Source: Acuticoccus sp. I52.16.1 (GTDB lineage: Bacteria; Pseudomonadota; Alphaproteobacteria; Rhizobiales; Amorphaceae). From it: a stretch of DNA of 64,000 nucleotides. Each line of letters begins with the position of its first letter. The first letter of the stretch is position 1. The stretch spans positions 2,659,219-2,723,218 of the forward strand of contig NZ_CP094828.1 in NCBI RefSeq assembly GCF_022865125.1. Direction: 5' to 3'. Shown piece by piece: positions 1 through 64,000 of the stretch. The translations under genes were made by a program, and so were the position numbers. A model generated the notes under the pieces. It was not told the origin of the DNA. It made no database searches and saw only the letters and a program-made list of their open reading frames with translations.

Positions 1-195
1 TTCCGGGTGATCCACTTCCCGGCCTACTTCCTCGTCTGCCCGCCGCGGCACCACACCCGCCGCATCGTCAAGCGCTTCACCGATTGGATCGACGCCGCCT
101 GCGGCAGCCACGAGGCGGCGGTGCGCACGCTGCTCGCCGCCAAGGGCTGTACGTTCGCGCAGGCGGTCGGCCCGGACTTCCTGGACGCGGCCTGA
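1..195 (+). CDS. LysR-type regulator, C-terminal fragment (5' end outside window)
   Basis: The reading frame is open from the first base and ends at TGA 193-195, giving 64 visible residues. The text (FRVIHFPAYFLVCPPR, then RRIVKRFTDWID) looks like the last strand and helix of a LysR-type effector-binding domain, where a short segment about reading strong residues is followed by a helix of the form F-x-x-W-[IL]. The gene is convergent with the TRAP operon, leaving only 7 bp between stop codons, so it could control that operon or an unseen upstream gene. With only the tail visible, the LysR call is an inference. Confidence 0.6.
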   Translation, partial: FRVIHFPAYFLVCPPRHHTRRIVKRFTDWIDAACGSHEAAVRTLLAAKGCTFAQAVGPDFLDAA

Positions 196-202
196 GCCGC
201 GG

Positions 203-1459
203 TCAGTAGATCGTCAGCATCGGCACGTACGAGATCAGCATCAGGACGAGGAGCGCGACGGCGTAGAACGGCAGCAGCGCCTTGACCGTCTGCCCGATGC
301 CGACCCCCGCGATGGCGGCCGATATGAACAGCGTCGTGCCGACCGGCGGCGTGTAGAGCCCGATCGACAGGTTGACGACGATGATGAGGCCGAGCTGCAC
401 CGGGTCGAGCCCGATGGCGTTGCCGACCGAGACCAGGATCGGCGACAGGAGCAGCACCGCGGCCGGCATGTCGAGGAAGGCGCCGACCAACAGCAGCACG
501 GCGTTGATCGCCAGGATCACCATCCACGGCTCGGAAAACGCACTCGTCACCCAGGCGGCGAGCTCCATCGGCACTCGCTCGGCGGTCAGGATCCACTGCA
601 CCGTGGACGAGGCCATGATGATGAGCATCACCGCCCCGGTCATCAGCCCGGTGTCGACCATCGCGCGCCACAGCGCGCGGAGGCTGAGGTCGCGGTAGAC
701 GAGGCCGGAGACGATCAGCGCGTAGGCGACCGCCATTACGCTCACCTCGGTGGGCGTCGCGATGCCGAAGCGCAGCGTGCCGATGACGAAGACGGGCATC
801 AGGATCGCCGGGATCGCGGTCAGGATTTGGCGGCGGAAGGCGCGGAAACCGCCCGGCAGCGGCGCTCGCGGCAGGTTGCGCCAGTGCGCCACCACGCCGA
901 CCATGCAGAGCATGCCGCCGCCCAGGAGAACGCCCGGAAGCACGCCGGCGACGAAGAGGTCGACGATCGAGACGTTGGCGATCAGCCCGTAGAGGATCAG
1001 CGGGATCGACGGTGGGATCAGCACCGAGATCGTCGCCGAGGAGGCGTTGATCGCCGCCGCGAAGCCGCCGGGATAGCCCTCGCGCTTCTGCACCGGGATC
1101 AGCGCGTTGCCGAGCGCCAGCGCATCCGCCACCGCCGAGCCCGAGACGCCCCCGAACATCACCGAGCCGATGACGGAGACGTGCCCCAGCCCGCCCTTCA
1201 TGTGCCCCACCAGGAGGCGCGCGATGTTGACGAGATATTCCCCGAACCGGCCGGACATCATGACGTTGCCGGCGAGGATGAAGAACGGGATCGCCAGCAT
1301 CGGGAAGCTCTGCGTCGAGGTGTAGAGCCGCTGGGCCATCACGGCCATCGGCTTGCCCTCGATCCACAGCGCCCCGGCGACGCCCCCCAGCATCGCGAAC
1401 GCGACCGGGACGGAGAGGGCGAGGAGGGCGAAGAAAAGAACCGTGAGGATCGGCGTCAT
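203..1459 (-). CDS. dctM: TRAP transporter large permease DctM
   Basis: 418 residues, the normal length for the large membrane subunit of a tripartite ATP-independent periplasmic transporter. It is almost entirely hydrophobic, with about twelve predicted membrane segments. It has the family features: a start running straight into a membrane helix, a GNVMMSGRFGEYL segment near residue 65 and a Gly/Ser-rich GGVSGSAVADA stretch near residue 105. It imports a small organic acid using the sodium or proton gradient, together with DctQ and DctP encoded just upstream (6 bp gap to dctQ). It is the last gene of the operon running leftward from the split transketolase. The ligand cannot be read from the permease. 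Confidence 0.92.
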   Translation of the reverse strand: MTPILTVLFFALLALSVPVAFAMLGGVAGALWIEGKPMAVMAQRLYTSTQSFPMLAIPFFILAGNVMMSGRFGEYLVNIARLLVGHMKGGLGHVSVIGSVMFGGVSGSAVADALALGNALIPVQKREGYPGGFAAAINASSATISVLIPPSIPLILYGLIANVSIVDLFVAGVLPGVLLGGGMLCMVGVVAHWRNLPRAPLPGGFRAFRRQILTAIPAILMPVFVIGTLRFGIATPTEVSVMAVAYALIVSGLVYRDLSLRALWRAMVDTGLMTGAVMLIIMASSTVQWILTAERVPMELAAWVTSAFSEPWMVILAINAVLLLVGAFLDMPAAVLLLSPILVSVGNAIGLDPVQLGLIIVVNLSIGLYTPPVGTTLFISAAIAGVGIGQTVKALLPFYAVALLVLMLISYVPMLTIY

Positions 1460-1465
1460 TGAGGT

Positions 1466-2032
1466 TCAGCTCAGGCTCTGCGCCTCGGGGGCGAGCGGCG
1501 TCGCCGCGCCCGCGCCGAGGAGGCGGATGATGTCCATCACCATGATGACCGCGACGCCCGCGAAGGCGTAGACGAGGCTCGAATAGCCCCAAACCTGTGT
1601 GATCCCGAGGGTCGACAGGCGCTGGAACTGCGAGGCTTTGAGGATCGGCTGGCTGGTCCACACGACGCTGACCGAGATCGCCAGCACGATGACCGAGGTG
1701 ACGACCAGGAGACCGCGCACCGCCCCCGGCGACAGCGCGTCCGGCAGCAGCGAGACGGTGATTTGCCGCGAGCGCGCGCTGGCGATGACGATGCCGGCCG
1801 CGACCAGCCACGGCAGCAGGACGGCATGGATTTCGTAGGCCCAGGCGATGCCGGAGCCGAACGCGTAGCGCAGCACCACATTGACGAGAAGCGCCAGGAA
1901 CAACGTCGACAGCGTGGTGACGACGATGACGCGGCTGACGGCGTCGAGCGCGGCCGTCACCCACCCGGCGAGCATCGGGAGGGGGCCCAGCGGCCCCCGC
2001 CCGGTCGCGGCCTCGGAGCGGCCGCGCGCCAT
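1466..2032 (-). CDS. dctQ: TRAP transporter small permease DctQ
   Basis: 188 residues from ATG 2032. I chose this start because it overlaps the dctP stop (ATGA) and gives a normal DctQ length; the frame is open further upstream but that part reads as shadow of dctP. There are four hydrophobic segments, with the family signature around VVLRYAFGSGIAWAYEI (a conserved N/V-x-x-R-Y-x-F, then W-x-E-E-x equivalent). The small subunit pairs with DctM in the inner membrane. Translation is probably coupled to dctP. Confidence 0.88.
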   Translation of the reverse strand: MARGRSEAATGRGPLGPLPMLAGWVTAALDAVSRVIVVTTLSTLFLALLVNVVLRYAFGSGIAWAYEIHAVLLPWLVAAGIVIASARSRQITVSLLPDALSPGAVRGLLVVTSVIVLAISVSVVWTSQPILKASQFQRLSTLGITQVWGYSSLVYAFAGVAVIMVMDIIRLLGAGAATPLAPEAQSLS

Positions 2033-3006
2033 CAGTTGCCGGCCGCGGTGGCGCTGCGCAGCGCGTCGACCAGCTGCGGATACTGCTCGGCATACTTGTC
2101 GTAGACCGCCTTCGTCGCCTCGACGTAGGCGGCATGATCGGCCTCGGCGAAGGTCGCGCCTTCCGCCTCCATCTTCGGGCGCAGCGTCTCGTCGCCCTCC
2201 TGCGAGAGGCGGCGCTGGAGCTTGCCCGCCTCGGCCGTCGCGTCGAGGAGGCACTGCCGGTGCGCCTCGTCGAGGCCCGACCACCAGGCGAGGCCCGCCA
2301 CGACCGGCGTCGATTCGTACTTATGGCCGGTCAGAGTGACGTACGGCGTGATGGTGTGCAGCTTGGCGGTGTAGATGTTGGTGAGCGGGTTCTCCTGTCC
2401 GTCGAACACGCCCGACTGCAGCGCCGAGGGAAGCTCCGACCAGGCGAGCGGGGCCGGGGACGCGCCGAGCGCCTCGAAGATGTCGATCGTCATCTGGTCG
2501 GGCGGGGTGCGGATCTTCATTCCCTTCAGGTCCGCCGGCTCGGCCACCGTCTTCTCGACGTGGGTGACGTTGCGGATGCCGTTGTCCCAGAAGCCGAGGA
2601 TCTTGAGGCCCGAATTCTGCGCCCGCTCGTCCAGCATGGCGCCGACGTCGCCGTCGAGCACCGCCCAGGCGGCCGGCAGGTCCTGGAACAGGAAAGGCAG
2701 ACCCAGGAGGCCGATCTCCGGCACGATCTGGCTCATCGCGCCCTGGCTGTTGGCGGTGACCTGGATGACGCCCGCCGTCGCCGAGGTCAGCATCTCGACG
2801 TCGTCGCCCATCGTCGCGGACGGGGCGACGTTGACGGTGTCGGCCCCGTCGGTGCAGGCGGCGTAGACCTCGGCCCACTTCTCGGCCGCGACATAGCGCG
2901 GGTTGCCGGGGTTGGAGCCGTGCGCGAAGATCACCTCGTCGGCCTGGGCGGCGCCCGCGACCAGCGCCGTCGTTGCGACGAGCGCGATTTTCATCATTGT
3001 TTTCAT
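2032..3006 (-). CDS. dctP: TRAP transporter substrate-binding protein DctP
   Basis: 324 residues from ATG 3006, which has a strong GGGAGGA ribosome site 6-7 bases upstream. The N-terminus MKTMMKIALVATTALVAGAA is a signal peptide ending near AQA, so the mature protein is periplasmic. The DctP-family core is visible: FAHGSNPGNPR at the mature N-terminus, the central LKGMKIRTPPDQMTIDIFEALGASPAPLAWSE region that includes the conserved Arg binding a ligand carboxylate, and the GVFDGQENPLTNI segment. It delivers an organic acid, possibly a sugar acid, to DctQM. Its neighbours (SDR, transketolase) suggest a polyol or sugar-acid ligand, but that is inference. Confidence 0.9.
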   Translation of the reverse strand: MKTMMKIALVATTALVAGAAQADEVIFAHGSNPGNPRYVAAEKWAEVYAACTDGADTVNVAPSATMGDDVEMLTSATAGVIQVTANSQGAMSQIVPEIGLLGLPFLFQDLPAAWAVLDGDVGAMLDERAQNSGLKILGFWDNGIRNVTHVEKTVAEPADLKGMKIRTPPDQMTIDIFEALGASPAPLAWSELPSALQSGVFDGQENPLTNIYTAKLHTITPYVTLTGHKYESTPVVAGLAWWSGLDEAHRQCLLDATAEAGKLQRRLSQEGDETLRPKMEAEGATFAEADHAAYVEATKAVYDKYAEQYPQLVDALRSATAAGN

Positions 3007-3065
3007 GTCGTCCTCCCTGTTGCTTTGTGTGCTGGGCCGCCGCAGCGGCCGGACTCGCCCGCGGC

Positions 3066-3818
3066 TCAGTGGATGAGCGAGCCGCCGTTCACGTCGACTT
3101 CCGTCCCGGTGCAGTACGAGGACAGGATCGATGCGAGGAACAGCGCGCATCCGGCGACGTCCGACGCTTCCCCGGCACGGCCCATCGGGATGCCGGCGAC
3201 GATTTGGTCCTTCATCTCGGACGTCAACTTGCCGGCGGTGATGTCGGTCGCGATGAAGCCGGGGCAGATGGCGTTGACGCGGATGCCGTCCGGGGCCAGC
3301 TCGCGCGCCATCGCCTTGGTGAGGCCGAGGATGCCGGCCTTCGCGGCAGAGTAGTGCGGCCCGCCGAAGATGCCGCCGCCCCGCTGCGCCGAGACCGAGC
3401 TGAGATTGACGATCGCGCCGGCCTTGTGCGCCCGCATGCCGGGGATGACGGCCTGCGCCATGTAGAGTGTGCCGCGCAGGTTCACGTCGAGCACCGCCTC
3501 GTAGTTCTCCGGCTCGATCTCCATGATCTTGAGCGGCTGCGTGATGCCGGCATTGTTGACCAGGATGTCGATCCGGCCCCAGGCGCTCTCCACCTCGGCG
3601 ACGGCGGTCTCGCAGGCGACCTTGTCGATCACGTTGCAGGCGAGGCCGAGGTGACCTGGACCGATTTCGGCCGCGGCGGCCTTCGCGGCCTCGGCGTCGA
3701 GGTCGAGGATCGCGACCGTGGCGCCCTGCTCGGCGAACAGCTTCGCGGTGGCCTTGCCCAGCCCTCGCGGCGAGGCCGCGCCGGTGACGACGGCCGTTTT
3801 CCCTTCCAGAAGGCCCAT
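3066..3818 (-). CDS. SDR-family NAD(P)-dependent oxidoreductase
   Basis: 250 residues, a classical short-chain dehydrogenase. The nucleotide-binding motif TGAASPRGLG lies near residues 12-21, NNAG at 88-91, a catalytic Ser at about 140-141, Tyr156 and Lys160 (YSAAK). The C-terminus carries the family's G-T-E-V-D-V-N-G-G ending. It lies between the split transketolase genes and the TRAP transporter genes on the same strand, so it probably oxidises or reduces the imported polyol or keto sugar. The exact substrate is unknown. Confidence 0.88.
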   Translation of the reverse strand: MGLLEGKTAVVTGAASPRGLGKATAKLFAEQGATVAILDLDAEAAKAAAAEIGPGHLGLACNVIDKVACETAVAEVESAWGRIDILVNNAGITQPLKIMEIEPENYEAVLDVNLRGTLYMAQAVIPGMRAHKAGAIVNLSSVSAQRGGGIFGGPHYSAAKAGILGLTKAMARELAPDGIRVNAICPGFIATDITAGKLTSEMKDQIVAGIPMGRAGEASDVAGCALFLASILSSYCTGTEVDVNGGSLIH

Positions 3819-3868
3819 GGCCCTTCTACTCCCTGTGAAATTGCGATGCCTCGCGATGGCGGCCGGCG

Positions 3869-4912
3869 TCAGAGCCAGCCGCGGATCCGCTCGGCGATCT
3901 TGGCGACCGACAGGCCGTACATGTCGTGGAGGGTCGGCAGCGCGCCGGCCTCCAGGAACGCGTCCGGCAGGCCGATCATGCGGAACGTGGGCGCGACGCC
4001 CGAAGTGAGGAGTGTGGCCGCCACCGCCTCGCCGAGGCCGCCGACGACGGTATGGTTCTCCGCCGTGACCACCAGGCGCCCACCCTTGCCGGCCTCGGCG
4101 ACGATGGCCGCGGTGTCGAGCGGCTTGACGGTCGGAACGTGCAGCACCGCGACGTCCACACCGTCGGCGGCGAGCGTCTCGGCGGCGTCGAGCGCGCGCA
4201 TCGTCATGAAGCCGGTCGAGATCACGAGGACGTCGCCGCCCTCGCGGATCGTCTGCGCCTTGCCGAGCTGGAACTTGTAGTCCGGCTTGTGACGCGTCAG
4301 CACCTTCGGCACCTTGCCGCGCAGGAGCCGCGCGTAGACCGGCCCGTCGTGCGCGGCGACGGCGGGGACCATGCCGGCGATGTCGTCCGCGCAACAGGGG
4401 TCGACGATCGTCATGTTGGGCAGGCCGCGGAAGATCGCGAGGTCTTCGGTCGCCTGATGGCTCGGCCCGTAGCCGGTGGTGAGCCCCGGCAGCGCGCAGA
4501 CGATCTTCACCGGCAGGTTCTCTTCGGCGATCGCCATCGCGATGAAGTCGTAGGCGCGGCGCGAGGCGAAGACGGCGTAGGTGGTCGCGAACGGAAGGAA
4601 GCCCTCGCGCGCCAAACCCGCGGCGGCCGACACCAGCACCTGCTCGGCCATCCCCATCTGGTAGAACCGGTCCGGCATCGCCTGGGCGAAGATGTGGAGG
4701 TCGGTGTACTTGGACAGGTCCGCCGACAGGCCGACGACCCGCTCGTCGCGCCGCGCCAGCTCCACCAGAGCGTGGCCGAAGGGGGCGGCGACGGTGTCGT
4801 AACCCTCGGCCGCCAGGGAGGCGATCATCGCCGAGGTGGTGAGCGTCTCGCCGTCCTTCGGCCGAGGCACCGTGCGCGGCTCGTACTTGCGCTTCATCGA
4901 GGCGAGCGTCAT
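3869..4912 (-). CDS. Transketolase, C-terminal subunit (split enzyme)
   Basis: 347 residues carrying the pyrimidine-binding domain (about 35-190) and the transketolase C-terminal domain (about 215-335). The cofactor-activating Glu is E90 in FYQMGMAEQ, and the ATTYAVFASRRAYDFI and TGYGPSHQATEDLAIFRG motifs are present. It is the beta half of a two-gene transketolase; the alpha half ends inside its start codon (ATGA, 4909-4912), implying coupled translation and a heterotetramer. ThDP-dependent two-carbon transfer is the family reaction. ATG 4912 is used; an in-frame ATG at 4897 is also possible. Confidence 0.9.
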   Translation of the reverse strand: MTLASMKRKYEPRTVPRPKDGETLTTSAMIASLAAEGYDTVAAPFGHALVELARRDERVVGLSADLSKYTDLHIFAQAMPDRFYQMGMAEQVLVSAAAGLAREGFLPFATTYAVFASRRAYDFIAMAIAEENLPVKIVCALPGLTTGYGPSHQATEDLAIFRGLPNMTIVDPCCADDIAGMVPAVAAHDGPVYARLLRGKVPKVLTRHKPDYKFQLGKAQTIREGGDVLVISTGFMTMRALDAAETLAADGVDVAVLHVPTVKPLDTAAIVAEAGKGGRLVVTAENHTVVGGLGEAVAATLLTSGVAPTFRMIGLPDAFLEAGALPTLHDMYGLSVAKIAERIRGWL

Positions 4913-5763
4913 TGCGGCTTTCCTTCCTCGAGGACGGCCAGCGCCTTCTCCCACTCGTCCGCCTCGACGCGCACGAAATGGGTGATCTCGCGCGCCTCCA
5001 GGAAGTCGACGCCCTTGCACATCGTGGTGTCGAAGATGATGACGCGCGGGCCGGCGGCGGTGACGGCGCGGGCGGCGTCGAACGCGGCGACGACGGCCGC
5101 CATGTCGTTGCCGTCGACGCGCTGGGCGTGCCAGCCGAAGGCCTCCCATTTGCGCTCTTCGGGGACGCGCGCCAGCATCTGCGTGGACTTGCCGTCGGCC
5201 TGCTGATCGTTGAAGTCGACGAGGCAGACGAGATTGTCGAGGCCGTGCTGTACGGCCGACGCCGCGGCCTCCCAGGTGGAGCCCTCGCCCAGCTCCCCGT
5301 CGGACATGAGGTTGTAGACGAACGCCTCGCTCTTCTTGCGCTTCAGCCCCATCGCCATGCCCACCGCGATGCCGAGCCCATGGCCGAGCGAGCCGCCGGT
5401 GATCTCCATGCCGGGGGTGTAGGACGCCATGCCGGACATCGGCATGCGGCTGTCGTCCATCCCGTAGGTGGCGAGCTCGTCCTCGGGCAGGATGCCGGCC
5501 TCCATCAGGACGGCGTAGAGGGCGATGGCGTAGTGCCCGATCGACAGGAGGAAGCGGTCGCGGCCTTCCCACTCGGGATCTTCGGCGCGGTACTCGAGGG
5601 CGTGGAAATAGCTGGCGGCGAGCACGTCGGCGATGCCGAGTGCCTGGCCGATATAGCCCTGACCCTGCACCTCGCCCATCAGCAGCGCCTTGCGCCGGAT
5701 GTTCCAGGCGCGCCGTTCGAGCGACATGTTCGGGATCGCGCCGAGGCGCTGGTCCGACCGCAT
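4909..5763 (-). CDS. Transketolase, N-terminal subunit (split enzyme)
   Basis: 284 residues holding the thiamine-diphosphate pyrophosphate-binding domain. The ThDP/metal motif appears as SDGELGEGS (154-162) and ends in ND at 185-186, and the GGSLGHGLGIAVGMA segment lies at 123-137. The start ATG 5763 has a GGGAGG ribosome site. It is the first gene of a leftward operon: tkt-alpha, tkt-beta, SDR, dctP, dctQ, dctM. Split transketolases of this kind also serve specialised pathways such as branched-pentose (apulose 4-phosphate) breakdown, so this pair need not be the housekeeping enzyme. No sugar kinase is seen nearby. Confidence 0.9.
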   Translation of the reverse strand: MRSDQRLGAIPNMSLERRAWNIRRKALLMGEVQGQGYIGQALGIADVLAASYFHALEYRAEDPEWEGRDRFLLSIGHYAIALYAVLMEAGILPEDELATYGMDDSRMPMSGMASYTPGMEITGGSLGHGLGIAVGMAMGLKRKKSEAFVYNLMSDGELGEGSTWEAAASAVQHGLDNLVCLVDFNDQQADGKSTQMLARVPEERKWEAFGWHAQRVDGNDMAAVVAAFDAARAVTAAGPRVIIFDTTMCKGVDFLEAREITHFVRVEADEWEKALAVLEEGKPQ

Positions 5764-5843
5764 CCATTCCTCCCGGTTCTTGTTCTTAACCGGGGTGCTA
5801 ACACGGCGACGAGAGGATGACTTTTAACTAGTCCACAAGAGAT

Positions 5844-5860
5844 ATGAAGCTGCACTTCAT
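5844..5860. promoter_or_regulatory. Inverted repeat upstream of transketolase/TRAP operon
   Basis: ATGAAG and CTTCAT arms are separated by 5 bp, about 80 bp upstream of the operon's first start codon and in a locally AT-richer patch (5815-5865). The size and position suit a transcription-factor operator. Which regulator uses it is unknown; the truncated LysR-type gene at the window edge is one candidate. The rest of the 5764-5965 gap shows nothing else. Confidence 0.35.
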
Positions 5861-5965
5861 TCACCGGCGCGAGTCGGCGACTTCGCGCGGCGAAGCGGGC
5901 CAGGACGCGCGCCGCTAGGCTGCGATCTGCGAGGGTGACGAATGTAGGCCGCCTGCGGGCCGCCT

Positions 5966-6568
5966 CTAGGCCTTCAGGCGGGCGATTTCGGCCTCCAGCT
6001 CGGCGATGCGGGTGTCGCGGCGGGCGAGCGCGGCGGCGACGTCTTCGGCCTCGAATCGCTGCGGGATGTGCTGCGGGCAGTTCACGTCCCACGCCGCGAT
6101 CTGAAAGAGGATCGCGCGCTCCGGCCGGCCTTTGCCGTCGGCGGGAACGAGGCTTTCGAGGAGCGCCGGGTCGTCCTCCACCACCTTGGCGGTGCCCCAG
6201 AGTTTGACGCGCCGCGCATTCGTGTAGTCGATCAGGAAGAGGAAGGCGTGCGGGTTCTCGGCGAGGTTGCCCAGCGTGATGTACTGCCGGTTGCCGCGCA
6301 GGTCCGCGAAGCCGAGGTGCGTATCGTCGACGACGCGCAGGAAGCCCGGCGGGCCGCCACGGTGCTGGATGTAGGGCTGCCCCGCGGCGCTCGCGGTGCC
6401 GAGGTAGACGCTGCGCTGGGCGGCGACGAACTCGGCCAGATCCGGGGTGATCCGGTCGGGCCAGGGGCGTGTGTCCTCCATACGTTCGAACATATCGCGC
6501 GAGCCGCGCGCGGACTGTTGCGCCTTTACGGCCGCGGTGAAGGCGACGTCGCTCGGCACTCGGGTCAT
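5966..6568 (-). CDS. Pyridoxamine 5'-phosphate oxidase-like flavin/heme-binding protein
   Basis: 200 residues from ATG 6568. The split-barrel PNPOx fold is indicated by RSVYLGTASAAGQPYIQHRGG (about 57-77), then LGFADLRGNRQYITLGNLAENP and VKLWGTAKVVEDDP. The C-terminal 30 residues (EAEDVAAALARRDTRIAELEAEIARLKA) form a short coiled coil, as in a well-known subgroup of these proteins. The biochemical role is not established for this subgroup. It lies 2 bp downstream of the DUF1348 gene and follows an AhpD-like gene, a set consistent with a small redox or detoxification operon. Confidence 0.82.
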   Translation of the reverse strand: MTRVPSDVAFTAAVKAQQSARGSRDMFERMEDTRPWPDRITPDLAEFVAAQRSVYLGTASAAGQPYIQHRGGPPGFLRVVDDTHLGFADLRGNRQYITLGNLAENPHAFLFLIDYTNARRVKLWGTAKVVEDDPALLESLVPADGKGRPERAILFQIAAWDVNCPQHIPQRFEAEDVAAALARRDTRIAELEAEIARLKA

Positions 6569-6570
6569 GG

Positions 6571-7035
6571 TCAGAGTCCCAACTCGGTGAGCGAGGCGTG
6601 ACCGTCCGGGCGCCGGCCCTGGGGCCAGCGGAACAGCCGCTCCGCCTCGGTGATGGAGAGGTCGTTGATGCTGGCGTGCCGCTCGGCCATCAGGCCATCG
6701 GCGTCGAAGCGCCAGTTCTCGTTGCCGTAGGAGCGAAACCAGGCGCCGGCCGCGTCCTGCCACTCGTAGGCGAAACGCACGGCGATGCGGTCGGCGGTGA
6801 AGGCCCACAGCTCCTTGATGAGCCGGTACTGAAGCTCCCGCTCCCATTTCCGGCTGAGAAACGCGACGATCTCGGCCCGGCCGGTGAGGAATGTGGCGCG
6901 ATTGCGCCAGCGGCTGTCCGGCGTGTAGGCGCGCGAGACCGCTTCCGGGTCGCGCCCGTTCCAGGCGTCCTCGGCGAGGCGGACCTTCTGCGCGGCGGTC
7001 TCGGCCGTGAAGGGGGGCAGCGGGGGGCGGCTCAT
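6571..7035 (-). CDS. DUF1348 / NTF2-like (SnoaL-type) protein
   Basis: 154 residues, the usual size of DUF1348 proteins. Characteristic text is visible: [15 protein letters not shown], then [36 protein letters not shown] and SYGNENWRF, the cone-shaped NTF2-like fold with a conserved N-E-N-W stretch. No catalytic role is established for the family. It is cotranscribed with the PNPOx-like gene (2 bp gap) and probably with the AhpD-like gene upstream. Confidence 0.85.
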
Positions 7036-7101
7036 GGGGGCTCCTGGCGTTGCGCGAGACAGGGTCGGGCCGGCGGCACGAGGCTGCCGGCGGGGCGGCG
7101 A

Positions 7102-7652
7102 TCAGGCGGCGAGAGCCGGGTCGACCGCGGGGAAGTCGACCTCTGTGCGGGCGACGGAATTGATCGAGTTGGTCCAGATGTTGAGCGCGACGTGCTGCAC
7201 GATCTCGATGATCTGCCCATCGTCGTAGCCGGCGGCGCGCACCGCGGCGAGCTCCTCGTCGCCGACATGCCCGCGCGCCTCGGCGACCGCGACGGCGAAG
7301 CGGACGGCCGCGTCGGCCTTGTCGTCGGTGGAGCGGCCGGCGCGGTTGGCGGCGATCTCCTCGGCCGGCAGCTTGGCGAGGTGGGTGCCGAGGTAGGTGT
7401 GCGCGGCGAGGCAGTAGTCGCAGCCGTTCAGCGCGGCGATGGCGAGGGCGATGCGCTCGCGGGTCTGCGCCGGCAGCCGGCCTTTGCCAAGCGCGCCGAA
7501 GAGGCCGAGATAGCCCTCCAGCGCGACCGGGCTGACCGAGACCAGGCGGAAGAGGTTCGGCACGCTGCCGAGCTGCTTTCCACCGCGGCGAGGAGCGGGC
7601 GGGAGGCCTCGGGGGCGGCGTCGATCGTGGCGGGGTATTCGATGCGGGACAT
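7102..7652 (-). pseudogene. AhpD-like carboxymuconolactone-decarboxylase protein, frameshifted
   Basis: The protein is an alkylhydroperoxidase-like enzyme: the redox motif N-G-C-D-Y-C-L-A-A-H (CxxC plus His) is intact. The coding sequence is, however, split between two frames. ATG 7652 opens MSRIEYPATIDAAPEASRPL up to LAAVE, then the frame fails. The remainder, from the GSVPNLFRLVSVSP segment to the stop at 7102, is in another frame. Restoring one A in the run read as TTT at 7577-7579 on the plus strand gives the continuous family-like VEKQLGSVPNLFRL and a 183-residue protein. Either the gene is inactivated (or phase-variable at this run) or the base was lost in sequencing. Without the repair, only a start inside the gene (about 7563) could make the CxxC part. 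Confidence 0.8.
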
Positions 7653-7755
7653 GGTCGCGTTTCCTATCGTCTGGTGCGGTGAGACCTAGCTAACCCCTTG
7701 CTGGGCGTGATAGCAGTGCGCGAAACCGGGAACTGTCCTTCCAGTATCTGCAAGC

Positions 7756-8676
7756 ATGACCGACCGACTCGACGCCATGTCCCTCTTCGTCGCCGCCGTC
7801 GACGCGGGGAGCCTGTCGGGCGCGGCGCGGGCGCGGGGGCTGCCGCTGGCGACCGTCAGCCGGCGCGTCGCCGAGCTGGAGACGGCGCTCGGCACGCAGC
7901 TGATGCTGCGCTCGGCCCGCGGGCTCGCGCTGACGGACGCCGGGGCCACCTACCTCGCGGCGTGCCGGCGCATCCTGGAAGAGGTCGCCGAGGCGGAGCG
8001 CACCGCGTCCGGCGAGTTCACCACGCCGCGCGGGGTGCTGACGCTGACCGCGCCGATCGTCTTCGGCCGGATGCACGTTCTGCCGGTGACGGTGGCGTTC
8101 CTGAAGGCATTCGCGGACGTCGAGGTGCGGCTGGAGCAGACCGACCGGGTCGTCAGCCTGCACGAGGAGCGGATCGACGCCGCGATCCGCATCGGCCGCC
8201 TGCCCGACAGCGGATTGCGCGCCCGCCGTGTGGGGGCCGTGCGCCGCGTGGTGTGCGCGGCGCCGGACTACCTCGCTTCCCGCGGGACGCCGCAGCGGCC
8301 GGAGGATCTCGCCACGCACGCCTGCATCACGTTCGCCAACCTGATGGCGGCCGACCGGTGGCGCTTCGGCGAGGGGCGGGCCGAGCGGCAGGTGCCGATC
8401 CGCTCGCGCCTCGTCGTCAACACCGCGGAGGCCGCGATCGAGGCGGCGGAGGCCGGCCTCGGTATCACCCGCGTCCTCTCCTATCAGGCGGCGGCCGCGG
8501 TCGCCGGGGGGCGCCTCGTCGTCCTCATGGCGCAGGACGAGCCCGAACCTTGGCCGGTGCACCTCGTCTACCCGGGCGGGATGGTGCCGCAGAAGCTGCG
8601 CGCCTTCATCGACTTCGCCGCCCCGCGCCTCGAGGCGAGCCTGCGCACAGCGACGGCCGGCACCGCCGCGGCGTGA
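7756..8676 (+). CDS. LysR-family transcriptional regulator
   Basis: 306 residues, normal LysR length. The N-terminal winged helix-turn-helix is clear: FVAAVDAGSLSGAARARGL, then TVSRRVAELETALGTQLM (about 10-50). The effector-binding domain follows, with typical segments such as LTAPIVFGRMHVLPV and ERIDAAIRIGRLPDSGLRAR. It is divergent from the AhpD-like/DUF1348/PNPOx operon with a gap of about 100 bp. That arrangement is standard for a LysR protein controlling its divergent neighbour. Confidence 0.93.
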   Translation: MTDRLDAMSLFVAAVDAGSLSGAARARGLPLATVSRRVAELETALGTQLMLRSARGLALTDAGATYLAACRRILEEVAEAERTASGEFTTPRGVLTLTAPIVFGRMHVLPVTVAFLKAFADVEVRLEQTDRVVSLHEERIDAAIRIGRLPDSGLRARRVGAVRRVVCAAPDYLASRGTPQRPEDLATHACITFANLMAADRWRFGEGRAERQVPIRSRLVVNTAEAAIEAAEAGLGITRVLSYQAAAAVAGGRLVVLMAQDEPEPWPVHLVYPGGMVPQKLRAFIDFAAPRLEASLRTATAGTAAA

Positions 8677-8680
8677 GATA

Positions 8681-8708
8681 TTGGTCTGACCGATCCAACG
8701 CATTGGAT
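8681..8708. promoter_or_regulatory. Two abutting inverted repeats upstream of enolase-superfamily gene
   Basis: TTGGTCTGACCGA at 8681-8693 (GGTC-N-GACC core) matches the general shape of operators bound by GntR regulators of the FCD group (FadR, PdhR and hexuronate-regulator types). It is followed immediately by ATCCAA-CGCA-TTGGAT (8693-8708), a perfect 6-bp-arm repeat. Both lie 105-135 bp upstream of the ATG at 8814. No GntR gene sits next to this gene, so the regulator would act from elsewhere. The other bases of this 137-bp gap show no gene. Confidence 0.4.
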
Positions 8709-8813
8709 ATCATCAGCCGTCCATTGCGTGGCTAGGGTCGGACGACCGATCCGGCGCGACACCCTGACGGAGCCGGGCGATCCTCGACCCACCCGGACCA
8801 GAAGGGACCGACT

Positions 8814-10013
8814 ATGCAGGTGCTCGATCGCGTCGAACTCTACCATGTGGCGGTGCCGCTGCCGGCGCCCTTCGCCCCGTCCTGGATCCCCGGCACGATC
8901 CGCGAGAAGACCACCTTCACGCTGGTCCGCTTCACCACGGACGACGGCGTCGACGGGTGGAGCGCCTTTCCCGCCGCGGGCCGCGAGCGCGCCGGACTCG
9001 GCGATCCGCTGGCGAGCCTCTTCCTCGGACTGGATCCGACCGACCTGGACCTCGTCTCCGAGCGCATCCACATCATGGCCGTCGGCGGCAGCTTCAACTG
9101 GTGGCTGGAGCCGGCGATCTGGGACATCAACGCCAAGACCGCCGGCCTGCCGCTCTACGAGTTCCTCGGCGGCGGCGCCGACCGGCTGAAGCTCTATGCC
9201 TCGGGCGGCGAGCTGAAGGACCCGATGGCCCGCCGCGAGGAGGCCGAGGCCCGCTTCGCCGAGGGCTTCGAGACGATGAAGGTCCGCGTCCACGACTTCG
9301 ACGAGGCGGTCGACATCGAGGCGATCACGGACGTCGCTCGCCATATGGACGGGCGGATGAAGATCTCGGTGGACTGCAACCAGGCCTTCCGCCTCACCCA
9401 GAACGGCGGGGCGCCGCTGTGGTCGCTCGATCGCGCCAAGCGCTTCGCCGACGCGGCCGCCGACGCCGGCCTCGCCTGGGTTGAGGAGCCGCTGTGGGGC
9501 GAATGGCACGAGGCGATGGCCGAGTTGACCGCCTATGCCCGCGTGCCGATCGCCGGCGGCGAGCTGCATCTGGCCGGCTATGCCGAGCTGGAGCGGATGG
9601 TGAAGCTGCGCAGCTATGCCATCTACCAGCCCGACGCGATGTGGGCCGGCGGGGTGAAGCAGTGCCTCGACGTCGCGAAGCTCTGTCGCGCGGAGGGGGT
9701 GCGGTTCACCCCGCATTGCTGGTCGACCTGTTACGGCTTCATCGTCAACGCGCACGTCTTCGCGGCGAGCGGGTTTGCGGGCGAGGAACTCTACGAGTAC
9801 CCGCTGGCGCCTCCGGGCTGGGTCCCGGAAGGGCGCGACGGCCTCTTCACCGAGCCGATGCTGCACGACCGGGGCTGGTTCGCCATGCCTCGGAAGCCGG
9901 GCCTCGGTGTCGAGATCGACCCCGACAAGCTCGCCCACTACGGCACCTGCTACTTCCGGGCGAGCCGCCGCGAAGTGCACTGGATGCCCGAGGCCCTCGC
10001 CCGAATCGGGTGA
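8814..10013 (+). CDS. Enolase-superfamily (mandelate racemase/muconate lactonizing type) enzyme
   Basis: 399 residues. The capping domain is at the N-terminus and the barrel carries the full catalytic set: K156-x-R158 (MKVRV), metal ligands D187 (SVDCN), E224 (VEEP) and E250 (AGGE), an Asp at 274 (YQPD) and H301 (TPHC). The His/Asp pair plus three acidic ligands places it in the mandelate-racemase-type group, many of which dehydrate sugar acids. The second basic residue is Arg instead of the more usual Lys or His. An AAGGGA ribosome site precedes the ATG. The substrate is unknown, but an acid sugar is the best guess. Confidence 0.87.
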   Translation: MQVLDRVELYHVAVPLPAPFAPSWIPGTIREKTTFTLVRFTTDDGVDGWSAFPAAGRERAGLGDPLASLFLGLDPTDLDLVSERIHIMAVGGSFNWWLEPAIWDINAKTAGLPLYEFLGGGADRLKLYASGGELKDPMARREEAEARFAEGFETMKVRVHDFDEAVDIEAITDVARHMDGRMKISVDCNQAFRLTQNGGAPLWSLDRAKRFADAAADAGLAWVEEPLWGEWHEAMAELTAYARVPIAGGELHLAGYAELERMVKLRSYAIYQPDAMWAGGVKQCLDVAKLCRAEGVRFTPHCWSTCYGFIVNAHVFAASGFAGEELYEYPLAPPGWVPEGRDGLFTEPMLHDRGWFAMPRKPGLGVEIDPDKLAHYGTCYFRASRREVHWMPEALARIG

Positions 10014-10038
10014 GCGTCGCCGCGACGGCGCGGCCGCC

Positions 10039-10058
10039 GACCCCGGCGCGTCGGGGTC
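10039..10058. terminator. GC-rich hairpin between convergent genes
   Basis: GACCCCG and CGGGGTC arms (7 bp, perfect) around a 6-base loop, lying between the convergent enolase-like gene and potC and touching the potC stop codon. There is no T-run, so if it ends transcription it is probably bidirectional and helped by other factors. Confidence 0.5.
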
Positions 10059-10905
10059 AGGCCTTGCGGGGGCGCTGGATCAGCACCGAAGCCAGCGCCA
10101 GCAGACCCGAGCCCAGCATCAGGACCACCGAGACCGCGTTGAGCACCGGCGTCGAGCCGACCTTCACCATGCGATCGTACATGGTGATCGTCAGCGGGGC
10201 GTCGGAGCCCACCAGCATCAGCGTCGTGTTGAAGTTCTCGAACGAGACCAGGAACGCCACGATGAAGGCCGAGAACAGCGCCGGGAAGAGGAACGGCAGC
10301 GTCACCGTCGCCAGGACGCGCAGCCGCGAGGCGCCGAGGTTGAGGGCCGCTTCCTCGAGCGCGATGTCGAACTTCTTCAGCCGGGCGGAGATGACGAGCG
10401 AGGTGATCGTCGTCAGGAACGCCGCCTGACCGAGCACGATCAGCGGAATGCCGGGCCGCAGCCAGGTGATGAAGAGGCCGAACTGCCGGTCGGCGAAGTT
10501 GGCGATCATCGACGCGAAGACCAGGATCGAGATGCCGAGGATCACTCCGGGGATCACCAGCGGCACGATCATGAAGATGTAGAGCGCCTGCTTGAACGGG
10601 AAGGACTTGCGCTCGAACAGGAAGGCGTTAGACGTCCCCGCCGCGACCGCCAGCGCCGAGACGAGCAGCCCGATATATAGCGAATTGCCCATGCCCCGCA
10701 GCAGGCGGTCGTCGTGGATGAGGCCGAGCTTGGGCTCGGTCGGCGAGAAGAACCAGTCGAGCGTGAACCCGCGCCAGGGGAGCGAGGGGAAGACCGAGTC
10801 GTTGAACGCGAACGCGCCGGCCGCGATCAGCGGCGCGATCAGGTACAGGAAGAAGATCGCCACGTAAGCGCGGTAGATCCAGCGGAGGTGCGGCGCCGAC
10901 GGCAT
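10057..10905 (-). CDS. potC: Spermidine/putrescine-type ABC transporter permease (PotC-like)
   Basis: 282 residues with six membrane segments. The permease coupling loop that docks on the ATPase is visible as EEAALNLGASRLRVLATVTLP (about residues 175-195). This is the second permease of a polyamine-type ABC importer, sitting 3 bp downstream of the PotB-like gene. It is the last gene of the leftward operon binding protein, ATPase, permease, permease. Confidence 0.88.
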   Translation of the reverse strand: MPSAPHLRWIYRAYVAIFFLYLIAPLIAAGAFAFNDSVFPSLPWRGFTLDWFFSPTEPKLGLIHDDRLLRGMGNSLYIGLLVSALAVAAGTSNAFLFERKSFPFKQALYIFMIVPLVIPGVILGISILVFASMIANFADRQFGLFITWLRPGIPLIVLGQAAFLTTITSLVISARLKKFDIALEEAALNLGASRLRVLATVTLPFLFPALFSAFIVAFLVSFENFNTTLMLVGSDAPLTITMYDRMVKVGSTPVLNAVSVVLMLGSGLLALASVLIQRPRKA

Positions 10906-10908
10906 GGC

Positions 10909-11778
10909 CTACTCCTTCGCCACGGTGGTCGCGAGGCTCTGCCCTGTCAGCCGGAGGCCGAGCCAGACGACGAGCGACGTGAACAGCAGGAGCAGCACGC
11001 CGAACGTGGCGCCGGCCTCCCAATTGTAGCGCGTGATGAACTGATTGTAGATCTGCTCGGTGAACCAGCTCGAGTTCTTGCCGCCCAGGAGAACGGGCGT
11101 CAGATAGCTGCCGGCTGTGAGCATGAAGGTGATGATGCAGCCCGCGACGATGCCCGGCATCGCGTAGGGCACGATGATCCGCCGGAACACGGTGAAGCGC
11201 GAGCCGCCGAGGTTGTAGCCGGCTTCCAGCAGCGCGTCGTCCATGCCCTGGAGCGTGGAGACCAGCGGCACGATCATGAAGAGGATCACCGTATAGACGA
11301 GGCCGATGATCACGGTGACGTCGTTGTAGAGCATCTCGATCGGTGCGGAGATGATGCCGAGCTTGAGGAGCGTGGTGGAGATCACGCCCGTCTCGCGCAG
11401 CAGCACGATCCACCCGTAGGCGCGCACCAGGTCCGACACCCATAGCGGGATGAGGCACATCAGGAAGAGCGCGGCACGGCTCCTCTCCTTGGCGACCTTG
11501 GCGATGTAGTAGGCGACCGGGAAGCCGATCACGAGCGCCAGCGCGGTGACGAGGATGGAGATCCAGGCGGTGCGCAGCAGCGTGTTGCGGTAGATCGGCT
11601 CGCCGAAGAAGTCGGCGTAGTTCTTGAAGCCGATCTCGTACTCGTTGATGCCGACCTTCTCACGCAGCGAGACGTAACCGATGCCGAGCTGCGGCAGGAT
11701 GATCAGCAGCCCGATCCAGAGAAAGAACGGGACGAAGAGGAGGAAGAGCGAGAGGCGTCCGGCGTCGCGCCCCATCAT
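10909..11778 (-). CDS. potB: Spermidine/putrescine-type ABC transporter permease (PotB-like)
   Basis: 289 residues from ATG 11778, which overlaps the ATPase stop codon (ATGA). The much longer open frame upstream is a shadow of the ATPase gene. Six membrane helices are predicted, and the coupling motif LLEAGYNLGGSRFTVFRRIIVP occupies about 195-215. The N-terminal helix is preceded by MMGRDAGRLS. It forms the heterodimeric channel with the PotC-like protein. Confidence 0.88.
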   Translation of the reverse strand: MMGRDAGRLSLFLLFVPFFLWIGLLIILPQLGIGYVSLREKVGINEYEIGFKNYADFFGEPIYRNTLLRTAWISILVTALALVIGFPVAYYIAKVAKERSRAALFLMCLIPLWVSDLVRAYGWIVLLRETGVISTTLLKLGIISAPIEMLYNDVTVIIGLVYTVILFMIVPLVSTLQGMDDALLEAGYNLGGSRFTVFRRIIVPYAMPGIVAGCIITFMLTAGSYLTPVLLGGKNSSWFTEQIYNQFITRYNWEAGATFGVLLLLFTSLVVWLGLRLTGQSLATTVAKE

Positions 11779-12845
11779 CCGCCCCTTCGCGCGAAGACCC
11801 GCGCCCGTTCGGGGAGCCAGGAGAGAGTGACCGCGTCGCCCTCGGCGAGGGTGCCGGACTGGGCGGGGTCGGCGACCTCGACCATCTGCCCGGTGGCCGT
11901 CTTCACCAGAATGCGCGAGTTGGCGCCGTTGAAGAGCAGGCTGTCGACCGTGCCGGTGAGGTTGGTGCCGCCCTCCGCCTCGCCGATGCTCAGCGCCTCG
12001 GGCCGCAGGAAGACCTCCACCTCGTCTCCGACGCCGCTGCCGTCGGCGCGGCGGCCGATCACGCTGCCGCCGGCTTCGAGGGCGACGGAGACGTCCGCGC
12101 CGCGCACCTCGGCGATGGTGCCGGGGAGGCAGTTGGCGTCGCCCACGAAGCCGGCGACGAAACCGGAGACGGGCGCGTCGTACAGCTCCTTGGGGCTGCC
12201 GATCTGCTCGAAGCGGCCGGCGTTCATGACCGCCACCTGGTCGGACATGACGAGCGCTTCGGACTGGTCGTGGGTGATGTAGAGGAAGGTCGTCTCGAAC
12301 TGGTGCTGGAGGAGCTTCAGCTCGATCTTCATGTGCTCGCGCAGCTTGAGGTCCAGCGCGCCGAGCGGCTCGTCGAGGAGCAGGACGTCCGGCTCCAGCA
12401 CCATGCAGCGGGCGATGGCGATGCGCTGCTTCTGGCCGCCCGAGAGCTGGTCGATGCGCTTGTCTTCCGTGCCCGGCAGGCCGACGCGCTCCAGGATACC
12501 GGCGACCTTGCCGCCGATCTCGCCGCGTTTGTCGCCGCGGCAACGCAGCCCGTAGGCGATGTTTTCGCCGACGCTCATCATCGGGAACAGCGCCAGGTGC
12601 TGGAACACCATCTTGACGTTGCGCTTGTTGGGCGGTGTCGCGACGACGCTCTCGCCCTTGATCTTGATGTCGCCCTCGGTCGGGGTTTCGAACCCGGCGA
12701 TCATGCGCATCAAGGTGGTCTTGCCGCAGCCGGACGGACCCAGGATCGAGAAGAACGAGCCCGACGGGATGTCGAGCGAGACGTCCGAGACGGCGGTGAA
12801 CGGTCCGAAGTTCTTCGTGACGCGGGAACAACTCAGATCATACAT
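11775..12845 (-). CDS. potA: Polyamine-type ABC transporter ATP-binding protein (PotA-like)
   Basis: 356 residues from ATG 12845 (a GTG further upstream at 12884 is possible but adds only a non-conserved stretch). The Walker A motif GPSGCGKTT is at about 33-41, then the Q-loop (VFQHLALFP), the signature LSGGQKQR, Walker B VLLLDEP and the switch His in YITHDQ. A C-terminal TOBE-like regulatory domain occupies roughly the last 110 residues, giving the length typical of PotA/CysA-type ATPases. It powers import of the amine delivered by the PotD-like protein. Confidence 0.93.
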   Translation of the reverse strand: MYDLSCSRVTKNFGPFTAVSDVSLDIPSGSFFSILGPSGCGKTTLMRMIAGFETPTEGDIKIKGESVVATPPNKRNVKMVFQHLALFPMMSVGENIAYGLRCRGDKRGEIGGKVAGILERVGLPGTEDKRIDQLSGGQKQRIAIARCMVLEPDVLLLDEPLGALDLKLREHMKIELKLLQHQFETTFLYITHDQSEALVMSDQVAVMNAGRFEQIGSPKELYDAPVSGFVAGFVGDANCLPGTIAEVRGADVSVALEAGGSVIGRRADGSGVGDEVEVFLRPEALSIGEAEGGTNLTGTVDSLLFNGANSRILVKTATGQMVEVADPAQSGTLAEGDAVTLSWLPERARVFARRGG

Positions 12846-12873
12846 CGCGGGCCCTTCGGAAGCGGTTGGAGGG

Positions 12874-12896
12874 CGGAGGCGCACGGGGCGCCTCCG
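12874..12896 (-). terminator. Intercistronic stem-loop between potD-like and potA-like genes
   Basis: Perfect 9-bp arms (CGGAGGCGC and GCGCCTCCG) around a 5-base loop in the 70-bp gap after the binding-protein gene. Such structures often stabilise or partly terminate the transcript, so that binding protein is made in excess over the membrane and ATPase subunits. Confidence 0.5.
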
Positions 12897-12915
12897 TCCC
12901 GGTGTCGTCGTCGGA

Positions 12916-13986
12916 TCAGTTGGTGGCGGCCTTGATGCGCTCCAGCGCGATGCCTTCCATGTCTTCCAGGCCCGGCGGGATGTTGGCGAAGAACTTCAGA
13001 TTGTTGATCGCCGCATCGTCGAACGCGGCGGCCACGGCGGCGCGCTTGTCGTCCGGCAACAGCTCGATCCCGTTCGGCACCGCGGCGAGAGACCCGGTCG
13101 ACGCGGACATGATCTTCACGTTCTCAGGTCGCAGGACGAAGTTGATCCACTTGTAGGCGGCGTCGTCGGCCTGGCCGCCGCGCGGGATCGTGAAGGTGTC
13201 GATCCAGGCGAGCGCACCGGTCTCGGGCGGCACGAAGACGATGTCCGGATTCTCCGAGTAGATCTTGAACGCGGTGGAATCCCAGGTCTCGGACAGGATG
13301 ACCTCACCCGACAGCATCAGCGAGGAGAGATCGTCGCCGCCTGTCCAGTAGGTCTTGATGATGTCCTTGCACTCGATGAGCTTGGTGGTCACCTCGTCGA
13401 GCATCTTCTGGTAGGCGTCCTTGTCGGCGTAGAGGGCGAACGGGTCGTAGCCCATCGCGTAGCCCATGCCGAGGAGGATGGTGCGGCGCAGGCGCATCGA
13501 GGTGCGGCCCTTGTACGTGTCGTCGCACAGGTCGCCCCAGCCCGACGCGTCGGGGGCTTCCTTCTTGTTGGCCATGATGCCGGACGTGCCCCACTGGTGC
13601 GGCACGGAGTAGACCTCACCGTCGATCGTGGTGTTGGCCTTCACGCCTTCGAGGAGCTTCGGCGTCATCGCGTCGGTGTCGATCTTCGACAGATCGAGCG
13701 GCTTGTAGATGTTGTACTCGAGCTGCGCGGCATAGACGCGGTCATGGCTCGGCTGGGCGAGGTCGAAGCCGGTGCCGCCGGTGGCGCGCAGCTTGGCGAT
13801 CATTTCCTCGTTGTTGGAGAACGTCACCTCGACGTCGATGTCGGGGTATTCCTTCTCGAACTTCTGGACCAGCTCGTCCGGAGCGTAGCTTCCCCAGGTC
13901 AAAAGGCGCAGTGTCTCGGCATTGGCGCTCCCGGCCATGAGCGCAACCGCCGCACCGCCCAGGAGGGCGCGAAGTATCGACGTCAT
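12916..13986 (-). CDS. potD: Periplasmic polyamine-type substrate-binding protein (PotD-like)
   Basis: 356 residues from ATG 13986, preceded by a GGGAGA ribosome site. A signal peptide (MTSILRALLGGAAVALMAGS, cleaved near ANA) precedes the mature start ETLRLLTWGSYAPDELVQKF, the typical opening of PotD/PotF-type proteins. Aromatic and acidic residues typical of amine pockets are visible, for example SVPHQWGTSGIM, WDSTAFK and GALAWIDTF. First gene of the transporter operon. Polyamine or a related amine is the likely ligand, in keeping with the amine oxidase and aldehyde dehydrogenase next door. Confidence 0.88.
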   Translation of the reverse strand: MTSILRALLGGAAVALMAGSANAETLRLLTWGSYAPDELVQKFEKEYPDIDVEVTFSNNEEMIAKLRATGGTGFDLAQPSHDRVYAAQLEYNIYKPLDLSKIDTDAMTPKLLEGVKANTTIDGEVYSVPHQWGTSGIMANKKEAPDASGWGDLCDDTYKGRTSMRLRRTILLGMGYAMGYDPFALYADKDAYQKMLDEVTTKLIECKDIIKTYWTGGDDLSSLMLSGEVILSETWDSTAFKIYSENPDIVFVPPETGALAWIDTFTIPRGGQADDAAYKWINFVLRPENVKIMSASTGSLAAVPNGIELLPDDKRAAVAAAFDDAAINNLKFFANIPPGLEDMEGIALERIKAATN

Positions 13987-14037
13987 AGTCTTCTCCCGTA
14001 TTGGACGACAATTTTTGGCATCACCGTCACCGATGAA

Positions 14038-14074
14038 AATGGACCTTAGGTTTGGACGGTGTGAAAGGTCCATT
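14038..14074. promoter_or_regulatory. Inverted repeat upstream of potD-like gene, probable MocR box
   Basis: AATGGACCTT and AAGGTCCATT are perfect 10-bp arms with a 17-bp spacer, 52-88 bp upstream of the potD-like start. The half-site AAGGTCCA occurs again at 18067-18074, directly upstream of the divergent MocR-type regulator gene. The TGGACC/GGTCCA core resembles half-sites described for MocR-group regulators. I infer that the MocR protein binds here. Confidence 0.6.
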
Positions 14075-14099
14075 CCGCGCGGTTTTGCATTCCGATCGG

Positions 14100-15386
14100 T
14101 CACAGTCCGAGCCTGTCGAGGACACGGTAGGCCGTGACCGCGGCAGGGAGGAACCACGGGTCGCCCGAGTAGAGGGGGCGCGTGGAAAAGTCGGGTTGCA
14201 TCAGGGCGGTAGCGCCTGCGGGATCACCCAGCACGCGCCGGCCGGCCTTCATGCCGAGGTAGGACGCCATACCGACGCCGGAGCCGCAATAGCCCATCGC
14301 ATATTCGAGGCGGCCGCGGCGCCCGGTGTGGGCCAGCTCGTCGAACGTGTAGCCGACGAAGCCCATCCAGGCGTGGCTGATCGCGGCGCTCTCCAGCTCC
14401 GGGAAGAGGGCGCACATCTCCCGGCGCAGGCGCATGCCGCCTTGCCGGGCGCCGGTCTCGCCGGCGCTGGTGCGGCCGCCGAAGAGGATGCGCCGGCCGT
14501 CCGGCGAGACGCGATAGTAGTAGACCACGCGGCGCGAATCCGAGGCGATGCGGCCGGTCGGAAAGAGTTGCCGCACCAGCGTGGGGTCGAGCGGTTCGGT
14601 GGCGATGATGTAGCTGCCGATCGGGATCACCCGGCGGCGGTGCCACGGAAGCGCGTCGCCGGTGTAGCCGTTGGTCGCGACGACCACGTCGCGCGCGGTG
14701 ATCGTGCCGCGCGGGGTGGCGATGGTGACGGCGTCGGCCGTCTCGTCGATGGCGGTCGCGGGGGTGTGCGGCAGTACAATCGCGCCGGCGTCCAGCACCT
14801 TGGCGAGGAGGCCGGCGTGGTAGAGGCCGGGGTCGAGCGCGGCATGGCGGTGGAAGACGGCGCCGCCGTGGTAGGCGTCGGTGCCCAGCTCCTCGCGCTG
14901 GCGCTCGCGCGGGACGAGGGTGATCGTCTCGCCATCCGCGATCTCGGCGAGAGCGGCGAAGGCGCGGGGGCTGGCGGCGGCGTGGAAGCGGCCGCAGGCG
15001 CGGAAGTCGCAGGCGATCCCCTCGTCGCGGATGAAGTCCTCCACGAAGGCGCGGGAGGCGACCCCCTCGGCGAGGATGGCGCGCGCGGTCTGCGCGCCGT
15101 GGCGCTGCGTCAGGGTGGCGAGCTTGGGCTTCACCGAGGTGGAGACCTGGCCGCCGTTGCGGGTGGAGCAGCCTTCGCCGACGACGCCCTTCTCCAGCAC
15201 GACGACGCTGCGCCCGCCGCGGGCGATCTGCAACGCGGCGTGGAGCCCGGTGTATCCGGAGCCGATGACGACCGCGTCGGCCGTCGCGGGGAGCGGCTGG
15301 GGGGCGATGCCGGCGGGCGGGGCATAGTCCCACCAGTAGGGCGTCGTCTTGGGGGGCGTTCGGTGGTCCGCTCGGGTCATCTGCAC
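14100..15386 (-). CDS. FAD-dependent amine oxidase (gamma-glutamylputrescine oxidase / DAO family)
   Basis: 428 residues. The FAD-binding motif VVIGSGYTGLHAA (about 39-51) is followed by EKGVVGEGCSTRNGGQVS, where the family usually has a flavin-contacting Arg-Asn-Gly-Gly. The N-terminal YWWDYAPPAG stretch and the ending match the PuuB/OrdL-like group that oxidises amines to aldehydes with release of ammonia or a shorter amine. GTG 15386 has GGAG 8 bases upstream; ATG 15380 is an alternative. It acts ahead of the aldehyde dehydrogenase encoded immediately upstream on the same strand. Confidence 0.85.
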   Translation of the reverse strand: MQMTRADHRTPPKTTPYWWDYAPPAGIAPQPLPATADAVVIGSGYTGLHAALQIARGGRSVVVLEKGVVGEGCSTRNGGQVSTSVKPKLATLTQRHGAQTARAILAEGVASRAFVEDFIRDEGIACDFRACGRFHAAASPRAFAALAEIADGETITLVPRERQREELGTDAYHGGAVFHRHAALDPGLYHAGLLAKVLDAGAIVLPHTPATAIDETADAVTIATPRGTITARDVVVATNGYTGDALPWHRRRVIPIGSYIIATEPLDPTLVRQLFPTGRIASDSRRVVYYYRVSPDGRRILFGGRTSAGETGARQGGMRLRREMCALFPELESAAISHAWMGFVGYTFDELAHTGRRGRLEYAMGYCGSGVGMASYLGMKAGRRVLGDPAGATALMQPDFSTRPLYSGDPWFLPAAVTAYRVLDRLGL

Positions 15387-15405
15387 GGGGCGAGCTCCAG
15401 GGCCA

Positions 15406-16893
15406 TCAGCCGATTTTTGCCGCGACGCTCTTCACTCGCAAGTAATTGTGCACGGCAGCGAGCCCTTTTTCGCGGCCGAAGCCGGAGTGCCGGTTGCCGC
15501 CGAAGGGCACCTCGATGCCCCCGGCGAAATATTCGTTGATGAAGACCTGCCCGGCGTCGATGTCGCGCGCCATGCGGTGCGCGGCGGCGAAATCGCGGGT
15601 GTAGATGCCGGCGACGAGGGCATAGTCGGTGCCGTTGGCGAGCGCTGTGGCGTGGTCGACGTCCTCGGCGACCTGCACGGCGAGGACGGGGCCGAAGATC
15701 TCGTCCTGCACCACCGGGTCGCTCTCTGCCACGTCGTCGAAGATCGTCGCCTCGAAGAACCAGCCGGCGTCGGTCTCGGGATCCGTCGCCGCGGCGCCGC
15801 CGACGAGGGGGGCGAGGCCGCGCGCCTTGGCGGCGTCCACCTTGGCGGCGACCCGCGCGGCGTGCGGTGCCGAGTTCAGCGGCCCCAGCGTGGTGCGGCG
15901 CAGGCCGTGGCCCATTCTCAGCGCCTTCACCCGCTCCACGACGCGCTCCACCACGGCGCCGTGCACCGCGCGCTCGACGATGAGGCGCGAGCCGGCCGAG
16001 CACACCTGACCGGCGTTCTCGTAGATGGCACCGATGACGCCGTCCGCCGCGTCGTCGAGGTCGGCGTCCTTCAGGACCACCAAGGGCGACTTGCCGCCCA
16101 GCTCCAGGACGACGCTCGCCACGTTGCGGGCCGCCGCCTGCATCACCCCCTGCCCGGTGGGGACCGAGCCGGTGAAGGTGACGTGCCGCACCCGCGGGTG
16201 GGCGACGAGGGGCGCGCCCGCCTCCGCCCCCGTGCCGGTGACGACGTTGAGCACCCCGTCCGGCAGGCCGGCGCGGGTGAGCAGCTCGGCGAGCATCAGC
16301 ATCGTCAGCGGCGTCGTCTCGGCCGGCTTGGCGACGACGGTGCACCCGGCCGCGAGCGCCGGGGCGATGCCGCGCGCCGCGGTCGACAGCGGGAAGTTCC
16401 AGGGGATGATGTGCGCGGTGACGCCCACCGGCTCGATCCGCGAGTAGCCCAGATAGGCGTCGCCGATCGGATAGGTCTCACCCTCGATCTTGTCGGCCGC
16501 GCCGGCATAATACTCGAACGCGCGGGCGGCCCCACCGACATCGCCCTCCGCCTCCTGCAGCGGCTTGCCGCTGTCGAGACTTTCCACGAACGCGAAGCGG
16601 GCGGCCTCGGCGCGCAGCAGCGCGGCGGCGCGCGTCAGGATCGCGCCACGCTCCGAGGCCTTGGTGCGGCCCCAGGCGCCCTGCGCGGCGTGCGCGGCCG
16701 TCACCGCGCGTTCGACGTCCTCTTCCGTTCCGGCGGCGAACGCATGGTAGGCGCGGCCGAGGCCGGGGTCGAACGTCTCCATCCGCGCACCGGCGACGGG
16801 GGCGGCCCAGCGGCCGGCGATGAAGTGGTCGGACGGCAGCGCGGGCAGCGTGCCGGCGGCGAAGTAGTCGCGGATCGCGGCGTCGGTGTTCAT
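15406..16893 (-). CDS. NAD(P)+-dependent aldehyde dehydrogenase
   Basis: 495 residues, the normal family length. Catalytic C298 sits in ENAGQVCSAGSR and the general base E264 in VLELGGKSP. The cofactor loop IIPWNFPL (162-169) and FTGSVPTG (240-247) are intact. Oxidises an aldehyde to an acid, most likely the product of the adjacent FAD amine oxidase (for example an aminobutyraldehyde). Its ATG overlaps the stop of the second enolase-like gene (ATGA). Confidence 0.93.
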   Translation of the reverse strand: MNTDAAIRDYFAAGTLPALPSDHFIAGRWAAPVAGARMETFDPGLGRAYHAFAAGTEEDVERAVTAAHAAQGAWGRTKASERGAILTRAAALLRAEAARFAFVESLDSGKPLQEAEGDVGGAARAFEYYAGAADKIEGETYPIGDAYLGYSRIEPVGVTAHIIPWNFPLSTAARGIAPALAAGCTVVAKPAETTPLTMLMLAELLTRAGLPDGVLNVVTGTGAEAGAPLVAHPRVRHVTFTGSVPTGQGVMQAAARNVASVVLELGGKSPLVVLKDADLDDAADGVIGAIYENAGQVCSAGSRLIVERAVHGAVVERVVERVKALRMGHGLRRTTLGPLNSAPHAARVAAKVDAAKARGLAPLVGGAAATDPETDAGWFFEATIFDDVAESDPVVQDEIFGPVLAVQVAEDVDHATALANGTDYALVAGIYTRDFAAAHRMARDIDAGQVFINEYFAGGIEVPFGGNRHSGFGREKGLAAVHNYLRVKSVAAKIG

Positions 16894-18011
16894 GCCTCGG
16901 CCTCACTCGTTTGATACTGCGATTTGGCGAGCCACTCGGGCGCGATCTCGACGCCCCATCCGGGCGCCTCGGTCACACGCGCCTGACCGCCGTCGATCGT
17001 GTACGGGTCGTCGACGTAGAGGCCGTACTGCCAGGGATAGTAGTCGGCCTCTTCGATGGAGAATTCCAGGTACTTGCCCGCGTTCGGCAGCGCCCGCAGC
17101 AGGTGCATCGTGAACAGCGTGACGAGCCCCAGGTTGGCGCAGTGCGGCGTCACCGGCAGGTCGTGCGCGGCGGCCATCGCGGCGATGCGCATCGTGCGAC
17201 CGATGCCGCCGGCGTAGAGGATGTCCGGCTGCGCGACGTCGACCGCCTTCAGCTCGAACATGCGCTTCCAGGTCGGGAGCCAGCAGTCCTGCTCGCCGCC
17301 GGTGACGTCGATGTCGAGCGCGGCGGCGACCTCGGCGGTCTGCTCCATCTCCCAGTAGGGACACGGCTCCTCGAAGTGGGAGATGCCGTTGTCGGCCAGC
17401 ATCCGGCCGTAGTGGATCGCGGCAGGGGGCGCGTAGCAGGAGTTGGCGTCGGCGAGCAGCGCCACGTCCTCGCCCCGGAAGGCGCCCGCGATCGCGGGGA
17501 TGATCGCCTCGGTCCGGCCCTCCCATTCGTCGCGCCCGCGGCCGCACTCGGCGCCGACGCGGAACTTGAAGGCGTCGAAGCCGTAGGCGCCACGCAGTCG
17601 CTTGAACCGCTCGACCTCGTCCTCGGGGGTGATGTCCCGCTTCATGGACGAAGCGTAGGCGCGCAACGGGCCCGGCGCACCGCCCAGCAACGTGGCGACC
17701 GGGACGCCGGCCGCCTTGCCGCGCAGGTCCCACACCGCCGTCTCCACGCCGCCGATGGCGCGGCAGATGTAGGAGCCGGGGAACTTGTGCTCCTTCTCGG
17801 CCGCACGGTCGAAGAGGTCGTTCTGCCCGACGAGCGTCTCCTCGAAGTCGACGCCCAGGACGTGCGGCGCGATCTGACGGTGCAGCACCCGGCAGGTGAT
17901 GTCGGAGTGGTAGGTGGACACCTGGCCCCAGCCGGTGGCGCCGGTCGCGTCCGTCACGCGCACGAACCCGATGTCGGGGGTCGTGAAGGTTTCGATGCGT
18001 GTCAGCCGCAT
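16890..18011 (-). CDS. Enolase-superfamily (mandelate racemase/muconate lactonizing type) enzyme
   Basis: 373 residues from ATG 18011. The longer upstream open frame is a shadow of the MocR gene. Catalytic positions: K149-x-R151 (FKFRV), D188 (LLADAN), E214 (FEEP), E240 (TGGE), D263 (AQPD) and H290 (TPHC), a complete mandelate-racemase-type set with the same K-x-R pair as the enzyme at 8814. It is the first gene of the minus operon with the aldehyde dehydrogenase and amine oxidase. An acid-sugar dehydratase or racemase beside amine genes is unexpected, so its substrate may be an amine-derived hydroxy acid. Confidence 0.87.
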   Translation of the reverse strand: MRLTRIETFTTPDIGFVRVTDATGATGWGQVSTYHSDITCRVLHRQIAPHVLGVDFEETLVGQNDLFDRAAEKEHKFPGSYICRAIGGVETAVWDLRGKAAGVPVATLLGGAPGPLRAYASSMKRDITPEDEVERFKRLRGAYGFDAFKFRVGAECGRGRDEWEGRTEAIIPAIAGAFRGEDVALLADANSCYAPPAAIHYGRMLADNGISHFEEPCPYWEMEQTAEVAAALDIDVTGGEQDCWLPTWKRMFELKAVDVAQPDILYAGGIGRTMRIAAMAAAHDLPVTPHCANLGLVTLFTMHLLRALPNAGKYLEFSIEEADYYPWQYGLYVDDPYTIDGGQARVTEAPGWGVEIAPEWLAKSQYQTSEAEA

Positions 18012-18055
18012 GACATTCCCGCTTGTTGCCTCTCGTTTAATCTCGCTTGCAAATC

Positions 18056-18095
18056 GGTCTGTCGATAAGGTCCACTTCGCGAAACCTCGCGGACC
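18056..18095. promoter_or_regulatory. GGTCC boxes in the enolase-like/MocR divergent promoter
   Basis: GGTCTG (18056-18061), AAGGTCCA (18067-18074) and the inverted GGACC (18091-18095) lie within the 102-bp gap between the divergent starts. The middle box is identical to the half-site of the 10-bp inverted repeat upstream of the potD-like gene. The spacing and mix of direct and inverted copies suit a MocR dimer. Confidence 0.5.
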
Positions 18096-18113
18096 AATCG
18101 AGAGGCGGGCGCG

Positions 18114-19586
18114 GTGACGAAGTATGCCGGCGGGGCGTTGATCCCGACGCTGAAGGTCGAGCGGAACGACGCGGCCAACCTGTCGATGCAGCTGGCGACG
18201 CACCTGCGCGAGCTGATCCTGTCGGGCGATCTGCCGCCGGGCACCCGGCTGCCGGCGAGCCGCGTGCTGGCCGGTGAGCAGGGCGTGTCGCGCACCACGG
18301 CGGTCGCGGCCTACGAGCAGCTCACCTCCGAGGGGCTCCTGGTCAGCCGGGTCGGTGCCGGCACCTACATCAGCGACGAAGTGCGCACGCCGCCCGCCCA
18401 TGCGGTGCCGTTCGAGACGACGGCGCGGCTGCCGCGCCTCGCCCACTTCAGCCGCGAGATCTCCGAGCAGTTCTTCCCGCGGCTCGCCCATCCCTCCGCG
18501 CCGCGCGCCTTCGTGACCGGGATGCCGGCGTTCGACGCCTTCCCGATGGCGCAGTGGTCCCGCCTCTCGGCGAAATATTGGCGCGGGCAGCGTGCGGCGA
18601 TCATGTCCTATCCCGACGCCACCGGGCTTCCCGCCCTTCGCGCCGAGATCTGCCGCCATCTGCGCGCCAACCGGGGCCTCGTGTGTCGGCCGGAGGAGGT
18701 CTTCGTCTTCGCCGGCGCGCAGGACGCCTTCGTGCAGATCGCACAGATCCTGCTCGACCCCGGCGACCGGGTGTGGATGGAGAACCCCGGCGCGATCGGC
18801 GCCCGCAACGCCTTCCTGTCCCGCGGCGCCGAGCTGGTCCCGGTCCCCGTCGACGCCGAGGGGATCGACGTCGCCGCCGGCCGCCGCGCGTGCCCCGACA
18901 TGCGCATGGCCTTCGTCACCCCCGCCCATCAGCACCCGATGGGCTACACGATGAGCCGCGATCGCCGGTTCGAGCTGCTGGCCGCCGCCGAGGACTGCGG
19001 CGCCTGGATCGTCGAGGACGATTATGTCGGCGAGTTCCACTATGGCCGCTCGCCGCTGCCACCGCTCAAGGCGCTCGATGGGTCGGGGCGGGTGGTCTAC
19101 ATCGGCACGTTCTCGAAGGCGCTGTTTCCGGCGATCCGGCTCGGCTACGCGGTGGTCCCGTCCGCGCTGGTCGATATCTTCGAGCGCACGCTCGGGGCCG
19201 CCGCGCACGGGGTGTCGCACGCCATGCAGTCGATCGTCGCCGAATTCCTCGCCGAGGGGCACTTCTCGGCGCACCTGCGGCGCATGCGCGACCTCTACCG
19301 CGAGCGCCGCGACGCGCTGATGGCGGCGGGCGCACGTCACCTCGCCGGCCGCCTCCAGCTGCTGGCGACGGACACCGGCTTCCACACCGTCGGCCTTCTG
19401 CCGCGGGCCGTCGACGAGCGGCGCGTGACGGATGCGGCGATGGCGGCGGGGCTCGCCACGGCGCCGCTGTCGCGCTTCGCCCTGTCGCCCCTCTCGGTCA
19501 AGGGACTGACGCTCGGCTTCAGCGCGATCTCTCCGCACGAAATCGAGAAGGGGGTCGAGCGGTTGGCGGCAGTGCTACAGCGGTAG
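18114..19586 (+). CDS. MocR/GabR-type regulator: GntR helix-turn-helix fused to PLP aminotransferase fold
   Basis: 490 residues from GTG 18114 with an AGAGG-type ribosome site. The N-terminal GntR winged helix (about 20-90) includes QLATHLRELILSGDLPPGTRLP and SRTTAVAAYEQL. A linker follows, then a fold-type-I aminotransferase domain with the PLP lysine at about K335 (GTFSKALFPAIRLGY) and the VEDDYVGEFHY motif. MocR proteins sense an amine- or vitamin B6-related ligand. Divergence from the amine oxidase/aldehyde dehydrogenase operon and shared GGTCCA boxes make it the likely controller of this block. Confidence 0.93.
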   Translation: MTKYAGGALIPTLKVERNDAANLSMQLATHLRELILSGDLPPGTRLPASRVLAGEQGVSRTTAVAAYEQLTSEGLLVSRVGAGTYISDEVRTPPAHAVPFETTARLPRLAHFSREISEQFFPRLAHPSAPRAFVTGMPAFDAFPMAQWSRLSAKYWRGQRAAIMSYPDATGLPALRAEICRHLRANRGLVCRPEEVFVFAGAQDAFVQIAQILLDPGDRVWMENPGAIGARNAFLSRGAELVPVPVDAEGIDVAAGRRACPDMRMAFVTPAHQHPMGYTMSRDRRFELLAAAEDCGAWIVEDDYVGEFHYGRSPLPPLKALDGSGRVVYIGTFSKALFPAIRLGYAVVPSALVDIFERTLGAAAHGVSHAMQSIVAEFLAEGHFSAHLRRMRDLYRERRDALMAAGARHLAGRLQLLATDTGFHTVGLLPRAVDERRVTDAAMAAGLATAPLSRFALSPLSVKGLTLGFSAISPHEIEKGVERLAAVLQR

Positions 19587-20024
19587 GCTCGGCGGCGCGA
19601 TCAGCAGGTAGAGCCAGGTCGCCCCGATCACCACCGGCACGCCGACGCTGCCGACGAGCCCCATCAGCGGGATCGCCGGCGTATGCGGCACGACGATATC
19701 GAACCGCCCCGCGGCACCGATCCCGTCATATGCGCCCCGGCGCGACTTGCGGCGCCACTCGACGCTGCGCCATGCCGCCGCCAGGATCGACAGGAGCACC
19801 AGTACACACAGCACGACGCCCAACAACGGGATCAGCGGAAAGAACAGGCTGTCACGCATCGAGGGGCCGCGGATGCCCATGGTGAGCGGGGTGAAGAGGA
19901 ACGCCTGCGACGCGACGAGCCAGTTCACCCGTGCATTGAGCAGCGAGAGTTCGAACTGCAGCTCGCCGCGGATGGTGCGATAGATCGCGTCGTTCTCGGG
20001 GCTGGAGGTGTCGTGGGAGGTCAT
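19575..20024 (-). CDS. Hypothetical small membrane protein
   Basis: 149 residues from ATG 20024. Not recognised by function. The N-terminus is soluble and helical (about 1-45, IYRTIRGELQFELSLLNARVNWLV). Hydrophobic segments at roughly 40-60, 65-90 and 120-145 give about three membrane helices, with a basic loop WRRKSRRGAYDG. The overall pattern resembles small uncharacterised inner-membrane proteins of alphaproteobacteria. Its 3' end overlaps the MocR gene by 12 bp in convergent orientation. Confidence 0.65.
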   Translation of the reverse strand: MTSHDTSSPENDAIYRTIRGELQFELSLLNARVNWLVASQAFLFTPLTMGIRGPSMRDSLFFPLIPLLGVVLCVLVLLSILAAAWRSVEWRRKSRRGAYDGIGAAGRFDIVVPHTPAIPLMGLVGSVGVPVVIGATWLYLLIAPPSLPL

Positions 20025-20079
20025 GCGCCGTCCTGCGTTGCGGGGACCGGGGCGGAGCATAACCGCGGCACGCGGCCCG

Positions 20080-21711
20080 TTACAGGTCGGCGCGGATGAG
20101 GTCGGCCGCCTTCTCGCCGACCATCAACGACGGCGCGTTGAGGTTGCCGGCGGTGATCGCGGGCATGATCGACGCGTCGGCGACCCGCAGGCCGGTGAGG
20201 CCGTGGACCTTCAGCGCCGGGTCGACCACCGCGCCGGCGGCTGCATCCGGTCCCATCGCGCAGGTGCCGCAGGGGTGGAAGACGGAGGTCGTGGTGGCAC
20301 GGATGTAGGCCACCAGGGCTCCGCGGTCGGTCACCTCGGGGCCCGGCGTCAGCTCCCGCTTGATGACGCGCTTCAACGGCGCCTGCTCGGCGATGCCGCG
20401 CATCAGCGCGACCGAGTCGATCAGCTCTTCGAGATCTTCGGGCTCGGAATAATAATGCGGGTGTATCTCCGGCGCCGCGGCGGGGTCGGCCGACCGGATG
20501 TGCAACCAGCCGCGGCTCTTGGGGTGGGTGTTGGAGATGCCGATCATGAAGCCGGGGAACCGGTCCGGCTGCGTCAGCCGGCGTTTGCCCGGCACCGCGC
20601 GGGTGTAGGAGAGCGGCGAGAAGTAGAGTTGCAGGTTCGGTCGCGCCCGCTCCGGACCGCCGCGCACGAACCCGCCGGCCTGGTTGACGCTGAGCGACAG
20701 CGGGCCGTCGCGCGTGGCGAGGTAGCGGATGCCGGCGAGGCCCCGCGCGAACAGGGGGCCGAGCGTCTGGTTCAGCGTCGGCACCGTGGCCTCGTAGAGG
20801 AGGTCGAAGCCGACGTGGTCCATCAGATTGCGGCCCACCGTCGGCGCGTCCAGCACCGGCGTGATGCCGAGGCCGGCGAGCTTGGCCGGATCGCCGACAC
20901 CGGAGAGCTGGAGGATCTGCGGCGAGCCGATGGCGCCGGCCGACAAGACCACCTCGCGCCGTGCCATGATGCGCCGCGTCGCGCCGCCCTTCACCACCTC
21001 GACGCCGATTGCGCGCGTGCCGTCGAAGAGGATCCGGGTGACCGCCGCGTCGGTGAGGAGGGTCAGGTTGCGCCGTTTCAGCGCCGGGTGGAGGTAGCCG
21101 GTCGCCGCCGAGCAGCGCAGGCCGTCGCGCGTGGTGACCTGGAAGAAGCCGACGCCCTCCTGGTCGGCCCCGTTGAAATCGGTGTTGCGGGTGAAGCCGG
21201 CCTGCACCGCCGCCTCGACGAAGGCGTGGGAGAGCGGGTGCGCCGCGGCGGCGACGTCACGCACGCTGATGGGGCCGTCGCCGCCGCGCCACTCGCTGGC
21301 GCCGGTGACGTTGCTCTCCAGCCGGCGGAAATATGGAAGCAGGTCGCGGTAGGACCAGCCGGGATTTCCGGCCGCGGCCCACCCGTCATAATCCGCCGCC
21401 TGGCCCCGGACGTAGACCATCGCGTTGATCGACGACGAGCCGCCGACGACCTTGCCGCGCGGCCAGTAGGCTTTGCGGCCCCCCAGGCCCTCGTCCGGCT
21501 CGGTGTAGTAGCGCCAGTTGAGCGTCGGATGGTAGAAGGCGCCGCCGTAGCCGATCGGCATCCGCACCCAGATGCTGCGGTCCGATCCGCCGGCCTCGAC
21601 GACGGTGACCGCGAGGTCGGCCCGCTCGGAAAGCCGTGCGGCGACGACGCAGCCGGCCGACCCGGCGCCCACCACGACGACGTCGCAATGATCGATCTGA
21701 GCGGCTTCCAC
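20080..21711 (-). CDS. GMC-family FAD oxidoreductase (choline/alcohol dehydrogenase type)
   Basis: 543 residues. The FAD-binding GAGSAG lies in VVVVGAGSAGCVVAARLSE (about 10-28), the GMC signature GGSSSINAMVYVRG near residue 90, and the active-site pair is a His in FHPCGTCAMG and an Asn in GNLNAPS near the C-terminus. Oxidises a primary or secondary alcohol. It starts with GTG at 21711 and is the last gene of the minus catabolic arm, with 172 bp of non-coding DNA between it and the cyclase gene. The substrate is unknown; choline is not implied by the context. Confidence 0.9.
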   Translation of the reverse strand: MEAAQIDHCDVVVVGAGSAGCVVAARLSERADLAVTVVEAGGSDRSIWVRMPIGYGGAFYHPTLNWRYYTEPDEGLGGRKAYWPRGKVVGGSSSINAMVYVRGQAADYDGWAAAGNPGWSYRDLLPYFRRLESNVTGASEWRGGDGPISVRDVAAAAHPLSHAFVEAAVQAGFTRNTDFNGADQEGVGFFQVTTRDGLRCSAATGYLHPALKRRNLTLLTDAAVTRILFDGTRAIGVEVVKGGATRRIMARREVVLSAGAIGSPQILQLSGVGDPAKLAGLGITPVLDAPTVGRNLMDHVGFDLLYEATVPTLNQTLGPLFARGLAGIRYLATRDGPLSLSVNQAGGFVRGGPERARPNLQLYFSPLSYTRAVPGKRRLTQPDRFPGFMIGISNTHPKSRGWLHIRSADPAAAPEIHPHYYSEPEDLEELIDSVALMRGIAEQAPLKRVIKRELTPGPEVTDRGALVAYIRATTTSVFHPCGTCAMGPDAAAGAVVDPALKVHGLTGLRVADASIMPAITAGNLNAPSLMVGEKAADLIRADL

Positions 21712-21883
21712 GGATCACCCCCGGTCCCGAACCTACCTCTCTCTAAGGCGCCGAGTGGACCCGTGTCGCCGACCATTCCCCTATGGGCGGGATACCAATC
21801 GGGTGGATGAACCGTGGGAGGGGCGGTGCCGGACAGGGCCGGGCGCGGCCTCGACCGCGCCGCATCCCTTCCGGGGGCGCCAG

Positions 21884-22900
21884 TCAGACGGTGGCGATCG
21901 GGGTGAGCGGAGAGCCGACCGAGCCGGGGAGGCGCAGCGGCGGGGCGGTCAGGAAGAAGGCCGACCGCTTCGCCTCGCGCAGCCACGCCGCGAGCTGCGC
22001 GTAGTACCACAGTTCGCCCAGGTGGATGCCGAGCTTGAAGAGGCAGTGGTTGTGGAGCGGCAGCGCCGGGTAACGCTCGCTGTCGGGCGTGCGCGCCGGG
22101 TAGGCCTCCACCGCGAAATTGTCGGCGCAGATCGCCGCGATGCCGCTGTCGGTGATGAAATTCAACAGCTTGTCGTCCCGCCCGTCGAGCGCGGCGCAGG
22201 ATGTGGCGAGGACGTCCGGATCGGGCTTTTTGTTCATCGACAGGATCAGGTCGGCGAAGCCGGTGTAGAGGCACAGGAAGTCGCCCGGCTCGATGGTGAC
22301 GTCCATTCCCTCCATCGCCCGCATCAGCCCGTCGTAGCCGACGGCGACGCGCTCTCGGCCGTGCAGGCGCTCGAGGTCGACCAGCACGCCGCGACCCTGG
22401 ACGCCCGTCGCGGCGAGGTTCTCGATGCCGAGCGCTTCGGCGCCGCGGGCCTCGCCGTCGTCGGGCCCGGTGATGTCCCGCCCGCCCTGGTAGCCGTTGT
22501 AGTAGACCTTCTCCGCGGTGCCGTCGCCGTCGACGTCGAACATCTGGCCGACGTGGGCGAGCGCGTCCCACTGCGTCGAATACTGGGTGTAGAGCGTCAC
22601 CGCGTCGTCGCTGACGATGTCGCAGTAGCAGGGTGAGACGCCGCTCATTTCGTAGTTGTAGTTGTGGCCCTCGCCGCGGCGCTCGTGGCGGAAGACCGGC
22701 TCGCGCCGCAGCGGCATCAGGACGTTGCCGCCCGGATAGTCGAGCGGCAGGGAGAGGCAGAAGGCGAGGCCCTCGCGGATCTCCTTCGCACCGCGCAGGC
22801 GCGCCTCGGGCGTGACGAGGTTCATCCGCCCGACCTGATCGTCGGGACCGAAGTCGCCCCAGTTGGATCCCTCCGGCCGGTGCGTCCAGCGCTTGTTCAT
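21884..22900 (-). CDS. Cyclase-family metal-dependent hydrolase (kynurenine-formamidase-like)
   Basis: 338 residues from ATG 22900, belonging to the long (about 330 aa) subgroup of the cyclase family. The metal-binding region reads W-D-A-L-A-H-V-G-Q-M-F-D (111-122). H116 and D122 match the usual H-x-G-T-H-x-D, but the second His is replaced by Met120. Family members open ring or amide bonds. The start overlaps the stop of the reductase gene upstream (ATGA). Within this CoA-ester pathway it could hydrolyse a lactone, lactam or formyl group. Confidence 0.8.
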   Translation of the reverse strand: MNKRWTHRPEGSNWGDFGPDDQVGRMNLVTPEARLRGAKEIREGLAFCLSLPLDYPGGNVLMPLRREPVFRHERRGEGHNYNYEMSGVSPCYCDIVSDDAVTLYTQYSTQWDALAHVGQMFDVDGDGTAEKVYYNGYQGGRDITGPDDGEARGAEALGIENLAATGVQGRGVLVDLERLHGRERVAVGYDGLMRAMEGMDVTIEPGDFLCLYTGFADLILSMNKKPDPDVLATSCAALDGRDDKLLNFITDSGIAAICADNFAVEAYPARTPDSERYPALPLHNHCLFKLGIHLGELWYYAQLAAWLREAKRSAFFLTAPPLRLPGSVGSPLTPIATV

Positions 22901-24006
22901 CGGTCTCTCCCCAGATGCGCCAGTTCTTCGCGGCTCGGCAGGATGCGGCGCGCCTGAAGCGCCGCGACGAGTTCGCGGAACATGGTCTCGGTGTCGGTGC
23001 AGGCGTGGAAGCCGGCCTGTCGCAGCTTGATCGTCGAGACGATCACCGGCGCCGGCGGGCGCTTGGCGCCGGTGGCGAAGACGAAGTCGGCATAGTGATG
23101 CGAGCGGCCCATGAGGGCGCCGAGGTCCGGCTCGGCGAGCCCCAGGCGGGTGGCGAGGGCGCGCCATTCCTCCGACCGCGGCGGCAGCGTATCGGCGAGC
23201 GAGCGCGGCGCGTCTGGGCCGGTGGCGGCACCCAGCGCCTCGGCGATCGCCGGCCACACGTTGCGCCACACGAACACGTCGCCGTTGGTGATGTTGAAGG
23301 TTTCGCCGCGCGCGCCCTCGGCGTCGGCGGCCCAGAGGAGCGCGCCCGCGACGAGGCGCGCGTCGACCGCCTCCAGCACGTAGTCCGGGCCGCCGGGGAA
23401 GGCGAGCGGGCGACCCTCGGCCGCCTCCAGTACCGCGAACGCGCCGATCACCGGGAGGATGTTCATCACCGCGCCCACCGCGTCGCCGAACACCACCTGC
23501 GGGCGCCAGACCGTGAGGTCGAAGCCGGTACGGGCGCCGAGGTCGCGGGCGAAGTCCTCCTGCAGCCAGTAGAAGTTGGCGTGGTCGTGGCGCGGCCAGC
23601 TCTCGCGCGCCGGCACCGGGAAGGGGCGGATGTGCACCCCGTAGGCCTTGGTGCCCTGGAACTGCGAGACGTGGCGCAGCGTGCCCGTCGCCGCCAGCGG
23701 CTCCAGGAGGTTGCGCAGCATGGCGAGGTTGGTCGCCATCTGCCGCTCCGAGCGCCAGCCGGTGACGAGGTCCGCCTCTTCGAAGACGGCCGCGTAGACG
23801 AGGTGCGTCGGCGCATCGAGCGCGGCGACCGCGGCGGCGCAGGCGGCCGCGTCGGTGAGGTCGACGGCGCGGTGGTCGTAGGCGCACGCCAGCGCCGGAT
23901 CGCGCCGCGACAGCGCCGTGACGCGCCAGCCGGCGGCGGCGAAGCGCTCCACCGCCGCGCGACCGATGACGCCCGACGCGCCGGCGATGAGGACGTGGCC
24001 GGGCAC
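22897..24006 (-). CDS. PRISE-like SDR reductase (progesterone 5-beta-reductase/iridoid synthase type)
   Basis: 369 residues. The Rossmann motif GASGVIG is at 9-15. Instead of the ordinary YxxxK, it carries the PRISE-type catalytic pieces: K120 in FQGTKAYG and Y146 in ANFYWLQEDF. PRISE enzymes reduce C=C bonds conjugated to a carbonyl. The GTG at 24006 is the start; the acyl-CoA dehydrogenase gene ends 4 bp away. It may reduce an enone intermediate in the surrounding pathway. Other SDR epimerase-type roles are possible. Confidence 0.75.
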   Translation of the reverse strand: MPGHVLIAGASGVIGRAAVERFAAAGWRVTALSRRDPALACAYDHRAVDLTDAAACAAAVAALDAPTHLVYAAVFEEADLVTGWRSERQMATNLAMLRNLLEPLAATGTLRHVSQFQGTKAYGVHIRPFPVPARESWPRHDHANFYWLQEDFARDLGARTGFDLTVWRPQVVFGDAVGAVMNILPVIGAFAVLEAAEGRPLAFPGGPDYVLEAVDARLVAGALLWAADAEGARGETFNITNGDVFVWRNVWPAIAEALGAATGPDAPRSLADTLPPRSEEWRALATRLGLAEPDLGALMGRSHHYADFVFATGAKRPPAPVIVSTIKLRQAGFHACTDTETMFRELVAALQARRILPSREELAHLGRDR

Positions 24007-24010
24007 CGCG

Positions 24011-25174
24011 TCAGGCCGCCCGCTGGTTGAACTGGCGACCGACCAGCCCGGCGGCGATGTTGACCTTCTGAATGTCGATCGCGCCGCCGGCGATGCCCCA
24101 GCCGAAGCTGTCGCGCACGCGGCGCTCCATGCCGTACTCGCGCGCGTAGCCGTAGCCGCCCATGAGCTGCATCGCCGCCGCCGTCACCTCGCGGGTGATC
24201 TCGTTGGCGAAGCACTTGGCCATCGCCGCCTCCTGCCGTTCGGGGAGGCCGGTGCCGGCGTTGGCGGCGGCGCGATGGATCATCAGCCGCGCCGCCTCGA
24301 CCTTCATCGCCATTTCGGCGAGGCGCAGCTGCACGGCCTGGAAGTCGGCGATCGGCTTGCCGAACTGGCGCCGCTCCTGGACGTAGCTTGTCACCACCTC
24401 CAGCGCCCCGGCGGCGACGCCGAGCGCCATGGTGGCGTTGCCCAGCCGCTCGATGTTGAAGAGGCCCATCAGCTTGGAGAAGCCGCCCGCTTCGACGAGG
24501 AGGTGCTCGCGCGGCACGCGCACGCCGTCGAACGCCATGTCCGCGGACGGGACGCCGCGAAAGCCCATCAGCTTCTCCTGCGCCCCGAACGACAGGCCGG
24601 GCGTGTCCTTGTCGACGAAGACGGCGCCGATGCCCTTGGCGCCCTTCGTGCCGTCGAACCGGCAGAAGACGACGTAACCCTCGCTGTGCCCCGCGCCGGA
24701 GCACCACCGCTTGGCGCCGTCGATGACGATGTCGTCTCCCTCGAAGCGGGCCTTCGTGGTGAGGTCGGTCAGTGCGGTGCCGGCGTCAGGCTCGGACATC
24801 GAGATCGCGACGAGCATTTCTCCGGCCGCCGCCTTGGGGACGACGCGGGCGGCAAGCTCGGGATGGCCGAGCGCCTCGACGATGCGCACCGGGCCGGCAC
24901 AGCACTCGAACACCGGGAAGCCGACGCCCACGGAGACCTTGGCGAACTCTTCCATGACGAGGAAGGCGTCGAGGTGCGGCAGGCCGAGGCCGCCGAACGC
25001 CTCGCGCGTGTTGACGCCGAGGAAGCCGAGCGCGGCATACTTGGCGAGCCAGGCGTGGGAGACGGGCTCCGCGGTCTCGTCGATCTCGATCGCGAGGGGG
25101 GCGAGTTCGGTCTGCGCGAAGCGGCGGGCGGTGTCCTGGAGGGCGCGCCGCTCGTCGGAGAGGATGAAGTTCAC
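24011..25174 (-). CDS. Acyl-CoA dehydrogenase
   Basis: 387 residues from GTG 25174, which overlaps the stop of the hydratase gene (GTGA). Three-domain acyl-CoA dehydrogenase: N-terminal helices, a middle beta domain (ISMSEPDAGTALTDL) and a C-terminal helical domain with ERRQFGKPIADFQAVQLRLAEM and MQLMGGYGYAREYGMER. Uses FAD to introduce a 2,3-double bond into an acyl-CoA and passes electrons to ETF. A second acyl-CoA dehydrogenase is encoded in the plus arm (34857), so the pathway may have two desaturation steps or a heteromeric enzyme. Confidence 0.93.
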   Translation of the reverse strand: MNFILSDERRALQDTARRFAQTELAPLAIEIDETAEPVSHAWLAKYAALGFLGVNTREAFGGLGLPHLDAFLVMEEFAKVSVGVGFPVFECCAGPVRIVEALGHPELAARVVPKAAAGEMLVAISMSEPDAGTALTDLTTKARFEGDDIVIDGAKRWCSGAGHSEGYVVFCRFDGTKGAKGIGAVFVDKDTPGLSFGAQEKLMGFRGVPSADMAFDGVRVPREHLLVEAGGFSKLMGLFNIERLGNATMALGVAAGALEVVTSYVQERRQFGKPIADFQAVQLRLAEMAMKVEAARLMIHRAAANAGTGLPERQEAAMAKCFANEITREVTAAAMQLMGGYGYAREYGMERRVRDSFGWGIAGGAIDIQKVNIAAGLVGRQFNQRAA

Positions 25175-26037
25175 GGGCGGGCCTCGTAGGTGAAGACGCC
25201 GTTCTTGAGGACGTCGGCGCCGCGCGCCTCGACGCGGGCGACGAACGCCGCCGTTCCCTCGCCGGTGCGCCAAAAATGGAAGGCGATGGTATCGCCGGGG
25301 AAGACGGGGGCCGAGAACCGCGCGCCGAGGCGCTTGACGCGGGCCGGTTCGTTGCCGGCGAGCTCGGCCATCAGCGCGCGGCAGGCGATGCCGAAGGTCG
25401 AGAGGCCGTGCAGGATCGGCCGCTCGAACCCGGCGCGGCGGGCGACGTCGGGGTCGGAGTGCAGCGGGTTGAGGTCGCCGGAGAGGCGGTAGACGAGGGC
25501 GAGCTGCCGCGGCGTCTCGATCTTGACCACGCCGTCCGGCGCACGGTCCGGCACCTCGGCGGCCGCGCGCTTGGCGTCCGGTGCGCCGCCGAAACCGCCG
25601 GCGCCGCGGCAGAAGACGGTGTGGCGCACGGTGGCGACGTGGGTCGCGCCATCGTAAAGCTCGCGCGCCGTCACCAGGAGCGCGCCCTTGCCGGCGCCCT
25701 TGTCGACGATCTCTTCGATCACCGTGCGGCCGGTCAGCGTCCCCTCGGGCGGAAGGGGAGCGAAAAGTTCCATCTCCTGCTCGCCGTGGACCACCTTCAG
25801 GTAGTCGATCCCGGTCGCCGGGTCGCGCAGCCAGGCGCCGTCGTAGCACAGCACGTTGACCATCGCGGGCATCGCCTGGATGCCCTGACCGGCGTCGAGG
25901 AACACGAGCTGGCCCTTGTCGGTCGGATCGTCGCCGTAGCCGAGGCCGAGGGCGTAGATCGCCGCGTCGCGCCAGGACCAGGTCTGCGTCACCTCGGCGA
26001 GGTCCAGCGCGCCGAGGTAGGCGGGGTCGAGCGGCAT
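25171..26037 (-). CDS. MaoC/hydratase-2-type enoyl-CoA hydratase (double hot-dog)
   Basis: 288 residues from ATG 26037. The C-terminal half carries the hydratase-2 motif Y183-R-L-S-G-D188-L-N-P-L-H193 followed by FERPILHGLSTFG, the Asp/His pair that hydrates 2-enoyl-CoA to the (R)-3-hydroxyacyl-CoA. The N-terminal half is a second, non-catalytic hot-dog, the layout of peroxisomal-type hydratase 2. Its start overlaps the SDR stop (TGATG). Pairs naturally with the following SDR as the second and third steps of an (R)-specific beta-oxidation. Confidence 0.9.
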   Translation of the reverse strand: MPLDPAYLGALDLAEVTQTWSWRDAAIYALGLGYGDDPTDKGQLVFLDAGQGIQAMPAMVNVLCYDGAWLRDPATGIDYLKVVHGEQEMELFAPLPPEGTLTGRTVIEEIVDKGAGKGALLVTARELYDGATHVATVRHTVFCRGAGGFGGAPDAKRAAAEVPDRAPDGVVKIETPRQLALVYRLSGDLNPLHSDPDVARRAGFERPILHGLSTFGIACRALMAELAGNEPARVKRLGARFSAPVFPGDTIAFHFWRTGEGTAAFVARVEARGADVLKNGVFTYEARP

Positions 26038-26951
26038 CAGACCGGATCCCACGAGATGACGTCGGCCGAGCGCTCCAGCGGGGTCAGGTGTGGCTTGAAC
26101 GCGCCGGGAAGGGTTTCGGCGAGCGTCTCGGCCGTCCAGCCCTCGCTGCGGTGGATCGAGCGGACGGGGCGCGGCTGGTTGAAGAGGTAGATCTCGTTGT
26201 TGCGGGCCGAGAAGATCTGGCCCGAGATGCCGGCCGCCGCGTCCGAGCCGAGGAAGGCGACCAGCGGCGCGATCTTCTCCGGCGTCATCCGCTTCAGCTT
26301 GGCGACGCGGTCCTTGTCGGCCTCCGTCTCGGTCGGGATCGAGGAGACCATGCGCGACCAGGCGAACGGGGCGATGCAGTTGGAGCGCACGTTGACGCGG
26401 GCCATGTCCATCGCGATCGCGCGTGACAGGCCGACGATGCCGAGCTTGGCCGCCATGTAGTTGGCCTGGCCGAAGTTGCCGATGAGCCCGGCGGTCGACG
26501 TCATGTGGACGTAGGCGCCGCTCTGCTTCTCGCGGAAATGGCCGGCGACGGCGCGCGAGACGTTGAACGAGCCGAAGAGGTGGACTTCCAGCACGGCGCG
26601 GAACTGGTCGGGGTCCATCTTGTGGAAGATGGCGTCGCGCAGGATTCCGGCGTTGTTCACCACCAGGTCGACGCCGCCGAAATGGTCCATCGCGGTGGCG
26701 ACGATGCGCTGCACGGCGTCCCACTCGGTGACGCTCTCGGCGCTCGCGACCGCCTCGCCGCCGGCGGCGCGGATGGCGCCGGCGACCTCTTCGGCGGCGC
26801 CGGCATTGTCGGCCTCGCCGGTCAGCGTCACGCCGATGTCGTTGACGACGACCCGCGCGCCGTCGGCGGCGAGCCCTTCGGCGATCGCGCGGCCGACGCC
26901 CTGCCCGGCGCCGGTGACGATCGCGGTCTTGCCTTCGAGTATTTTGCTCAT
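26037..26951 (-). CDS. SDR dehydrogenase, MFE-2-like (R)-3-hydroxyacyl-CoA dehydrogenase
   Basis: 304 residues, longer than a plain SDR. TGAGQGVG at 13-20, NNAG at 99-102, S152, Y165 and K169 (ANYMAAK) are all in place. The segment GFGRAIAEGL equivalent plus VVNDIG and the extended C-terminus match the dehydrogenase part of peroxisomal multifunctional enzyme type 2. It would oxidise the hydroxyacyl-CoA made by the adjoining hydratase. Gene order (thiolase-like, SDR, hydratase, dehydrogenase) supports one degradation route. Confidence 0.85.
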   Translation of the reverse strand: MSKILEGKTAIVTGAGQGVGRAIAEGLAADGARVVVNDIGVTLTGEADNAGAAEEVAGAIRAAGGEAVASAESVTEWDAVQRIVATAMDHFGGVDLVVNNAGILRDAIFHKMDPDQFRAVLEVHLFGSFNVSRAVAGHFREKQSGAYVHMTSTAGLIGNFGQANYMAAKLGIVGLSRAIAMDMARVNVRSNCIAPFAWSRMVSSIPTETEADKDRVAKLKRMTPEKIAPLVAFLGSDAAAGISGQIFSARNNEIYLFNQPRPVRSIHRSEGWTAETLAETLPGAFKPHLTPLERSADVISWDPV

Positions 26952-26972
26952 CGTTTCTCCTTGGGGGCGCGG

Positions 26973-28151
26973 TCAGAGCGTGGCGGCGGTGCCGAGGACG
27001 GCGGTCGCCTGGCTCGACAGGACGCCGCCGTTGCCGTGGGCGAGGGCGATCTCGGCGCCCTCCACCTGCCGCGCGCCGGCCTCGCCGCGCAGTTGGATGA
27101 CGGCCTCGACGAGCGTGAAGAGCCCGTACATGCCGGGGTGGTTGCAGCTCAGCCCGCCACCGTTTGTGTTGACGGGGAGGGCGCCGCCGGGGGCGATCGC
27201 GCCGGAGGCGACGAACGCGCCGCCCTCGCCCTTGGCGCAGAACCCGAGGTCTTCCAGGAACATCAGCGTCAGAATCGTGAAGGCGTCGTAGAGCATCACG
27301 TGGTCGACGTGGGCCGGGGCTACGCCGGCCTCGGCCATCGCCGCGGCGCCGGAGCGGGTGGCGGCGGTGGTCGTGAGGTCGGGCATCGCGGCGATCTGCC
27401 GGTGGCTGACGGCGACGCCGGTGCCCAGCACCGGAACGGCGGGCTTGGCGAGGTCGCGCGCGCGGTCGGTCCGGGTGAGGACCAGCGCGGCGCCCCCGTC
27501 GGTGACGAGGCAGCAGTCGGCCTTGGAGAGCGGATCGCTGACGAGACGCGAGGCGAGGACGTCGTCGACGCTGAGCGGCCCGCGCTCCATCGCGGCGGGG
27601 TTCAGCGCGGCCCAGCGGCGCGCGGCGACGGCGACCGCGGCGAGGTCGGCGCGGGTGGTACCGTAGTCGTGCATGTGGCGTGCGGCGGCGAGGGCGTAGG
27701 ACGAGATCGGGTAGAGCGCGCCGTAGGGGGCCTCGAACGGCTGCGGGTCGGGCATCGCGGCGAGCTTGCCGCCGGCGCTGCGCTGGTTGGAGCCGTAGCA
27801 GACGAGGGCGACGTCGCACTGACCTGCCGCGAGCGCCGCCACCGCCGAGCGCAGGTGGAACAGGAACGACGCGCCGCCGACCATGGTGCCGTCGGCGTGC
27901 CTGAGGTGCGGCGCGAGGCCGAGCCGTTCGGCGACGTTGAGGACCGGGAGGCCCGAGGTCGACATCGCGCAGTAGAGGCCGTCGACGTCGGCCATCGTCA
28001 GCCCGCAGTCCTCGAGCGCCAGGAAGGCGGCCTCGGCGAGCTGGTCGAAGCCGGTGCGACCGGGGGCGTTCCAGCGGTTGGTGTTGCCGATGCCGGCGAT
28101 GGAGACCGCACCGCGCAGGGGGCTCGCACCGGCGCTGACGGCGGCGCTCAT
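26973..28151 (-). CDS. Thiolase-fold protein without catalytic cysteines (probable Ltp2-like aldolase)
   Basis: 392 residues from ATG 28151, overlapping the DUF35 stop (ATGA). The thiolase fold is clear (AVSIAGIGNTNRW near the N-terminus, NGGGLSCNHPGMYG with H338, and HGNGG at 372-376). The position where thiolases carry the nucleophilic Cys reads V-G-G-A-S-F-L (91-97), and the second Cys near the C-terminus is replaced in GNGGVLSSQ. Proteins of this type that pair with a DUF35 protein include Ltp2, which does retro-aldol cleavage of a steroid side-chain acyl-CoA. I infer a carbon-carbon lyase rather than an acetyl-CoA acyltransferase. Confidence 0.8.
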   Translation of the reverse strand: MSAAVSAGASPLRGAVSIAGIGNTNRWNAPGRTGFDQLAEAAFLALEDCGLTMADVDGLYCAMSTSGLPVLNVAERLGLAPHLRHADGTMVGGASFLFHLRSAVAALAAGQCDVALVCYGSNQRSAGGKLAAMPDPQPFEAPYGALYPISSYALAAARHMHDYGTTRADLAAVAVAARRWAALNPAAMERGPLSVDDVLASRLVSDPLSKADCCLVTDGGAALVLTRTDRARDLAKPAVPVLGTGVAVSHRQIAAMPDLTTTAATRSGAAAMAEAGVAPAHVDHVMLYDAFTILTLMFLEDLGFCAKGEGGAFVASGAIAPGGALPVNTNGGGLSCNHPGMYGLFTLVEAVIQLRGEAGARQVEGAEIALAHGNGGVLSSQATAVLGTAATL

Positions 28152-28531
28152 CGCCCGGCCTCCGCGGGGTCGAAGACGACCATCGCCTCCTCGCCGGTGC
28201 CGGCGATGCGCGCGGTGACGGGCATGCCGATGGCGACCGCATCCGGGTCTCCCTCGACGCGGCTCATCATCCGCGGCCCCTCGGCGAGGGTGACGATGGA
28301 GACGTTGTGCGCCCCGTCGCGGCGACGGACGGTGGTCGCGGCGTAGACCGTGCCGGCGCCGCTCGCGGCGACGAACGCCGGGGCGGCGGCGCCGCACGCC
28401 GTGCACAGCGCCTGCGGCGGGAACTGGTGGTGGCCGCAGGTGCAGCGCTGGATGGCGAAGGTGCCGGTGGCGAGGCGCTCGCGCCAGACGGCCTCGGGGC
28501 CGGGGCCGTCGAAGCGGGGGTCGGTGGTCAT
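28148..28531 (-). CDS. DUF35 zinc-ribbon/OB-fold partner of the thiolase-like protein
   Basis: 127 residues. The N-terminal helix WRERLATGTFAIQRC leads into a zinc ribbon with C30-x-C32 and C43-x-x-C46, then an OB fold. Such proteins bind acyl-CoA and form complexes with thiolase-like enzymes (for example the DUF35 part of ChsH2 with Ltp2). The genes overlap by 4 bp, as expected for complex partners. Not an enzyme on its own as far as is known. Confidence 0.9.
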   Translation of the reverse strand: MTTDPRFDGPGPEAVWRERLATGTFAIQRCTCGHHQFPPQALCTACGAAAPAFVAASGAGTVYAATTVRRRDGAHNVSIVTLAEGPRMMSRVEGDPDAVAIGMPVTARIAGTGEEAMVVFDPAEAGR

Positions 28532-29025
28532 CGGGGATCTCCGGAGGCGTCGCCGGTGGGCAGGAGGGCCGCATAGTCGACCGCCTCGGCGAACGGCAGC
28601 TCGGCGGCGGCCAGGAGCGCGGCACGGTGGGATGCGGCGACGGCGTCGGCGCCGAGGTGGCCGGCGGCGGCGAGGACGGCGAGCGGGTCGGCCGCCGCCA
28701 GAAGACGGCGCGCGAGGGCGGGGCCGAGCCGGCGCTGCGCCAGCACCGCGAGAAGCGGGTGCGCGGCGGGCGCGGCGGGGCCGTCCGCGGTCGGCGCATC
28801 GGCCAGTAGCAGGAGCGCGAGGCCGCGGGGGCCGACCGGACCGGTCAGCCGCACCGTCACGGGCACGCGGGCGGCGTCGAGCGCCTTGGCCCAGGCGGAG
28901 GCGGCGGCGGTCAGGGCGTCGGGCGCGGGGCCTTCGAGGGTGATGGCCGGAGCGCCGCGCAGCGCCCGCGCGAGGGTTTTGGCGAGGGCGGCGTCGTCCT
29001 GGCCTTCCAGCGTGATGGTGGTCAC
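28528..29025 (-). CDS. Small crotonase-like protein, divergent and short
   Basis: 165 residues, Ala/Leu rich. Function not recognised with certainty. The order of segments (VTVRLTGPVGPRGLALLLLAD, then RRLGPALARRLLAAADPL, then AAGHLGADAVA) recalls an enoyl-CoA hydratase/isomerase, but the usual oxyanion-hole core is missing and it is about 95 residues shorter. It overlaps the DUF35 gene by 4 bp and sits 3 bp after the intact enoyl-CoA hydratase gene. It may be a decayed paralogue or an accessory subunit. Confidence 0.6.
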   Translation of the reverse strand: MTTITLEGQDDAALAKTLARALRGAPAITLEGPAPDALTAAASAWAKALDAARVPVTVRLTGPVGPRGLALLLLADAPTADGPAAPAAHPLLAVLAQRRLGPALARRLLAAADPLAVLAAAGHLGADAVAASHRAALLAAAELPFAEAVDYAALLPTGDASGDPR

Positions 29026-29028
29026 GGC

Positions 29029-29814
29029 TCAGCGTCCTTTGAAGGTGGCGGGGCGCTTGTCCTGGAAGGCGGCGATGCCCTCGGCGGCGTCCTCGCTGGC
29101 CAGCAGCGGCGCCAGCAGCGCGATCTCATGGTCGAGCGCGGCGGTGAGGGGCATGTCGGCCCCGGCGCGCATCGCGGTCTTGGCGGCGCGCACGGCGAGC
29201 GGTGCGCGCGCGGCGATGCCGGCGGCGATCTCCACCGCGGTCTCGACGAGTGCGGCGGCCGGGACGACGCGGTCGACGAGCCCCATGCGGCGGGCGGCGA
29301 AGGCGTCGACCGAGGCGCCGGTGAGGGCGGCGAGCGCCTGCGGGCCGCGGCCGGCGCGGCGGCCCCACAGCTGCGTGCCGCCCGCGCCGGGGATGATGCC
29401 GAGCGCGATTTCCGGCTGGCCGAGTACCGCGGTGTCGCTCGCCACCACCAGGTCGCATCCGAGCGCGATCTCGCAGCCGCCGCCGAGGCAGTAGCCGGAG
29501 ACGGCGGCGACGACGGGGAGCCCCGTGTCGCGGATGGCGGCGAAGGCGGCGGCGTTCGGCGAGGCGGCGTAGGTGGCCGCCGTCTGCCCCGACAGCATGT
29601 CGACGTCGGCGCCGGCGGAGAACACCTCGGCCCCGCCGGTGAGGACGGCGGCGCGGATGTCGGGGTCGGCCTCGGCGGCGGCGAGGGCCGCGGCGATATC
29701 GGTCAAGACCCTGAGGTTGAGGGCGTTTCGCGCCTTCGGGCGGTCGATGGTGATGAGGATGACTGGTCCGCGGCGCGCCTGGTGCACGACTGGGCCCTGT
29801 TGCTCTTCCGGCAT
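29029..29814 (-). CDS. Enoyl-CoA hydratase/isomerase (crotonase family)
   Basis: 261 residues from ATG 29814. The crotonase features are present: RPKARNALN near residue 25, FSAGADVDML (first oxyanion-hole loop), SGYCLGGGCEIALGCD (second oxyanion-hole loop) and the Glu in QPEIALGIIPGAGGTQ. The ending FQDKRPATFKGR is typical of the family. First gene of the minus arm; its promoter region is shared with the divergent importer operon and contains a palindrome overlapping the likely -10. Confidence 0.92.
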   Translation of the reverse strand: MPEEQQGPVVHQARRGPVILITIDRPKARNALNLRVLTDIAAALAAAEADPDIRAAVLTGGAEVFSAGADVDMLSGQTAATYAASPNAAAFAAIRDTGLPVVAAVSGYCLGGGCEIALGCDLVVASDTAVLGQPEIALGIIPGAGGTQLWGRRAGRGPQALAALTGASVDAFAARRMGLVDRVVPAAALVETAVEIAAGIAARAPLAVRAAKTAMRAGADMPLTAALDHEIALLAPLLASEDAAEGIAAFQDKRPATFKGR

Positions 29815-29840
29815 GGGCTCCTCCCTGCGACGGAACCTCT

Positions 29841-29856
29841 CATACTGATCGGTATG
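29841..29856. promoter_or_regulatory. Palindrome, candidate TetR operator, minus-arm promoter
   Basis: CATACTGATCGGTATG is a 16-bp near-perfect palindrome (one mismatched pair, T/C) 27 bp upstream of the enoyl-CoA hydratase ATG. On the minus strand a TTGAAA followed 16 bp later by TACCGA runs into it, so a bound protein would block this promoter. Confidence 0.6.
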
Positions 29857-29948
29857 TACGCAATATCGAATTTCAAATTCCGCAATCTGCGAGAATAATA
29901 CGTAGGACTGCTTGAAATATGCGAGGCGGGCAGGGCTTGACGGTGAGG

Positions 29949-29964
29949 CATACTCGTCGGTACG
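29949..29964. promoter_or_regulatory. Second related palindrome, plus-arm promoter
   Basis: CATACTCGTCGGTACG shares 12 of 16 positions with the site at 29841 and lies between a TTGACG (29937-29942) and a TACGGT (29961-29966) that could be the plus-strand promoter of the importer operon. Two matching sites on divergent promoters suggest one repressor controls both arms, most simply the TetR encoded at 36056. Confidence 0.5.
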
Positions 29965-29988
29965 GTCCAGCCCAGGGAGGACGACACG

Positions 29989-30174
29989 ATGAAAACAACA
30001 ACGTCCGTCGCCGCATCCGGTCACGCCGCCTCGCGTTTCGCGGAGGTCGTTTCCGTCCGCTCGGAGCCTGTCCGGCGGCACGCGCCGCCACGCTGCGGAG
30101 CAGCCCCGGCGCCGGCCTCCCGCCCCGTCCGTGCCGTGATCGCATCGTCGCCGATCACCACCGGCCGCGACTGA
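29989..30174 (+). CDS. Possible small ORF or leader peptide, function unknown
   Basis: 61 codons from ATG 29989 with an excellent ribosome site (GGGAGG, 8 bases upstream). The peptide starts MKTTTSVAASGHAASRFAEV and is then rich in Arg, Pro and Ala with no recognisable domain. The 14-base stretch holding its ribosome site (CCCAGGGAGGACGA) is repeated exactly in front of the binding-protein gene. It may be a real small protein, a leader, or the remains of a duplicated gene start. The rest of the 29857-30304 gap contains only the candidate promoters and operators. Confidence 0.3.
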   Translation: MKTTTSVAASGHAASRFAEVVSVRSEPVRRHAPPRCGAAPAPASRPVRAVIASSPITTGRD

Positions 30175-30304
30175 TCCGCCGCCGCGGCGCCTTCGGGTGT
30201 CCGGCGTGATGCGCCCCGCGTGGCGCCGCCCGCCCAGCGCTTGGGCTCCATGCCGAAGGCCGGCCGCAAGAGCCGGTCCGAACAACATCCCAGGGAGGAC
30301 GATT

Positions 30305-31459
30305 GTGAACACGCTATTGAAAGGTCTCGCGCTCGGCGCGGCCGCTCTCGCGCTCGGTGCCGCCCCCGCGGCGGCTCAGGGCGACGGGCCGGTGAAGGTC
30401 GGTGTCATTTTCCCGCTATCGGGCGGCGCCGGTCCGCAGGGCAACCACGTCAACTGGGCCATCGAGGCGATGGCCGCGATGATCAACGAGGACGGCGGCG
30501 TCATGGGCCGGCAGATCGAGCTGGTCAGCCGCGACGACGAATCGACCCCCGCCGTCGGCGTCTCACGCGCCAACGAGCTGATTTCCGAGGGCGTCGAGGT
30601 CATCATCGAAGGGTGGAACAGCCCGGTGACGCTGGCCATGCAGCCGGTCATCAGCCGTGCCGGCATCCTCGACATCACCGCCATCTCCAAGGCGGACCCG
30701 ATCCTGTCGGGCGAGGGCAATCCGCTGCCGGTGCGCTTCAACTCGTCCAACGCGCAGGACGGTGAGGTGATCGCCAAGTACATCGCCGACAACGGGTTCA
30801 CCCGCGTCGCCTTCCTCACCGAGAACGACGCCTACGGCAACGGCGCACAGGCCGCCATCGAGGGCGCGCTTCAGGCGCTGGGCCACGAGTACGAGGCCGT
30901 CGCGGTCGAGAAGTTCCCGTTCGAGCAGGCCGACTTCCGCGTGCCCCTGTCCAGCGTGAAGGGCGCCAATCCCGATGTGACGGTGGCGATCAACGCCAAC
31001 GAGGGCCTCGGCATGCCGGCGCTCATCCGCCAGGCGAAGCGCTCGCGCCTGCCGGGCGAGTTGGTCGCCGCCGTCGGCACGGTGGCGCCGAGCGTGATCG
31101 ACGTCGCGGGCGAGGCCGCCAACGGCCTGATCGGCGCGGACATCTACTTCCCCAATGTCGAGCCGTTCGCCTCCAACGAGATGAATCAGCGCTTCATCGC
31201 CAAGACCGAAGAGCTGCACGACTACACGCCGGACAAGTTCATGGCACTCGGCGCGGCGGCGCTACAGGTCTGGGCGAAGGCGGTGGAAGAGGCCGAAAGC
31301 TTCGACAAGGAGGCGGTCGCCAAAACGATCCGCGGCGGCACCTTCACCGGCACGATCCTGGGCGACATCACCTTCGAGGACAACGGGCAGCTGAAGTCGA
31401 ACCATTATTTGTTCGACGTGGTCGACGGGAAGATCGTCGTCCGCGAGCAGAACAGCTGA
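30305..31459 (+). CDS. Branched-chain amino acid-type ABC substrate-binding protein
   Basis: 384 residues from GTG 30305, preceded by GGGAGGACGATT. Signal peptide (MNTLLKGLALGAAALALGAA, cleaved around AAAQG), then VKVGVIFPLSGGAGPQG, the hallmark of LivK/Peripla_BP_6 proteins. Further family segments: IELVSRDDESTPAVGVSRANELI and FTRVAFLTENDAYGNG. Delivers the substrate of the plus-arm importer. Proteins of this family also bind aromatic acids and other carboxylates, which fits the CoA-ligase gene downstream better than amino acids do. Confidence 0.9.
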   Translation: MNTLLKGLALGAAALALGAAPAAAQGDGPVKVGVIFPLSGGAGPQGNHVNWAIEAMAAMINEDGGVMGRQIELVSRDDESTPAVGVSRANELISEGVEVIIEGWNSPVTLAMQPVISRAGILDITAISKADPILSGEGNPLPVRFNSSNAQDGEVIAKYIADNGFTRVAFLTENDAYGNGAQAAIEGALQALGHEYEAVAVEKFPFEQADFRVPLSSVKGANPDVTVAINANEGLGMPALIRQAKRSRLPGELVAAVGTVAPSVIDVAGEAANGLIGADIYFPNVEPFASNEMNQRFIAKTEELHDYTPDKFMALGAAALQVWAKAVEEAESFDKEAVAKTIRGGTFTGTILGDITFEDNGQLKSNHYLFDVVDGKIVVREQNS

Positions 31460-31479
31460 GGCTCGGGCGAGACCCCGTC

Positions 31480-32259
31480 ATGGCCACTCCCCAGACCGAC
31501 CCGGCGCTGAAGGTCGTGGACCTCGGCGTCTCCTTCGGGGCGCTGCGTGCGCTCGACGGGGTCTCGTTCGACGTGTCGCGGGGCGAGATCCTCGGGATCA
31601 TCGGCCCCAACGGCGCCGGCAAGAGCACCTGCTACAACGCCACCACCAACATGGTGAAGCGCGACGGCAAGGTCTTCATCGCCGGTTCCGACGTGACCGA
31701 CGTGCCGCCCCATCGGCTCGCCGGTCTCGGCTTGCGGCGGGCGTTCCAGCAGAACGCCTTCTTCGCAGACCTCACCGTGCTGGAGAACATGATCGCCGTG
31801 ATCCAGCACGCGCACGGTTCGGGCCTGGCGCGCACGGTGTTCCTGCCGCACGCGGCCCGTGCCTGCGCCAAGGAGGCGCGCAAGGTCGCCGCGGCGGCGC
31901 TGGTGCGCATGGGGATCGAACCGCACTACCACGCCGCGCGGCCGACCGAGATCCCGTACGGCACGCAGCGTGCCCTCTCCATCGCGCTCGCCAATGCGAC
32001 GGGCGCCGACATCCTGCTTCTCGACGAGCCGGCCGCGGGACTGGGCGGCGAGGACATGAAGGCCCTCGTCGCCCTCATGCTCGCGCTCAAGGCCGAAGGC
32101 GTCGCCCTCGTCGTCATCGAACATCACATGGACCTCATCATGAGCGTCACCGACCGGATCGTCGTGCTCGACCAGGGGCGGATGATCGCATCCGGCACGC
32201 CTGCCGAGATCCGCACTTCGCCCGCGGTGCTGGAAGCCTACCTGGGGCGTCCGCAATGA
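31480..32259 (+). CDS. livG: Branched-chain-type ABC transporter ATP-binding protein LivG
   Basis: 259 residues. Walker A GPNGAGKST (about 44-52), the signature region appears as PYGTQRALSIA, a LivG-type variant of LSGGQ, Walker B ILLLDEP and the switch His in VIEHHMDLIM. C-terminal VLEAYLG is the standard LivG/LivF ending. It energises import with LivF. It is separated by 20 bp from the binding-protein gene and overlaps livF by 4 bp. Confidence 0.92.
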   Translation: MATPQTDPALKVVDLGVSFGALRALDGVSFDVSRGEILGIIGPNGAGKSTCYNATTNMVKRDGKVFIAGSDVTDVPPHRLAGLGLRRAFQQNAFFADLTVLENMIAVIQHAHGSGLARTVFLPHAARACAKEARKVAAAALVRMGIEPHYHAARPTEIPYGTQRALSIALANATGADILLLDEPAAGLGGEDMKALVALMLALKAEGVALVVIEHHMDLIMSVTDRIVVLDQGRMIASGTPAEIRTSPAVLEAYLGRPQ

Positions 32260-32999
32260 GCGTGGCGGCCGCGCCGGTCCTCGCCGTCGAGGGTCTCACC
32301 GCCGACTATGCCGGCAACCGCGCGCTCACCGTCGCCCGGCTGGCGCTGAGCGAGGGCGAGCTTCTGGGTGTCGTCGGCGCCAACGGGGCGGGCAAGTCGA
32401 CCCTCGTCGGGGCGATCCTCGGCTGGTCGCGCGGGGCGCCGCGCTATGCCGGCTCGGTGACGTTGGACGGGGAGGAGATCGCCGGGCTCGGCACGCCGAA
32501 GCGCGTGCGCCGCGGGCTGCTCTTGATCCCCGAAAGCCGGCTGATCTTCGGCACCATGACGGTGGCCGACAATCTCGCCCACGCGGCGAGCACCAACGAC
32601 GCCGGCGGACGGCGGATCTATTCGCTGGACGAGATCTACGACCTCTTCCCCAACCTCGCCAAGCGGCGCGGCCACCTCGGCAGTCAGCTTTCGGGCGGCG
32701 AGCGGCAGATGCTGGGGATCGCCCGCGCGCTGCGCCTCGCCCCGCGGGTGCTGCTCCTCGACGAGCCGTCCATCGGGCTGGCGCCCAAACTGGTGCACAC
32801 GGTGCTCGCAACGATCCGCGCTCTCGCCGACGACGGCCTCACCGTGCTCCTCATCGAGCAGAACGTGATGGCCGCCATCGAGGTCGTCGACCGCGTCGCC
32901 CTCCTGGAGCGGGGCCGCGTCGTCGCGGAGGGGACGGCGGCGGCGATGCGCACCGACCACCGCATCGCCGAGGCCTATCTCGGAGGGGCGGCGGCATGA
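32256..32999 (+). CDS. livF: Branched-chain-type ABC transporter ATP-binding protein LivF
   Basis: 247 residues. Walker A GANGAGKST, LSGGERQMLGIARAL signature, VLLLDEPSIGLAPKLV and LLIEQNVMAAIEV, which are diagnostic for LivF. Ends with AEAYLGG. Forms the ATPase heterodimer with LivG; its stop overlaps the livH start. Confidence 0.93.
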   Translation: MSVAAAPVLAVEGLTADYAGNRALTVARLALSEGELLGVVGANGAGKSTLVGAILGWSRGAPRYAGSVTLDGEEIAGLGTPKRVRRGLLLIPESRLIFGTMTVADNLAHAASTNDAGGRRIYSLDEIYDLFPNLAKRRGHLGSQLSGGERQMLGIARALRLAPRVLLLDEPSIGLAPKLVHTVLATIRALADDGLTVLLIEQNVMAAIEVVDRVALLERGRVVAEGTAAAMRTDHRIAEAYLGGAAA

Positions 33000-33862
33000 A
33001 CTTCGCCCAGCAGGTCATCAACGGCATCGTCCTCGGCCATGCCTACGCGCTGATCGCCATCGGCTGGACGGTGCTCCTCGGCGTCGCCCGGCTCGTCAAC
33101 TTCGGCCACGGGCAGATGTACATGGTCGGCGCCTTCGTCACCTGGTTCGCCATGACGACGCTCGGCATGCCCTACCTTGTCGCCATTCCCACCGCGATGA
33201 TCGTCGGCGTCGCGATCGGCTACGTCATGCAGCGCACCATGCTGCAGCTGACCCTGCGCCAGGATCTCGTCTCGGTCATGATCGTCACGCTCGGCTTCGG
33301 CTACATGCTGGAGGGTTCGGCGGCGCTGACCTTCGGCTCCACCGGCCAGATCCTCGACACTCCGCTGTCGCTGAAGGACATCTACATCGGCGACCTGTGG
33401 TTCACCTGGCAGGACGTCGCGATCGTCATCGTCACCATCGTCGTCTTCATCGCGCTGAAGATCGTCGTCGAGCACACGCACGTCGGCCGTCTGGTGCGCA
33501 TGGTGGCCGAGGACCCCAAGCTGGCGCTGCTCGCCGGGATCGACGTGAAGAAGGTCTACCTCGGCGTCTTCGCGTTCGAGGGGGCGGCGGTCGCGCTGGC
33601 GGCGGCGATGATCGCGCCCCGCACACCCATTCTCACCTCGATGGGCTTCGAGGAGGTCATCATCACGTTCGTCGTCGTCGTCATGGGCGGGATCGGCTCG
33701 GTCACCGGGTCGTACGTCGCCGGGCTGGGGCTCGGGCTCTTCTACGCCTTCTTCGGCGCGTACGTGTCGAGCGCCTACGCCACGGCGGCGATGTTCGTGG
33801 TGCTGATCGCGGTGCTCGTGCTGCGACCGGGCGGCCTCGCGGCACCGGCGGGAGGGCGCTGA
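32996..33862 (+). CDS. livH: Branched-chain-type ABC transporter permease LivH
   Basis: 288 residues with about eight membrane segments. Typical LivH text: QVINGIVLGHAYALIAIGWT at the start and LVNFGHGQMYMVGAF near residue 35. The coupling region VRMVAEDPKLALLAGIDVKKVY lies in the middle. Start overlaps livF by 4 bp. Confidence 0.92.
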   Translation: MNFAQQVINGIVLGHAYALIAIGWTVLLGVARLVNFGHGQMYMVGAFVTWFAMTTLGMPYLVAIPTAMIVGVAIGYVMQRTMLQLTLRQDLVSVMIVTLGFGYMLEGSAALTFGSTGQILDTPLSLKDIYIGDLWFTWQDVAIVIVTIVVFIALKIVVEHTHVGRLVRMVAEDPKLALLAGIDVKKVYLGVFAFEGAAVALAAAMIAPRTPILTSMGFEEVIITFVVVVMGGIGSVTGSYVAGLGLGLFYAFFGAYVSSAYATAAMFVVLIAVLVLRPGGLAAPAGGR

Positions 33863-33863
33863 G

Positions 33864-34850
33864 ATGAACGCAGCGCTTCAACTCGTCCTGTGGCCGGCGT
33901 TCGCGGTTCTCGCCTTCTTCGTGCCGGCGATCTTCGGCGGCTCGGGGGTCGTCTACTCGGCCTGCGTCGTCATCGCGATCTTCGCGGTGATGAGCTACGG
34001 GCTCGACGTCATCGTCGGCGATCTCGGCGAAGTCTCGCTCGCGCACCCGGTGTTCTTCGCCATCGGCGCCTATGTGACGGCGATGACGTCCTCGCAGCTC
34101 GGCGTCGGGCCGCTGGTCAGCCTCGCCGCCACCATCGCCTTCGCGCTGCTGGTCGCCGCCGGCATCGCGCTGGTGACGCTGCACCTGCGCGAGTTCGTCT
34201 TCTCCCTCGTCACCTACGCGGTGACGGTGGTGGCGATGACGGTGGCGGCCAACTGGTCCTTCATCGGCGGATCGGACGGGATCAGCGGCATCCCGGTCTT
34301 CTCCCTCTTCGGCTACACGGCCGGCACCGACGCCGAACTGTGGCCGATCGCCTGGGCGATGCTACTCGTGGCGATCTGGCTGGTGGCGGCCTTCCGCCGC
34401 TCGCGCCTCGGCCACGCGGCGATGACGGTGCACCTCAACCCGGCGCTGGCGACGATGTCGGGCATCTCGCCGGCGCGGGTGCGGATGCAGGTGTTCCTGT
34501 TCTCGGCGCCGATCACGGCGGCGGCCGGCTGGCTCTACGCCTACCAGCGCGCCTACGTCAGCGCCGACGTCCTCTCGATCTACTTCCTCATCCTGATGCT
34601 GACGGCGGTGGTGCTCGTCGGTCGGCGCATGTTGCTGGCGCCGCTCGCGGGCGTGGCCATCATCATCCTTCAGGAACGCTTCTTCTCCTGGGGCGCCTAT
34701 GTCGACCGGATCATTCTCGGCGGCGTCCTCGTCATCGTCCTTTCGTTCCTTCCGCGCGGGCTTGCGGGCCTGGTGATCGACGCCAGCCGCCTCCTCGATC
34801 GCGGCGGCGCGGCGCGCGTCGGAACGACCCCCGAACATGAGAAAGGTTGA
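33864..34850 (+). CDS. livM: Branched-chain-type ABC transporter permease LivM
   Basis: 328 residues with eight to nine membrane segments. The LivM motif appears as DVIVGDLGEVSLAHPVFFAIGAYVTA (about 50-75). The transmembrane core is followed by a basic C-terminal tail. One base separates it from livH. It completes the importer with LivGFH and the binding protein. Confidence 0.9.
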   Translation: MNAALQLVLWPAFAVLAFFVPAIFGGSGVVYSACVVIAIFAVMSYGLDVIVGDLGEVSLAHPVFFAIGAYVTAMTSSQLGVGPLVSLAATIAFALLVAAGIALVTLHLREFVFSLVTYAVTVVAMTVAANWSFIGGSDGISGIPVFSLFGYTAGTDAELWPIAWAMLLVAIWLVAAFRRSRLGHAAMTVHLNPALATMSGISPARVRMQVFLFSAPITAAAGWLYAYQRAYVSADVLSIYFLILMLTAVVLVGRRMLLAPLAGVAIIILQERFFSWGAYVDRIILGGVLVIVLSFLPRGLAGLVIDASRLLDRGGAARVGTTPEHEKG

Positions 34851-34856
34851 CCGCTG

Positions 34857-36032
34857 ATGTCCGTCATCTGGGACCCGCCGCTGGATGCGGCCGCCCGCCC
34901 GTGGGTCGAGACCGCGGCGCGCCTCACCGACACCGAGTTCGCCCCCCTGGCCGCCGAGCTCGATCGCGATCAGCGCTACCCCTGGGAGAGCATCAAGACG
35001 CTCGTCGACAGCGGCCTCGCCGGCATCTTCATCCCCAAGGAATACGGCGGCCAGGGCGCGCCGCTGACGACGACGGTCCGCGTCGTGGAGCGCGTCGGCG
35101 AAGGTTGCGCGTCGACCGCGGCGATCCTGTGCGCCTGCCAGCTCGGCGCCTTCCCGGTGCTGCTCGGCGGCACCGAGGCGCAGAAGAAGAAGTACCTCGG
35201 CGAGATGGCCGCGGGCACCGCCACCTCCTTCGCCCTGTCGGAGCGCTCCACCGGGTCGGACGCCGCGGCGATCACCGCGACCGCTGTGCGCGAGGGCGAC
35301 GGCTGGCGCATCCAGGGTGAGAAGTACTGGATCGGCAACGGCGGCGCCTCGCGCTACTACGTGGTCTTCGCCAAGACGGACCCCGCCGCCGGCGGCCGCG
35401 GCATCTCCGCCTTCATGGTCGACAAGGAGGCCGACGGCGTCGCGATCGACGAGCTGAACGACAAGATGGGCATCCGCGGCACGCAGACGTCCAATCTTCA
35501 GCTCGACACCTGGGTGCCGGCAGACGCGATGGTCGGCGAGGAGGGCCGCGCGCTGCGCCTCGCGCTCCAGACGCTCAACGTCGGGCGCATCATGGTCTCC
35601 GCCCAGTCCACCGGGCTGGCGCTGGCGGCCTACCGCGAAGGGGCCGCACGGGCGGTCGAGCGGCACACCTTCGGCAAGCCGATCATCGACAATCAAGGCA
35701 TCGGCTTCCGCCTGGCGGACGTGGCGACCGAGCTGTCGGCCGCGCGCATGATGCTCTACGAGGCGGCGCGGGCCTACGACGCGGGCGAGGACGTCGCCAA
35801 CCTCGGCGCGATGGCCAAGCTCTACACCTCCGAGGTGGCGCACAAGGCCGCCGATGCGGCGGTGCAGATCTGGGGCGGCTTCGGCTACGTGAAGCCGACG
35901 GTGGCCGAGCGGCTCTTCCGCGACCAGCGGATCCTCGAAATCTACGAGGGCACGTCCGAAATTCAGCGGCTTGTCCTGGCGCGCGCCATCAGGAAAGACG
36001 TCGAGACGGCTGCGGACCGCGCTGCCGCCTGA
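34857..36032 (+). CDS. Acyl-CoA dehydrogenase
   Basis: 391 residues. The middle domain has SFALSERSTGSDAAAITATA and the C-terminal domain RHTFGKPIIDNQGIGFRLADVA, then the substrate-contact stretch VQIWGGFGYVKPTVAERLFRDQRILEIYEGTSEIQRLV, in which the E-I-Y-E-G-T-S-E-I-Q region holds the usual catalytic Glu of short-chain and medium-chain enzymes. FAD-dependent desaturation of an acyl-CoA. Sits 6 bp after livM, so it belongs to the import operon. Confidence 0.95.
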   Translation: MSVIWDPPLDAAARPWVETAARLTDTEFAPLAAELDRDQRYPWESIKTLVDSGLAGIFIPKEYGGQGAPLTTTVRVVERVGEGCASTAAILCACQLGAFPVLLGGTEAQKKKYLGEMAAGTATSFALSERSTGSDAAAITATAVREGDGWRIQGEKYWIGNGGASRYYVVFAKTDPAAGGRGISAFMVDKEADGVAIDELNDKMGIRGTQTSNLQLDTWVPADAMVGEEGRALRLALQTLNVGRIMVSAQSTGLALAAYREGAARAVERHTFGKPIIDNQGIGFRLADVATELSAARMMLYEAARAYDAGEDVANLGAMAKLYTSEVAHKAADAAVQIWGGFGYVKPTVAERLFRDQRILEIYEGTSEIQRLVLARAIRKDVETAADRAAA

Positions 36033-36055
36033 CGATCCATGAACAGGGACTGGCG

Positions 36056-36712
36056 ATGACGGCGCACGACACCGATCCCGCGGGCGCGCGGGATCCTGCG
36101 GAAGACATCATCCGAGTTGCGGCCGAGCTCTTCATGAACTTCGGCTACGCCGCGACGTCGATCGACGCCATCGCCGCCAAGCTGGGCGCCACGAAAGGGC
36201 TCGTCTACCACCACTTCAAGAGCAAGTCGCATCTCTACTTCGAGATTCAGCGCACCGCGATGGCGCAGCTCTTCGAGGAGGTGGAACCGCATGCGCGGGC
36301 ACCCGGCCGCGCCGCCGACCGGCTGCGCGCCATGGCCCGCGTGCACCTGATGATGCTGCTGGAGGAGATGCCGGTCCAGAAGGTCGCCGTGCAGGGCCTC
36401 GAGCGGTACCTCTTCGAGGCGGAGGGCTTCCGGCACGCCAAGAGCCTCGCCGAGATCAACCGTCTGCGCGACCAGTACGAGCAGATGTTTGCCGAGGTGA
36501 TCGACCAGGGTGCCCGCGAGGGCGACTTCCTGGACCTGACGCCGCGGCTTCTCACCAAACCCTTCTTCGGCGCGCTCAACTGGGTGACCGTTTGGTACCG
36601 CCCGCGCCGCCTCCAGTCCGATGAAGACGTCGAAACCGTATGCGAGACCCTGGTGGAGTTCGCCATCAAAGGACTCCGCAGGGAGAAAGATAACAATGGG
36701 GACAACGCTTAA
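36056..36712 (+). CDS. TetR-family transcriptional repressor
   Basis: 218 residues. Helix-turn-helix at about 15-60: DIIRVAAELFMNFGYAATSIDAIAAKLGATKGLVYHHFKSK split over these positions. The C-terminal ligand domain is helical and ends GLRREKDN. It lies inside the import operon, between acyl-CoA dehydrogenase and CoA ligase; its last 17 bp overlap the ligase start. TetR proteins of such operons usually bind the CoA ester of the substrate. Candidate operators lie at 29841 and 29949. Confidence 0.93.
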   Translation: MTAHDTDPAGARDPAEDIIRVAAELFMNFGYAATSIDAIAAKLGATKGLVYHHFKSKSHLYFEIQRTAMAQLFEEVEPHARAPGRAADRLRAMARVHLMMLLEEMPVQKVAVQGLERYLFEAEGFRHAKSLAEINRLRDQYEQMFAEVIDQGAREGDFLDLTPRLLTKPFFGALNWVTVWYRPRRLQSDEDVETVCETLVEFAIKGLRREKDNNGDNA

Positions 36713-38030
36713 GGTTCCGTACTCCGATACGATCTGGGACGAGCGGGAGACCTGGTCGCGCGACCGGATCGCCGCCTTCCAGCACGAGGCGCTCGGCCGC
36801 CAGCTCGCCCGCGTCGGCGCGACCAGCGCACACTACGGCCGCGTCTTCGCCGAGGCGGGGTTCGACCCGCGCGACTTCAAGGGCGTCGAGGATCTCGCCA
36901 GGCTGCCCCTCACCAAGAAGGGCGACTACGTGAAGGGCCTCGCCGCCGACCCGCCCTTCGGCTCGTTCCGCGCGATCCCGATGGCGGATGCGGCACGCGT
37001 CCACTTCTCGTCCGGGACGACCTCGAAGCCCGCCCCGGTCCTTTGGAGCCACGACGACATCGAGCGATGGTCGGACCTCTACGCCCGATTCCTCTACGCC
37101 CAGGGCCTGCGGCGCGACGACGTCTTCCACTGCATGTTCGGCTATTCGTGGTTCGTCGGCGGGCTCGGCGCATCGCTGGCCGCGCAGCACCTGGGGGCGC
37201 TGGTGATCCCCGGCGGCTCGGTCGACACCGAGCGGCAGATCGACACCATCCTCGAATACGAGCCGCGCTGCGTCATCGGCACGCCGTCCTTCATGGCCCA
37301 CATCGCCGAGGCGGCAGCGCGGCGCGGGATCGACCTCGCGGCGTCGTCGGTGGAGATGGTGTGCGTCGGCGGCGAGCCGGGCGCGTCGATCCCCGGTACG
37401 CGCGAGCGGATCGAGCGGCAGTGGGGCGCCAAGATGTTCGACTGCTACGGCGCGCTGGAATGCCAGCCGATCGGCTGGGACACCGCGCTGCAGAACGGCC
37501 CGACGCTCGCCGAGGACTTCATCTACGTCGAGATCCTCGACCCCGACACCGACGCACCGGTCCCGGACGGCGCGCCCGGCGTCCTGGTGCTCACCCACCT
37601 CGACAAGGAAGCCTGCCCGCTGGTGCGCTGGTGGACCGGCGATATTGTCGTGCGCAACGCCGCCCCGGCTCCGGACGGGCGCACCCATGCGCGGCTCGAA
37701 GGCGGGGTGCGCGGGCGGGCGGACGACATGCTCATCGTGCGCGGCGTCAACCTCTTCCCCTCGGCGGTGGAGGACGTGGTGCGCGCCCATGCCGGCACGA
37801 CCAACGAGTACGCCATCGTCGTCGACGACACGATGAAGGACCCGGAGACTGGCTTCCTGAAGCGCGTCATGCTGCGGGTCGAGCGGGCGGACATCGACGA
37901 CGAGGCGCTGGGGGCGAGCCTCAAGCAGTGCCTGCGCGACAAGCTGAACGTATCGTTCGACATCGAGGTGCTGGACCCCGGCACGCTGCCGCGCACCGTC
38001 CACAAGGCCAAGCGCCTCCTGAGGGAGTGA
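36696..38030 (+). CDS. PaaK-like (phenylacetate-type) CoA ligase
   Basis: 444 residues from ATG 36696, preceded by GGGAGAAAG inside the TetR gene. ANL-superfamily adenylation motif VHFSSGTTSKPAPVLW (102-117), then FDCYGALECQPIGWD and the hinge region RWWTGDIV and RGRADDMLIVRGVNLFPSAVED, with the catalytic Lys expected near the C-terminus (HKAKRL). This is the phenylacetate-CoA ligase subgroup (short, about 440 aa). It activates a carboxylic acid with ATP and CoA, probably the imported one. Confidence 0.93.
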   Translation: MGTTLKVPYSDTIWDERETWSRDRIAAFQHEALGRQLARVGATSAHYGRVFAEAGFDPRDFKGVEDLARLPLTKKGDYVKGLAADPPFGSFRAIPMADAARVHFSSGTTSKPAPVLWSHDDIERWSDLYARFLYAQGLRRDDVFHCMFGYSWFVGGLGASLAAQHLGALVIPGGSVDTERQIDTILEYEPRCVIGTPSFMAHIAEAAARRGIDLAASSVEMVCVGGEPGASIPGTRERIERQWGAKMFDCYGALECQPIGWDTALQNGPTLAEDFIYVEILDPDTDAPVPDGAPGVLVLTHLDKEACPLVRWWTGDIVVRNAAPAPDGRTHARLEGGVRGRADDMLIVRGVNLFPSAVEDVVRAHAGTTNEYAIVVDDTMKDPETGFLKRVMLRVERADIDDEALGASLKQCLRDKLNVSFDIEVLDPGTLPRTVHKAKRLLRE

Positions 38031-38035
38031 GGCCG

Positions 38036-39133
38036 ATGCCCCCCACTCCCCTCGCCGGCAAGACCGTGGTCGAGTTCTCGCAGTTCATCGCCGGGCCGAC
38101 CGCGGCGCAGCTCCTGGCCGACTTCGGCGCCACCGTCCTGAAGGTGGAGCCGGCGCAGGGCGACGGGTCGCGCGCGCTCGCCGGCACCCGCCACGGCCCG
38201 GCCTACTTCCGCTGCTTCAACACCAACAAGGAGAGCGTCGTCGTCGACATGCGTGCGCCCGAAGGGGCGGCGCGGCTCGGCGAGATGCTGGCGGGTGCGG
38301 ACGCGTTGGTCTGCAACCTCGCCCCGGCGGGGTTGCGCAAACTGGCGCTCGGGCCGGACGACGTGCGCACCCGCTTCCCGCACCTCGTCGCCACCTACGT
38401 CTCCGGCTTCGGCCAGGACGACGACCGCACCTGCATGGACACCATCGCCCAGTGCGAAAGCGGCTTCGCGTGGATGAACGGCAACCTGGGCGGCGATCCG
38501 CGCATCTCCACGTCCTGGCCGGTCGACTTCTACAGCGGGCTCTACGCCGCGCTCTCCACCGCGATGGCGCTGTGCGATGCCAAGCGCGACGGCGGCATGG
38601 TGATCGACCTGACGATGATGGAGGTCGCCTCGGCGATGCTGCTGGCTCCTGCCGCCGTGTTGCTGGCGGAAGGGGCGGCGCTCGGCGCTCCGTCCGGCAA
38701 CCGCGACCGGGCCTCGGCGCCGTCGGGCGTCTACGCCTGCGCCGACGGGCACGTCTACATCTACGCCGGCCTCGACCCCTACTGGGCCGCGCTCCGTCCC
38801 GAGATCGACGGCGAGGACGCTCCCTTCGCCGAGCGCCTGGCCCGCGCCGACGCGTTCGACGCGATGGTCGAGCGATGGACGGGCGGACGCACGGTCGAGG
38901 CGGTGCTCGAGGCGCTGAAGCGGCTGCGCATCCCGGCCGGGAAGGTGCGCCAGCCGGCGGAGGCCCTTTCGATCATCGAGAATCTGCGGCCCGGCGGCGG
39001 CGTCATGCGGCAGCCGGGCGGGGAGGCGGTGCCGAGCTTCCCCGCGCTCTTCGACGGGGCGCGCATCCCCCGCCGCCCGGCACCGGCGCTCGGCGCCATC
39101 AACGACAACGCGACCGAAGGAAACGCGAGATGA
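38036..39133 (+). CDS. Class III (CaiB/BaiF) CoA-transferase
   Basis: 365 residues from ATG 38036 with a GAGGGAG ribosome site. Family start LAGKTVVEFSQFIAGPTAAQLLADFGATVLKVEP; the catalytic Asp lies in the region TCMDTIAQCESGF (about residues 130-140, where CaiB proteins carry Asp in a G-x-D motif). Length is at the short end of the family. Moves CoA between carboxylic acids. It overlaps the next SDR gene by 4 bp (ATGA). With the ligase gene just before it, the operon has two ways of activating an acid. Confidence 0.88.
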   Translation: MPPTPLAGKTVVEFSQFIAGPTAAQLLADFGATVLKVEPAQGDGSRALAGTRHGPAYFRCFNTNKESVVVDMRAPEGAARLGEMLAGADALVCNLAPAGLRKLALGPDDVRTRFPHLVATYVSGFGQDDDRTCMDTIAQCESGFAWMNGNLGGDPRISTSWPVDFYSGLYAALSTAMALCDAKRDGGMVIDLTMMEVASAMLLAPAAVLLAEGAALGAPSGNRDRASAPSGVYACADGHVYIYAGLDPYWAALRPEIDGEDAPFAERLARADAFDAMVERWTGGRTVEAVLEALKRLRIPAGKVRQPAEALSIIENLRPGGGVMRQPGGEAVPSFPALFDGARIPRRPAPALGAINDNATEGNAR

Positions 39134-39927
39134 CTACAGAGTTCGAGGTCCTGAGAGAGGACCTGTTTGCCGGCAAGGGCGCGGTCGTGTCGGGCGCGGG
39201 CACCGGGATCGGGCGCGCCATCGTGATGCGCCTCACCGCGCTCGGAATGAGCGTCACCGGCCTCGGCCGGCGCGAGGAGAAGCTGAAGGAGGTGGAAGCG
39301 GCGACCTCCGACATGCCCGGCTCGTTCCGCTGGAAAAGCGTCAACGTGCGGGAGACGGAGACGCTGGAGGGCGTGATCGCCGAAGCGGGCGAAGCGCACG
39401 GCATCGACCTTCTGGTGAACAACGCCGGCGGGCAGTTCTTCGCCCCCGCCACCAAGATCAGCCGGCGCGGCTGGGACGCGGTGATCGACCTCAACCTCTC
39501 CGCCGTCTTCACCGCCACCAAGGCCGCCTACCCCTATCTGAAATCGGCGCGCGGCGCGGTGGTCAACATGAGCCTCTCGGGCGTCGACCGCGGCTCGATG
39601 GGTCTCGCCCATTCGATCGCCGCGCGCGCCGGCGTGCTGGGCATGACGCGCTCGCTGGCGCTGGAGTGGGCGGCGGACGGGATCCGTCTCAACTGCATGG
39701 GCCCCGGCACGGTGGTGACGTCCGGCCTGTCGGACGAGGCGGCCAAGGCACTCCTCGACGGGCTCGTGGCGGCGACGCCGATGCACCAGGACACCAGCGT
39801 CGAGGAGGTGGCGGAGCTGACGGCCTTCCTGGCGAGCCCCGCCGCCCGGCTGATGACGGGCCAGCTCATCCAGATCGACGGTGGCGCCCACATCGGCGCG
39901 GGCCTGCACATGCTGGACGCCGCCTGA
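39130..39927 (+). CDS. PECR-like SDR (2-enoyl-CoA / 2,4-dienoyl-CoA reductase type)
   Basis: 265 residues. SGAGTGIG (21-28) and LVNNAGGQF (95-103) identify the SDR subgroup of peroxisomal trans-2-enoyl-CoA reductase. As in that subgroup, the standard catalytic Y-x-x-x-K is absent: the equivalent stretch is H161-S-I-A-A-R166-A-G, close to PECR's H-S-G-A-A-R-A-G. The likely reaction is NADPH-dependent reduction of a C=C bond in an unsaturated acyl-CoA. Last gene of the plus arm. Confidence 0.85.
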   Translation: MTTEFEVLREDLFAGKGAVVSGAGTGIGRAIVMRLTALGMSVTGLGRREEKLKEVEAATSDMPGSFRWKSVNVRETETLEGVIAEAGEAHGIDLLVNNAGGQFFAPATKISRRGWDAVIDLNLSAVFTATKAAYPYLKSARGAVVNMSLSGVDRGSMGLAHSIAARAGVLGMTRSLALEWAADGIRLNCMGPGTVVTSGLSDEAAKALLDGLVAATPMHQDTSVEEVAELTAFLASPAARLMTGQLIQIDGGAHIGAGLHMLDAA

Positions 39928-40022
39928 CCGCCGTCGCGCCATGGCAAGGTTTTTCTTATCGTGGCGTTGGGGTAACGTGATCCCGTGTCAACCAGCGCCC
40001 TTTTCCCCCAAGGCCCTAGAAA

Positions 40023-40050
40023 CACGGAATAATCCTTTAGTTGTTCCGTG
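40023..40050. promoter_or_regulatory. Hairpin/inverted repeat upstream of RTX protein gene
   Basis: CACGGAATAA and TTGTTCCGTG form 10-bp arms (one G-U pair in RNA) around an 8-base loop in the 200-bp AT-richer gap before the RTX gene. It could be an operator, an RNA structure in the leader, or the terminator of the upstream operon, but no T-run follows. A TATTAT at 40108-40113 is a possible -10 further down; a TTGACG upstream is too far (21 bp) for a normal -35. Nothing else is seen in the gap. Confidence 0.4.
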
Positions 40051-40127
40051 CGTCGAGCGACCGTTTCGGGACCAGATCGCTTGACGCGCTGATGATTTCG
40101 CGAAAAGTATTATAAGCAAATATTGGC

Positions 40128-42197
40128 ATGGTCGGGGCCGGCGAGGGTCCCGACGGCCTGGGGGCGGCAGTCGCCCGTGGCCGGTATTTCCTGGGGGAGC
40201 CCGACGTGTTCGATCGAGATTTTTCGTTCCGCTCCAATGTACGGGAGCGCTTTTCGCGGGATGCGGACGACAGGCCGGACCCGCTCGACAACCTGCGGAT
40301 CTCCGACAGTATCGGGCTTCAGGTCCTCGTCTACGATACCGAAACCGGCGAAGTGGAAGACCTGACGGCCGATATCGGCCGGGGCTTCGGCAACTCTTCG
40401 CTGCGCTATGCCTGGGCGATGGAGCAGGTCGGGGACGATATCTTCGTCGGCTCCAGCCTCGTCAATCCGGACCTCCTGTCCTACTCCAAGCTGCTCTTCC
40501 GGATTCAGAGCGGGCTGATCTCGACCGAGGCGCTGGGCGACACGGTCGATTTCCTGGAGTTCGTCGGGGAGAGTTCACCGATCGGCGACACGTCCGACTA
40601 CGGCATCTACCGCTACCGCGATGGTGCGTGGGAGCAGGTGCTGGGGCCGCAGGAGTATCCCGAGTTCGGCGGCTTCGGCGTGCGCGAGCTGCGCAAGGTG
40701 GTGGTCGACGACGGCGGAACCGAGCGCACCTTCCTGTTCGCCGGCACCATCACCGAGCCCTTCCCCGGTCAGGACAACGAGGAGGTCGCCTCCCTCTGGG
40801 TCAGCGAGGACAACGGCGACACCTGGAGCGAGATCGAGACCGGCCCGTCGGCACCCGGCTCCGGCAACACCTCCTACCGCAGTCTCGCGCAGTACGGCGA
40901 CGAGCTGATCGTCACCACGCAGGACGTCAACGGCGGCGCGGTGTGGTCCTACGACCCGCTGACGGGCGAGTGGGTGGAGATCGCCGTCATCGAGGACGTC
41001 GTCATCGCCACCGAGGTCGAGGTCGTCGAGGAGCCGAGCGGGCAGATCGCGCTCTATGTCGGCACGGCGTCGGGCTACATCGGCGGGCCGCCGTTGCAGA
41101 TCCACCGCTTCGTCGAGGATCCGGGCACGGGCGAATGGTCCGGCGAGAACATCACCCCCAACGCGTTCACCACCCAGGCCGGCGAGCGGATCACCCGCGT
41201 CGACGGCAACCAGGGCGAGGACAGCCTGGGCAACCCGCTGGACGTCCTCGAGAACCCGTTCGACGACGGCGGCGCGCTGACGATGTTCTACGCCGACGGC
41301 AAGCTCTTCTACGGCACGTCCGACTATGTCGGCGCCGCCGGGCTCGCCTACATCGAGCTGGACGACGTCGAGGGCAACCCGGTCGATCCCGAGAAGTGGG
41401 TGCTGGTGACGGCCGACGGCTTCGGCAACGAGGCCAACACCTACATCTGGTCCGCCGACGTCGACACGTCCGGCGACGAGACGGTGATGTATATCGGCAC
41501 GTTCGACCAGGACAACAGCTTCGAGATGCTGACCTCGACCGACGGGGACTCCTGGGAACGCCTCACCAGCGATGCGTTCGGCACCAAGAACAACTGGGGC
41601 ATTCGCGAGCTGGACGTCCTGGAGAGCGACCCGAGCAAAGTGCTGCTCGGCACCGCCTCGACGCTCATCATGCCGGGCCTGCGCGAGGATCCCAACGACG
41701 ACCTGCTGCTGCGGATGCGCTTCGCCGGGTCCGACGGCGGGCCGGCGATCGGCGACGCGAAGGCCAACTTCATCGTCGGCAGCCAGCAGTACGACGCGCT
41801 GTTCGGGCTCGGCGGCGACGATCTCATCATGGGCTCGGCCCGCGCCGACGCGATCGACGGCGGCCACGGCGACGACGACATCTCCGGCGGCCTCGGCGCG
41901 GACGTCCTGCGTGGCGGGTGGGGCGACGACTGGATCGCCGGCGGCCGTGGCGGCGACCGCATCTTCGACGGCCCCGGCTTCGACACGATGGCCGGCGGGC
42001 CGGGCTTCGACAAGTTCCACCTTACCGTCGACGGCGAGGTCGACGTGATCGTCGACTACGAGCCGGGCGACCGGGTGATGTTCTACGACGATTGGGGCCG
42101 CTTCGTGCGCGGCGCCTGGCAGATGGAGACGCCCGACGGGGTGGTGTGGATGGTCGACGGAGAGCCCGAAGCGCTCGCCGCCGGCCTCACGCTCTAG
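40128..42197 (+). CDS. Secreted-type Asp-box propeller protein with C-terminal RTX repeats
   Basis: 689 residues from ATG 40128, which has no ribosome site; an in-frame GTG at 40206 follows a good GGGGGAG and would give 663 residues. There is no N-terminal signal. The protein is strongly acidic. Residues about 60-540 look like a beta-propeller, with Asp-box-like turns S-E-D-N-G-D-T-W and S-T-D-G-D-S-W. Residues about 560-630 are glycine/aspartate nonapeptide repeats (GGDDLIMGS, GGHGDDDISGG and similar), the calcium-binding RTX type, pointing to type I secretion. No type I exporter genes are nearby. The enzymatic role, if any, is unknown. Confidence 0.75.
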   Translation: MVGAGEGPDGLGAAVARGRYFLGEPDVFDRDFSFRSNVRERFSRDADDRPDPLDNLRISDSIGLQVLVYDTETGEVEDLTADIGRGFGNSSLRYAWAMEQVGDDIFVGSSLVNPDLLSYSKLLFRIQSGLISTEALGDTVDFLEFVGESSPIGDTSDYGIYRYRDGAWEQVLGPQEYPEFGGFGVRELRKVVVDDGGTERTFLFAGTITEPFPGQDNEEVASLWVSEDNGDTWSEIETGPSAPGSGNTSYRSLAQYGDELIVTTQDVNGGAVWSYDPLTGEWVEIAVIEDVVIATEVEVVEEPSGQIALYVGTASGYIGGPPLQIHRFVEDPGTGEWSGENITPNAFTTQAGERITRVDGNQGEDSLGNPLDVLENPFDDGGALTMFYADGKLFYGTSDYVGAAGLAYIELDDVEGNPVDPEKWVLVTADGFGNEANTYIWSADVDTSGDETVMYIGTFDQDNSFEMLTSTDGDSWERLTSDAFGTKNNWGIRELDVLESDPSKVLLGTASTLIMPGLREDPNDDLLLRMRFAGSDGGPAIGDAKANFIVGSQQYDALFGLGGDDLIMGSARADAIDGGHGDDDISGGLGADVLRGGWGDDWIAGGRGGDRIFDGPGFDTMAGGPGFDKFHLTVDGEVDVIVDYEPGDRVMFYDDWGRFVRGAWQMETPDGVVWMVDGEPEALAAGLTL
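41805..42017 (+). repeat. RTX (hemolysin-type calcium-binding) repeat region
   Basis: About seven imperfect nine-residue repeats of the form G-G-x-G-x-D-x-L/I-x within the RTX protein: GLGGDDLIM, GSARADAID, GGHGDDDIS, GGLGADVLR, GGWGDDWIA, GGRGGDRIF and then a degenerate copy. Each pair of turns would bind Ca2+, and the fold forms outside the cell. Confidence 0.85.
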
Positions 42198-42219
42198 CCG
42201 CGGCGGCGCCCGCCGCGGC
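42197..42219. terminator. Strong hairpin between convergent RTX and hydrolase genes
   Basis: GCCGCGGCGG and CCGCCGCGGC are perfect 10-bp arms with a 3-base loop, starting at the last base of the RTX stop codon and 15 bp from the hydrolase stop. Its place between converging genes suggests a bidirectional terminator. Confidence 0.65.
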
Positions 42220-42233
42220 CGGAGGGTCGCGTC

Positions 42234-43181
42234 TCAGCTCTTCACGAAGGCGAGGAGGTCCGGGTTCACCACCTCGGGGTGCGTGGTGCACATGCCGTGC
42301 GGCAGGCCGGCGTAGGTCTTCAGCTCGCCCTTCGCCAGCAGTTTGGCCGAGAGCGGCGCGGAGTCGGCGTAGGGGACGATCTGGTCGTCGTCGCCGTGCA
42401 TCACCAGCACCGGCACGTCGATCGCCTTCAGGTCCTCGGTGAAGTCGGTCTCGGAGAAGGCCTTGATGCAGTCGTAGTGGGCCTTGATGCCGCCCATCAT
42501 CCCCTGCCGCCACCAGTGGGTGATGACGCCCTGGTCGACCTTCGCCCCGTCGCGGTTGTAGCCGTAGAAGGGGCCGGAGGGGAGATCCATGTAGAACTGC
42601 GCCCGATTGGCGGCGAGGGCGGTGCGCAGGCCGTCGAACACCTCGATCGGCAAGCCGCCGGGGTTGGCCTCGGTCTGGACCATGATCGGCGGTACGGCGC
42701 CGATGAGCACCGCCTTTGCCACCCGCCCCGGCTTGGCGCGCGCCACGTAGCGCGTCGCCTCGCCGCCGCCGGTGGAGTGGCCGATGTGGATCGCACCCTC
42801 GAGATCGAGCGCGTCGGTCAGTGCGGCGACGTCGGCGGCGTAGGTGTCCATCTCGTTGCCGGTGTCGGTCTGCGTCGAGCGACCGTGGCCGCGCCGGTCG
42901 TGGGCGATGACGCGATATCCCGCGAGCAGGAAGTACATCATCTGGTTGTCCCAGTCGTCCGCGGTCAGCGGCCAGCCGTGATGAAAGACGATGGGCGTCG
43001 CGTCCTTCGGACCCCAGTCCTTGTAGAAGATCTCCGTGCCGTCGCTGGTGGTGACGAAAGACATGTCTGTCGGTCCTTGTTGGCTCTGCTGTGCGATGAG
43101 TGGGAAAGGCAGGGCGGCGGCGGCCACCATCGTGGCCCCGCCCAGGAGCGTGGTGCGCCGGGTGAGCGGGAAACGGCTCAT
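42234..43181 (-). CDS. Alpha/beta hydrolase, non-heme haloperoxidase-like, with export signal
   Basis: 315 residues from ATG 43181. Residues 1-35 ([22 protein letters not shown] and on) look like a twin-arginine-type signal with R-R-T-T-L-L and a hydrophobic core, so the enzyme may act in the periplasm. An internal ATG at 43064 ([18 protein letters not shown]) would make the usual cytoplasmic-length protein. The catalytic Ser is in GHSTGGGEA, with [15 protein letters not shown] (oxyanion side), [11 protein letters not shown] (Asp) and [10 protein letters not shown] (His). Typical of non-heme chloroperoxidases/esterases. Confidence 0.88.
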
Positions 43182-43348
43182 GGCGCCCACGCGGAAAACA
43201 CGGGGGCGGCACTGTCGCCCCCGACACGTGCGGTGGCCGGCGGGTGTGACCACGCCACCGCCGGGGGCGCCGTGCGGTGGCCGGCGTCCACCGGGCCCTG
43301 CCCGGAGGAGAGGTCGGCGGTGAGGGTCTGTCGCTGTGGTGGCATCAT
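43178..43348 (-). CDS. Small ORF translationally coupled to the hydrolase gene
   Basis: 56 codons from ATG 43348 with GGAG 6-7 bases upstream; its TGA overlaps the hydrolase start (ATGA). The peptide ([19 protein letters not shown] at the start) has no recognised domain or membrane segment. The ribosome site and exact overlap argue that it is translated, perhaps as a leader that sets expression of the hydrolase. Confidence 0.45.
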
Positions 43349-43959
43349 GAGCAACTCCAAAGCTGCGAAATCGATGATGGCGAACGTTGGCGGTGACGCG
43401 CCCGGCGCCCTTCGCGGGGGGTGCGCAGACGCGTCATCGGGCGGCCTTATTGCCGAGCGTGCGTGCGGCGATCGGTGCCGGCCCGGTAGACGACGCCGAA
43501 CGCGGCCCGGGCCCGGACGCCGGCACGGTGGATCGCCGCTCCAAGGGCGATCGTCCCCTCCGCCGGCAGGACGCGGGCCAAGCACGCGACATCCGGCGCG
43601 CCGGCGGGGAGATCGTCCGCGGAGTGGGCGTCCCCCTCGACGGCGACGCCGCCCTTGCCGCGTCCATGGGAGGGCGCGGACAGGCCGGCAGGAGGGGGAA
43701 TTCGCGCGCCGTGACGGTGGAGGTCCATGGCCCGTAATGTGCAATCAACGCCGCACGGCATGAAATTATACAGGCGTATAGCAGACGCCGGACCCGGCGC
43801 GGGGCTACGCCGAGGGTCGCCCCGAGGGCGCGCGCATGCGGCAAGGTTTCACCCTATGGCCTGGTGTCCGTTCCATCCACACAGCCGGCCGCCCCGTTCG
43901 GGCGGACGTGTCGAGCGCCGGCACCGGTTGGCCGCGATGAGCGGCGCCGCCCGCCCGCG
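43349..43959. other. Non-coding gap, about 610 bp
   Basis: No convincing gene: the open frames on both strands are arginine/proline-rich shadows without ribosome sites or recognisable motifs. A short AT-rich patch near 43755-43785 (ATTATACAGGCGTATAG) may hold a promoter, in either direction. Confidence 0.5.
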
Positions 43960-44352
43960 ATGACCGGTGGCGGCCCGCCCGTGGCCCGTCCCATCGTCGC
44001 GGTCGTCGACGACGACCCGCACATGCGGGCCGCGCTGGAGCGGCTGCTGCGGTCGATCGGTTATCGGGTGGCGACGTTCGAGGGGACGGCCCAGCTTCTG
44101 GCTCACCGCGATCCGGGGGCGCTGCTGTGCGTGCTCGTCGACCTTCAGATGCCCGGCATCGACGGTGTCGCGCTGACGGCGACACTGACCGCGCGATACC
44201 CGTCGCTGCCGGTGCTGGCGATGACGGCCTATCCCGGCGAGGCGGTCCGCCGCCGCGCGATGGACGCCGGCGCGGTCGCCTTCCTGGCCAAGCCGCTCGA
44301 CGCGGCGCTCCTCGAGGCGCATCTCGCCCTGGTGGCGCGCGCGAGTGGCTGA
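43960..44352 (+). CDS. Single-domain response regulator (FixJ-like receiver only)
   Basis: 130 residues from ATG 43960. A complete receiver domain: acidic pair in VAVVDDDPHMR, the phospho-acceptor Asp in LVDLQMPGIDG, Thr in AMTAYPG and Lys in FLAKPLD. The pattern resembles FixJ/NodW receivers, but there is no DNA-binding output domain. No histidine kinase is next to it, so it is an orphan that may act as a phosphate sink or by binding a partner. Confidence 0.85.
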   Translation: MTGGGPPVARPIVAVVDDDPHMRAALERLLRSIGYRVATFEGTAQLLAHRDPGALLCVLVDLQMPGIDGVALTATLTARYPSLPVLAMTAYPGEAVRRRAMDAGAVAFLAKPLDAALLEAHLALVARASG

Positions 44353-44657
44353 CCGGCCGACCGTGACGAGCCGCGATGGGCGTCGGCGCCCGCTCGGAGC
44401 GGGTGGGCGGCACCGGCGGCGGCCGGCGCGGTGCCGTGACGTTGTGCCGAGGCGCGGCGCGTGCGATGCACGGCGTCCGGCATCCGGCATCCGGCGCCGA
44501 GCCGGGGCGCGGGCCGCCGCCCGCACTCGAGCCGAGGCCATCGCCATGCGACCCACCGAAGCCCACCGCAGATCCGCCCCGGTGCAGGTCCAGGTCCAAG
44601 CCCAGGCCCAGGCCCCAGCGCGGATACCCGCGGCGGCCGCTCCGGCGAGGGGGTGAG
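44353..44657. other. Non-coding gap with short hexamer repeats
   Basis: No gene recognised. At 44585-44614 five imperfect 6-bp units run in tandem (CAGGTC, CAGGTC, CAAGCC, CAGGCC, CAGGCC). The strand is otherwise GC-rich low-complexity DNA leading to the deleted CoA-transferase. Confidence 0.5.
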
Positions 44658-44914
44658 ATGGGGCCGCTCCAGGGACTGCGCATCCTCGATCTGACATCGG
44701 TGCTGATGGGGCCATTCGCGACGCAGATCCTGGGTGACTTCGGCGCCGAGGTGACGAAGGTCGAGGCTCTCGCCGGCGACCTGGTGCGCCGGAGCGGCTG
44801 GCGCCGACCCTCGGCGAGCACGGCGTGGAGGTGCTGACCGAGGCGGGGTATTCCAGAGACGAGATCCGCGCGCTGGCCGATGCCGGCATGGTGCGGATCG
44901 ACGGGGACGGCTGA
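44658..44914 (+). pseudogene. Class III CoA-transferase remnant with large internal deletion
   Basis: The first ~45 codons read [20 protein letters not shown] and on to [17 protein letters not shown], a normal CaiB-family N-terminus. From about 44801 a different frame gives [20 protein letters not shown] and on to ADAGMVRIDGDG with a stop at 44912-44914, a normal CaiB C-terminus. Roughly 300 middle codons, including the catalytic Asp region, are missing and the two ends are out of frame. The remnant keeps its place 2 bp in front of the intact acyl-CoA dehydrogenase gene. It cannot make an active enzyme. Confidence 0.88.
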
Positions 44915-44916
44915 CG

Positions 44917-46083
44917 ATGGACTTTGCACTCACCGACGACCAGGCGGCGATCCGCGACGCGATCGAGCGGATCTGCGCCCGCTTCGGCGACGACTATTGG
45001 CTGGAGAAGGACCGCGGCGGCGGCTTTCCGACCGACTTCTACGACGCCCTCGCCGGCGAGGGATGGCTCGGCATCTGCACGGCCGAGGCGCACGGCGGGG
45101 CCGGCCTCGGCGTCAGCGAGGCGGCGATCATGATGCGCCAGATCGCCGAGAGCGGGGCGGGTCTTTCCGGCGCGTCGGCGGTCCATATCAACATCTTCGG
45201 GCTGAAGCCGGTGGACGTCTACGGCACCGAGGCGCAGAAGGCGCGCATGATCCGGCCGATGGCGGAGGGCCGGGAGAAGGCCTGCTTCGGCGTCACCGAG
45301 CCCGATACCGGCCTCAACACCACGCAGCTGAAGCTGCGCGCCGAGAAGCGCGGCGACCGCTATGTGGTGAACGGGCAGAAGGTGTGGATCTCGACCGCGC
45401 AGGTGGCGGACAATATCCTGCTCCTCGCCCGCACAACTCCGCTGGAAGAGGTCGCCAAGCCGACCCACGGCCTCAGCCTCTTCTACACTCCGTTCGACCG
45501 CGACCGTATCAGCGTGCGCGAGATCGAGAAGATGGGCCGCAAGGCGGTCGACTCCAACGAGCTTTTCTTCGCCGACTTCGAGATCCCGGAGGGCGACCGG
45601 ATCGGCGAGGAAGGGCGCGGATTCGAGTATATCCTGCATGGGATGAACCCGGAGCGGATCCTGATCGCGGCGGAGGCGATCGGCCTCGGCTTCGCCGCGC
45701 TCGCGAAGGCGACGGCGTACGCCAAGGAGCGCAACGTCTTCAACCGGCCGATCGGCCAGAACCAGGCGATCCAGCATCCGCTGGCGGTCTGCCACAGCGA
45801 ACTCGAGGCGGCCTGGCTCGTCACCCTCAAGGCGGCGTGGGAGTACGACAACGGCCTGCCGTGCGGCGCTTCGGCCAACATGGCGAAGTATCTCGCCGGG
45901 GAGGCCGGGTTCAACGCCTGCCAACAGGCGGTGATGACGCACGGCGGCTTCGGCTACGCGAAGGAATATCACGTCGAGCGCTACCTGCGTGAAAGCCTCA
46001 TCCCGCGTATCGCGCCGGTCTCGCCGCAACTCGCGCTGTGCTTCATCGCCGAGCGGGTGCTGGGGCTGCCGAAGTCCTATTGA
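44917..46083 (+). CDS. Acyl-CoA dehydrogenase
   Basis: 388 residues. Middle domain CFGVTEPDTGLNTTQLKLRA and VWISTAQVADNILLLART; C-terminal domain KERNVFNRPIGQNQAIQHPLA and QAVMTHGGFGYAKEYHVERYLRE. Resembles the IsoVal/short-chain group by length, but substrate is not assignable. Its former operon partner, a class III CoA-transferase, is broken (44658-44914), so the enzyme may be without its usual substrate supply. Confidence 0.93.
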   Translation: MDFALTDDQAAIRDAIERICARFGDDYWLEKDRGGGFPTDFYDALAGEGWLGICTAEAHGGAGLGVSEAAIMMRQIAESGAGLSGASAVHINIFGLKPVDVYGTEAQKARMIRPMAEGREKACFGVTEPDTGLNTTQLKLRAEKRGDRYVVNGQKVWISTAQVADNILLLARTTPLEEVAKPTHGLSLFYTPFDRDRISVREIEKMGRKAVDSNELFFADFEIPEGDRIGEEGRGFEYILHGMNPERILIAAEAIGLGFAALAKATAYAKERNVFNRPIGQNQAIQHPLAVCHSELEAAWLVTLKAAWEYDNGLPCGASANMAKYLAGEAGFNACQQAVMTHGGFGYAKEYHVERYLRESLIPRIAPVSPQLALCFIAERVLGLPKSY

Positions 46084-46215
46084 GGGATGCCCCGCGGCCT
46101 CGTCGCCGGGCGCGATCCAGCCACGCGCGGCGGAAAAGCTGGCAGTTCAAACCCGAGCAACCAGATTGGGATATAGGGGGATGGCCCCCGCCGTCCCCAG
46201 CCGCGCCGAAGACCG

Positions 46216-46671
46216 ATGATCTCACAAAAAGCCCAATACGCCCTCAAAGCGCTCGTGATCCTCGCCAAGCTCGGCGAGAACGACGCGCTGACGACCGCCC
46301 AGATCGCCGAGCAGCGCAAGATTCCGCGCAAGTTCCTCGAACAGATCCTCCTGGAGCTGAAGCGGCACGGCATCGTCGCCAGCCGTCGCGGGCGGGACGG
46401 CGGCTACATGCTCTTGAAGAAGGCGGACGCGATCACCTTCGGCGAGGTGCTGCGGATCGTCGACGGTCCGTTGGCGCCGCTGCCGTGCCTCTCCAAGGTC
46501 GCCTATCGCCAGTGCGAGGGCTGCATCGACGAGACGACCTGCGAGGTCCGGCGCGTGTTCGAGCTCGTCACCAGCGCGACGCGGGCGGTGCTGGACCGGG
46601 CCACCGTGGCCGACGCGATCGGCACCGACGACGAGGAGTTGGCGAGGTTCATGATCCCGCGCGCGGCCTAA
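46216..46671 (+). CDS. Rrf2-family regulator with four-cysteine cluster, upstream of sulfate transporter
   Basis: 151 residues. Rrf2 winged helix: ISQKAQYALKALVILAKLG then RKIPRKFLEQILLELKRHGIV and SRRGRDGGYML. Cysteines C91, C100, C103 and C109 could hold an iron-sulfur cluster or sense thiols, but the spacing differs from the three-Cys IscR pattern. The binding-protein gene of the sulfate importer starts 57 bp downstream, so a CymR-like role in sulfur control is likely. A gap of 132 bp before it holds a possible promoter (TTCAAA, 18 bp, GATATA near 46147-46176) and nothing else. Confidence 0.88.
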   Translation: MISQKAQYALKALVILAKLGENDALTTAQIAEQRKIPRKFLEQILLELKRHGIVASRRGRDGGYMLLKKADAITFGEVLRIVDGPLAPLPCLSKVAYRQCEGCIDETTCEVRRVFELVTSATRAVLDRATVADAIGTDDEELARFMIPRAA

Positions 46672-46672
46672 C

Positions 46673-46706
46673 TTGACAATCCCTACCGATTAAATAGGCT
46701 TTAGGG
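46673..46706 (+). promoter_or_regulatory. Promoter with overlapping inverted repeat, sulfate transporter operon
   Basis: A consensus -35 TTGACA (46673-46678) and a TAGGCT -10 (46695-46700) with 16-bp spacing precede the sbp-type gene. CCCTA (46681-46685) and TAGGG (46702-46706) overlap the promoter as an imperfect inverted repeat, a plausible binding site for the Rrf2 protein encoded just upstream. Confidence 0.5.
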
Positions 46707-46728
46707 GCATTCCATCGAGGAGGCTCTG

Positions 46729-47754
46729 ATGCCCCGTCTGCGAACTGCTCTTCTCCTGTCGACGGCGTTCGGCATGTCCGCGCTCAGCGGCGCCATCGTC
46801 CCGGCCCTGGCCGACACGACGCTGCTCAACGTGTCGTACGATCCGACCCGCGAACTCTACAAAGATTTCAACGCCGCCTTCGCCGAGCACTACAGGGAGG
46901 CGACCGGAGAGCGCGTGAACGTGCGCATGTCGCACGGCGGCTCCGGGAAGCAGGCGCGCTCCGTCATCGACGGGCTGGAGGCCGACATCGTCACCCTCGC
47001 GATCTCGATCGACATCGACGAGATCGCCGACGTGACCGGCAAGATCCCGGCCGACTGGCAGGCCCGCCTGCCGAACGCCAGCTCGCCCTACACCTCGACC
47101 ATCGTCTTCCTGGTGCGCGAGGGCAATCCGAAGGGGCTGACCGACTGGGACGATCTCGTCGCCAAGGGCGTCGAGGTCATCACGCCGAACCCGAAGACCT
47201 CCGGCGGTGCCCGCTGGAACTACCTCGCGGCCTGGATATGGGCGCTGGAGGCGTATGGCGGCGACGAGGCGAGGGTGAAGGATTACATTACCGCCCTCTA
47301 CCGCAACGTCCCGGTGCTGGACACCGGCGCACGTGGCGCCACTACGACGTTCAGCCAGCGCGGCATCGGCGACGTGCTGCTCGCCTGGGAGAACGAGGCC
47401 TACCTCACCCTGCAGGACCTGGGTGAGGACAACTTCGACATCGTCGTCCCCTCGGTCTCCATCCTCGCCGAGCCGCCGGTGACGCTGGTCGACGGCAACG
47501 TCGACGCCAACGGCACGCGCGAGGTCGCCGAGGCCTATCTCGCGTATCTCTACTCGCCCGAGGGCCAGACGCTGGCGGCCAAGCACTTCTACCGCCCCGC
47601 CAATCCCGATGCGGTCGACCCTGCGGCGCTCGCCTTCTTCCCCGAGGTGCGGCGCGTGCGCGTCGAGGACGTGTTCGGCTCGTGGGACGTGGCGCAGGAG
47701 CGCCACTTCGCCAACGGCGGCCTGTTCGACCAGATCTACAAGCCGGGCAGCTGA
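46729..47754 (+). CDS. sbp: Periplasmic sulfate/thiosulfate-binding protein
   Basis: 341 residues with a GAGGAGG ribosome site. Signal peptide of about 29 residues (cleaved near PALA-D). The mature start holds [20 protein letters not shown], diagnostic for Sbp/CysP. The oxyanion-binding [16 protein letters not shown] and LVRKGNPK-type stretch ([16 protein letters not shown]) follow, with [13 protein letters not shown]. Feeds sulfate to CysTWA. Ends 3 bp before cysT. Confidence 0.95.
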
Positions 47755-47757
47755 CCC

Positions 47758-48627
47758 ATGGAACTCGCCGCCACCGCATCCGCCGCCGCGCCTTTGCGGT
47801 GGCGGTTCCGCAGGCCGAGCGTGATCCCGGGCTTCGGCCTCACGTTCGGCTACACGTTGGCCTATCTCGGCCTCGTCGTCCTCATCCCGCTGTCGGCTCT
47901 CGTCGTCCACGCGGCCGGGCTGGGGTGGACGGAGTTCGCCGCCCTCGCCATGGACCGGCGCACGCTCGACGCGCTGCGTCTCTCCTTCGGCACCGCAATG
48001 GTCGCGGCGCTGATCAACGTCGTCTTCGGCGTCCTCGTCGCCTGGGTGCTGGTGCGCTACCGCTTCCCCGGCCGGCGCGTCGTCGACGCGATGGTGGACC
48101 TTCCCTTCGCGCTCCCGACCGCCGTCGCCGGCATCGCGCTGACGGCGATCTACGCGCCCACCGGTTGGGTCGGCGCGCCGCTCGCCGCGCTGGGGCTCAA
48201 GGTCGCCTATACGCCGCTGGGCATCGTGGTCGCGCTCGTCTTCGTCGGCCTGCCGTTCGTGGTGCGCACGGTGCAGCCGATGATCGCCGAGATCGACCGC
48301 GAAGTGGAGGAGGCGGCCGCCTCGCTCGGCGCCGGCCGGCGCGACACGGTGCGGCGCGTCGTCCTGCCGGCGCTGACACCGGCGATCCTCACCGGCTTCG
48401 CGCTGGCGCTGGCGCGTGGCGTCGGCGAGTACGGCTCGGTGATCTTCATCGCCGGCAACCTGCCTTACGTGTCGGAGATCGCACCGCTCCTGATCGTCAT
48501 CCGCCTGGAGGAGTTCAACGTCCCGGCGGCGACGGCTCTGGCGACGATGATGCTCGCGATCGCCTTCGCGATGCTCTTCGCCATCAACCTCATTCAAGCC
48601 TGGAGCCGTGCGCGCTATGGCCAGTGA
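47758..48627 (+). CDS. cysT: Sulfate ABC transporter permease CysT (CysU)
   Basis: 289 residues, six membrane segments. VIPGFGLTFGYTLAYLGLVVLIPLSALV at the start of the membrane part and the coupling loop EEAAASLGAGRRDTVRRVVLPAL near residue 190 match CysT. The family stretch ARGVGEYGSVIFIAGNLPY is intact. Overlaps cysW by 11 bp. Confidence 0.94.
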   Translation: MELAATASAAAPLRWRFRRPSVIPGFGLTFGYTLAYLGLVVLIPLSALVVHAAGLGWTEFAALAMDRRTLDALRLSFGTAMVAALINVVFGVLVAWVLVRYRFPGRRVVDAMVDLPFALPTAVAGIALTAIYAPTGWVGAPLAALGLKVAYTPLGIVVALVFVGLPFVVRTVQPMIAEIDREVEEAAASLGAGRRDTVRRVVLPALTPAILTGFALALARGVGEYGSVIFIAGNLPYVSEIAPLLIVIRLEEFNVPAATALATMMLAIAFAMLFAINLIQAWSRARYGQ

Positions 48628-49495
48628 CACGCTCGCCCTCGGGCGCCCGCGCCCTCTCGCCGCCCCCTCGGCGGTGACGGAGGGGGCGGCCACGCGCGGC
48701 GTCTTCATCGCCGTGGCGCTCGCCTTCCTCGGCCTCTTCCTGTTCCTGCCGCTCGTCGCGGTGTTCACCGAGGCACTGCGCCAGGGCATCGGCGCCTACC
48801 TCGCGGCACTCGTCGAGCCGGACGCGATCTCCGCCATCCGTTTGACGCTCACCGTCGCCGCCATCGCCGTGCCGCTCAATTGCGTCTTCGGCGTCGCGGC
48901 GGCCTGGGCGATCGCCAAGTTCGAGTTCCGCGGCAAGGCCTTCCTGATCACGCTGATCGACCTGCCGTTCTCCGTCTCGCCGGTGATCGCGGGGTTGGTC
49001 TTCGTGCTCCTCTTCGGCTCCGGCAGCGTGCTGGGCCCGGTCCTGAAGAGCCACGGCGTCGAGGTGCTGTTCGCGGTGCCCGGCATCGTGCTGGCGACGC
49101 TCTTCGTCACCTTCCCGTTCGTCGCGCGCGAGCTGATCCCGCTGATGCAGGACCAGGGCACCGGCGACGAGGAGGCGGCCCTCTCGCTCGGCGCCTCGGG
49201 CTGGCAGACGTTTCGCTACGTCACGCTCCCCAACGCCAAATGGGGCCTGCTCTACGGCGTGCTCCTGTGCAATGCGCGGGCGATGGGCGAGTTCGGGGCG
49301 GTGTCGGTCGTATCCGGTCACATCCGCGGCCTCACCAACACGATGCCGCTGCACGTCGAAATCCTCTACAACGAGTACAACTTCGTCGCCGCCTTCGCGG
49401 TGGCCTCGCTGCTGGCGTTGCTGGCGCTCGTGACGCTGGTTCTCAAGACCGTGCTCGAGCCGCGCGCCACCCATTCCCCGCAGCCCGCCCCATGA
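48617..49495 (+). CDS. cysW: Sulfate ABC transporter permease CysW
   Basis: 292 residues from ATG 48617 (a GTG at 48608 is less likely because a ribosome site would be too close). Six membrane segments, coupling loop [21 protein letters not shown] and [19 protein letters not shown], all as in CysW. Ends with an Ala/Pro-rich tail. Confidence 0.94.
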
Positions 49496-49589
49496 GCGCG
49501 CGCGAGAGACGAGGTCGCGCCGAGAGCGCGTGTGTCTTCCATGTCCATCCGGTGCGCCGCGTGCGACCGGCCAGGGGAGAGATCGCCCG

Positions 49590-50669
49590 ATGAGCCTGAG
49601 CATCCGTGCCGTGTCGAAAGCGTTCGACCGCTATCCTGCCCTGCATGACGCCTCGCTGGAGATCGCCGGCGGCGAGCTCGTCGCCCTCGTCGGCCCGTCG
49701 GGCTCGGGCAAGACGACGCTGCTGCGTCTCATCGCGGGGCTCGAGTTTCCCACCACCGGCGAGATCCTGTTCGACGGGGAGGATGCGGCGATGCGCTCCG
49801 TGCGCGACCGCAAGGTGGGCTTCGTGTTCCAGCACTATGCCCTCTTCCGCCACATGAGCGTGATCGACAACGTGCGCTTCGGCCTGAAGGTGCGCCCGCG
49901 CGGCAATCGACCCAGCGAGGCCGAGCAGCGGCGCCGCGCCGAGGATCTCCTCGACCTCGTCCAGCTCACCGGGCTCGGCGGGCGCTATCCGGCGCAGCTC
50001 TCCGGCGGGCAGCGGCAGCGCGTGGCGCTGGCCCGGGCCATGGCGATCGAGCCCAAGGTGCTGCTGCTCGACGAGCCGTTCGGCGCGCTCGACGCCAAGG
50101 TGCGCAAGGAGCTGCGCCGCTGGCTGCGCGAAATCCACGAGCAGACCGGCCACACCACCGTCTTCGTCACCCACGACCAGGAGGAGGCGCTGGAGCTGGC
50201 CGACCGCGTGGTGGTGATGAGCCGCGGCCGGATCGAGCAGGTGGGCACGCCGGACGAGATCTACGACCGCCCGGCCACCGCCTTCGTGCACGGCTTCATC
50301 GGCGAGGCGTCGGCGCTGCCGGTGGCGCTGTGCCGCGGCGAGGTGTTCTTCGCCGATCGGCCGATAGGCCTGACCGCACCGGGCGACGGCGCCGCGGAAC
50401 TCTACTTCCGCCCCCACGCGGTAGACCTGTTGCGGGACGCCCGCGAGGCGATTACCGGCGTCGTGCGCGGCAGCCGGCGGATCGCGGGGCTGCGGCGGCT
50501 GGAGCTGGAGGTCGACGGCGCGGTGCGGCGCGTCGAGATCGACGTGCCGGCGCATCACCCCGCCGAGGTGGGACGGTCGATCGCCTTCCGGCCCGTGGTG
50601 TGCCGCATCTACGGTGCGGGCGGGCCGATCGAGGGGCGATCGGCGCCGCGGCTCCTGGCCAACGCGTAG
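49590..50669 (+). CDS. cysA: Sulfate ABC transporter ATP-binding protein CysA
   Basis: 359 residues from ATG 49590 with AGGGGAGA upstream. Walker [53 protein letters not shown] and [14 protein letters not shown] are all intact; the RHMSV after the Q-loop is typical of CysA. A TOBE-type C-terminal domain follows (about 240-359). 94 bp separate it from cysW with no other gene in between. Confidence 0.95.
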
Positions 50670-50675
50670 GGCAGG

Positions 50676-50700
50676 CGCGCCGGCCTACGCGGCCGGCGCG
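50676..50700. terminator. Strong hairpin between convergent cysA and atzH-like genes
   Basis: CGCGCCGGCC and GGCCGGCGCG are perfect 10-bp arms with a 5-base loop, beginning 6 bp after the cysA stop and running into the last codons of the atzH-like gene. Likely serves both converging transcripts. Confidence 0.6.
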
Positions 50701-51068
50701 TCGATCTGGCTAACGTGGGCGGCGACCACCTGCCAGCCCTCGGGGAAGCGCACCCAGGTCTGGCTCTGGCGTCCGATGCGGCCGGGAGTGCGGTGGAACA
50801 GCGTCATGGCGGTCGCGAAGTCGGCGCCGAAGGTGGTGATGACGGTGCGCGACAGCGTGCGGTCGAGGCCGGCCGGCGAACGCCCGGCGCGGAACGCCTT
50901 GATCTCGTCGAAGCCGTAGAGGTTTTCGCCGCCGCCGTAGCGGATCGTATAGTCGGCCCCGCGGAAGAGGGCGTCGAGGCTGTCGACGTCGTTGGTGACG
51001 AGCGCCTCCTCGTAGCGCGCGAACGCGGCCGTGACTTCGGCGAGGACGTCGGGTCGGTTGATTTCCAT
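50685..51068 (-). CDS. atzH: AtzH/HpxZ-like protein (DUF3225)
   Basis: 127 residues from ATG 51068, chosen because GGAG lies 6 bases upstream; an ATG at 51080 overlapping the amidase stop would add four residues. An NTF2-like fold: EVTAAFARYEEALVTNDVDSL, then RYGGGENLYGFDEIKAFRAGR and GRIGRQSQTWVRFPEGWQVVAAHVS. In Pseudomonas ADP the related AtzH hydrolyses 1,3-dicarboxyurea. HpxZ relatives occur in purine/oxalurate loci. Third gene of the atzG-atzE-atzH-type operon. Confidence 0.85.
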   Translation of the reverse strand: MEINRPDVLAEVTAAFARYEEALVTNDVDSLDALFRGADYTIRYGGGENLYGFDEIKAFRAGRSPAGLDRTLSRTVITTFGADFATAMTLFHRTPGRIGRQSQTWVRFPEGWQVVAAHVSQIDAPAA

Positions 51069-51079
51069 GGTCGTCTCCA

Positions 51080-52483
51080 TCAGGCGGCTCGTGCCGCGGG
51101 CGCGGCGCACACGCCCTCGTCCTCCAGCCGCTTGGCGGCGGCGAGAGCCAGGTCCTCGCGCCAGGCGGGGGCGATGAGTTGCACCCCGGCCGGCAGTTCG
51201 CCCGGCACCTGCACCGGGACATTCACCACCGGCAGTCCCACGAACGAGATCGGCTGGGTGTAGATGCCGATATTGGGCCGCAACAGCACCTCCTCGCCGC
51301 CGATCATGGTGGTGGTGGCGCCCAGGGCCGGGGCGCGCATCGGTGTCGTCGGCGCGACGAGCACGTCCACCTCGGCGAAGAGGGCGCGCATGGTGGCGCG
51401 GAAGGCGAGGCGCGCGCGCTGGGCGCGGACGTAGTGGATGCCCGGAATCAGCGTGCCGGCGAGCAGGCGGTCGCGGGTCGCCGGGTCGAAGTCGTCCGGC
51501 CGCGTGCGCAGGTTGCCGAGGTGCAGCGCCGCCCCCTCGACGTTGGAAATGATGTAGGCGGCCGAGCGGGCGGCCTCGATGCCCTGGGCGGTCAGTTCCT
51601 CGCCGGCGCCGAGCGCCTGGGCGACGCGGTCGGCGGCGGCGTCGGTCGCCGGGTCGCCCTGGCCGCGGAACCAGCCGCCGAGGCGTGCCACGCGCAGCGC
51701 CCGCCGCGCGCCGTTGACGCCGACCATGCCGCTGACGGCCGGCGCGTCGCGCGTGCAGGCCGGGTCGCCGGCGTCGTAGCCTTGCATCGCGTCGAAGGCG
51801 AGGGCGAGATCGGTCACGCACCGCGCCATGGGGCCGAGATGGTCGAGGCTGTCGACGAACGGGAAGGTGCCGGTGCGCGGCAGGCGGCCATAGGTCGGCT
51901 TCATTCCGAAGATGCCGCAGAAGGCGGAGGGAACGCGGATCGACCCGTTGGTGTCCGACCCCAACGCCAGCGGCACCAGCCCGCCGGCCACCGCCGCGCC
52001 GGAGCCTCCGGAGGAGCCGCCCGTCATCCGCGTGGTGTCGTGCGGGTTGCGCGAGGGGCCGTCGTGCGCGTTCTCGCCGGTGAAGTCGTAGGCGTATTCG
52101 CCCATGTTGAGGGCGCCGGCGGTCAGCGCGCCGGCCGCGGCGAGGCGGCTCACCACCACCGCGTCCGCCGTCGCGGGCGCCGCGTCGCGTTGGATCCGGG
52201 ATCCCGCCAGCGTCACCACGCCGTTGAGGTCGTAGAGGTTCTTGACCGCGAAGGGGACGCCGGCGAGGCGGCCCACCGGGACCCCGGCGCGCACCTTGGC
52301 GTCGACCGCATCCGCCTCGGCGAGGAGGCGTTCGGCGGTGACGTGGGTGAAGGCGCCGAGCGCGTCGTTGCCGGCGGCGATACGGGCGAGCGCCGCCTCG
52401 GCGACCTCGCGCGCCGAGACGCGGGCGCCGGCGACGGCGGCGGCGATCCCGGCCGCGGTGGCGAGTTCGGGGGCGTGCGTCAT
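51080..52483 (-). CDS. atzE: AtzE-type amidase (amidase-signature family)
   Basis: 467 residues. Ser-cisSer-Lys triad: K81 (FAVKNLYD), S157-S158 in TGGSSGGSGAAVA and the nucleophile S181 in SDTNGSIRVP. The C-terminal AtzE-like text (SFVGLPVVNVPVQVPGELP and LIAPAWREDLALAAA) is present. Related AtzE works only with AtzG and hydrolyses 1-carboxybiuret. Both neighbours (AtzG-like, AtzH-like) are here, so the reaction is probably amide hydrolysis of a small N-carboxylated urea or oxalurate-like compound. No cyanuric acid hydrolase or allophanate hydrolase gene is visible in the window. Confidence 0.88.
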   Translation of the reverse strand: MTHAPELATAAGIAAAVAGARVSAREVAEAALARIAAGNDALGAFTHVTAERLLAEADAVDAKVRAGVPVGRLAGVPFAVKNLYDLNGVVTLAGSRIQRDAAPATADAVVVSRLAAAGALTAGALNMGEYAYDFTGENAHDGPSRNPHDTTRMTGGSSGGSGAAVAGGLVPLALGSDTNGSIRVPSAFCGIFGMKPTYGRLPRTGTFPFVDSLDHLGPMARCVTDLALAFDAMQGYDAGDPACTRDAPAVSGMVGVNGARRALRVARLGGWFRGQGDPATDAAADRVAQALGAGEELTAQGIEAARSAAYIISNVEGAALHLGNLRTRPDDFDPATRDRLLAGTLIPGIHYVRAQRARLAFRATMRALFAEVDVLVAPTTPMRAPALGATTTMIGGEEVLLRPNIGIYTQPISFVGLPVVNVPVQVPGELPAGVQLIAPAWREDLALAAAKRLEDEGVCAAPAARAA

Positions 52484-52677
52484 GGCCGGAAGGTCGGCGC
52501 GGCTTCGTTGCCCACGGGGCCGATGCGCTCGGCCACGGCGAGGCTCGTCGCAAGGTGCATCGCGACGCCCGCGCGCTGTCGGGGCGTGATCGTCAGCCCG
52601 GCGAGGAGCGGGGCCGCGTCGATCGCGGGATCGGGCGAGGGAGGGGCGTCGGAAGTCTCGGGCACTTGGCATTCCAT
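52480..52677 (-). CDS. atzG: AtzG-like small subunit (DUF4089)
   Basis: 65 residues from ATG 52677; no clear ribosome site, and the start is uncertain. Three short helices: AAPLLAGLTITPRQRAGVAM, then a central helix, then the ending EAAPTFRP, the conserved C-terminal pattern of AtzG. It overlaps the amidase start by 4 bp, as expected for an obligate complex partner. Easily missed because of its size. Confidence 0.8.
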   Translation of the reverse strand: MECQVPETSDAPPSPDPAIDAAPLLAGLTITPRQRAGVAMHLATSLAVAERIGPVGNEAAPTFRP

Positions 52678-52739
52678 CGTGGTCTGGAGACCGGATGGAG
52701 GCAAGCACCGCGCCATGCAAGAGGCAAATGGTGCCGGGC

Positions 52740-53966
52740 CTACTCCGCCGCGCGCGCCGGCTTGGCCCAGACTTCGGCGTCGGGGTCGTGCACATGGGCG
52801 GCGCCGCCGGCGATGAAGGCGTCGATCTCCGCCGCCGCGTAGCCGAGACCGGCGAGGAGGGGGCGGGTGTGTTCGCCCAGCAGCGGCGGCGGCAGGTTCG
52901 GCTCGGCTTCGCCGGTTGCGGCCGGCAGCGGCAGGTCGGGCGAGGCGAAGGCATAGCCGGCGAAGTCGAACTCGGCGTACTTCCTGGGCTCGCGCGCCTG
53001 GGGGACGGTCAGCACGCGGTCGGCCGACAGGACCTCGGTGTAGCCGGCGCCCGCGTCGGCGAGACGGGCGGCGAGCGCGTCGAAGGGGAGGGCTTCCACC
53101 GCCGCGCGCACCGTCGCCTCGACCGTGTCGCGCTGGCGGCGGCGCTGGCGCAGCGTCGCCAGGTCGGGATCCTCGGCGAGGCCGGCGGCGCGGCAAAAGC
53201 GGCGCCAGTGCTCGTCGGTCAGCATCACGAGATAGATCCAGCGCTGGTCGGCGGTCCGGTAGGCGCCGTAGCCGGGCATGGCGAATTCCGCCGACGGTTC
53301 CTGCTCGGGCCGGCCGAGGAGCTGCGACTTCAGCTGCACGGCGACGAGATCGCGCGCGGCGACATGCAGTCCGGTCTCGTAGAGGCCGAGATCGAGGTTG
53401 CGGCGTTCGGGCTGGTCGTCGCCGGCCAGCAGCGCGCCCAGGATGGCGATCACCGCGTACGAGCCGGCGAACTGGTCGTGATAGGAGGGGCCGAGACGCG
53501 AGGGGCGGCCGTCCACCCGGTTGGCGTACATGACGCCGGTGGCGGCCTCGGCGATGGGATTGGAGGCCGGCTCGTCCGCCAGCGGCCCCTCACCGTAGCC
53601 CTTGATATGGCAGTAGACGAGGGCTGAGTTGAGGGCCGCGCACCGCTGGTAGGTGACATCGAGGCGCCGCGCCGCGCCCGGCGAGAGATTGTGCAGGACG
53701 ATGTCGGCCCCGGCGATGAGGCGGTCGAGGATCGCCTGCCCGTCGTCGCCGCGCAGGTCCAGGCAGATGCTCTTCTTGCCGCGGCTGTAGGCGATGTAGG
53801 TGCCGCTGGGGCCGCCGCGGACGAGCTTGCGCGTGGTGTCCCCGGCCGGCGGCTCGATCTTGATGACGGTGGCGCCGAGCTGGCTGAGGATATGCGCGGC
53901 GAAGGGGGCGGCGATCATGCTGCCGAGTTCGAGCACGGTTTTGCCGGCGAGGATCCCAGGCACCAT
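52740..53966 (-). CDS. Class III (CaiB/BaiF) CoA-transferase
   Basis: 408 residues from ATG 53966, preceded by AAAGGA. Family start AGKTVLELGSMIAAPFAAHILSQLGATVIKIEPP and YIAYSRGKKSICLDLRGDDG; the catalytic-Asp region lies around SYHDQFAGSYAVIA (about residue 170). Ends LLGEHTRPLLAGLGYAAAEI and a short tail. Complete, unlike the remnant at 44658. It is divergent from the second importer's binding-protein gene and would activate an acid taken up by that importer. Confidence 0.9.
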   Translation of the reverse strand: MVPGILAGKTVLELGSMIAAPFAAHILSQLGATVIKIEPPAGDTTRKLVRGGPSGTYIAYSRGKKSICLDLRGDDGQAILDRLIAGADIVLHNLSPGAARRLDVTYQRCAALNSALVYCHIKGYGEGPLADEPASNPIAEAATGVMYANRVDGRPSRLGPSYHDQFAGSYAVIAILGALLAGDDQPERRNLDLGLYETGLHVAARDLVAVQLKSQLLGRPEQEPSAEFAMPGYGAYRTADQRWIYLVMLTDEHWRRFCRAAGLAEDPDLATLRQRRRQRDTVEATVRAAVEALPFDALAARLADAGAGYTEVLSADRVLTVPQAREPRKYAEFDFAGYAFASPDLPLPAATGEAEPNLPPPLLGEHTRPLLAGLGYAAAEIDAFIAGGAAHVHDPDAEVWAKPARAAE

Positions 53967-54002
53967 CTCGTCATCCTTTGGTCGATCGATTTCCCGAATA
54001 AA

Positions 54003-54198
54003 ATGCACAATCCATTGTCTCGCGCAATGCGAGACTCGCACCGCATCACGGCGCAGGCCTTGGGGTGCGATGCCAAATATCACGGCAATATGCTGATTTA
54101 TGGCCGTGTTTTGCGATGCTAGGGTGTGGCGCGTGGTGCGCGGCCATCGCCGCGGCGACGTGACCGAGAGTCCCAAAACAAAAATAGGATGCACAATC
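54003..54198. promoter_or_regulatory. Repeated motif and inverted repeat in divergent promoter region
   Basis: ATGCACAATC occurs at 54003-54012 and again at 54189-54198. Next to the first copy, GTCTCGC and GCGAGAC form perfect 7-bp arms around GCAAT (54017-54035), and ACAAT/ATTGT flank a CC at 54007-54018. The region is AT-richer than its surroundings and separates the CoA-transferase (start 53966) from the binding protein (start 54264). It probably holds both promoters and an operator. No gene in the gap. Confidence 0.4.
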
Positions 54199-54263
54199 TT
54201 GTTGACGGGAGCCGCGTCCTGCTCATACCGTCAGGGAAATAAAACATAAATGGGAGGTGACCG

Positions 54264-55481
54264 GTGCTACACCGTACAATGCGCACATCCTGGCTGCCCG
54301 CCGCCGCAGTCGCGCTGCTCTGCAGTGCCGGTGTCGGTCCGGCCTTTGCCCAGGATCCCGGAATCGACACCGAAAACAAGACCGTGACCGTGGGTGCCTT
54401 CACCCCGATCACCGGGCCGGTGCCGTTCTACGCCATCCTGACCCACGCCGCTGATGCATTCTACCGCAACCTCAACGAGAACGGCGGCATCGACGGCTGG
54501 ACCGTGAAATACGTCACCAAGGACGACGGCTACGAGCCGGCCCGCTCCGTCGCCGCGACGCGGCAGATGGTGGAGGACGAGGGGATCTTCGCTCTCTCCG
54601 CCGCGGTCGGCACCGCCACCAACGTCGCCGTGATCCCCTACGCCAAGGAGGTCGGCCTGCCGATGGTGAGCCCGATCGGCGGCGCCAGCGCGTTCTTCAC
54701 TGAGGCCAACATCTTCCCGCTGCTGCCGGATTACGGCTGGTCCGCCGCCTCCAACGCCGACTTCGCGGTCAAGGACCTCGGCCTTCAGAAGGTCGCCCTC
54801 CTGTGGGAGAACGACGAACTCGGCCGCTCCGCCAAGCGCGGGTTCGACGCCTACATGGCCGATGCCGGCATCGAGCCCGCCGAGTCGGTCTCGTTCGACG
54901 TGAAGACCACCAATTTCTCACCGCAGATCCGCCGCATCGCCAACTCCGGCGCCGAGGCGGTCGTCCTCTTCGGCTCCAACGCCAACCTCGCCGCGGCGCT
55001 CAAGGCGGCGGACCTGCAGGGCCTCGACGTGAAGTGGTTCGCCCCCTTCTTCGCCGCCGACCCGTCCACCTTCAAGCTCGCCGGCGACCTCCTCGACGGC
55101 GTCTACTTCTCGTCCTGGCTGCTGCCGCTGTCGTCCGAGGACGACAACATCGCCGCCTACCGCGAGGCGATCGGCGAGTACTATCCGGACGATCCGGTGG
55201 GTGTCTTCGGCCTCAACGGCTGGAGCAACGCGGCCCTCTTCGCCGAAGGCTTCCGGGCGCTGCTCGCCAGCGGCGAGGAGCTGACGCGTGAGAACCTCAT
55301 CGCCGCGCTCGAGACGCTGGACGGGGCCACCGTCGGCGGTGCGCAGGGCATCTCGTTCGAGCCCGGCGACCACCGCGGCACGCGCCAGGAAGGCGTGATC
55401 CAGGCGCAGGACGGCGAGTTCGTCCTCGTGAAGGACTTCCGGCCCTACCCGGCCGTGGTCTTCGACGCCCCCGCGAACTGA
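54264..55481 (+). CDS. Branched-chain amino acid-type ABC substrate-binding protein
   Basis: 405 residues from GTG 54264, with GGGAGG 6 bases upstream; ATG 54279 is an alternative. Signal peptide with hydrophobic core LPAAAVALLCSAGVGPAFA. Mature start has VTVGAFTPITGPVPFYA. The central part includes VALLWENDELGRSAKRGFDA and SFDVKTTNFSPQIRRIA, the Peripla_BP_6 core. The related LivHMGF genes lie downstream, after two dehydrogenase genes. Confidence 0.9.
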   Translation: MLHRTMRTSWLPAAAVALLCSAGVGPAFAQDPGIDTENKTVTVGAFTPITGPVPFYAILTHAADAFYRNLNENGGIDGWTVKYVTKDDGYEPARSVAATRQMVEDEGIFALSAAVGTATNVAVIPYAKEVGLPMVSPIGGASAFFTEANIFPLLPDYGWSAASNADFAVKDLGLQKVALLWENDELGRSAKRGFDAYMADAGIEPAESVSFDVKTTNFSPQIRRIANSGAEAVVLFGSNANLAAALKAADLQGLDVKWFAPFFAADPSTFKLAGDLLDGVYFSSWLLPLSSEDDNIAAYREAIGEYYPDDPVGVFGLNGWSNAALFAEGFRALLASGEELTRENLIAALETLDGATVGGAQGISFEPGDHRGTRQEGVIQAQDGEFVLVKDFRPYPAVVFDAPAN

Positions 55482-55492
55482 TCCCGCGATCC

Positions 55493-55517
55493 GGCGCCTC
55501 GCACCCCGCGAGGCGCC
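55493..55517 (+). terminator. Stem-loop after binding-protein gene
   Basis: GGCGCCTCGC and GCGAGGCGCC are perfect 10-bp arms around a 5-base loop, followed by ACACTTTTC, between the binding-protein stop and the next gene. A partial terminator or RNA stabiliser that keeps binding-protein mRNA more abundant than the rest of the operon is likely. Confidence 0.65.
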
Positions 55518-55541
55518 ACACTTTTCTATTCGGAGAGCACA

Positions 55542-56291
55542 ATGACGCTCCAACCCCTCAGCGGGCCGCCCCGGCTCGAAGGACAGGTCGCGCTCGTGAC
55601 GGGCGCGGCCGGTGGCATCGGCAAGGCGACCGCCCTCCTCCTCGCAGAGGCGGGTGCCACCGTGATCGCGACCGACATCGCCGACGCCGTCGCCTTCGAC
55701 CGGCCCGGCATCGACTACCGGCGCTACGACGTCACCTCCATCCCGCAGACGGACGCCCTCGTCGCCGCCGTCCAGGCCGATCACGGCAGGATCGACATCC
55801 TGATCCTGTGTGCCGGCACCATCTCGCACCGCCCGCTCGCCGAAAGCTCCGACGAGGAGTGGCAGGCGATGCTCGACGTCAACCTCATGGGCGTCGTCCA
55901 CCCGGTGCGGGCGATCTTCCCGCTGATGAGCGAGGCCGGCTACGGCAAGATCGTCGCGCTCGGCTCGATCGCCGCCAAGATCGGCGGTGTGGCCTCGGGG
56001 CCGGCCTACGTCGCCGCCAAGTCGGCGGTGCACGGGCTGATGAAGTGGGTCGCCAAGGCGGGCGCGGCCAAGGGCGTCTACGCCTCGGTGATCGCGCCGG
56101 GGCCGGTGGAGACGCCGATGTGGCAGACGGTGACGCAGCGCGCCGCCCCCTCCGCCAACGGCAACGTGCCGCTCGGCCGCTACGGCCAGCCGGAAGACAT
56201 CGCCCAGGCGATCCTCTTCCTCTGTTCGCCGCAATCGAATTGGATCACCGGCACCGTTCTGGATGTGAACGGCGGCATGTTGATGGATTGA
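55542..56291 (+). CDS. SDR-family NAD(P)-dependent oxidoreductase
   Basis: 249 residues with AGAG-type ribosome site. TGAAGGIG at 20-27, S142, Y156 and K160 (AYVAAK) are in place; the usual NNAG reads LCAG (89-92). Ends TGTVLDVNGGMLMD, as SDRs do. Probably oxidises a hydroxy acid or its CoA ester taken in by the adjacent importer. Confidence 0.9.
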   Translation: MTLQPLSGPPRLEGQVALVTGAAGGIGKATALLLAEAGATVIATDIADAVAFDRPGIDYRRYDVTSIPQTDALVAAVQADHGRIDILILCAGTISHRPLAESSDEEWQAMLDVNLMGVVHPVRAIFPLMSEAGYGKIVALGSIAAKIGGVASGPAYVAAKSAVHGLMKWVAKAGAAKGVYASVIAPGPVETPMWQTVTQRAAPSANGNVPLGRYGQPEDIAQAILFLCSPQSNWITGTVLDVNGGMLMD

Positions 56292-56296
56292 TCATT

Positions 56297-57211
56297 ATGA
56301 GCGCGCACCCCACCATCGGATTCGTCGGCCTCGGCGTCATGGGCGGCCCCATGTGCCGCAACGTCGCGACCAAGCACCCCGGCGACGTCCTCGCCTTCGA
56401 CCTGTCGGCCGACGCCGTCGCCGCCCTCGCCGACACCGAGACCGAGGCGATGCCCTCCGTCGAGGCCCTCGCCGCCCGGGCGGACATCGTCCTGCTGTCG
56501 CTCCCGGGCGGGCCGCAGGTGGAGGCAGTCGCGCTCGGCCCCGTCAAGGCGAACGCCAAGCCGGGCAGCACGGTGGTCGACCTTTCGACGACCCCGGTCG
56601 CGGCCGCGCGCACGGTAGGGGAGGGGCTGGCCGCGGCCGGCATCGCCTTCGCCGACGCGCCGGTCGCCCGCACTCGCGAGGCGGCGCAGAAGGGCGCGCT
56701 CTCCATCATGGTCGGCGCCGCACCGGACGTCTTCGCCCGGATCGAGCCGGTGCTCGCCTACATGGCGACCGACATCACCCACGGCGGCGACGTCGGAGCC
56801 GGGCAGGTGCTCAAGCTCGTCAACAACATGCTCCTGTTCGAGAACGTCGTCGCGATCGCCGAGATGATGGTGCTCGCCGAGCGCGCCGGCGTCTCCGGCG
56901 AGGTGGTGCTGGAGGCCGTCTCCAAGGGCTCCGGCGACAGCTTCGCGCTGCGCAATCACGCCCGCAAGGCGATGCTCCCGCGCGACTTTCCGGAGAAGTC
57001 GTTCCCGCCCGAATACGTACTGAAGGACATCGGCTACGTCTTCGAGCTGGCACAGGAGACCGGCGTGCCGATCCGCGCGGCCGAGACGGTGCGCAAGTAC
57101 TACGAGGCGGCGGTCGCGGCGGGGCTCGGCGGGCGCTATTTCCCCGGCGTCATCCGCCTCGTCGAGGACGGCACCTTCGCCGACGCGCCGACGACGGAGC
57201 CGGCGACATGA
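56297..57211 (+). CDS. 3-Hydroxyisobutyrate dehydrogenase-family enzyme
   Basis: 304 residues from ATG 56297. N-terminal Rossmann motif GFVGLGVMGGPM (about 8-19); the substrate-site stretch reads FADAPVARTREAAQKGALSIM in place of the common DAPVSGG; the catalytic Lys is in GAGQVLKLVNNML. The beta-hydroxyacid dehydrogenase family oxidises 3-hydroxyisobutyrate, tartronate semialdehyde and similar acids. Overlaps livH by 4 bp. Confidence 0.9.
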   Translation: MSAHPTIGFVGLGVMGGPMCRNVATKHPGDVLAFDLSADAVAALADTETEAMPSVEALAARADIVLLSLPGGPQVEAVALGPVKANAKPGSTVVDLSTTPVAAARTVGEGLAAAGIAFADAPVARTREAAQKGALSIMVGAAPDVFARIEPVLAYMATDITHGGDVGAGQVLKLVNNMLLFENVVAIAEMMVLAERAGVSGEVVLEAVSKGSGDSFALRNHARKAMLPRDFPEKSFPPEYVLKDIGYVFELAQETGVPIRAAETVRKYYEAAVAAGLGGRYFPGVIRLVEDGTFADAPTTEPAT

Positions 57212-58110
57212 CCGCCTTCTTCGACAGCCTCGCCTACGACCTCTTTCCGCTGGTCTGGTCGGGCATCGTCACCGGCTGCCTCTATGCGCTCGGCGCGCTG
57301 GGGCTGGTGATGATCTTCAAGTGCTCGCGGGTGGTGAACTTCAGCCACGGCAACGTCGCCGGGTTCGCCGCCTTCCTCGTCTACGGCTTCTCGTCCGGCG
57401 CGCTCCTGTCGCTCTCGTGGGGGGCGGCGGTGCTGTTCGCGGCGGTCTGCGTGGTGGTGATCGCCTTCCTCACCTACGCCGTCATCTCCCCGCTCATCCA
57501 GGGGTCGGATCTCACCGCCACCATCGCCACGCTCGGCGTCGGCCTCATCGTCCAGGGCGCGACGCTGCTCCTCTTCGGGGCCGATATCGTCAGCCTCGAC
57601 CTGCCGGTCCCGCGGTTCGCGACCTCGGTGCTGGGCCTGCGCATCACCGGCTACGATCTCACCGTGCTCTCGGTCGCGGTGGTGACGATCGGCGCGCTCT
57701 TCATCGTCATCGACTTCACCAAGCTCGGCATCGCCTTCCGGGCGATCTCGGCCAACCCCTTCGCGGCCGAGGTGTGCGGGTTGAACCTCGCGCGGGTCCA
57801 CGTGTTCGCCTGGGTCGTGGCGGCGGCGCTCGGCGTGGTGGGGGCGCTCCTCATCGTGCCGACGACCTTCCTCAGCGCGACCACCGTCGCCGCCTTCATG
57901 CTGCAAGCGTTCGCCGCGGCGGTGGTCGGCGGCTTCGCGAGCCTCCCCGGCAGCCTCATCGGCGGTATCCTGATCGGGATCCTCATGAACCTCTTCACCT
58001 TCTACGTCTCGCCCGAGTACTCGAGCACCTTCCTGCTCGTCGTCATCCTCGTGGCGCTGAACGCCTTCCCCAACGGGATCCTGGCGCCGGTGCGAGGCAC
58101 GCGTGTCTGA
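57208..58110 (+). CDS. livH: Branched-chain-type ABC transporter permease LivH
   Basis: 300 residues, eight membrane segments. VTGCLYALGALGLVMIFK and VVNFSHGNVAGFAAFLVYG near the N-terminus are diagnostic. Start overlaps the hydroxyacid dehydrogenase stop (ATGA). Confidence 0.92.
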   Translation: MTAFFDSLAYDLFPLVWSGIVTGCLYALGALGLVMIFKCSRVVNFSHGNVAGFAAFLVYGFSSGALLSLSWGAAVLFAAVCVVVIAFLTYAVISPLIQGSDLTATIATLGVGLIVQGATLLLFGADIVSLDLPVPRFATSVLGLRITGYDLTVLSVAVVTIGALFIVIDFTKLGIAFRAISANPFAAEVCGLNLARVHVFAWVVAAALGVVGALLIVPTTFLSATTVAAFMLQAFAAAVVGGFASLPGSLIGGILIGILMNLFTFYVSPEYSSTFLLVVILVALNAFPNGILAPVRGTRV

Positions 58111-59092
58111 CGCGCTCGCCCCCGCGCCCGCGCCCGCCCGCGGCCCGGTCGCGATGCCTCTCGGGGCGCTGCTGTCACGGGCGGGGACGGTGCTCGTGGT
58201 CCTCGTGCTGGCGGCGCTGCCGCTCGTGCTGCAGGGGTCGTGGACCTATGCGCTCGGCATCACCTTCGCCAACGCGCTGGCGGTGCTCTCGGTCTCGGTG
58301 CTGGTGCGCTACGGCGGCGAAGTCTCGATCGGGCACGGCTTCTTCGCCGCGGTCGGCGCCTACACGGTCGCCATCATGGAGCAGCGGCTCGGGGTGTCGC
58401 TCCTCGTCTCGCTGCCGGTCGGCGTCGCGCTCGGCGTCGTCAGCGGGATCGCCTTCGCCTGGCCCTCGCGTAACATCTCCGGCATCTACCTCGCGGTGTC
58501 GACGATGGCGCTGGCGCTCGCTTTGCCGGAGCTGATCAACAACACCGCCACCTGGACCGGCGGATACCAGGGGCTCTATGTCGCCGAGCCCGTGGTGCCG
58601 GCCGTGCCGATGTCGCTCCAGCGCTATTATGTGCCGCTGATCGCGCTCGTCGCGGTGGCCGCGGCGTTGACGCAGCTGCGCCGCTCGCGCCAGGGCATGG
58701 CGATGCTGCTCGCCCGCACCCATCCCGACGCGGCCGACGCCTTCGGCACCCGCCGGGTCTGGGCGCGTGTCGCGGTGATGGGGATCAGCTGCGGCGTCGC
58801 CGCCTTCGCCGGGGCGGTCCTCGCCTTCGCCAGCTCCACCGTGTCGCCGAGCGGCTTCACCCTGTGGACGTCGATCTTCCTCCTCGTCGGCTCGGTGGTG
58901 AGCGTCTACGGCCTCACCTTGCCGCGCGCGCTGATCGGCGGTGCCTTCCTGACGCTGATCCCGCAGTTCCTGTCGGCCAACGGGGCGTGGATCCCGGTGA
59001 TGTACGGCGTGGCGCTGCTGGCGGTGATCCTCGCCGGCCACTTCGCCCCCCGCCTCGGTGCCCTGATGCGCCGCTCGGGAGGGGCGTCATGA
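58103..59092 (+). CDS. livM: Branched-chain-type ABC transporter permease LivM
   Basis: 329 residues from GTG 58103, overlapping livH by 8 bp. Ala/Pro-rich N-terminus, then eight or so membrane helices with VLVRYGGEVSIGHGFFAAVGAY and PSRNISGIYLAVSTMALALA, as in LivM. Confidence 0.9.
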   Translation: MSDALAPAPAPARGPVAMPLGALLSRAGTVLVVLVLAALPLVLQGSWTYALGITFANALAVLSVSVLVRYGGEVSIGHGFFAAVGAYTVAIMEQRLGVSLLVSLPVGVALGVVSGIAFAWPSRNISGIYLAVSTMALALALPELINNTATWTGGYQGLYVAEPVVPAVPMSLQRYYVPLIALVAVAAALTQLRRSRQGMAMLLARTHPDAADAFGTRRVWARVAVMGISCGVAAFAGAVLAFASSTVSPSGFTLWTSIFLLVGSVVSVYGLTLPRALIGGAFLTLIPQFLSANGAWIPVMYGVALLAVILAGHFAPRLGALMRRSGGAS

Positions 59093-59857
59093 CCGCCGCC
59101 CCCCGTTCGCTCGTCGGCGAGAAGGTCGCGCTCGCCTTCGGTGGCATCAAGGTGTTGCAGGGGCTCGACGTCGAGTTCCGCGCCGGCGAGATCACCGGCC
59201 TCATCGGCCCCAACGGTGCGGGCAAGACGAGCCTCTTCAACTGCCTCACCGGCGCCTACCGGCCCAATTCCGGCACCATCCGCTACGCCGGCGATCCGCT
59301 CGACGGGCTCGCCCCGGCCGAGCGGGCGCAGAAGGGCGTGGTGCGCAGCTTCCAGACCGTGGCGCTCTGTCCCGACCTCTCGGTGGTCGAGAACGTCATG
59401 ATGGGTCTGGCACGCAACTATCACGCCGGCTGGCTGTCGGCCTTCCTGCCGCTCGCCCGCGGCCGGGCCGAGCGGCGCGAGATGCAGCAGAAGTCCCTCG
59501 CCGCGCTGGCGGAGCTGGGCCTCGACGGGGTCGCGGACCAGATGCCCGGCGCGCTGCCCCCCGGCACGCAGCGCCTGGTCGAGATCGCCCGCGCCATCGT
59601 CGGCAAGCCGTCCGTGCTGCTCCTCGACGAGCCCGCCGCCGGGCTCAACACCTCCGAGACGCGGGACCTCACGCGGGCGCTGCGCCGCCTCGCCGCGCCG
59701 GACCTCGTGATGGTCGTCGTCGAGCACGACATGGACCTCGTGATGTCGATCTGCGACCGGATCTACGTCCTCAACTTCGGTTCCTTCGTCGCCTGCGGGC
59801 CGCCGGCGGCGATCCAAAAGGACCCGGACGTGCAACGCATCTACCTGGGGACCGACG

Positions 59858-59865
<8 letters not shown>
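59089..59865 (+). CDS. livG: Branched-chain-type ABC transporter ATP-binding protein LivG
   Basis: 258 residues from ATG 59089 (overlaps livM). Walker A GPNGAGKTS, ALPPGTQRLVEIARAI signature region, VLLLDEPAAGLNTSET and VVEHDMDLVM, the LivG pattern. The following gene starts inside its last codons. Confidence 0.93.
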
Positions 59866-60588
<723 letters not shown>

Positions 60589-60592
<4 letters not shown>

Positions 60593-61419
60593 CGGACGAC
60601 AGCGCGATGACCTACGAGATCCACGCCATCCGCTACGCGGTGAACGAGACCCGCACACGCGGGCAGAACTTCATCCTGGAGGCGCGCCCCGACGAGCCGC
60701 TGACGCTCGACTTCTACTCTTGGGTGCTGATCGGCGAGGACAGCGCGATCGTCGTCGACACCGGGATGAACCCCGACAAAGCCCGCCGCCACGGCCACAC
60801 GATGCTGACGAGCCCGGTCGACGCGTTGCGCGCGCTCGGCGTCGATCCGGAGCGGGTGGAAACGGTGATCCTGACCCACGCCCATTACGACCACCTCGGC
60901 CACCTCGATGCCTTCCCGGCCGCGCACTTCCATATGCAGGCCGAGGAGATGGCCTTCGTCACCGGCCCCTTCATGGGCCGCCCCTGGTTCCGCCGGGCCT
61001 ACGAGGTGGACGAGATCACCCGCCTCGTCGAGCTTCTGCACGCCGGCCGCCTGGCGTTGCACGGGCGCGAGGCCGAGATCGCCGACGGCGTCACGGTCCA
61101 CTGGGTCGGCGGGCATGCGCAGGGGCAGGAGGTGGTGCGGGTGCGCACCGCGCGCGGCTTCGTCGTCCTCGCCTCCGACGCGCTGCATTATTACGAGGAG
61201 TACGAGCGCGGTGTGCCGTTCGCGGTGGTGGTCAGCTCGGCCGACATGATCGCCGGTCACGAGACCATCCGCGCCCTCGCCGACAGTGACGACCATGTGG
61301 TGCCGGCGCACGATCCGCTCGTGGTGACGCGCTACCCCGCCTCGCGGCCCGATCTCGACGGGACGGCCGTGCGGGTGGACCTCGCCCCGAAATGCACGAC
61401 TGGGGGCGGCGCCAGATGA
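60589..61419 (+). CDS. Metallo-beta-lactamase-fold hydrolase (lactonase-like)
   Basis: 276 residues. The zinc motif H-A-H-Y-D-H-L-G-H (97-105), an Asp in VVDTG, a further His in VGGHAQGQE and Asp in ASDALHYYEE give the full dinuclear site of N-acyl-homoserine-lactonase-type enzymes. It is the last gene of the importer operon, so a metabolic lactone or ester is a likelier substrate than a quorum signal. Confidence 0.88.
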
Positions 61420-61482
61420 CGGATTGCACGAAAGCCGCCGGTTCAGGCTATGACAGGCGTTCGGCAAGAGGAACACGAACGC

Positions 61483-62118
61483 ATGATGCATCAAACCAAG
61501 GAGGAGCGGGTTGCGGACTATCTGCGCGAGGGGATCATCTCCGGGCGCCTTCCGCGCGGCTCGAAGCTGAAGCAGGCCGAGATCGCGGCGGCGATCGGCA
61601 CCAGCATCACACCCGTTCGCGAGGCGATCAAGCTCCTGGAGGCGGAGGGCTTCGTCCACGCCTCCTCACACAAGGGCGCGATCGTCGCCGAGTTCGACAT
61701 CAATGCGACCGAGGAGATCGTCGACCTGCGCGTGACGCTGGAGTGCAAGCTGGCGCTGCGGGCGCTGGACCGGCTCGACCAGCAGGCACTGACGGAGCTG
61801 ACCGGCCTCCAGTCCGAGATCGAGGCGGCATCGGAGCGCGGCGACAAGGACGCGGTGCGCGGCATCAACTACCGCTTTCACGAGATCATCTACCTCGCCG
61901 CCGAGCTGCCGATGACCCTGCGTTTCGTGCGGACGCTCTGGGCGCGCTACCCGTTCGACCTCATCAACAAGGTGGAATCGCGCATCGGCCGGGCCTCGGA
62001 CGAGCACCGCGAGATGCTGCGCGCGATCATCGCGCGCGACGAAGCGGCGATGATCGCCGCGCTGCGCACGCACATCCGCGCGGGCTGGGAGGAATTCAAG
62101 TCGAGCTACGCCCGTTAG
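61483..62118 (+). CDS. GntR-family (FCD-type) transcriptional regulator
   Basis: 211 residues from ATG 61483, chosen for its AAGAGGAA ribosome site; ATG 61450 lacks one. Winged helix at about 5-70: YLREGIISGRLPRGSKLKQAEIA, then SITPVREAIKLLEAEGFV. The C-terminal FCD ligand domain is helical with a metal-site pattern (ELRVTLE-like VDLRVTLECKLALRAL, then FHEIIY and HREMLRAI). Its own start codon region contains TGATGCATCA, repeated upstream of the last gene. It probably controls this locus. Confidence 0.92.
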   Translation: MMHQTKEERVADYLREGIISGRLPRGSKLKQAEIAAAIGTSITPVREAIKLLEAEGFVHASSHKGAIVAEFDINATEEIVDLRVTLECKLALRALDRLDQQALTELTGLQSEIEAASERGDKDAVRGINYRFHEIIYLAAELPMTLRFVRTLWARYPFDLINKVESRIGRASDEHREMLRAIIARDEAAMIAALRTHIRAGWEEFKSSYAR

Positions 62119-62177
62119 GGCGGGCTGACGGCTCCTCCACGCGCCCCCGCGCCACTTTCACACGATTGGAGCCGTGA

Positions 62178-62756
62178 ATGACGACGAACTCGATCCTGCT
62201 CGTCATGGACATGATGAACGACCTCGTCCACCCGGAGGGCGCCGGGGCGAAGACCTATGCCGTGCTGATGCAGGAGCGCGGCGTCTACGAGGCGACCAAG
62301 ACCGCCATCGCGCGGGCACGCGCCGCGGGCATGCTGGTCGGCTACGTTCGCGTCGGCTTCTCGCCGGACTACCGCGAGTGCCCGCCCGAGTCGCCGGTCT
62401 TCTCCAAGGCGCGGGACAACGGGCTCTTCAAGCTCGGCACCTGGGGCACCGAGGTCTTCGCCGACTTCGCGCCGCAGGAGGGGGATCCCGATATCGTCAA
62501 GCACCGTGTCAGCCCGTTCTACGCGACCAAGCTGGAACCCCTTCTGCGCGCCAACGCGATCGACCGGCTGGTGCTGGCGGGTGTTTCCACCAACGGCGTC
62601 GTCTCGGCGGCCGTGCGCGAGGGGCATGACCGCGACTATGCCTGCGTGCTCCTGGAGGACTGCTGCGCCGGCGCGACGGCGGAGGAGCACGAGCACGCCA
62701 TGTCCGGCCTGAAGCGCTACGCGACCGTCAGCACCGCCGCCGGCTTCGATATCTGA
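62178..62756 (+). CDS. Isochorismatase-like hydrolase lacking the usual nucleophilic Cys
   Basis: 192 residues. The Asp (LLVMDMMND) and Lys (IVKHRVSPFYATKLEPLLR) of the family triad are present. Where cysteine hydrolases have T-N-V-C-V, this protein reads VSTNGVVSAAVREGHDRDY, with Val in the Cys position. A subgroup of isochorismatase-like proteins is of this kind. It is not an ordinary amidohydrolase; function unknown, probably catabolic from context. Confidence 0.82.
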   Translation: MTTNSILLVMDMMNDLVHPEGAGAKTYAVLMQERGVYEATKTAIARARAAGMLVGYVRVGFSPDYRECPPESPVFSKARDNGLFKLGTWGTEVFADFAPQEGDPDIVKHRVSPFYATKLEPLLRANAIDRLVLAGVSTNGVVSAAVREGHDRDYACVLLEDCCAGATAEEHEHAMSGLKRYATVSTAAGFDI

Positions 62757-62767
62757 CGGCCCCCAAA

Positions 62768-62914
62768 ATGATGCATCGTATGGGCGCGCTGCCGAGCGCA
62801 CCCATGGCCCTGCGACCGGGAAGTTCGCAGAAAGTCCGCTGAAATGAGAGAATGATGTGGGGAATATAGCGTCACGGCGGCATTGACGCCTCTTATAAAG
62901 AATGCATTCTATAT
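62768..62914. promoter_or_regulatory. ATGCAT-centred palindromes upstream of the last gene
   Basis: ATGATGCATC at 62768-62777 matches 10 of 10 bases with the GntR start-codon region (61483-61492). At 62895-62914 ATAAAGAATGCATTCTATAT is a 20-bp palindrome with one mismatched pair. Both lie in the 274-bp AT-rich gap before the dehydratase gene, which contains no other gene. Candidate operators of the GntR protein. Confidence 0.45.
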
Positions 62915-63030
62915 CAAGACATCTGCGGCGCCGCACGAGCCTCCCGCGCTCGCCCGCCGAACCGGCGGACGCGCCTCGCGCGACACCGGACGACCCCATG
63001 ACACGCCAACGCTCACCGGAGTGACCCGCC

Positions 63031-64000
63031 TTGACCACCCTCGACACCGTAGAGAAGCCCAAGCACGACGTCGGCGCCGCCCCCGCCGAAGGCAAGATCA
63101 CCGACGAGGCCATCGCCAAGGCGCGTGACATGATCGGCCTGCAACTGCGCCCCGAAGGCCCTTATCTGCAGGACGCCACCACCGACACGCTGCGCAACTG
63201 GTGCAACGGCATCGGCGATCTCAACCCGCTCTATCGCGACCTCGAGTACGGGCGGCAGTCGCGCTACGGCACCCAGCTCGCCCACCCGATGTTCCCGATG
63301 GCGTTCGGCTGGATCGGCCGCACCCGCTGGGGCCTCCCCGGCGTCCACGGCTTCTACGCCGGCAACGACTGGGAGCTGTTCCGCCACATCCGCCCCGGCG
63401 ACCGCATCAGCGCCATCGAGCGCGTGGTCGGCGTGGAGGAGAAGGAATCGAAGTTCTCCGGCCGGCTCGTCCTGCAATACGTCGAGGCGAGCTACACCAA
63501 TCAGCGCGGCGAGCTGGTCGCCCGCGGCCTCGGCACCTGCACCCGCCACGAGCGCAAGGCCGCCCGCGACGCCGGCAAGTACAAGGACATCAAGACCCAC
63601 GAATACACGCCGGACGAGTACGAGAAGATCGACGAGGCGATCATGCGCGAGGACGAGCGCATGCGCGGCGCCAACGTGCGCTACTTCGAGGACGTGCGCG
63701 AAGGCGAGGAGCTGGACCCGATCGTGCGCGGCCCGCTCTCGCTGATGGATACGATGGGCTTCCTCGTCGGCTGCGGCCGCGGCCACACCCACGGTGTCGT
63801 CTTCAAGGCGGCGATGAAGCATCCCGGCCACTTCTTCCGCAATCCGGAGGCCGGCGGCGGCATCGAGTACACCGGGATCGGCCATCACCGCGAGTCGACC
63901 GCCAAGGAGGTCGGCGTGCCGGGCGTCTACGACTATGGCCCGCAGCGCTCCTCGTGGATGGCCTCGCTCGTCACCAACTGGATGGGCGACGCCGCCTTCC
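63031..64000 (+). CDS. MaoC/FAS1-like acyl dehydratase, truncated by window end
   Basis: TTG 63031 is the only start in the right frame: an in-frame TGA lies at 63022 and GGAG sits 9 bases upstream of the TTG. At least 323 residues are visible before the window ends. Segments such as DTLRNWCNGIGDLNPLYRDLEYG, THGVVFKAAMKHPGHFFRNP and GAPMFPMAFGW-like HPMFPMAFGW point to the FAS1-like dehydratase domain (a MaoC-related hot-dog) found in hydroxyacyl-CoA dehydratases. It extends the CoA-acid catabolic theme of this end. No stop is visible. Confidence 0.85.
   Translation, partial: MTTLDTVEKPKHDVGAAPAEGKITDEAIAKARDMIGLQLRPEGPYLQDATTDTLRNWCNGIGDLNPLYRDLEYGRQSRYGTQLAHPMFPMAFGWIGRTRWGLPGVHGFYAGNDWELFRHIRPGDRISAIERVVGVEEKESKFSGRLVLQYVEASYTNQRGELVARGLGTCTRHERKAARDAGKYKDIKTHEYTPDEYEKIDEAIMREDERMRGANVRYFEDVREGEELDPIVRGPLSLMDTMGFLVGCGRGHTHGVVFKAAMKHPGHFFRNPEAGGGIEYTGIGHHRESTAKEVGVPGVYDYGPQRSSWMASLVTNWMGDAAF

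Follow-up and report, generated by a model that had tools for sequence, protein, structure and literature searches.

A gene cluster in Acuticoccus sp. I52.16.1 proposed to degrade an organic acid by retro-aldol cleavage

Benzoylsuccinyl-CoA thiolase (BbsAB) pairs a thiolase-fold protein with a DUF35 protein, and the bbs operon also encodes a class III CoA-transferase, an acyl-CoA dehydrogenase (ACAD), a hydratase and SDRs, like the cluster described here. (1-Hydroxycyclohexan-1-yl)acetyl-CoA lyase (EC 4.1.3.35), for which we know of no sequence, splits a tertiary β-hydroxyacyl-CoA into a cyclic ketone and acetyl-CoA. In the steroid side-chain hydratase/aldolase complexes Ltp2-ChsH2 and Sal-Shy, a β-hydroxyacyl-CoA is cleaved by a retro-aldol reaction. 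According to PMC12329534, the Tyr of the YDxF/YDxY motif is the catalytic base of the Ltp2 and Sal aldolases, and the second catalytic residue is Tyr344 in Ltp2 and Cys304 in Sal. The cluster shares with these two systems a MaoC hydratase, a DUF35 protein and a thiolase-fold protein that lacks the Cys but has the Tyr of the YDxF motif, while its DUF35 protein (g29) is free-standing.

The window, a stretch of 64,000 nucleotides from Acuticoccus sp. I52.16.1, contains 20 genes (g22-g41) at positions 20080-39927, as identified by codon-based gene calling. They form two divergent arms of 10 genes each, on the minus strand at 20080-29814 and on the plus strand at 30305-39927, separated by an intergenic region of 490 bp. 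Gene calls, Pfam and NCBIfam bear out the products that a preliminary description had listed for these genes; only g30 (165 aa), the tenth gene on the minus strand, had been left unnamed there. The features are as follows:

20080-21711, minus strand: g22, GMC oxidoreductase (GMC_oxred_N/C), adjoining the core
21884-22900, minus strand: g23, cyclase-family (PF04199) metal-hydrolase-like protein (Pfam; PDB 5ibz, uncharacterised)
22897-24006, minus strand: g24, PRISE-like reductase (Epimerase-fold SDR), presumed enone reductase (PDB relatives, motifs)
24011-25174, minus strand: g25, ACAD with displaced catalytic Glu (Pfam, alignment)
25171-26037, minus strand: g26, two-domain MaoC (hydratase-2 type) enoyl-CoA hydratase (Pfam, alignment)
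26037-26951, minus strand: g27, SDR dehydrogenase (NCBIfam/Pfam)
26973-28151, minus strand: g28, thiolase-fold protein, predicted retro-aldolase (PRK06158 model, active-site residues)
28148-28531, minus strand: g29, DUF35 protein (zf-ChsH2 and OB_ChsH2), presumed partner of g28 (Pfam)
28528-29025, minus strand: g30, truncated, presumably inert crotonase-fold protein, 165 aa (predicted structure)
29029-29814, minus strand: g31, crotonase (enoyl-CoA hydratase) (NCBIfam/Pfam, alignment)
29841-29856, unstranded: putative operator 1, CATACTGATCGGTATG, 26 bp before g31 (palindrome scan)
29949-29964, unstranded: putative operator 2, CATACTCGTCGGTACG, one mismatch, after a TTGAC -35-like element (palindrome scan)
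30305-31459, plus strand: g32, LivK-type substrate-binding protein (Peripla_BP_6)
31480-32259, plus strand: g33, LivG ATPase (NCBIfam/Pfam)
32256-32999, plus strand: g34, LivF ATPase (NCBIfam/Pfam)
32996-33862, plus strand: g35, LivH permease (NCBIfam/Pfam)
33864-34850, plus strand: g36, LivM permease (NCBIfam/Pfam)
34857-36032, plus strand: g37, ACAD with the standard YEG.SE segment in 24 of 24 rows (NCBIfam/Pfam)
36056-36712, plus strand: g38, TetR repressor (TetR_N at residues 18-64, TetR_C_24), its start chosen such that the whole HTH is retained
36696-38030, plus strand: g39, PaaK-like acyl-CoA ligase, cluster marker (NCBIfam/Pfam)
38036-39133, plus strand: g40, class III CoA-transferase (NCBIfam/Pfam)
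39130-39927, plus strand: g41, SDR (2,4-dienoyl-CoA-reductase/PECR-like) (NCBIfam/Pfam)

All five subunits of a LivKGFHM-type importer (g32-g36) are thus encoded in one operon, as identified with NCBIfam and Pfam. Scans of the window with Rfam at gathering scores and for tRNA genes gave no match.

The g28 protein scored 173 bits against 9myr (Sal), 167 bits against 6ok1, which we take to be Ltp2 of T. curvata, 137 bits against 7yvy and 136 bits against BbsB (7pxp) in the PDB. The Tyr in the YDHF motif of 6ok1 counts to position 294, in agreement with PMC12329534. The g28 alignment comprised 39 rows, one for the window and the others for 38 of 39 loci, as the L041 sequence was too short to be included. 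One gene is represented twice, as L029 and L064, and the loci behind 13 of the rows (L008, L030, L032-L040, L042 and L043) lack this cluster. In all 39 rows, the motif reads YDAF, with the catalytic base Tyr retained, the nucleophile segment contains no Cys, and the HP-type His of thiolases is kept. Unlike g28, three true thiolases from the loci read keep the Cys and an HDxx motif, and the aligned BbsB likewise has a Cys (SACSAG) and HDAF. Since in paralogues from the same genome a Cys follows one column later (L002, L003) or precedes by two columns (L004), the missing Cys is a clear criterion for the g28 clade only. The third motif residue of g28, at the place of Cys304, is Ala rather than His or Cys, and Tyr344 aligns to a Gly that is followed two positions later by a conserved Tyr. 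As the second catalytic residue is not conserved, g28 is, by its aligned residues, placed in neither the Ltp2 nor the Sal clade, and this replacement together with the retained His weighs against the retro-aldol prediction.

The preliminary description had noted a thiolase-fold protein with DUF35. The fold and the adjoining DUF35 gene, g29, whose partnership with g28 is predicted, were confirmed, but the active-site residues are of the aldolase rather than the thiolase type, and thiolysis is not supported as the likelier cleavage. The second Cys pair of the DUF35 protein is missing in at least 3 of 34 rows (20 rows displayed). The g28 protein passes the PRK06158 model (605.5 bits; cut-off 421 bits), named acetyl-CoA acetyltransferase by NCBIfam, and lacks the nucleophilic Cys expected of a thiolase. 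Because all 39 rows share YDAF and lack the nucleophilic Cys, as in Ltp2 and Sal, retro-aldol cleavage appears likelier than thiolysis. A benzylsuccinate pathway was rejected, as g28 is below the cut-off of the BbsB model (150.2 versus 750 bits). The data suggest that a set of the genes at present annotated as acetyl-CoA acetyltransferase may encode aldolases, and renaming them would alter the pathways predicted for many bacteria of soil and sea.

In the PDB, g24 is related to progesterone 5-beta-reductase and iridoid synthase, with alignments that span most of the protein. Its KAYG and NFY motifs, present in 26 of 26 rows each, contain the Lys and Tyr that we take to be the PRISE catalytic residues, and both the sequence relation and these motifs identify g24 as a PRISE reductase, although here it is tied to a CoA pathway. 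The spread of bacterial VEP1 by lateral transfer is reported in PMC3144213. PRISE neighbourhoods elsewhere in the class led nowhere as a clue to the substrate: only one (L101) of the 19 loci opened around PRISE matches, from 18 of the 23 other class-sample genomes with a match plus one paralogue from the same genome, held the cluster. The Glu of the YEGT segment is absent from all 19 rows of g25, which have a Glu in N[IL]ER/DLER (NIER in g25), presumably the place of the catalytic Glu in isovaleryl-CoA dehydrogenase. Of 29 rows of g26, 26 were displayed, and these all have the D..H segment in the C-terminal domain. All 16 rows of g31 contain GGGCE and PEI, and thereby both positions of what we take to be the catalytic Glu pair of enoyl-CoA hydratase. 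The neighbouring g30 has no Pfam match, and the Glu-bearing segments of g31 were, as judged by eye, not seen in its alignment. An AlphaFold2 model (pLDDT 89.2) was compared with the PDB using Foldseek, and the 50 matches listed fall in the crotonase superfamily (TM by query 0.49-0.66), some by their titles and others as presumed members. The g30 protein is thus a truncated crotonase fold and presumably inert; its dN/dS is about 0.21-0.34 in four pairs. A phenylacetate pathway was rejected, since g39 is far below the cut-off of the PaaK model (305.7 versus 646.3 bits).

Fifteen alpha-type loci keep the order and orientation of g23-g29 and g31-g39, with proteins 52-86% identical, so that the core genes are linked in relatives, while betaproteobacteria have the same gene block in a rearranged order and without g25 and g27. 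The gene block is probably one horizontally mobile unit. The identity of g23 is 69-79% in the alpha- and beta-type loci and 60% in L029. Most relatives have a second CoA-transferase, and g40 and g41 are present in 16 of the 17 right-arm stretches read, the exception being L064. In the circular Rhizobium record (L051), which begins inside the cluster, g39-g41 lie at the opposite end. The g39 gene serves as a marker, with 62-82% identity for the cluster copy versus 39% for the next best copy in the 18 carriers searched. Of 61 relatives, the own genome counted, only the own genome has it and none of 7 congeners does; it was further found in 2 of 398 genomes of a phylum sample, the own genome counted, and in 9 of 385 genomes of a class sample, the own genome included, 7 of which have a diverged, smaller cluster. 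The smallest relatives (L111, L113, L114) consist of the cyclase g23, an SDR, the ACAD g37 and the ligase g39, and hydrolases adjoin them. In L112, the aldolase arm is accompanied by g37, g38, g39 and g41, whereas the 20 kb read contain no cyclase. The GMC oxidase g22, previously counted as a pathway member, was dropped because it was found in none of the 12 relative loci whose sequence runs past g23. No operator was seen in the 400 bp scanned upstream of g22, which adjoins the conserved core but is probably not part of it.

All 23 loci counted, the window included, have two copies of the palindrome CATACYNNNNRGTATG in their divergent promoter, compared to 0.57 loci expected from a generated Markov-1 control, which is not an exact dinucleotide shuffle. 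The count leaves out L027 and L041, which have no importer side, and L029, which is arranged differently and has two sites with one mismatch. TTGAC, as judged by eye, precedes the importer-side copy in all 23. Since the pattern was derived from the very sequences that had drawn attention to it, independent support comes from the inverted cyclase genes, the whole-genome scan and the diverged clusters. The palindrome precedes the cyclase gene in 9 of 9 loci where this gene is inverted, versus 0 of 15 loci with the non-inverted gene. The genome has no perfect match besides operator 1; allowing one mismatch gave 4 sites per strand, two of them those of the cluster, versus 5 for a reversed control. 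A third match in the window, at 13465 with two mismatches, is no more than chance would give (0.9 expected). Diverged clusters with a g38 relative retain the palindrome at 0, 1, 1 and 2 mismatches (L112 at two only), and three diverged clusters without g38 have none at the cluster. L115 has a second match with two mismatches, inside g41, and L114 has one inside an unrelated gene. The putative operator is thus shared by the cluster promoters and is elsewhere not above background. Its presence in all 23 divergent promoters and before all inverted cyclase genes indicates that g38 very probably controls both arms. Together with the synteny in 15 loci, this pattern argues for one regulon and supports the earlier suggestion of a dedicated unit that would import an acid, activate it with CoA, shorten its chain and be governed by its own repressor.

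We lean towards the reading that the cluster is a horizontally mobile regulon, repressed by g38, for the use of an organic acid as carbon source through retro-aldol shortening. The g38 repressor would bind the palindrome and repress both arms until the acid or its CoA ester releases it. The acid would be imported by LivK-GFHM and converted to its CoA ester by g39, and g40, with the second CoA-transferase in most relatives, would pass CoA between intermediates. The ACAD g37 would put in the α,β double bond, and g26 would add water at the β carbon. As proposed by analogy to Ltp2-ChsH2 and Sal-Shy, g28-g29 would then split the β-hydroxyacyl-CoA into acetyl- or propionyl-CoA and a carbonyl compound, the ketone or ring of which may be processed by g24, the SDRs g27 and g41, the cyclase g23 and the crotonase g31 with the inert g30. 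The cluster would constitute a sharply bounded and testable catabolic regulon with g39 as its sequence marker and a predicted aldolase chemistry outside steroid degradation, and the putative operator could be used as a reporter.

All parts of the classical cycle (ACADs, hydratases, the SDR g27, a thiolase fold) and a PaaK-like ligase are present, and g28 carries the acetyltransferase name of its NCBIfam model. The cluster could accordingly be a conventional β-oxidation island in which g27 makes 3-oxoacyl-CoA and g28 is a thiolase, and the acid is a common one, either aromatic, for instance a phenylpropanoid, or of medium chain length; Liv importers of the p-coumarate type are known. We consider this somewhat unlikely, as g28 has YDAF and no nucleophile Cys in 39 of 39 rows, whereas the three thiolases keep it, a classical cycle leaves no place for g23, g24 and g30, and no ring oxygenase was identified among the 20 genes with Pfam and NCBIfam. 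The g27 protein matches 3-oxoacyl-ACP reductase models, a type that would suit ordinary β-oxidation ending in thiolysis. It is quite improbable that a cyclic precursor, a lactone or cyclic ketone, is first opened by g23, then activated by g39 and dehydrogenated by g37, with the aldolase arm as a later add-on. The gene content of the smallest relatives, one of which (L111) also holds a molybdenum hydroxylase large subunit nearby, fits such a route, but the aldolase arm without a cyclase in L112 implies that the modules combine freely, and PF04199 spans many reactions.

The resemblance to steroid side-chain breakdown pointed out in the preliminary description stands for the ACAD, the MaoC hydratase, the DUF35 protein and the Cys-less YDxF thiolase-fold protein, but does not extend to the substrate. 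The enzyme logic is that of ChsE-ChsH1H2-Ltp2 and Shy-Sal, and the PRISE relatives include 3-oxo-4,5-steroid 5-beta-reductase. However, HsaA, the only ring marker searched, is above the curated cut-off in none of 17 genomes (sub-threshold matches score up to 334 bits for G014 and 233 bits for the own genome), for which reason steroid degradation was rejected as the main reading. The cluster also differs from those systems in its LivK-type importer and TetR control, and there is no steroid ring gene among the 20. Steroids are therefore unlikely substrates, and a steroid or bile-acid side-chain module inside a steroid-degrading organism is very improbable.

Returning to the retro-aldol regulon, the conserved gene set contains no aldehyde dehydrogenase, and g25 has a Glu in what is presumably the isovaleryl-CoA-dehydrogenase place; the substrate is therefore probably β-branched or cyclic at the β carbon, with a ketone as the carbonyl product, and our best guess is a β-branched or cycloalkyl-acetic acid. 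The Glu argument does not extend to the beta variant, which lacks g25. The predicted reaction type is that of the EC 4.1.3.35 lyase. PMC11321319 offers a precedent for an aldolase cleaving a tertiary alcohol. In the open-access literature, searched by titles and abstract openings, we found no publication tying any genes to EC 4.1.3.35, and none matching the cluster, related gene sets or the catabolism of jasmonate or cyclohexylacetate. More speculatively, and in our view unlikely, the cluster may provide the first genes for a retro-aldolase pathway that acts on non-steroid substrates, natural acids of the cycloalkyl-acetic or β-branched kind, with g28-g29 as a third catalytic type of thiolase-fold aldolase. 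Much of the PRK06158 family, named acetyl-CoA acetyltransferase, would in that case be misnamed. The ligase, ACAD and MaoC hydratase would then form a tertiary β-hydroxyacyl-CoA, which g28-g29, using YDAF and the retained His, would cleave to a ketone and acetyl-CoA. A jasmonate-like 3-oxocyclopentyl-acetic acid would yield a cyclic 1,3-dione, which could be opened by g23 or by g31 with its dedicated inert partner g30. An aldehyde dehydrogenase gene lies in the window outside the cluster (15406-16893) and another adjoins the Variovorax cluster, so the product may instead be an aldehyde.

The cluster comprises 20 genes in two divergent arms, as delimited by a codon-usage gene call in a window with a G+C content of 70.1%, and the region between the arms carries two copies of a palindrome.

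Features of the acid-catabolism cluster (window positions)
Within 20080-39927, - strand: arm g22-g31
Within 20080-39927, + strand: arm g32-g41 (20 genes with the other arm)
Between 29814 and 30305: divergent intergenic region, 490 bp
29841-29856: palindrome copy 1, perfect match
29949-29964: palindrome copy 2, one mismatch

Profile searches bore out, gene by gene, the list in the preliminary description, which gave no product name for g30 (165 aa). All listed genes are present, and two parts need correction: the thiolase-fold protein g28 is a predicted aldolase, and g30 is modelled as a crotonase-fold protein. The proposal of one dedicated acid-catabolic unit with its own importer and repressor is supported, but the GMC oxidase (g22) has been removed from the parts. 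On one side the cluster is flanked by a regulator of the GntR/aminotransferase type and by a 149-aa protein that matches no Pfam family, on the other by a protein with an RTX repeat. Among the papers listed by literature searches, none appeared to describe the cluster.

To follow the unit in relatives, we used g28 as a probe, which gave 33 loci in named genomes, and five plasmid records were examined besides. The genes g23-g29 and g31-g39 have the same order and orientation in 15 loci, at 52-86% identity. These are from the Rhizobium sp. SSA_523 plasmid, Anianabacter, Pelagivirga, six Microvirga, a locus titled Oceanobacillus sp. HTM 045 (L013), Roseibium, two Bosea, Limibaculum and Thermohalobaculum. 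The LivK gene g32 is duplicated in L016, and the Rhizobium record is circular, its start splitting the cluster into L007 and L051. Gene g30 is at its usual place in all 15 loci, in L012 and L015 merely as an open frame found on translation. The betaproteobacteria Variovorax (VAI-C plasmid), Achromobacter, Bordetella hinzii, Aquincola and Hydrogenophaga carry a rearranged beta variant that lacks g25, g27 and g30, has a different SDR and an inverted cyclase gene, and in four loci contains a CoA-transferase and a quinone-reductase-like enzyme. Another ten of the 33 loci (L030, L032-L040) have g28 at about 60% and g29 at 40-45% identity in otherwise other gene sets, four of them with a relative of g25 at 62-65%.

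In the right arm, examined in 17 loci, the ligase g39 is followed by g40 and g41 in 16, the exception being Aquibaculum (L064). In 13 of these loci a second class III CoA-transferase lies directly past g41; it lies past g39 in L064 and nearby in two, and is missing in one. It is also absent from the window cluster, and its best relative in the same genome is 68% identical and 2.5 Mb distant. The L013 record is probably mislabelled or contaminated, since it combines a G+C content of 68.4% with a full cluster of the alpha-type arrangement. The window's operon for a TRAP transporter, an SDR and a split transketolase (g2-g7, 203-5763) has a homologue on the Rhizobium plasmid (L051:1646-7169, 47-87% identity), 2.5 kb away from the second CoA-transferase of the acid cluster there. 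Because of this shared neighbourhood the operon and the acid cluster may travel or work together.

The best match of g28 among solved structures is an uncharacterised "thiolase" (4u4e, 366 bits), followed by the Sal-Shy complex (9myr, 173 bits) and Ltp2 (6ok1, 167 bits), and lower down by acetyl-CoA acetyltransferase (7yvy, 137 bits), BbsB (7pxp, 136 bits) and SCP2-thiolases (102 bits). According to PMC12329534, Ltp2 uses the Tyr of YDHF together with Tyr344, while Sal relies on both Tyr and Cys in its YDCY motif, and a Gly occupies the place of the thiolase nucleophile in Sal. All 39 aligned g28 sequences (the window and 38 loci, 13 of them without the rest of the cluster) contain YDAF and no Cys in the nucleophile segment. 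In a wider set of 48, three real thiolases carry CA[ST]G and HDxx at these alignment positions, and four distant paralogues have YDAF or YDSF. Of these paralogues, L002 and L003 have a Cys in the column just after the nucleophile place, and L004 has one two columns before it. The BbsB cysteine is aligned with a Met of g28 by phmmer and that of the three thiolases with a Gly by MAFFT, and neither alignment places a g28 Cys at the nucleophile position. Like Ltp2 and Sal, g28 has the Tyr of a YDxF/YDxY motif and no nucleophile Cys, and by analogy we infer that it may work as they do. However, g28 does not share the second acid residue of either enzyme and is therefore placed in neither clade. The DUF35 protein g29 is its presumed partner.

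The hydratase g26 contains two MaoC-type domains, the second with a D..H segment in all 26 sequences displayed of 29. This layout resembles that of steroid hydratases in which the partner domain is inert (PMC11321319). HsaA, the one steroid gene searched for, did not reach the model cut-off in any of 17 genomes; matches below it scored 334 bits in Bordetella hinzii (G014) and 233 bits in the own genome. In the latter, two HsaA-like monooxygenase relatives lie close together (C1:2306725-2307840 and C1:2304569-2305693; 233 and 221 bits, cut-off 450).

Gene g30 itself matches no Pfam family; among 14 members of its family, two give a hit to ECH_1, at best with E 0.069. Its AlphaFold2 model (pLDDT 89.2, pTM 0.80) matches crotonase-superfamily chains in the best 50 of 77 matches (E up to 0.001, best 1.2e-05), with modest TM-scores by query of 0.49-0.66. 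The family members are 165-198 aa long (135 in the gene call of L014) and, as judged by eye in the alignment, lack the Glu segments of the neighbouring crotonase g31. They evolve fast, though under purifying selection, with dN/dS of about 0.21-0.34 across four pairs. The simplest reading would be that g30 is an inert partner of g31.

The acyl-CoA dehydrogenase g25 has lost the usual Glu of the YEGT place in 19 of 19 sequences (Gly in the alignment), and all 19 contain a Glu in N[IL]ER/DLER. We take this to be the place of the base in isovaleryl-CoA dehydrogenase, a beta-branched-acyl enzyme. Profile searches identified no aldehyde dehydrogenase among the 20 cluster genes, and a ketone product therefore fits better than an aldehyde. 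Against this, aldehyde dehydrogenase genes are located 3 kb outside the cluster (15406-16893) and beside the Variovorax cluster. As PMC11321319 describes, a tertiary alcohol formed by hydration cannot be oxidised and is cleaved by an aldolase instead. Based on this precedent, the lack of an aldehyde dehydrogenase in the set and the Glu of g25, our best guess, held with moderate confidence, is a beta-branched or cycloalkyl-acetic substrate. However, the beta variant lacks g25, and the SDR g27 could make a 3-oxoacyl-CoA.

The ligase g39 served as a marker at a threshold of E up to 1e-120, with the own genome included in every count. This marker was found in 0 of 7 congeners, in the own genome alone among 61 relatives, and in 9 of 385 genomes sampled in the class and 2 of 398 in the phylum. 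Two of the nine class carriers have a cluster of the described kind (the own genome and G175, 62%), and the other seven have diverged, smaller clusters with g39 55-58% identical. This patchiness, the identity of up to 77% between the window and betaproteobacterial copies, and the presence on two large plasmid records point to spread by horizontal transfer. In two diverged g37-g38-g39 clusters, the genes downstream (L110:11438-14688 and L115:11650-14877) encode a binding protein of the NMT1 type, a lyase of the PEP-mutase/isocitrate-lyase type and a large subunit of the aconitase type, which perhaps feed a released acid to g39. L110 has a further 171-aa gene past these, without a Pfam match.

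The palindrome CATACYNNNNRGTATG occurs in two copies at no more than two mismatches in 23 of 23 divergent regions, window included, as compared to 0.57 loci expected under a first-order Markov background. By eye, a TTGAC element lies just upstream of the importer-side palindrome in all 23, so that the palindrome would cover the spacer and -10 region, a usual position for a repressor. Three tests were independent of its discovery. The inverted cyclase gene, which needs its own promoter, has a palindrome (0-1 mismatch) within 400 bp upstream in 9 of 9 loci, as compared to 0 of 15 where the gene is inside the arm. In the own genome, the single perfect match is the cluster's copy, and one-mismatch matches are at background level. 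Diverged clusters with a relative of the TetR protein g38 (L109, L110, L115 and L112) have the palindrome just before g37, with 0, 1, 1 and 2 mismatches, respectively. Aquibaculum (L029) has two at one mismatch, while there is none at the three clusters without g38 (L111, L113, L114). This distribution and the three tests suggest that g38 very probably represses both arms. At up to two mismatches, the palindrome does not occur at a second importer of LivK-HMGF type, 14 kb downstream (54279-61419, LivK confirmed), which is accompanied by SDR and dehydrogenase-like genes. Between the second operator and g32 lies a short ORF of 61 codons by eye (29989-30174), which follows a copy of the sequence GGGAGGACGA that is found before g32 as well. 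As some relatives have two copies of g32, this ORF may be a remnant or a leader.
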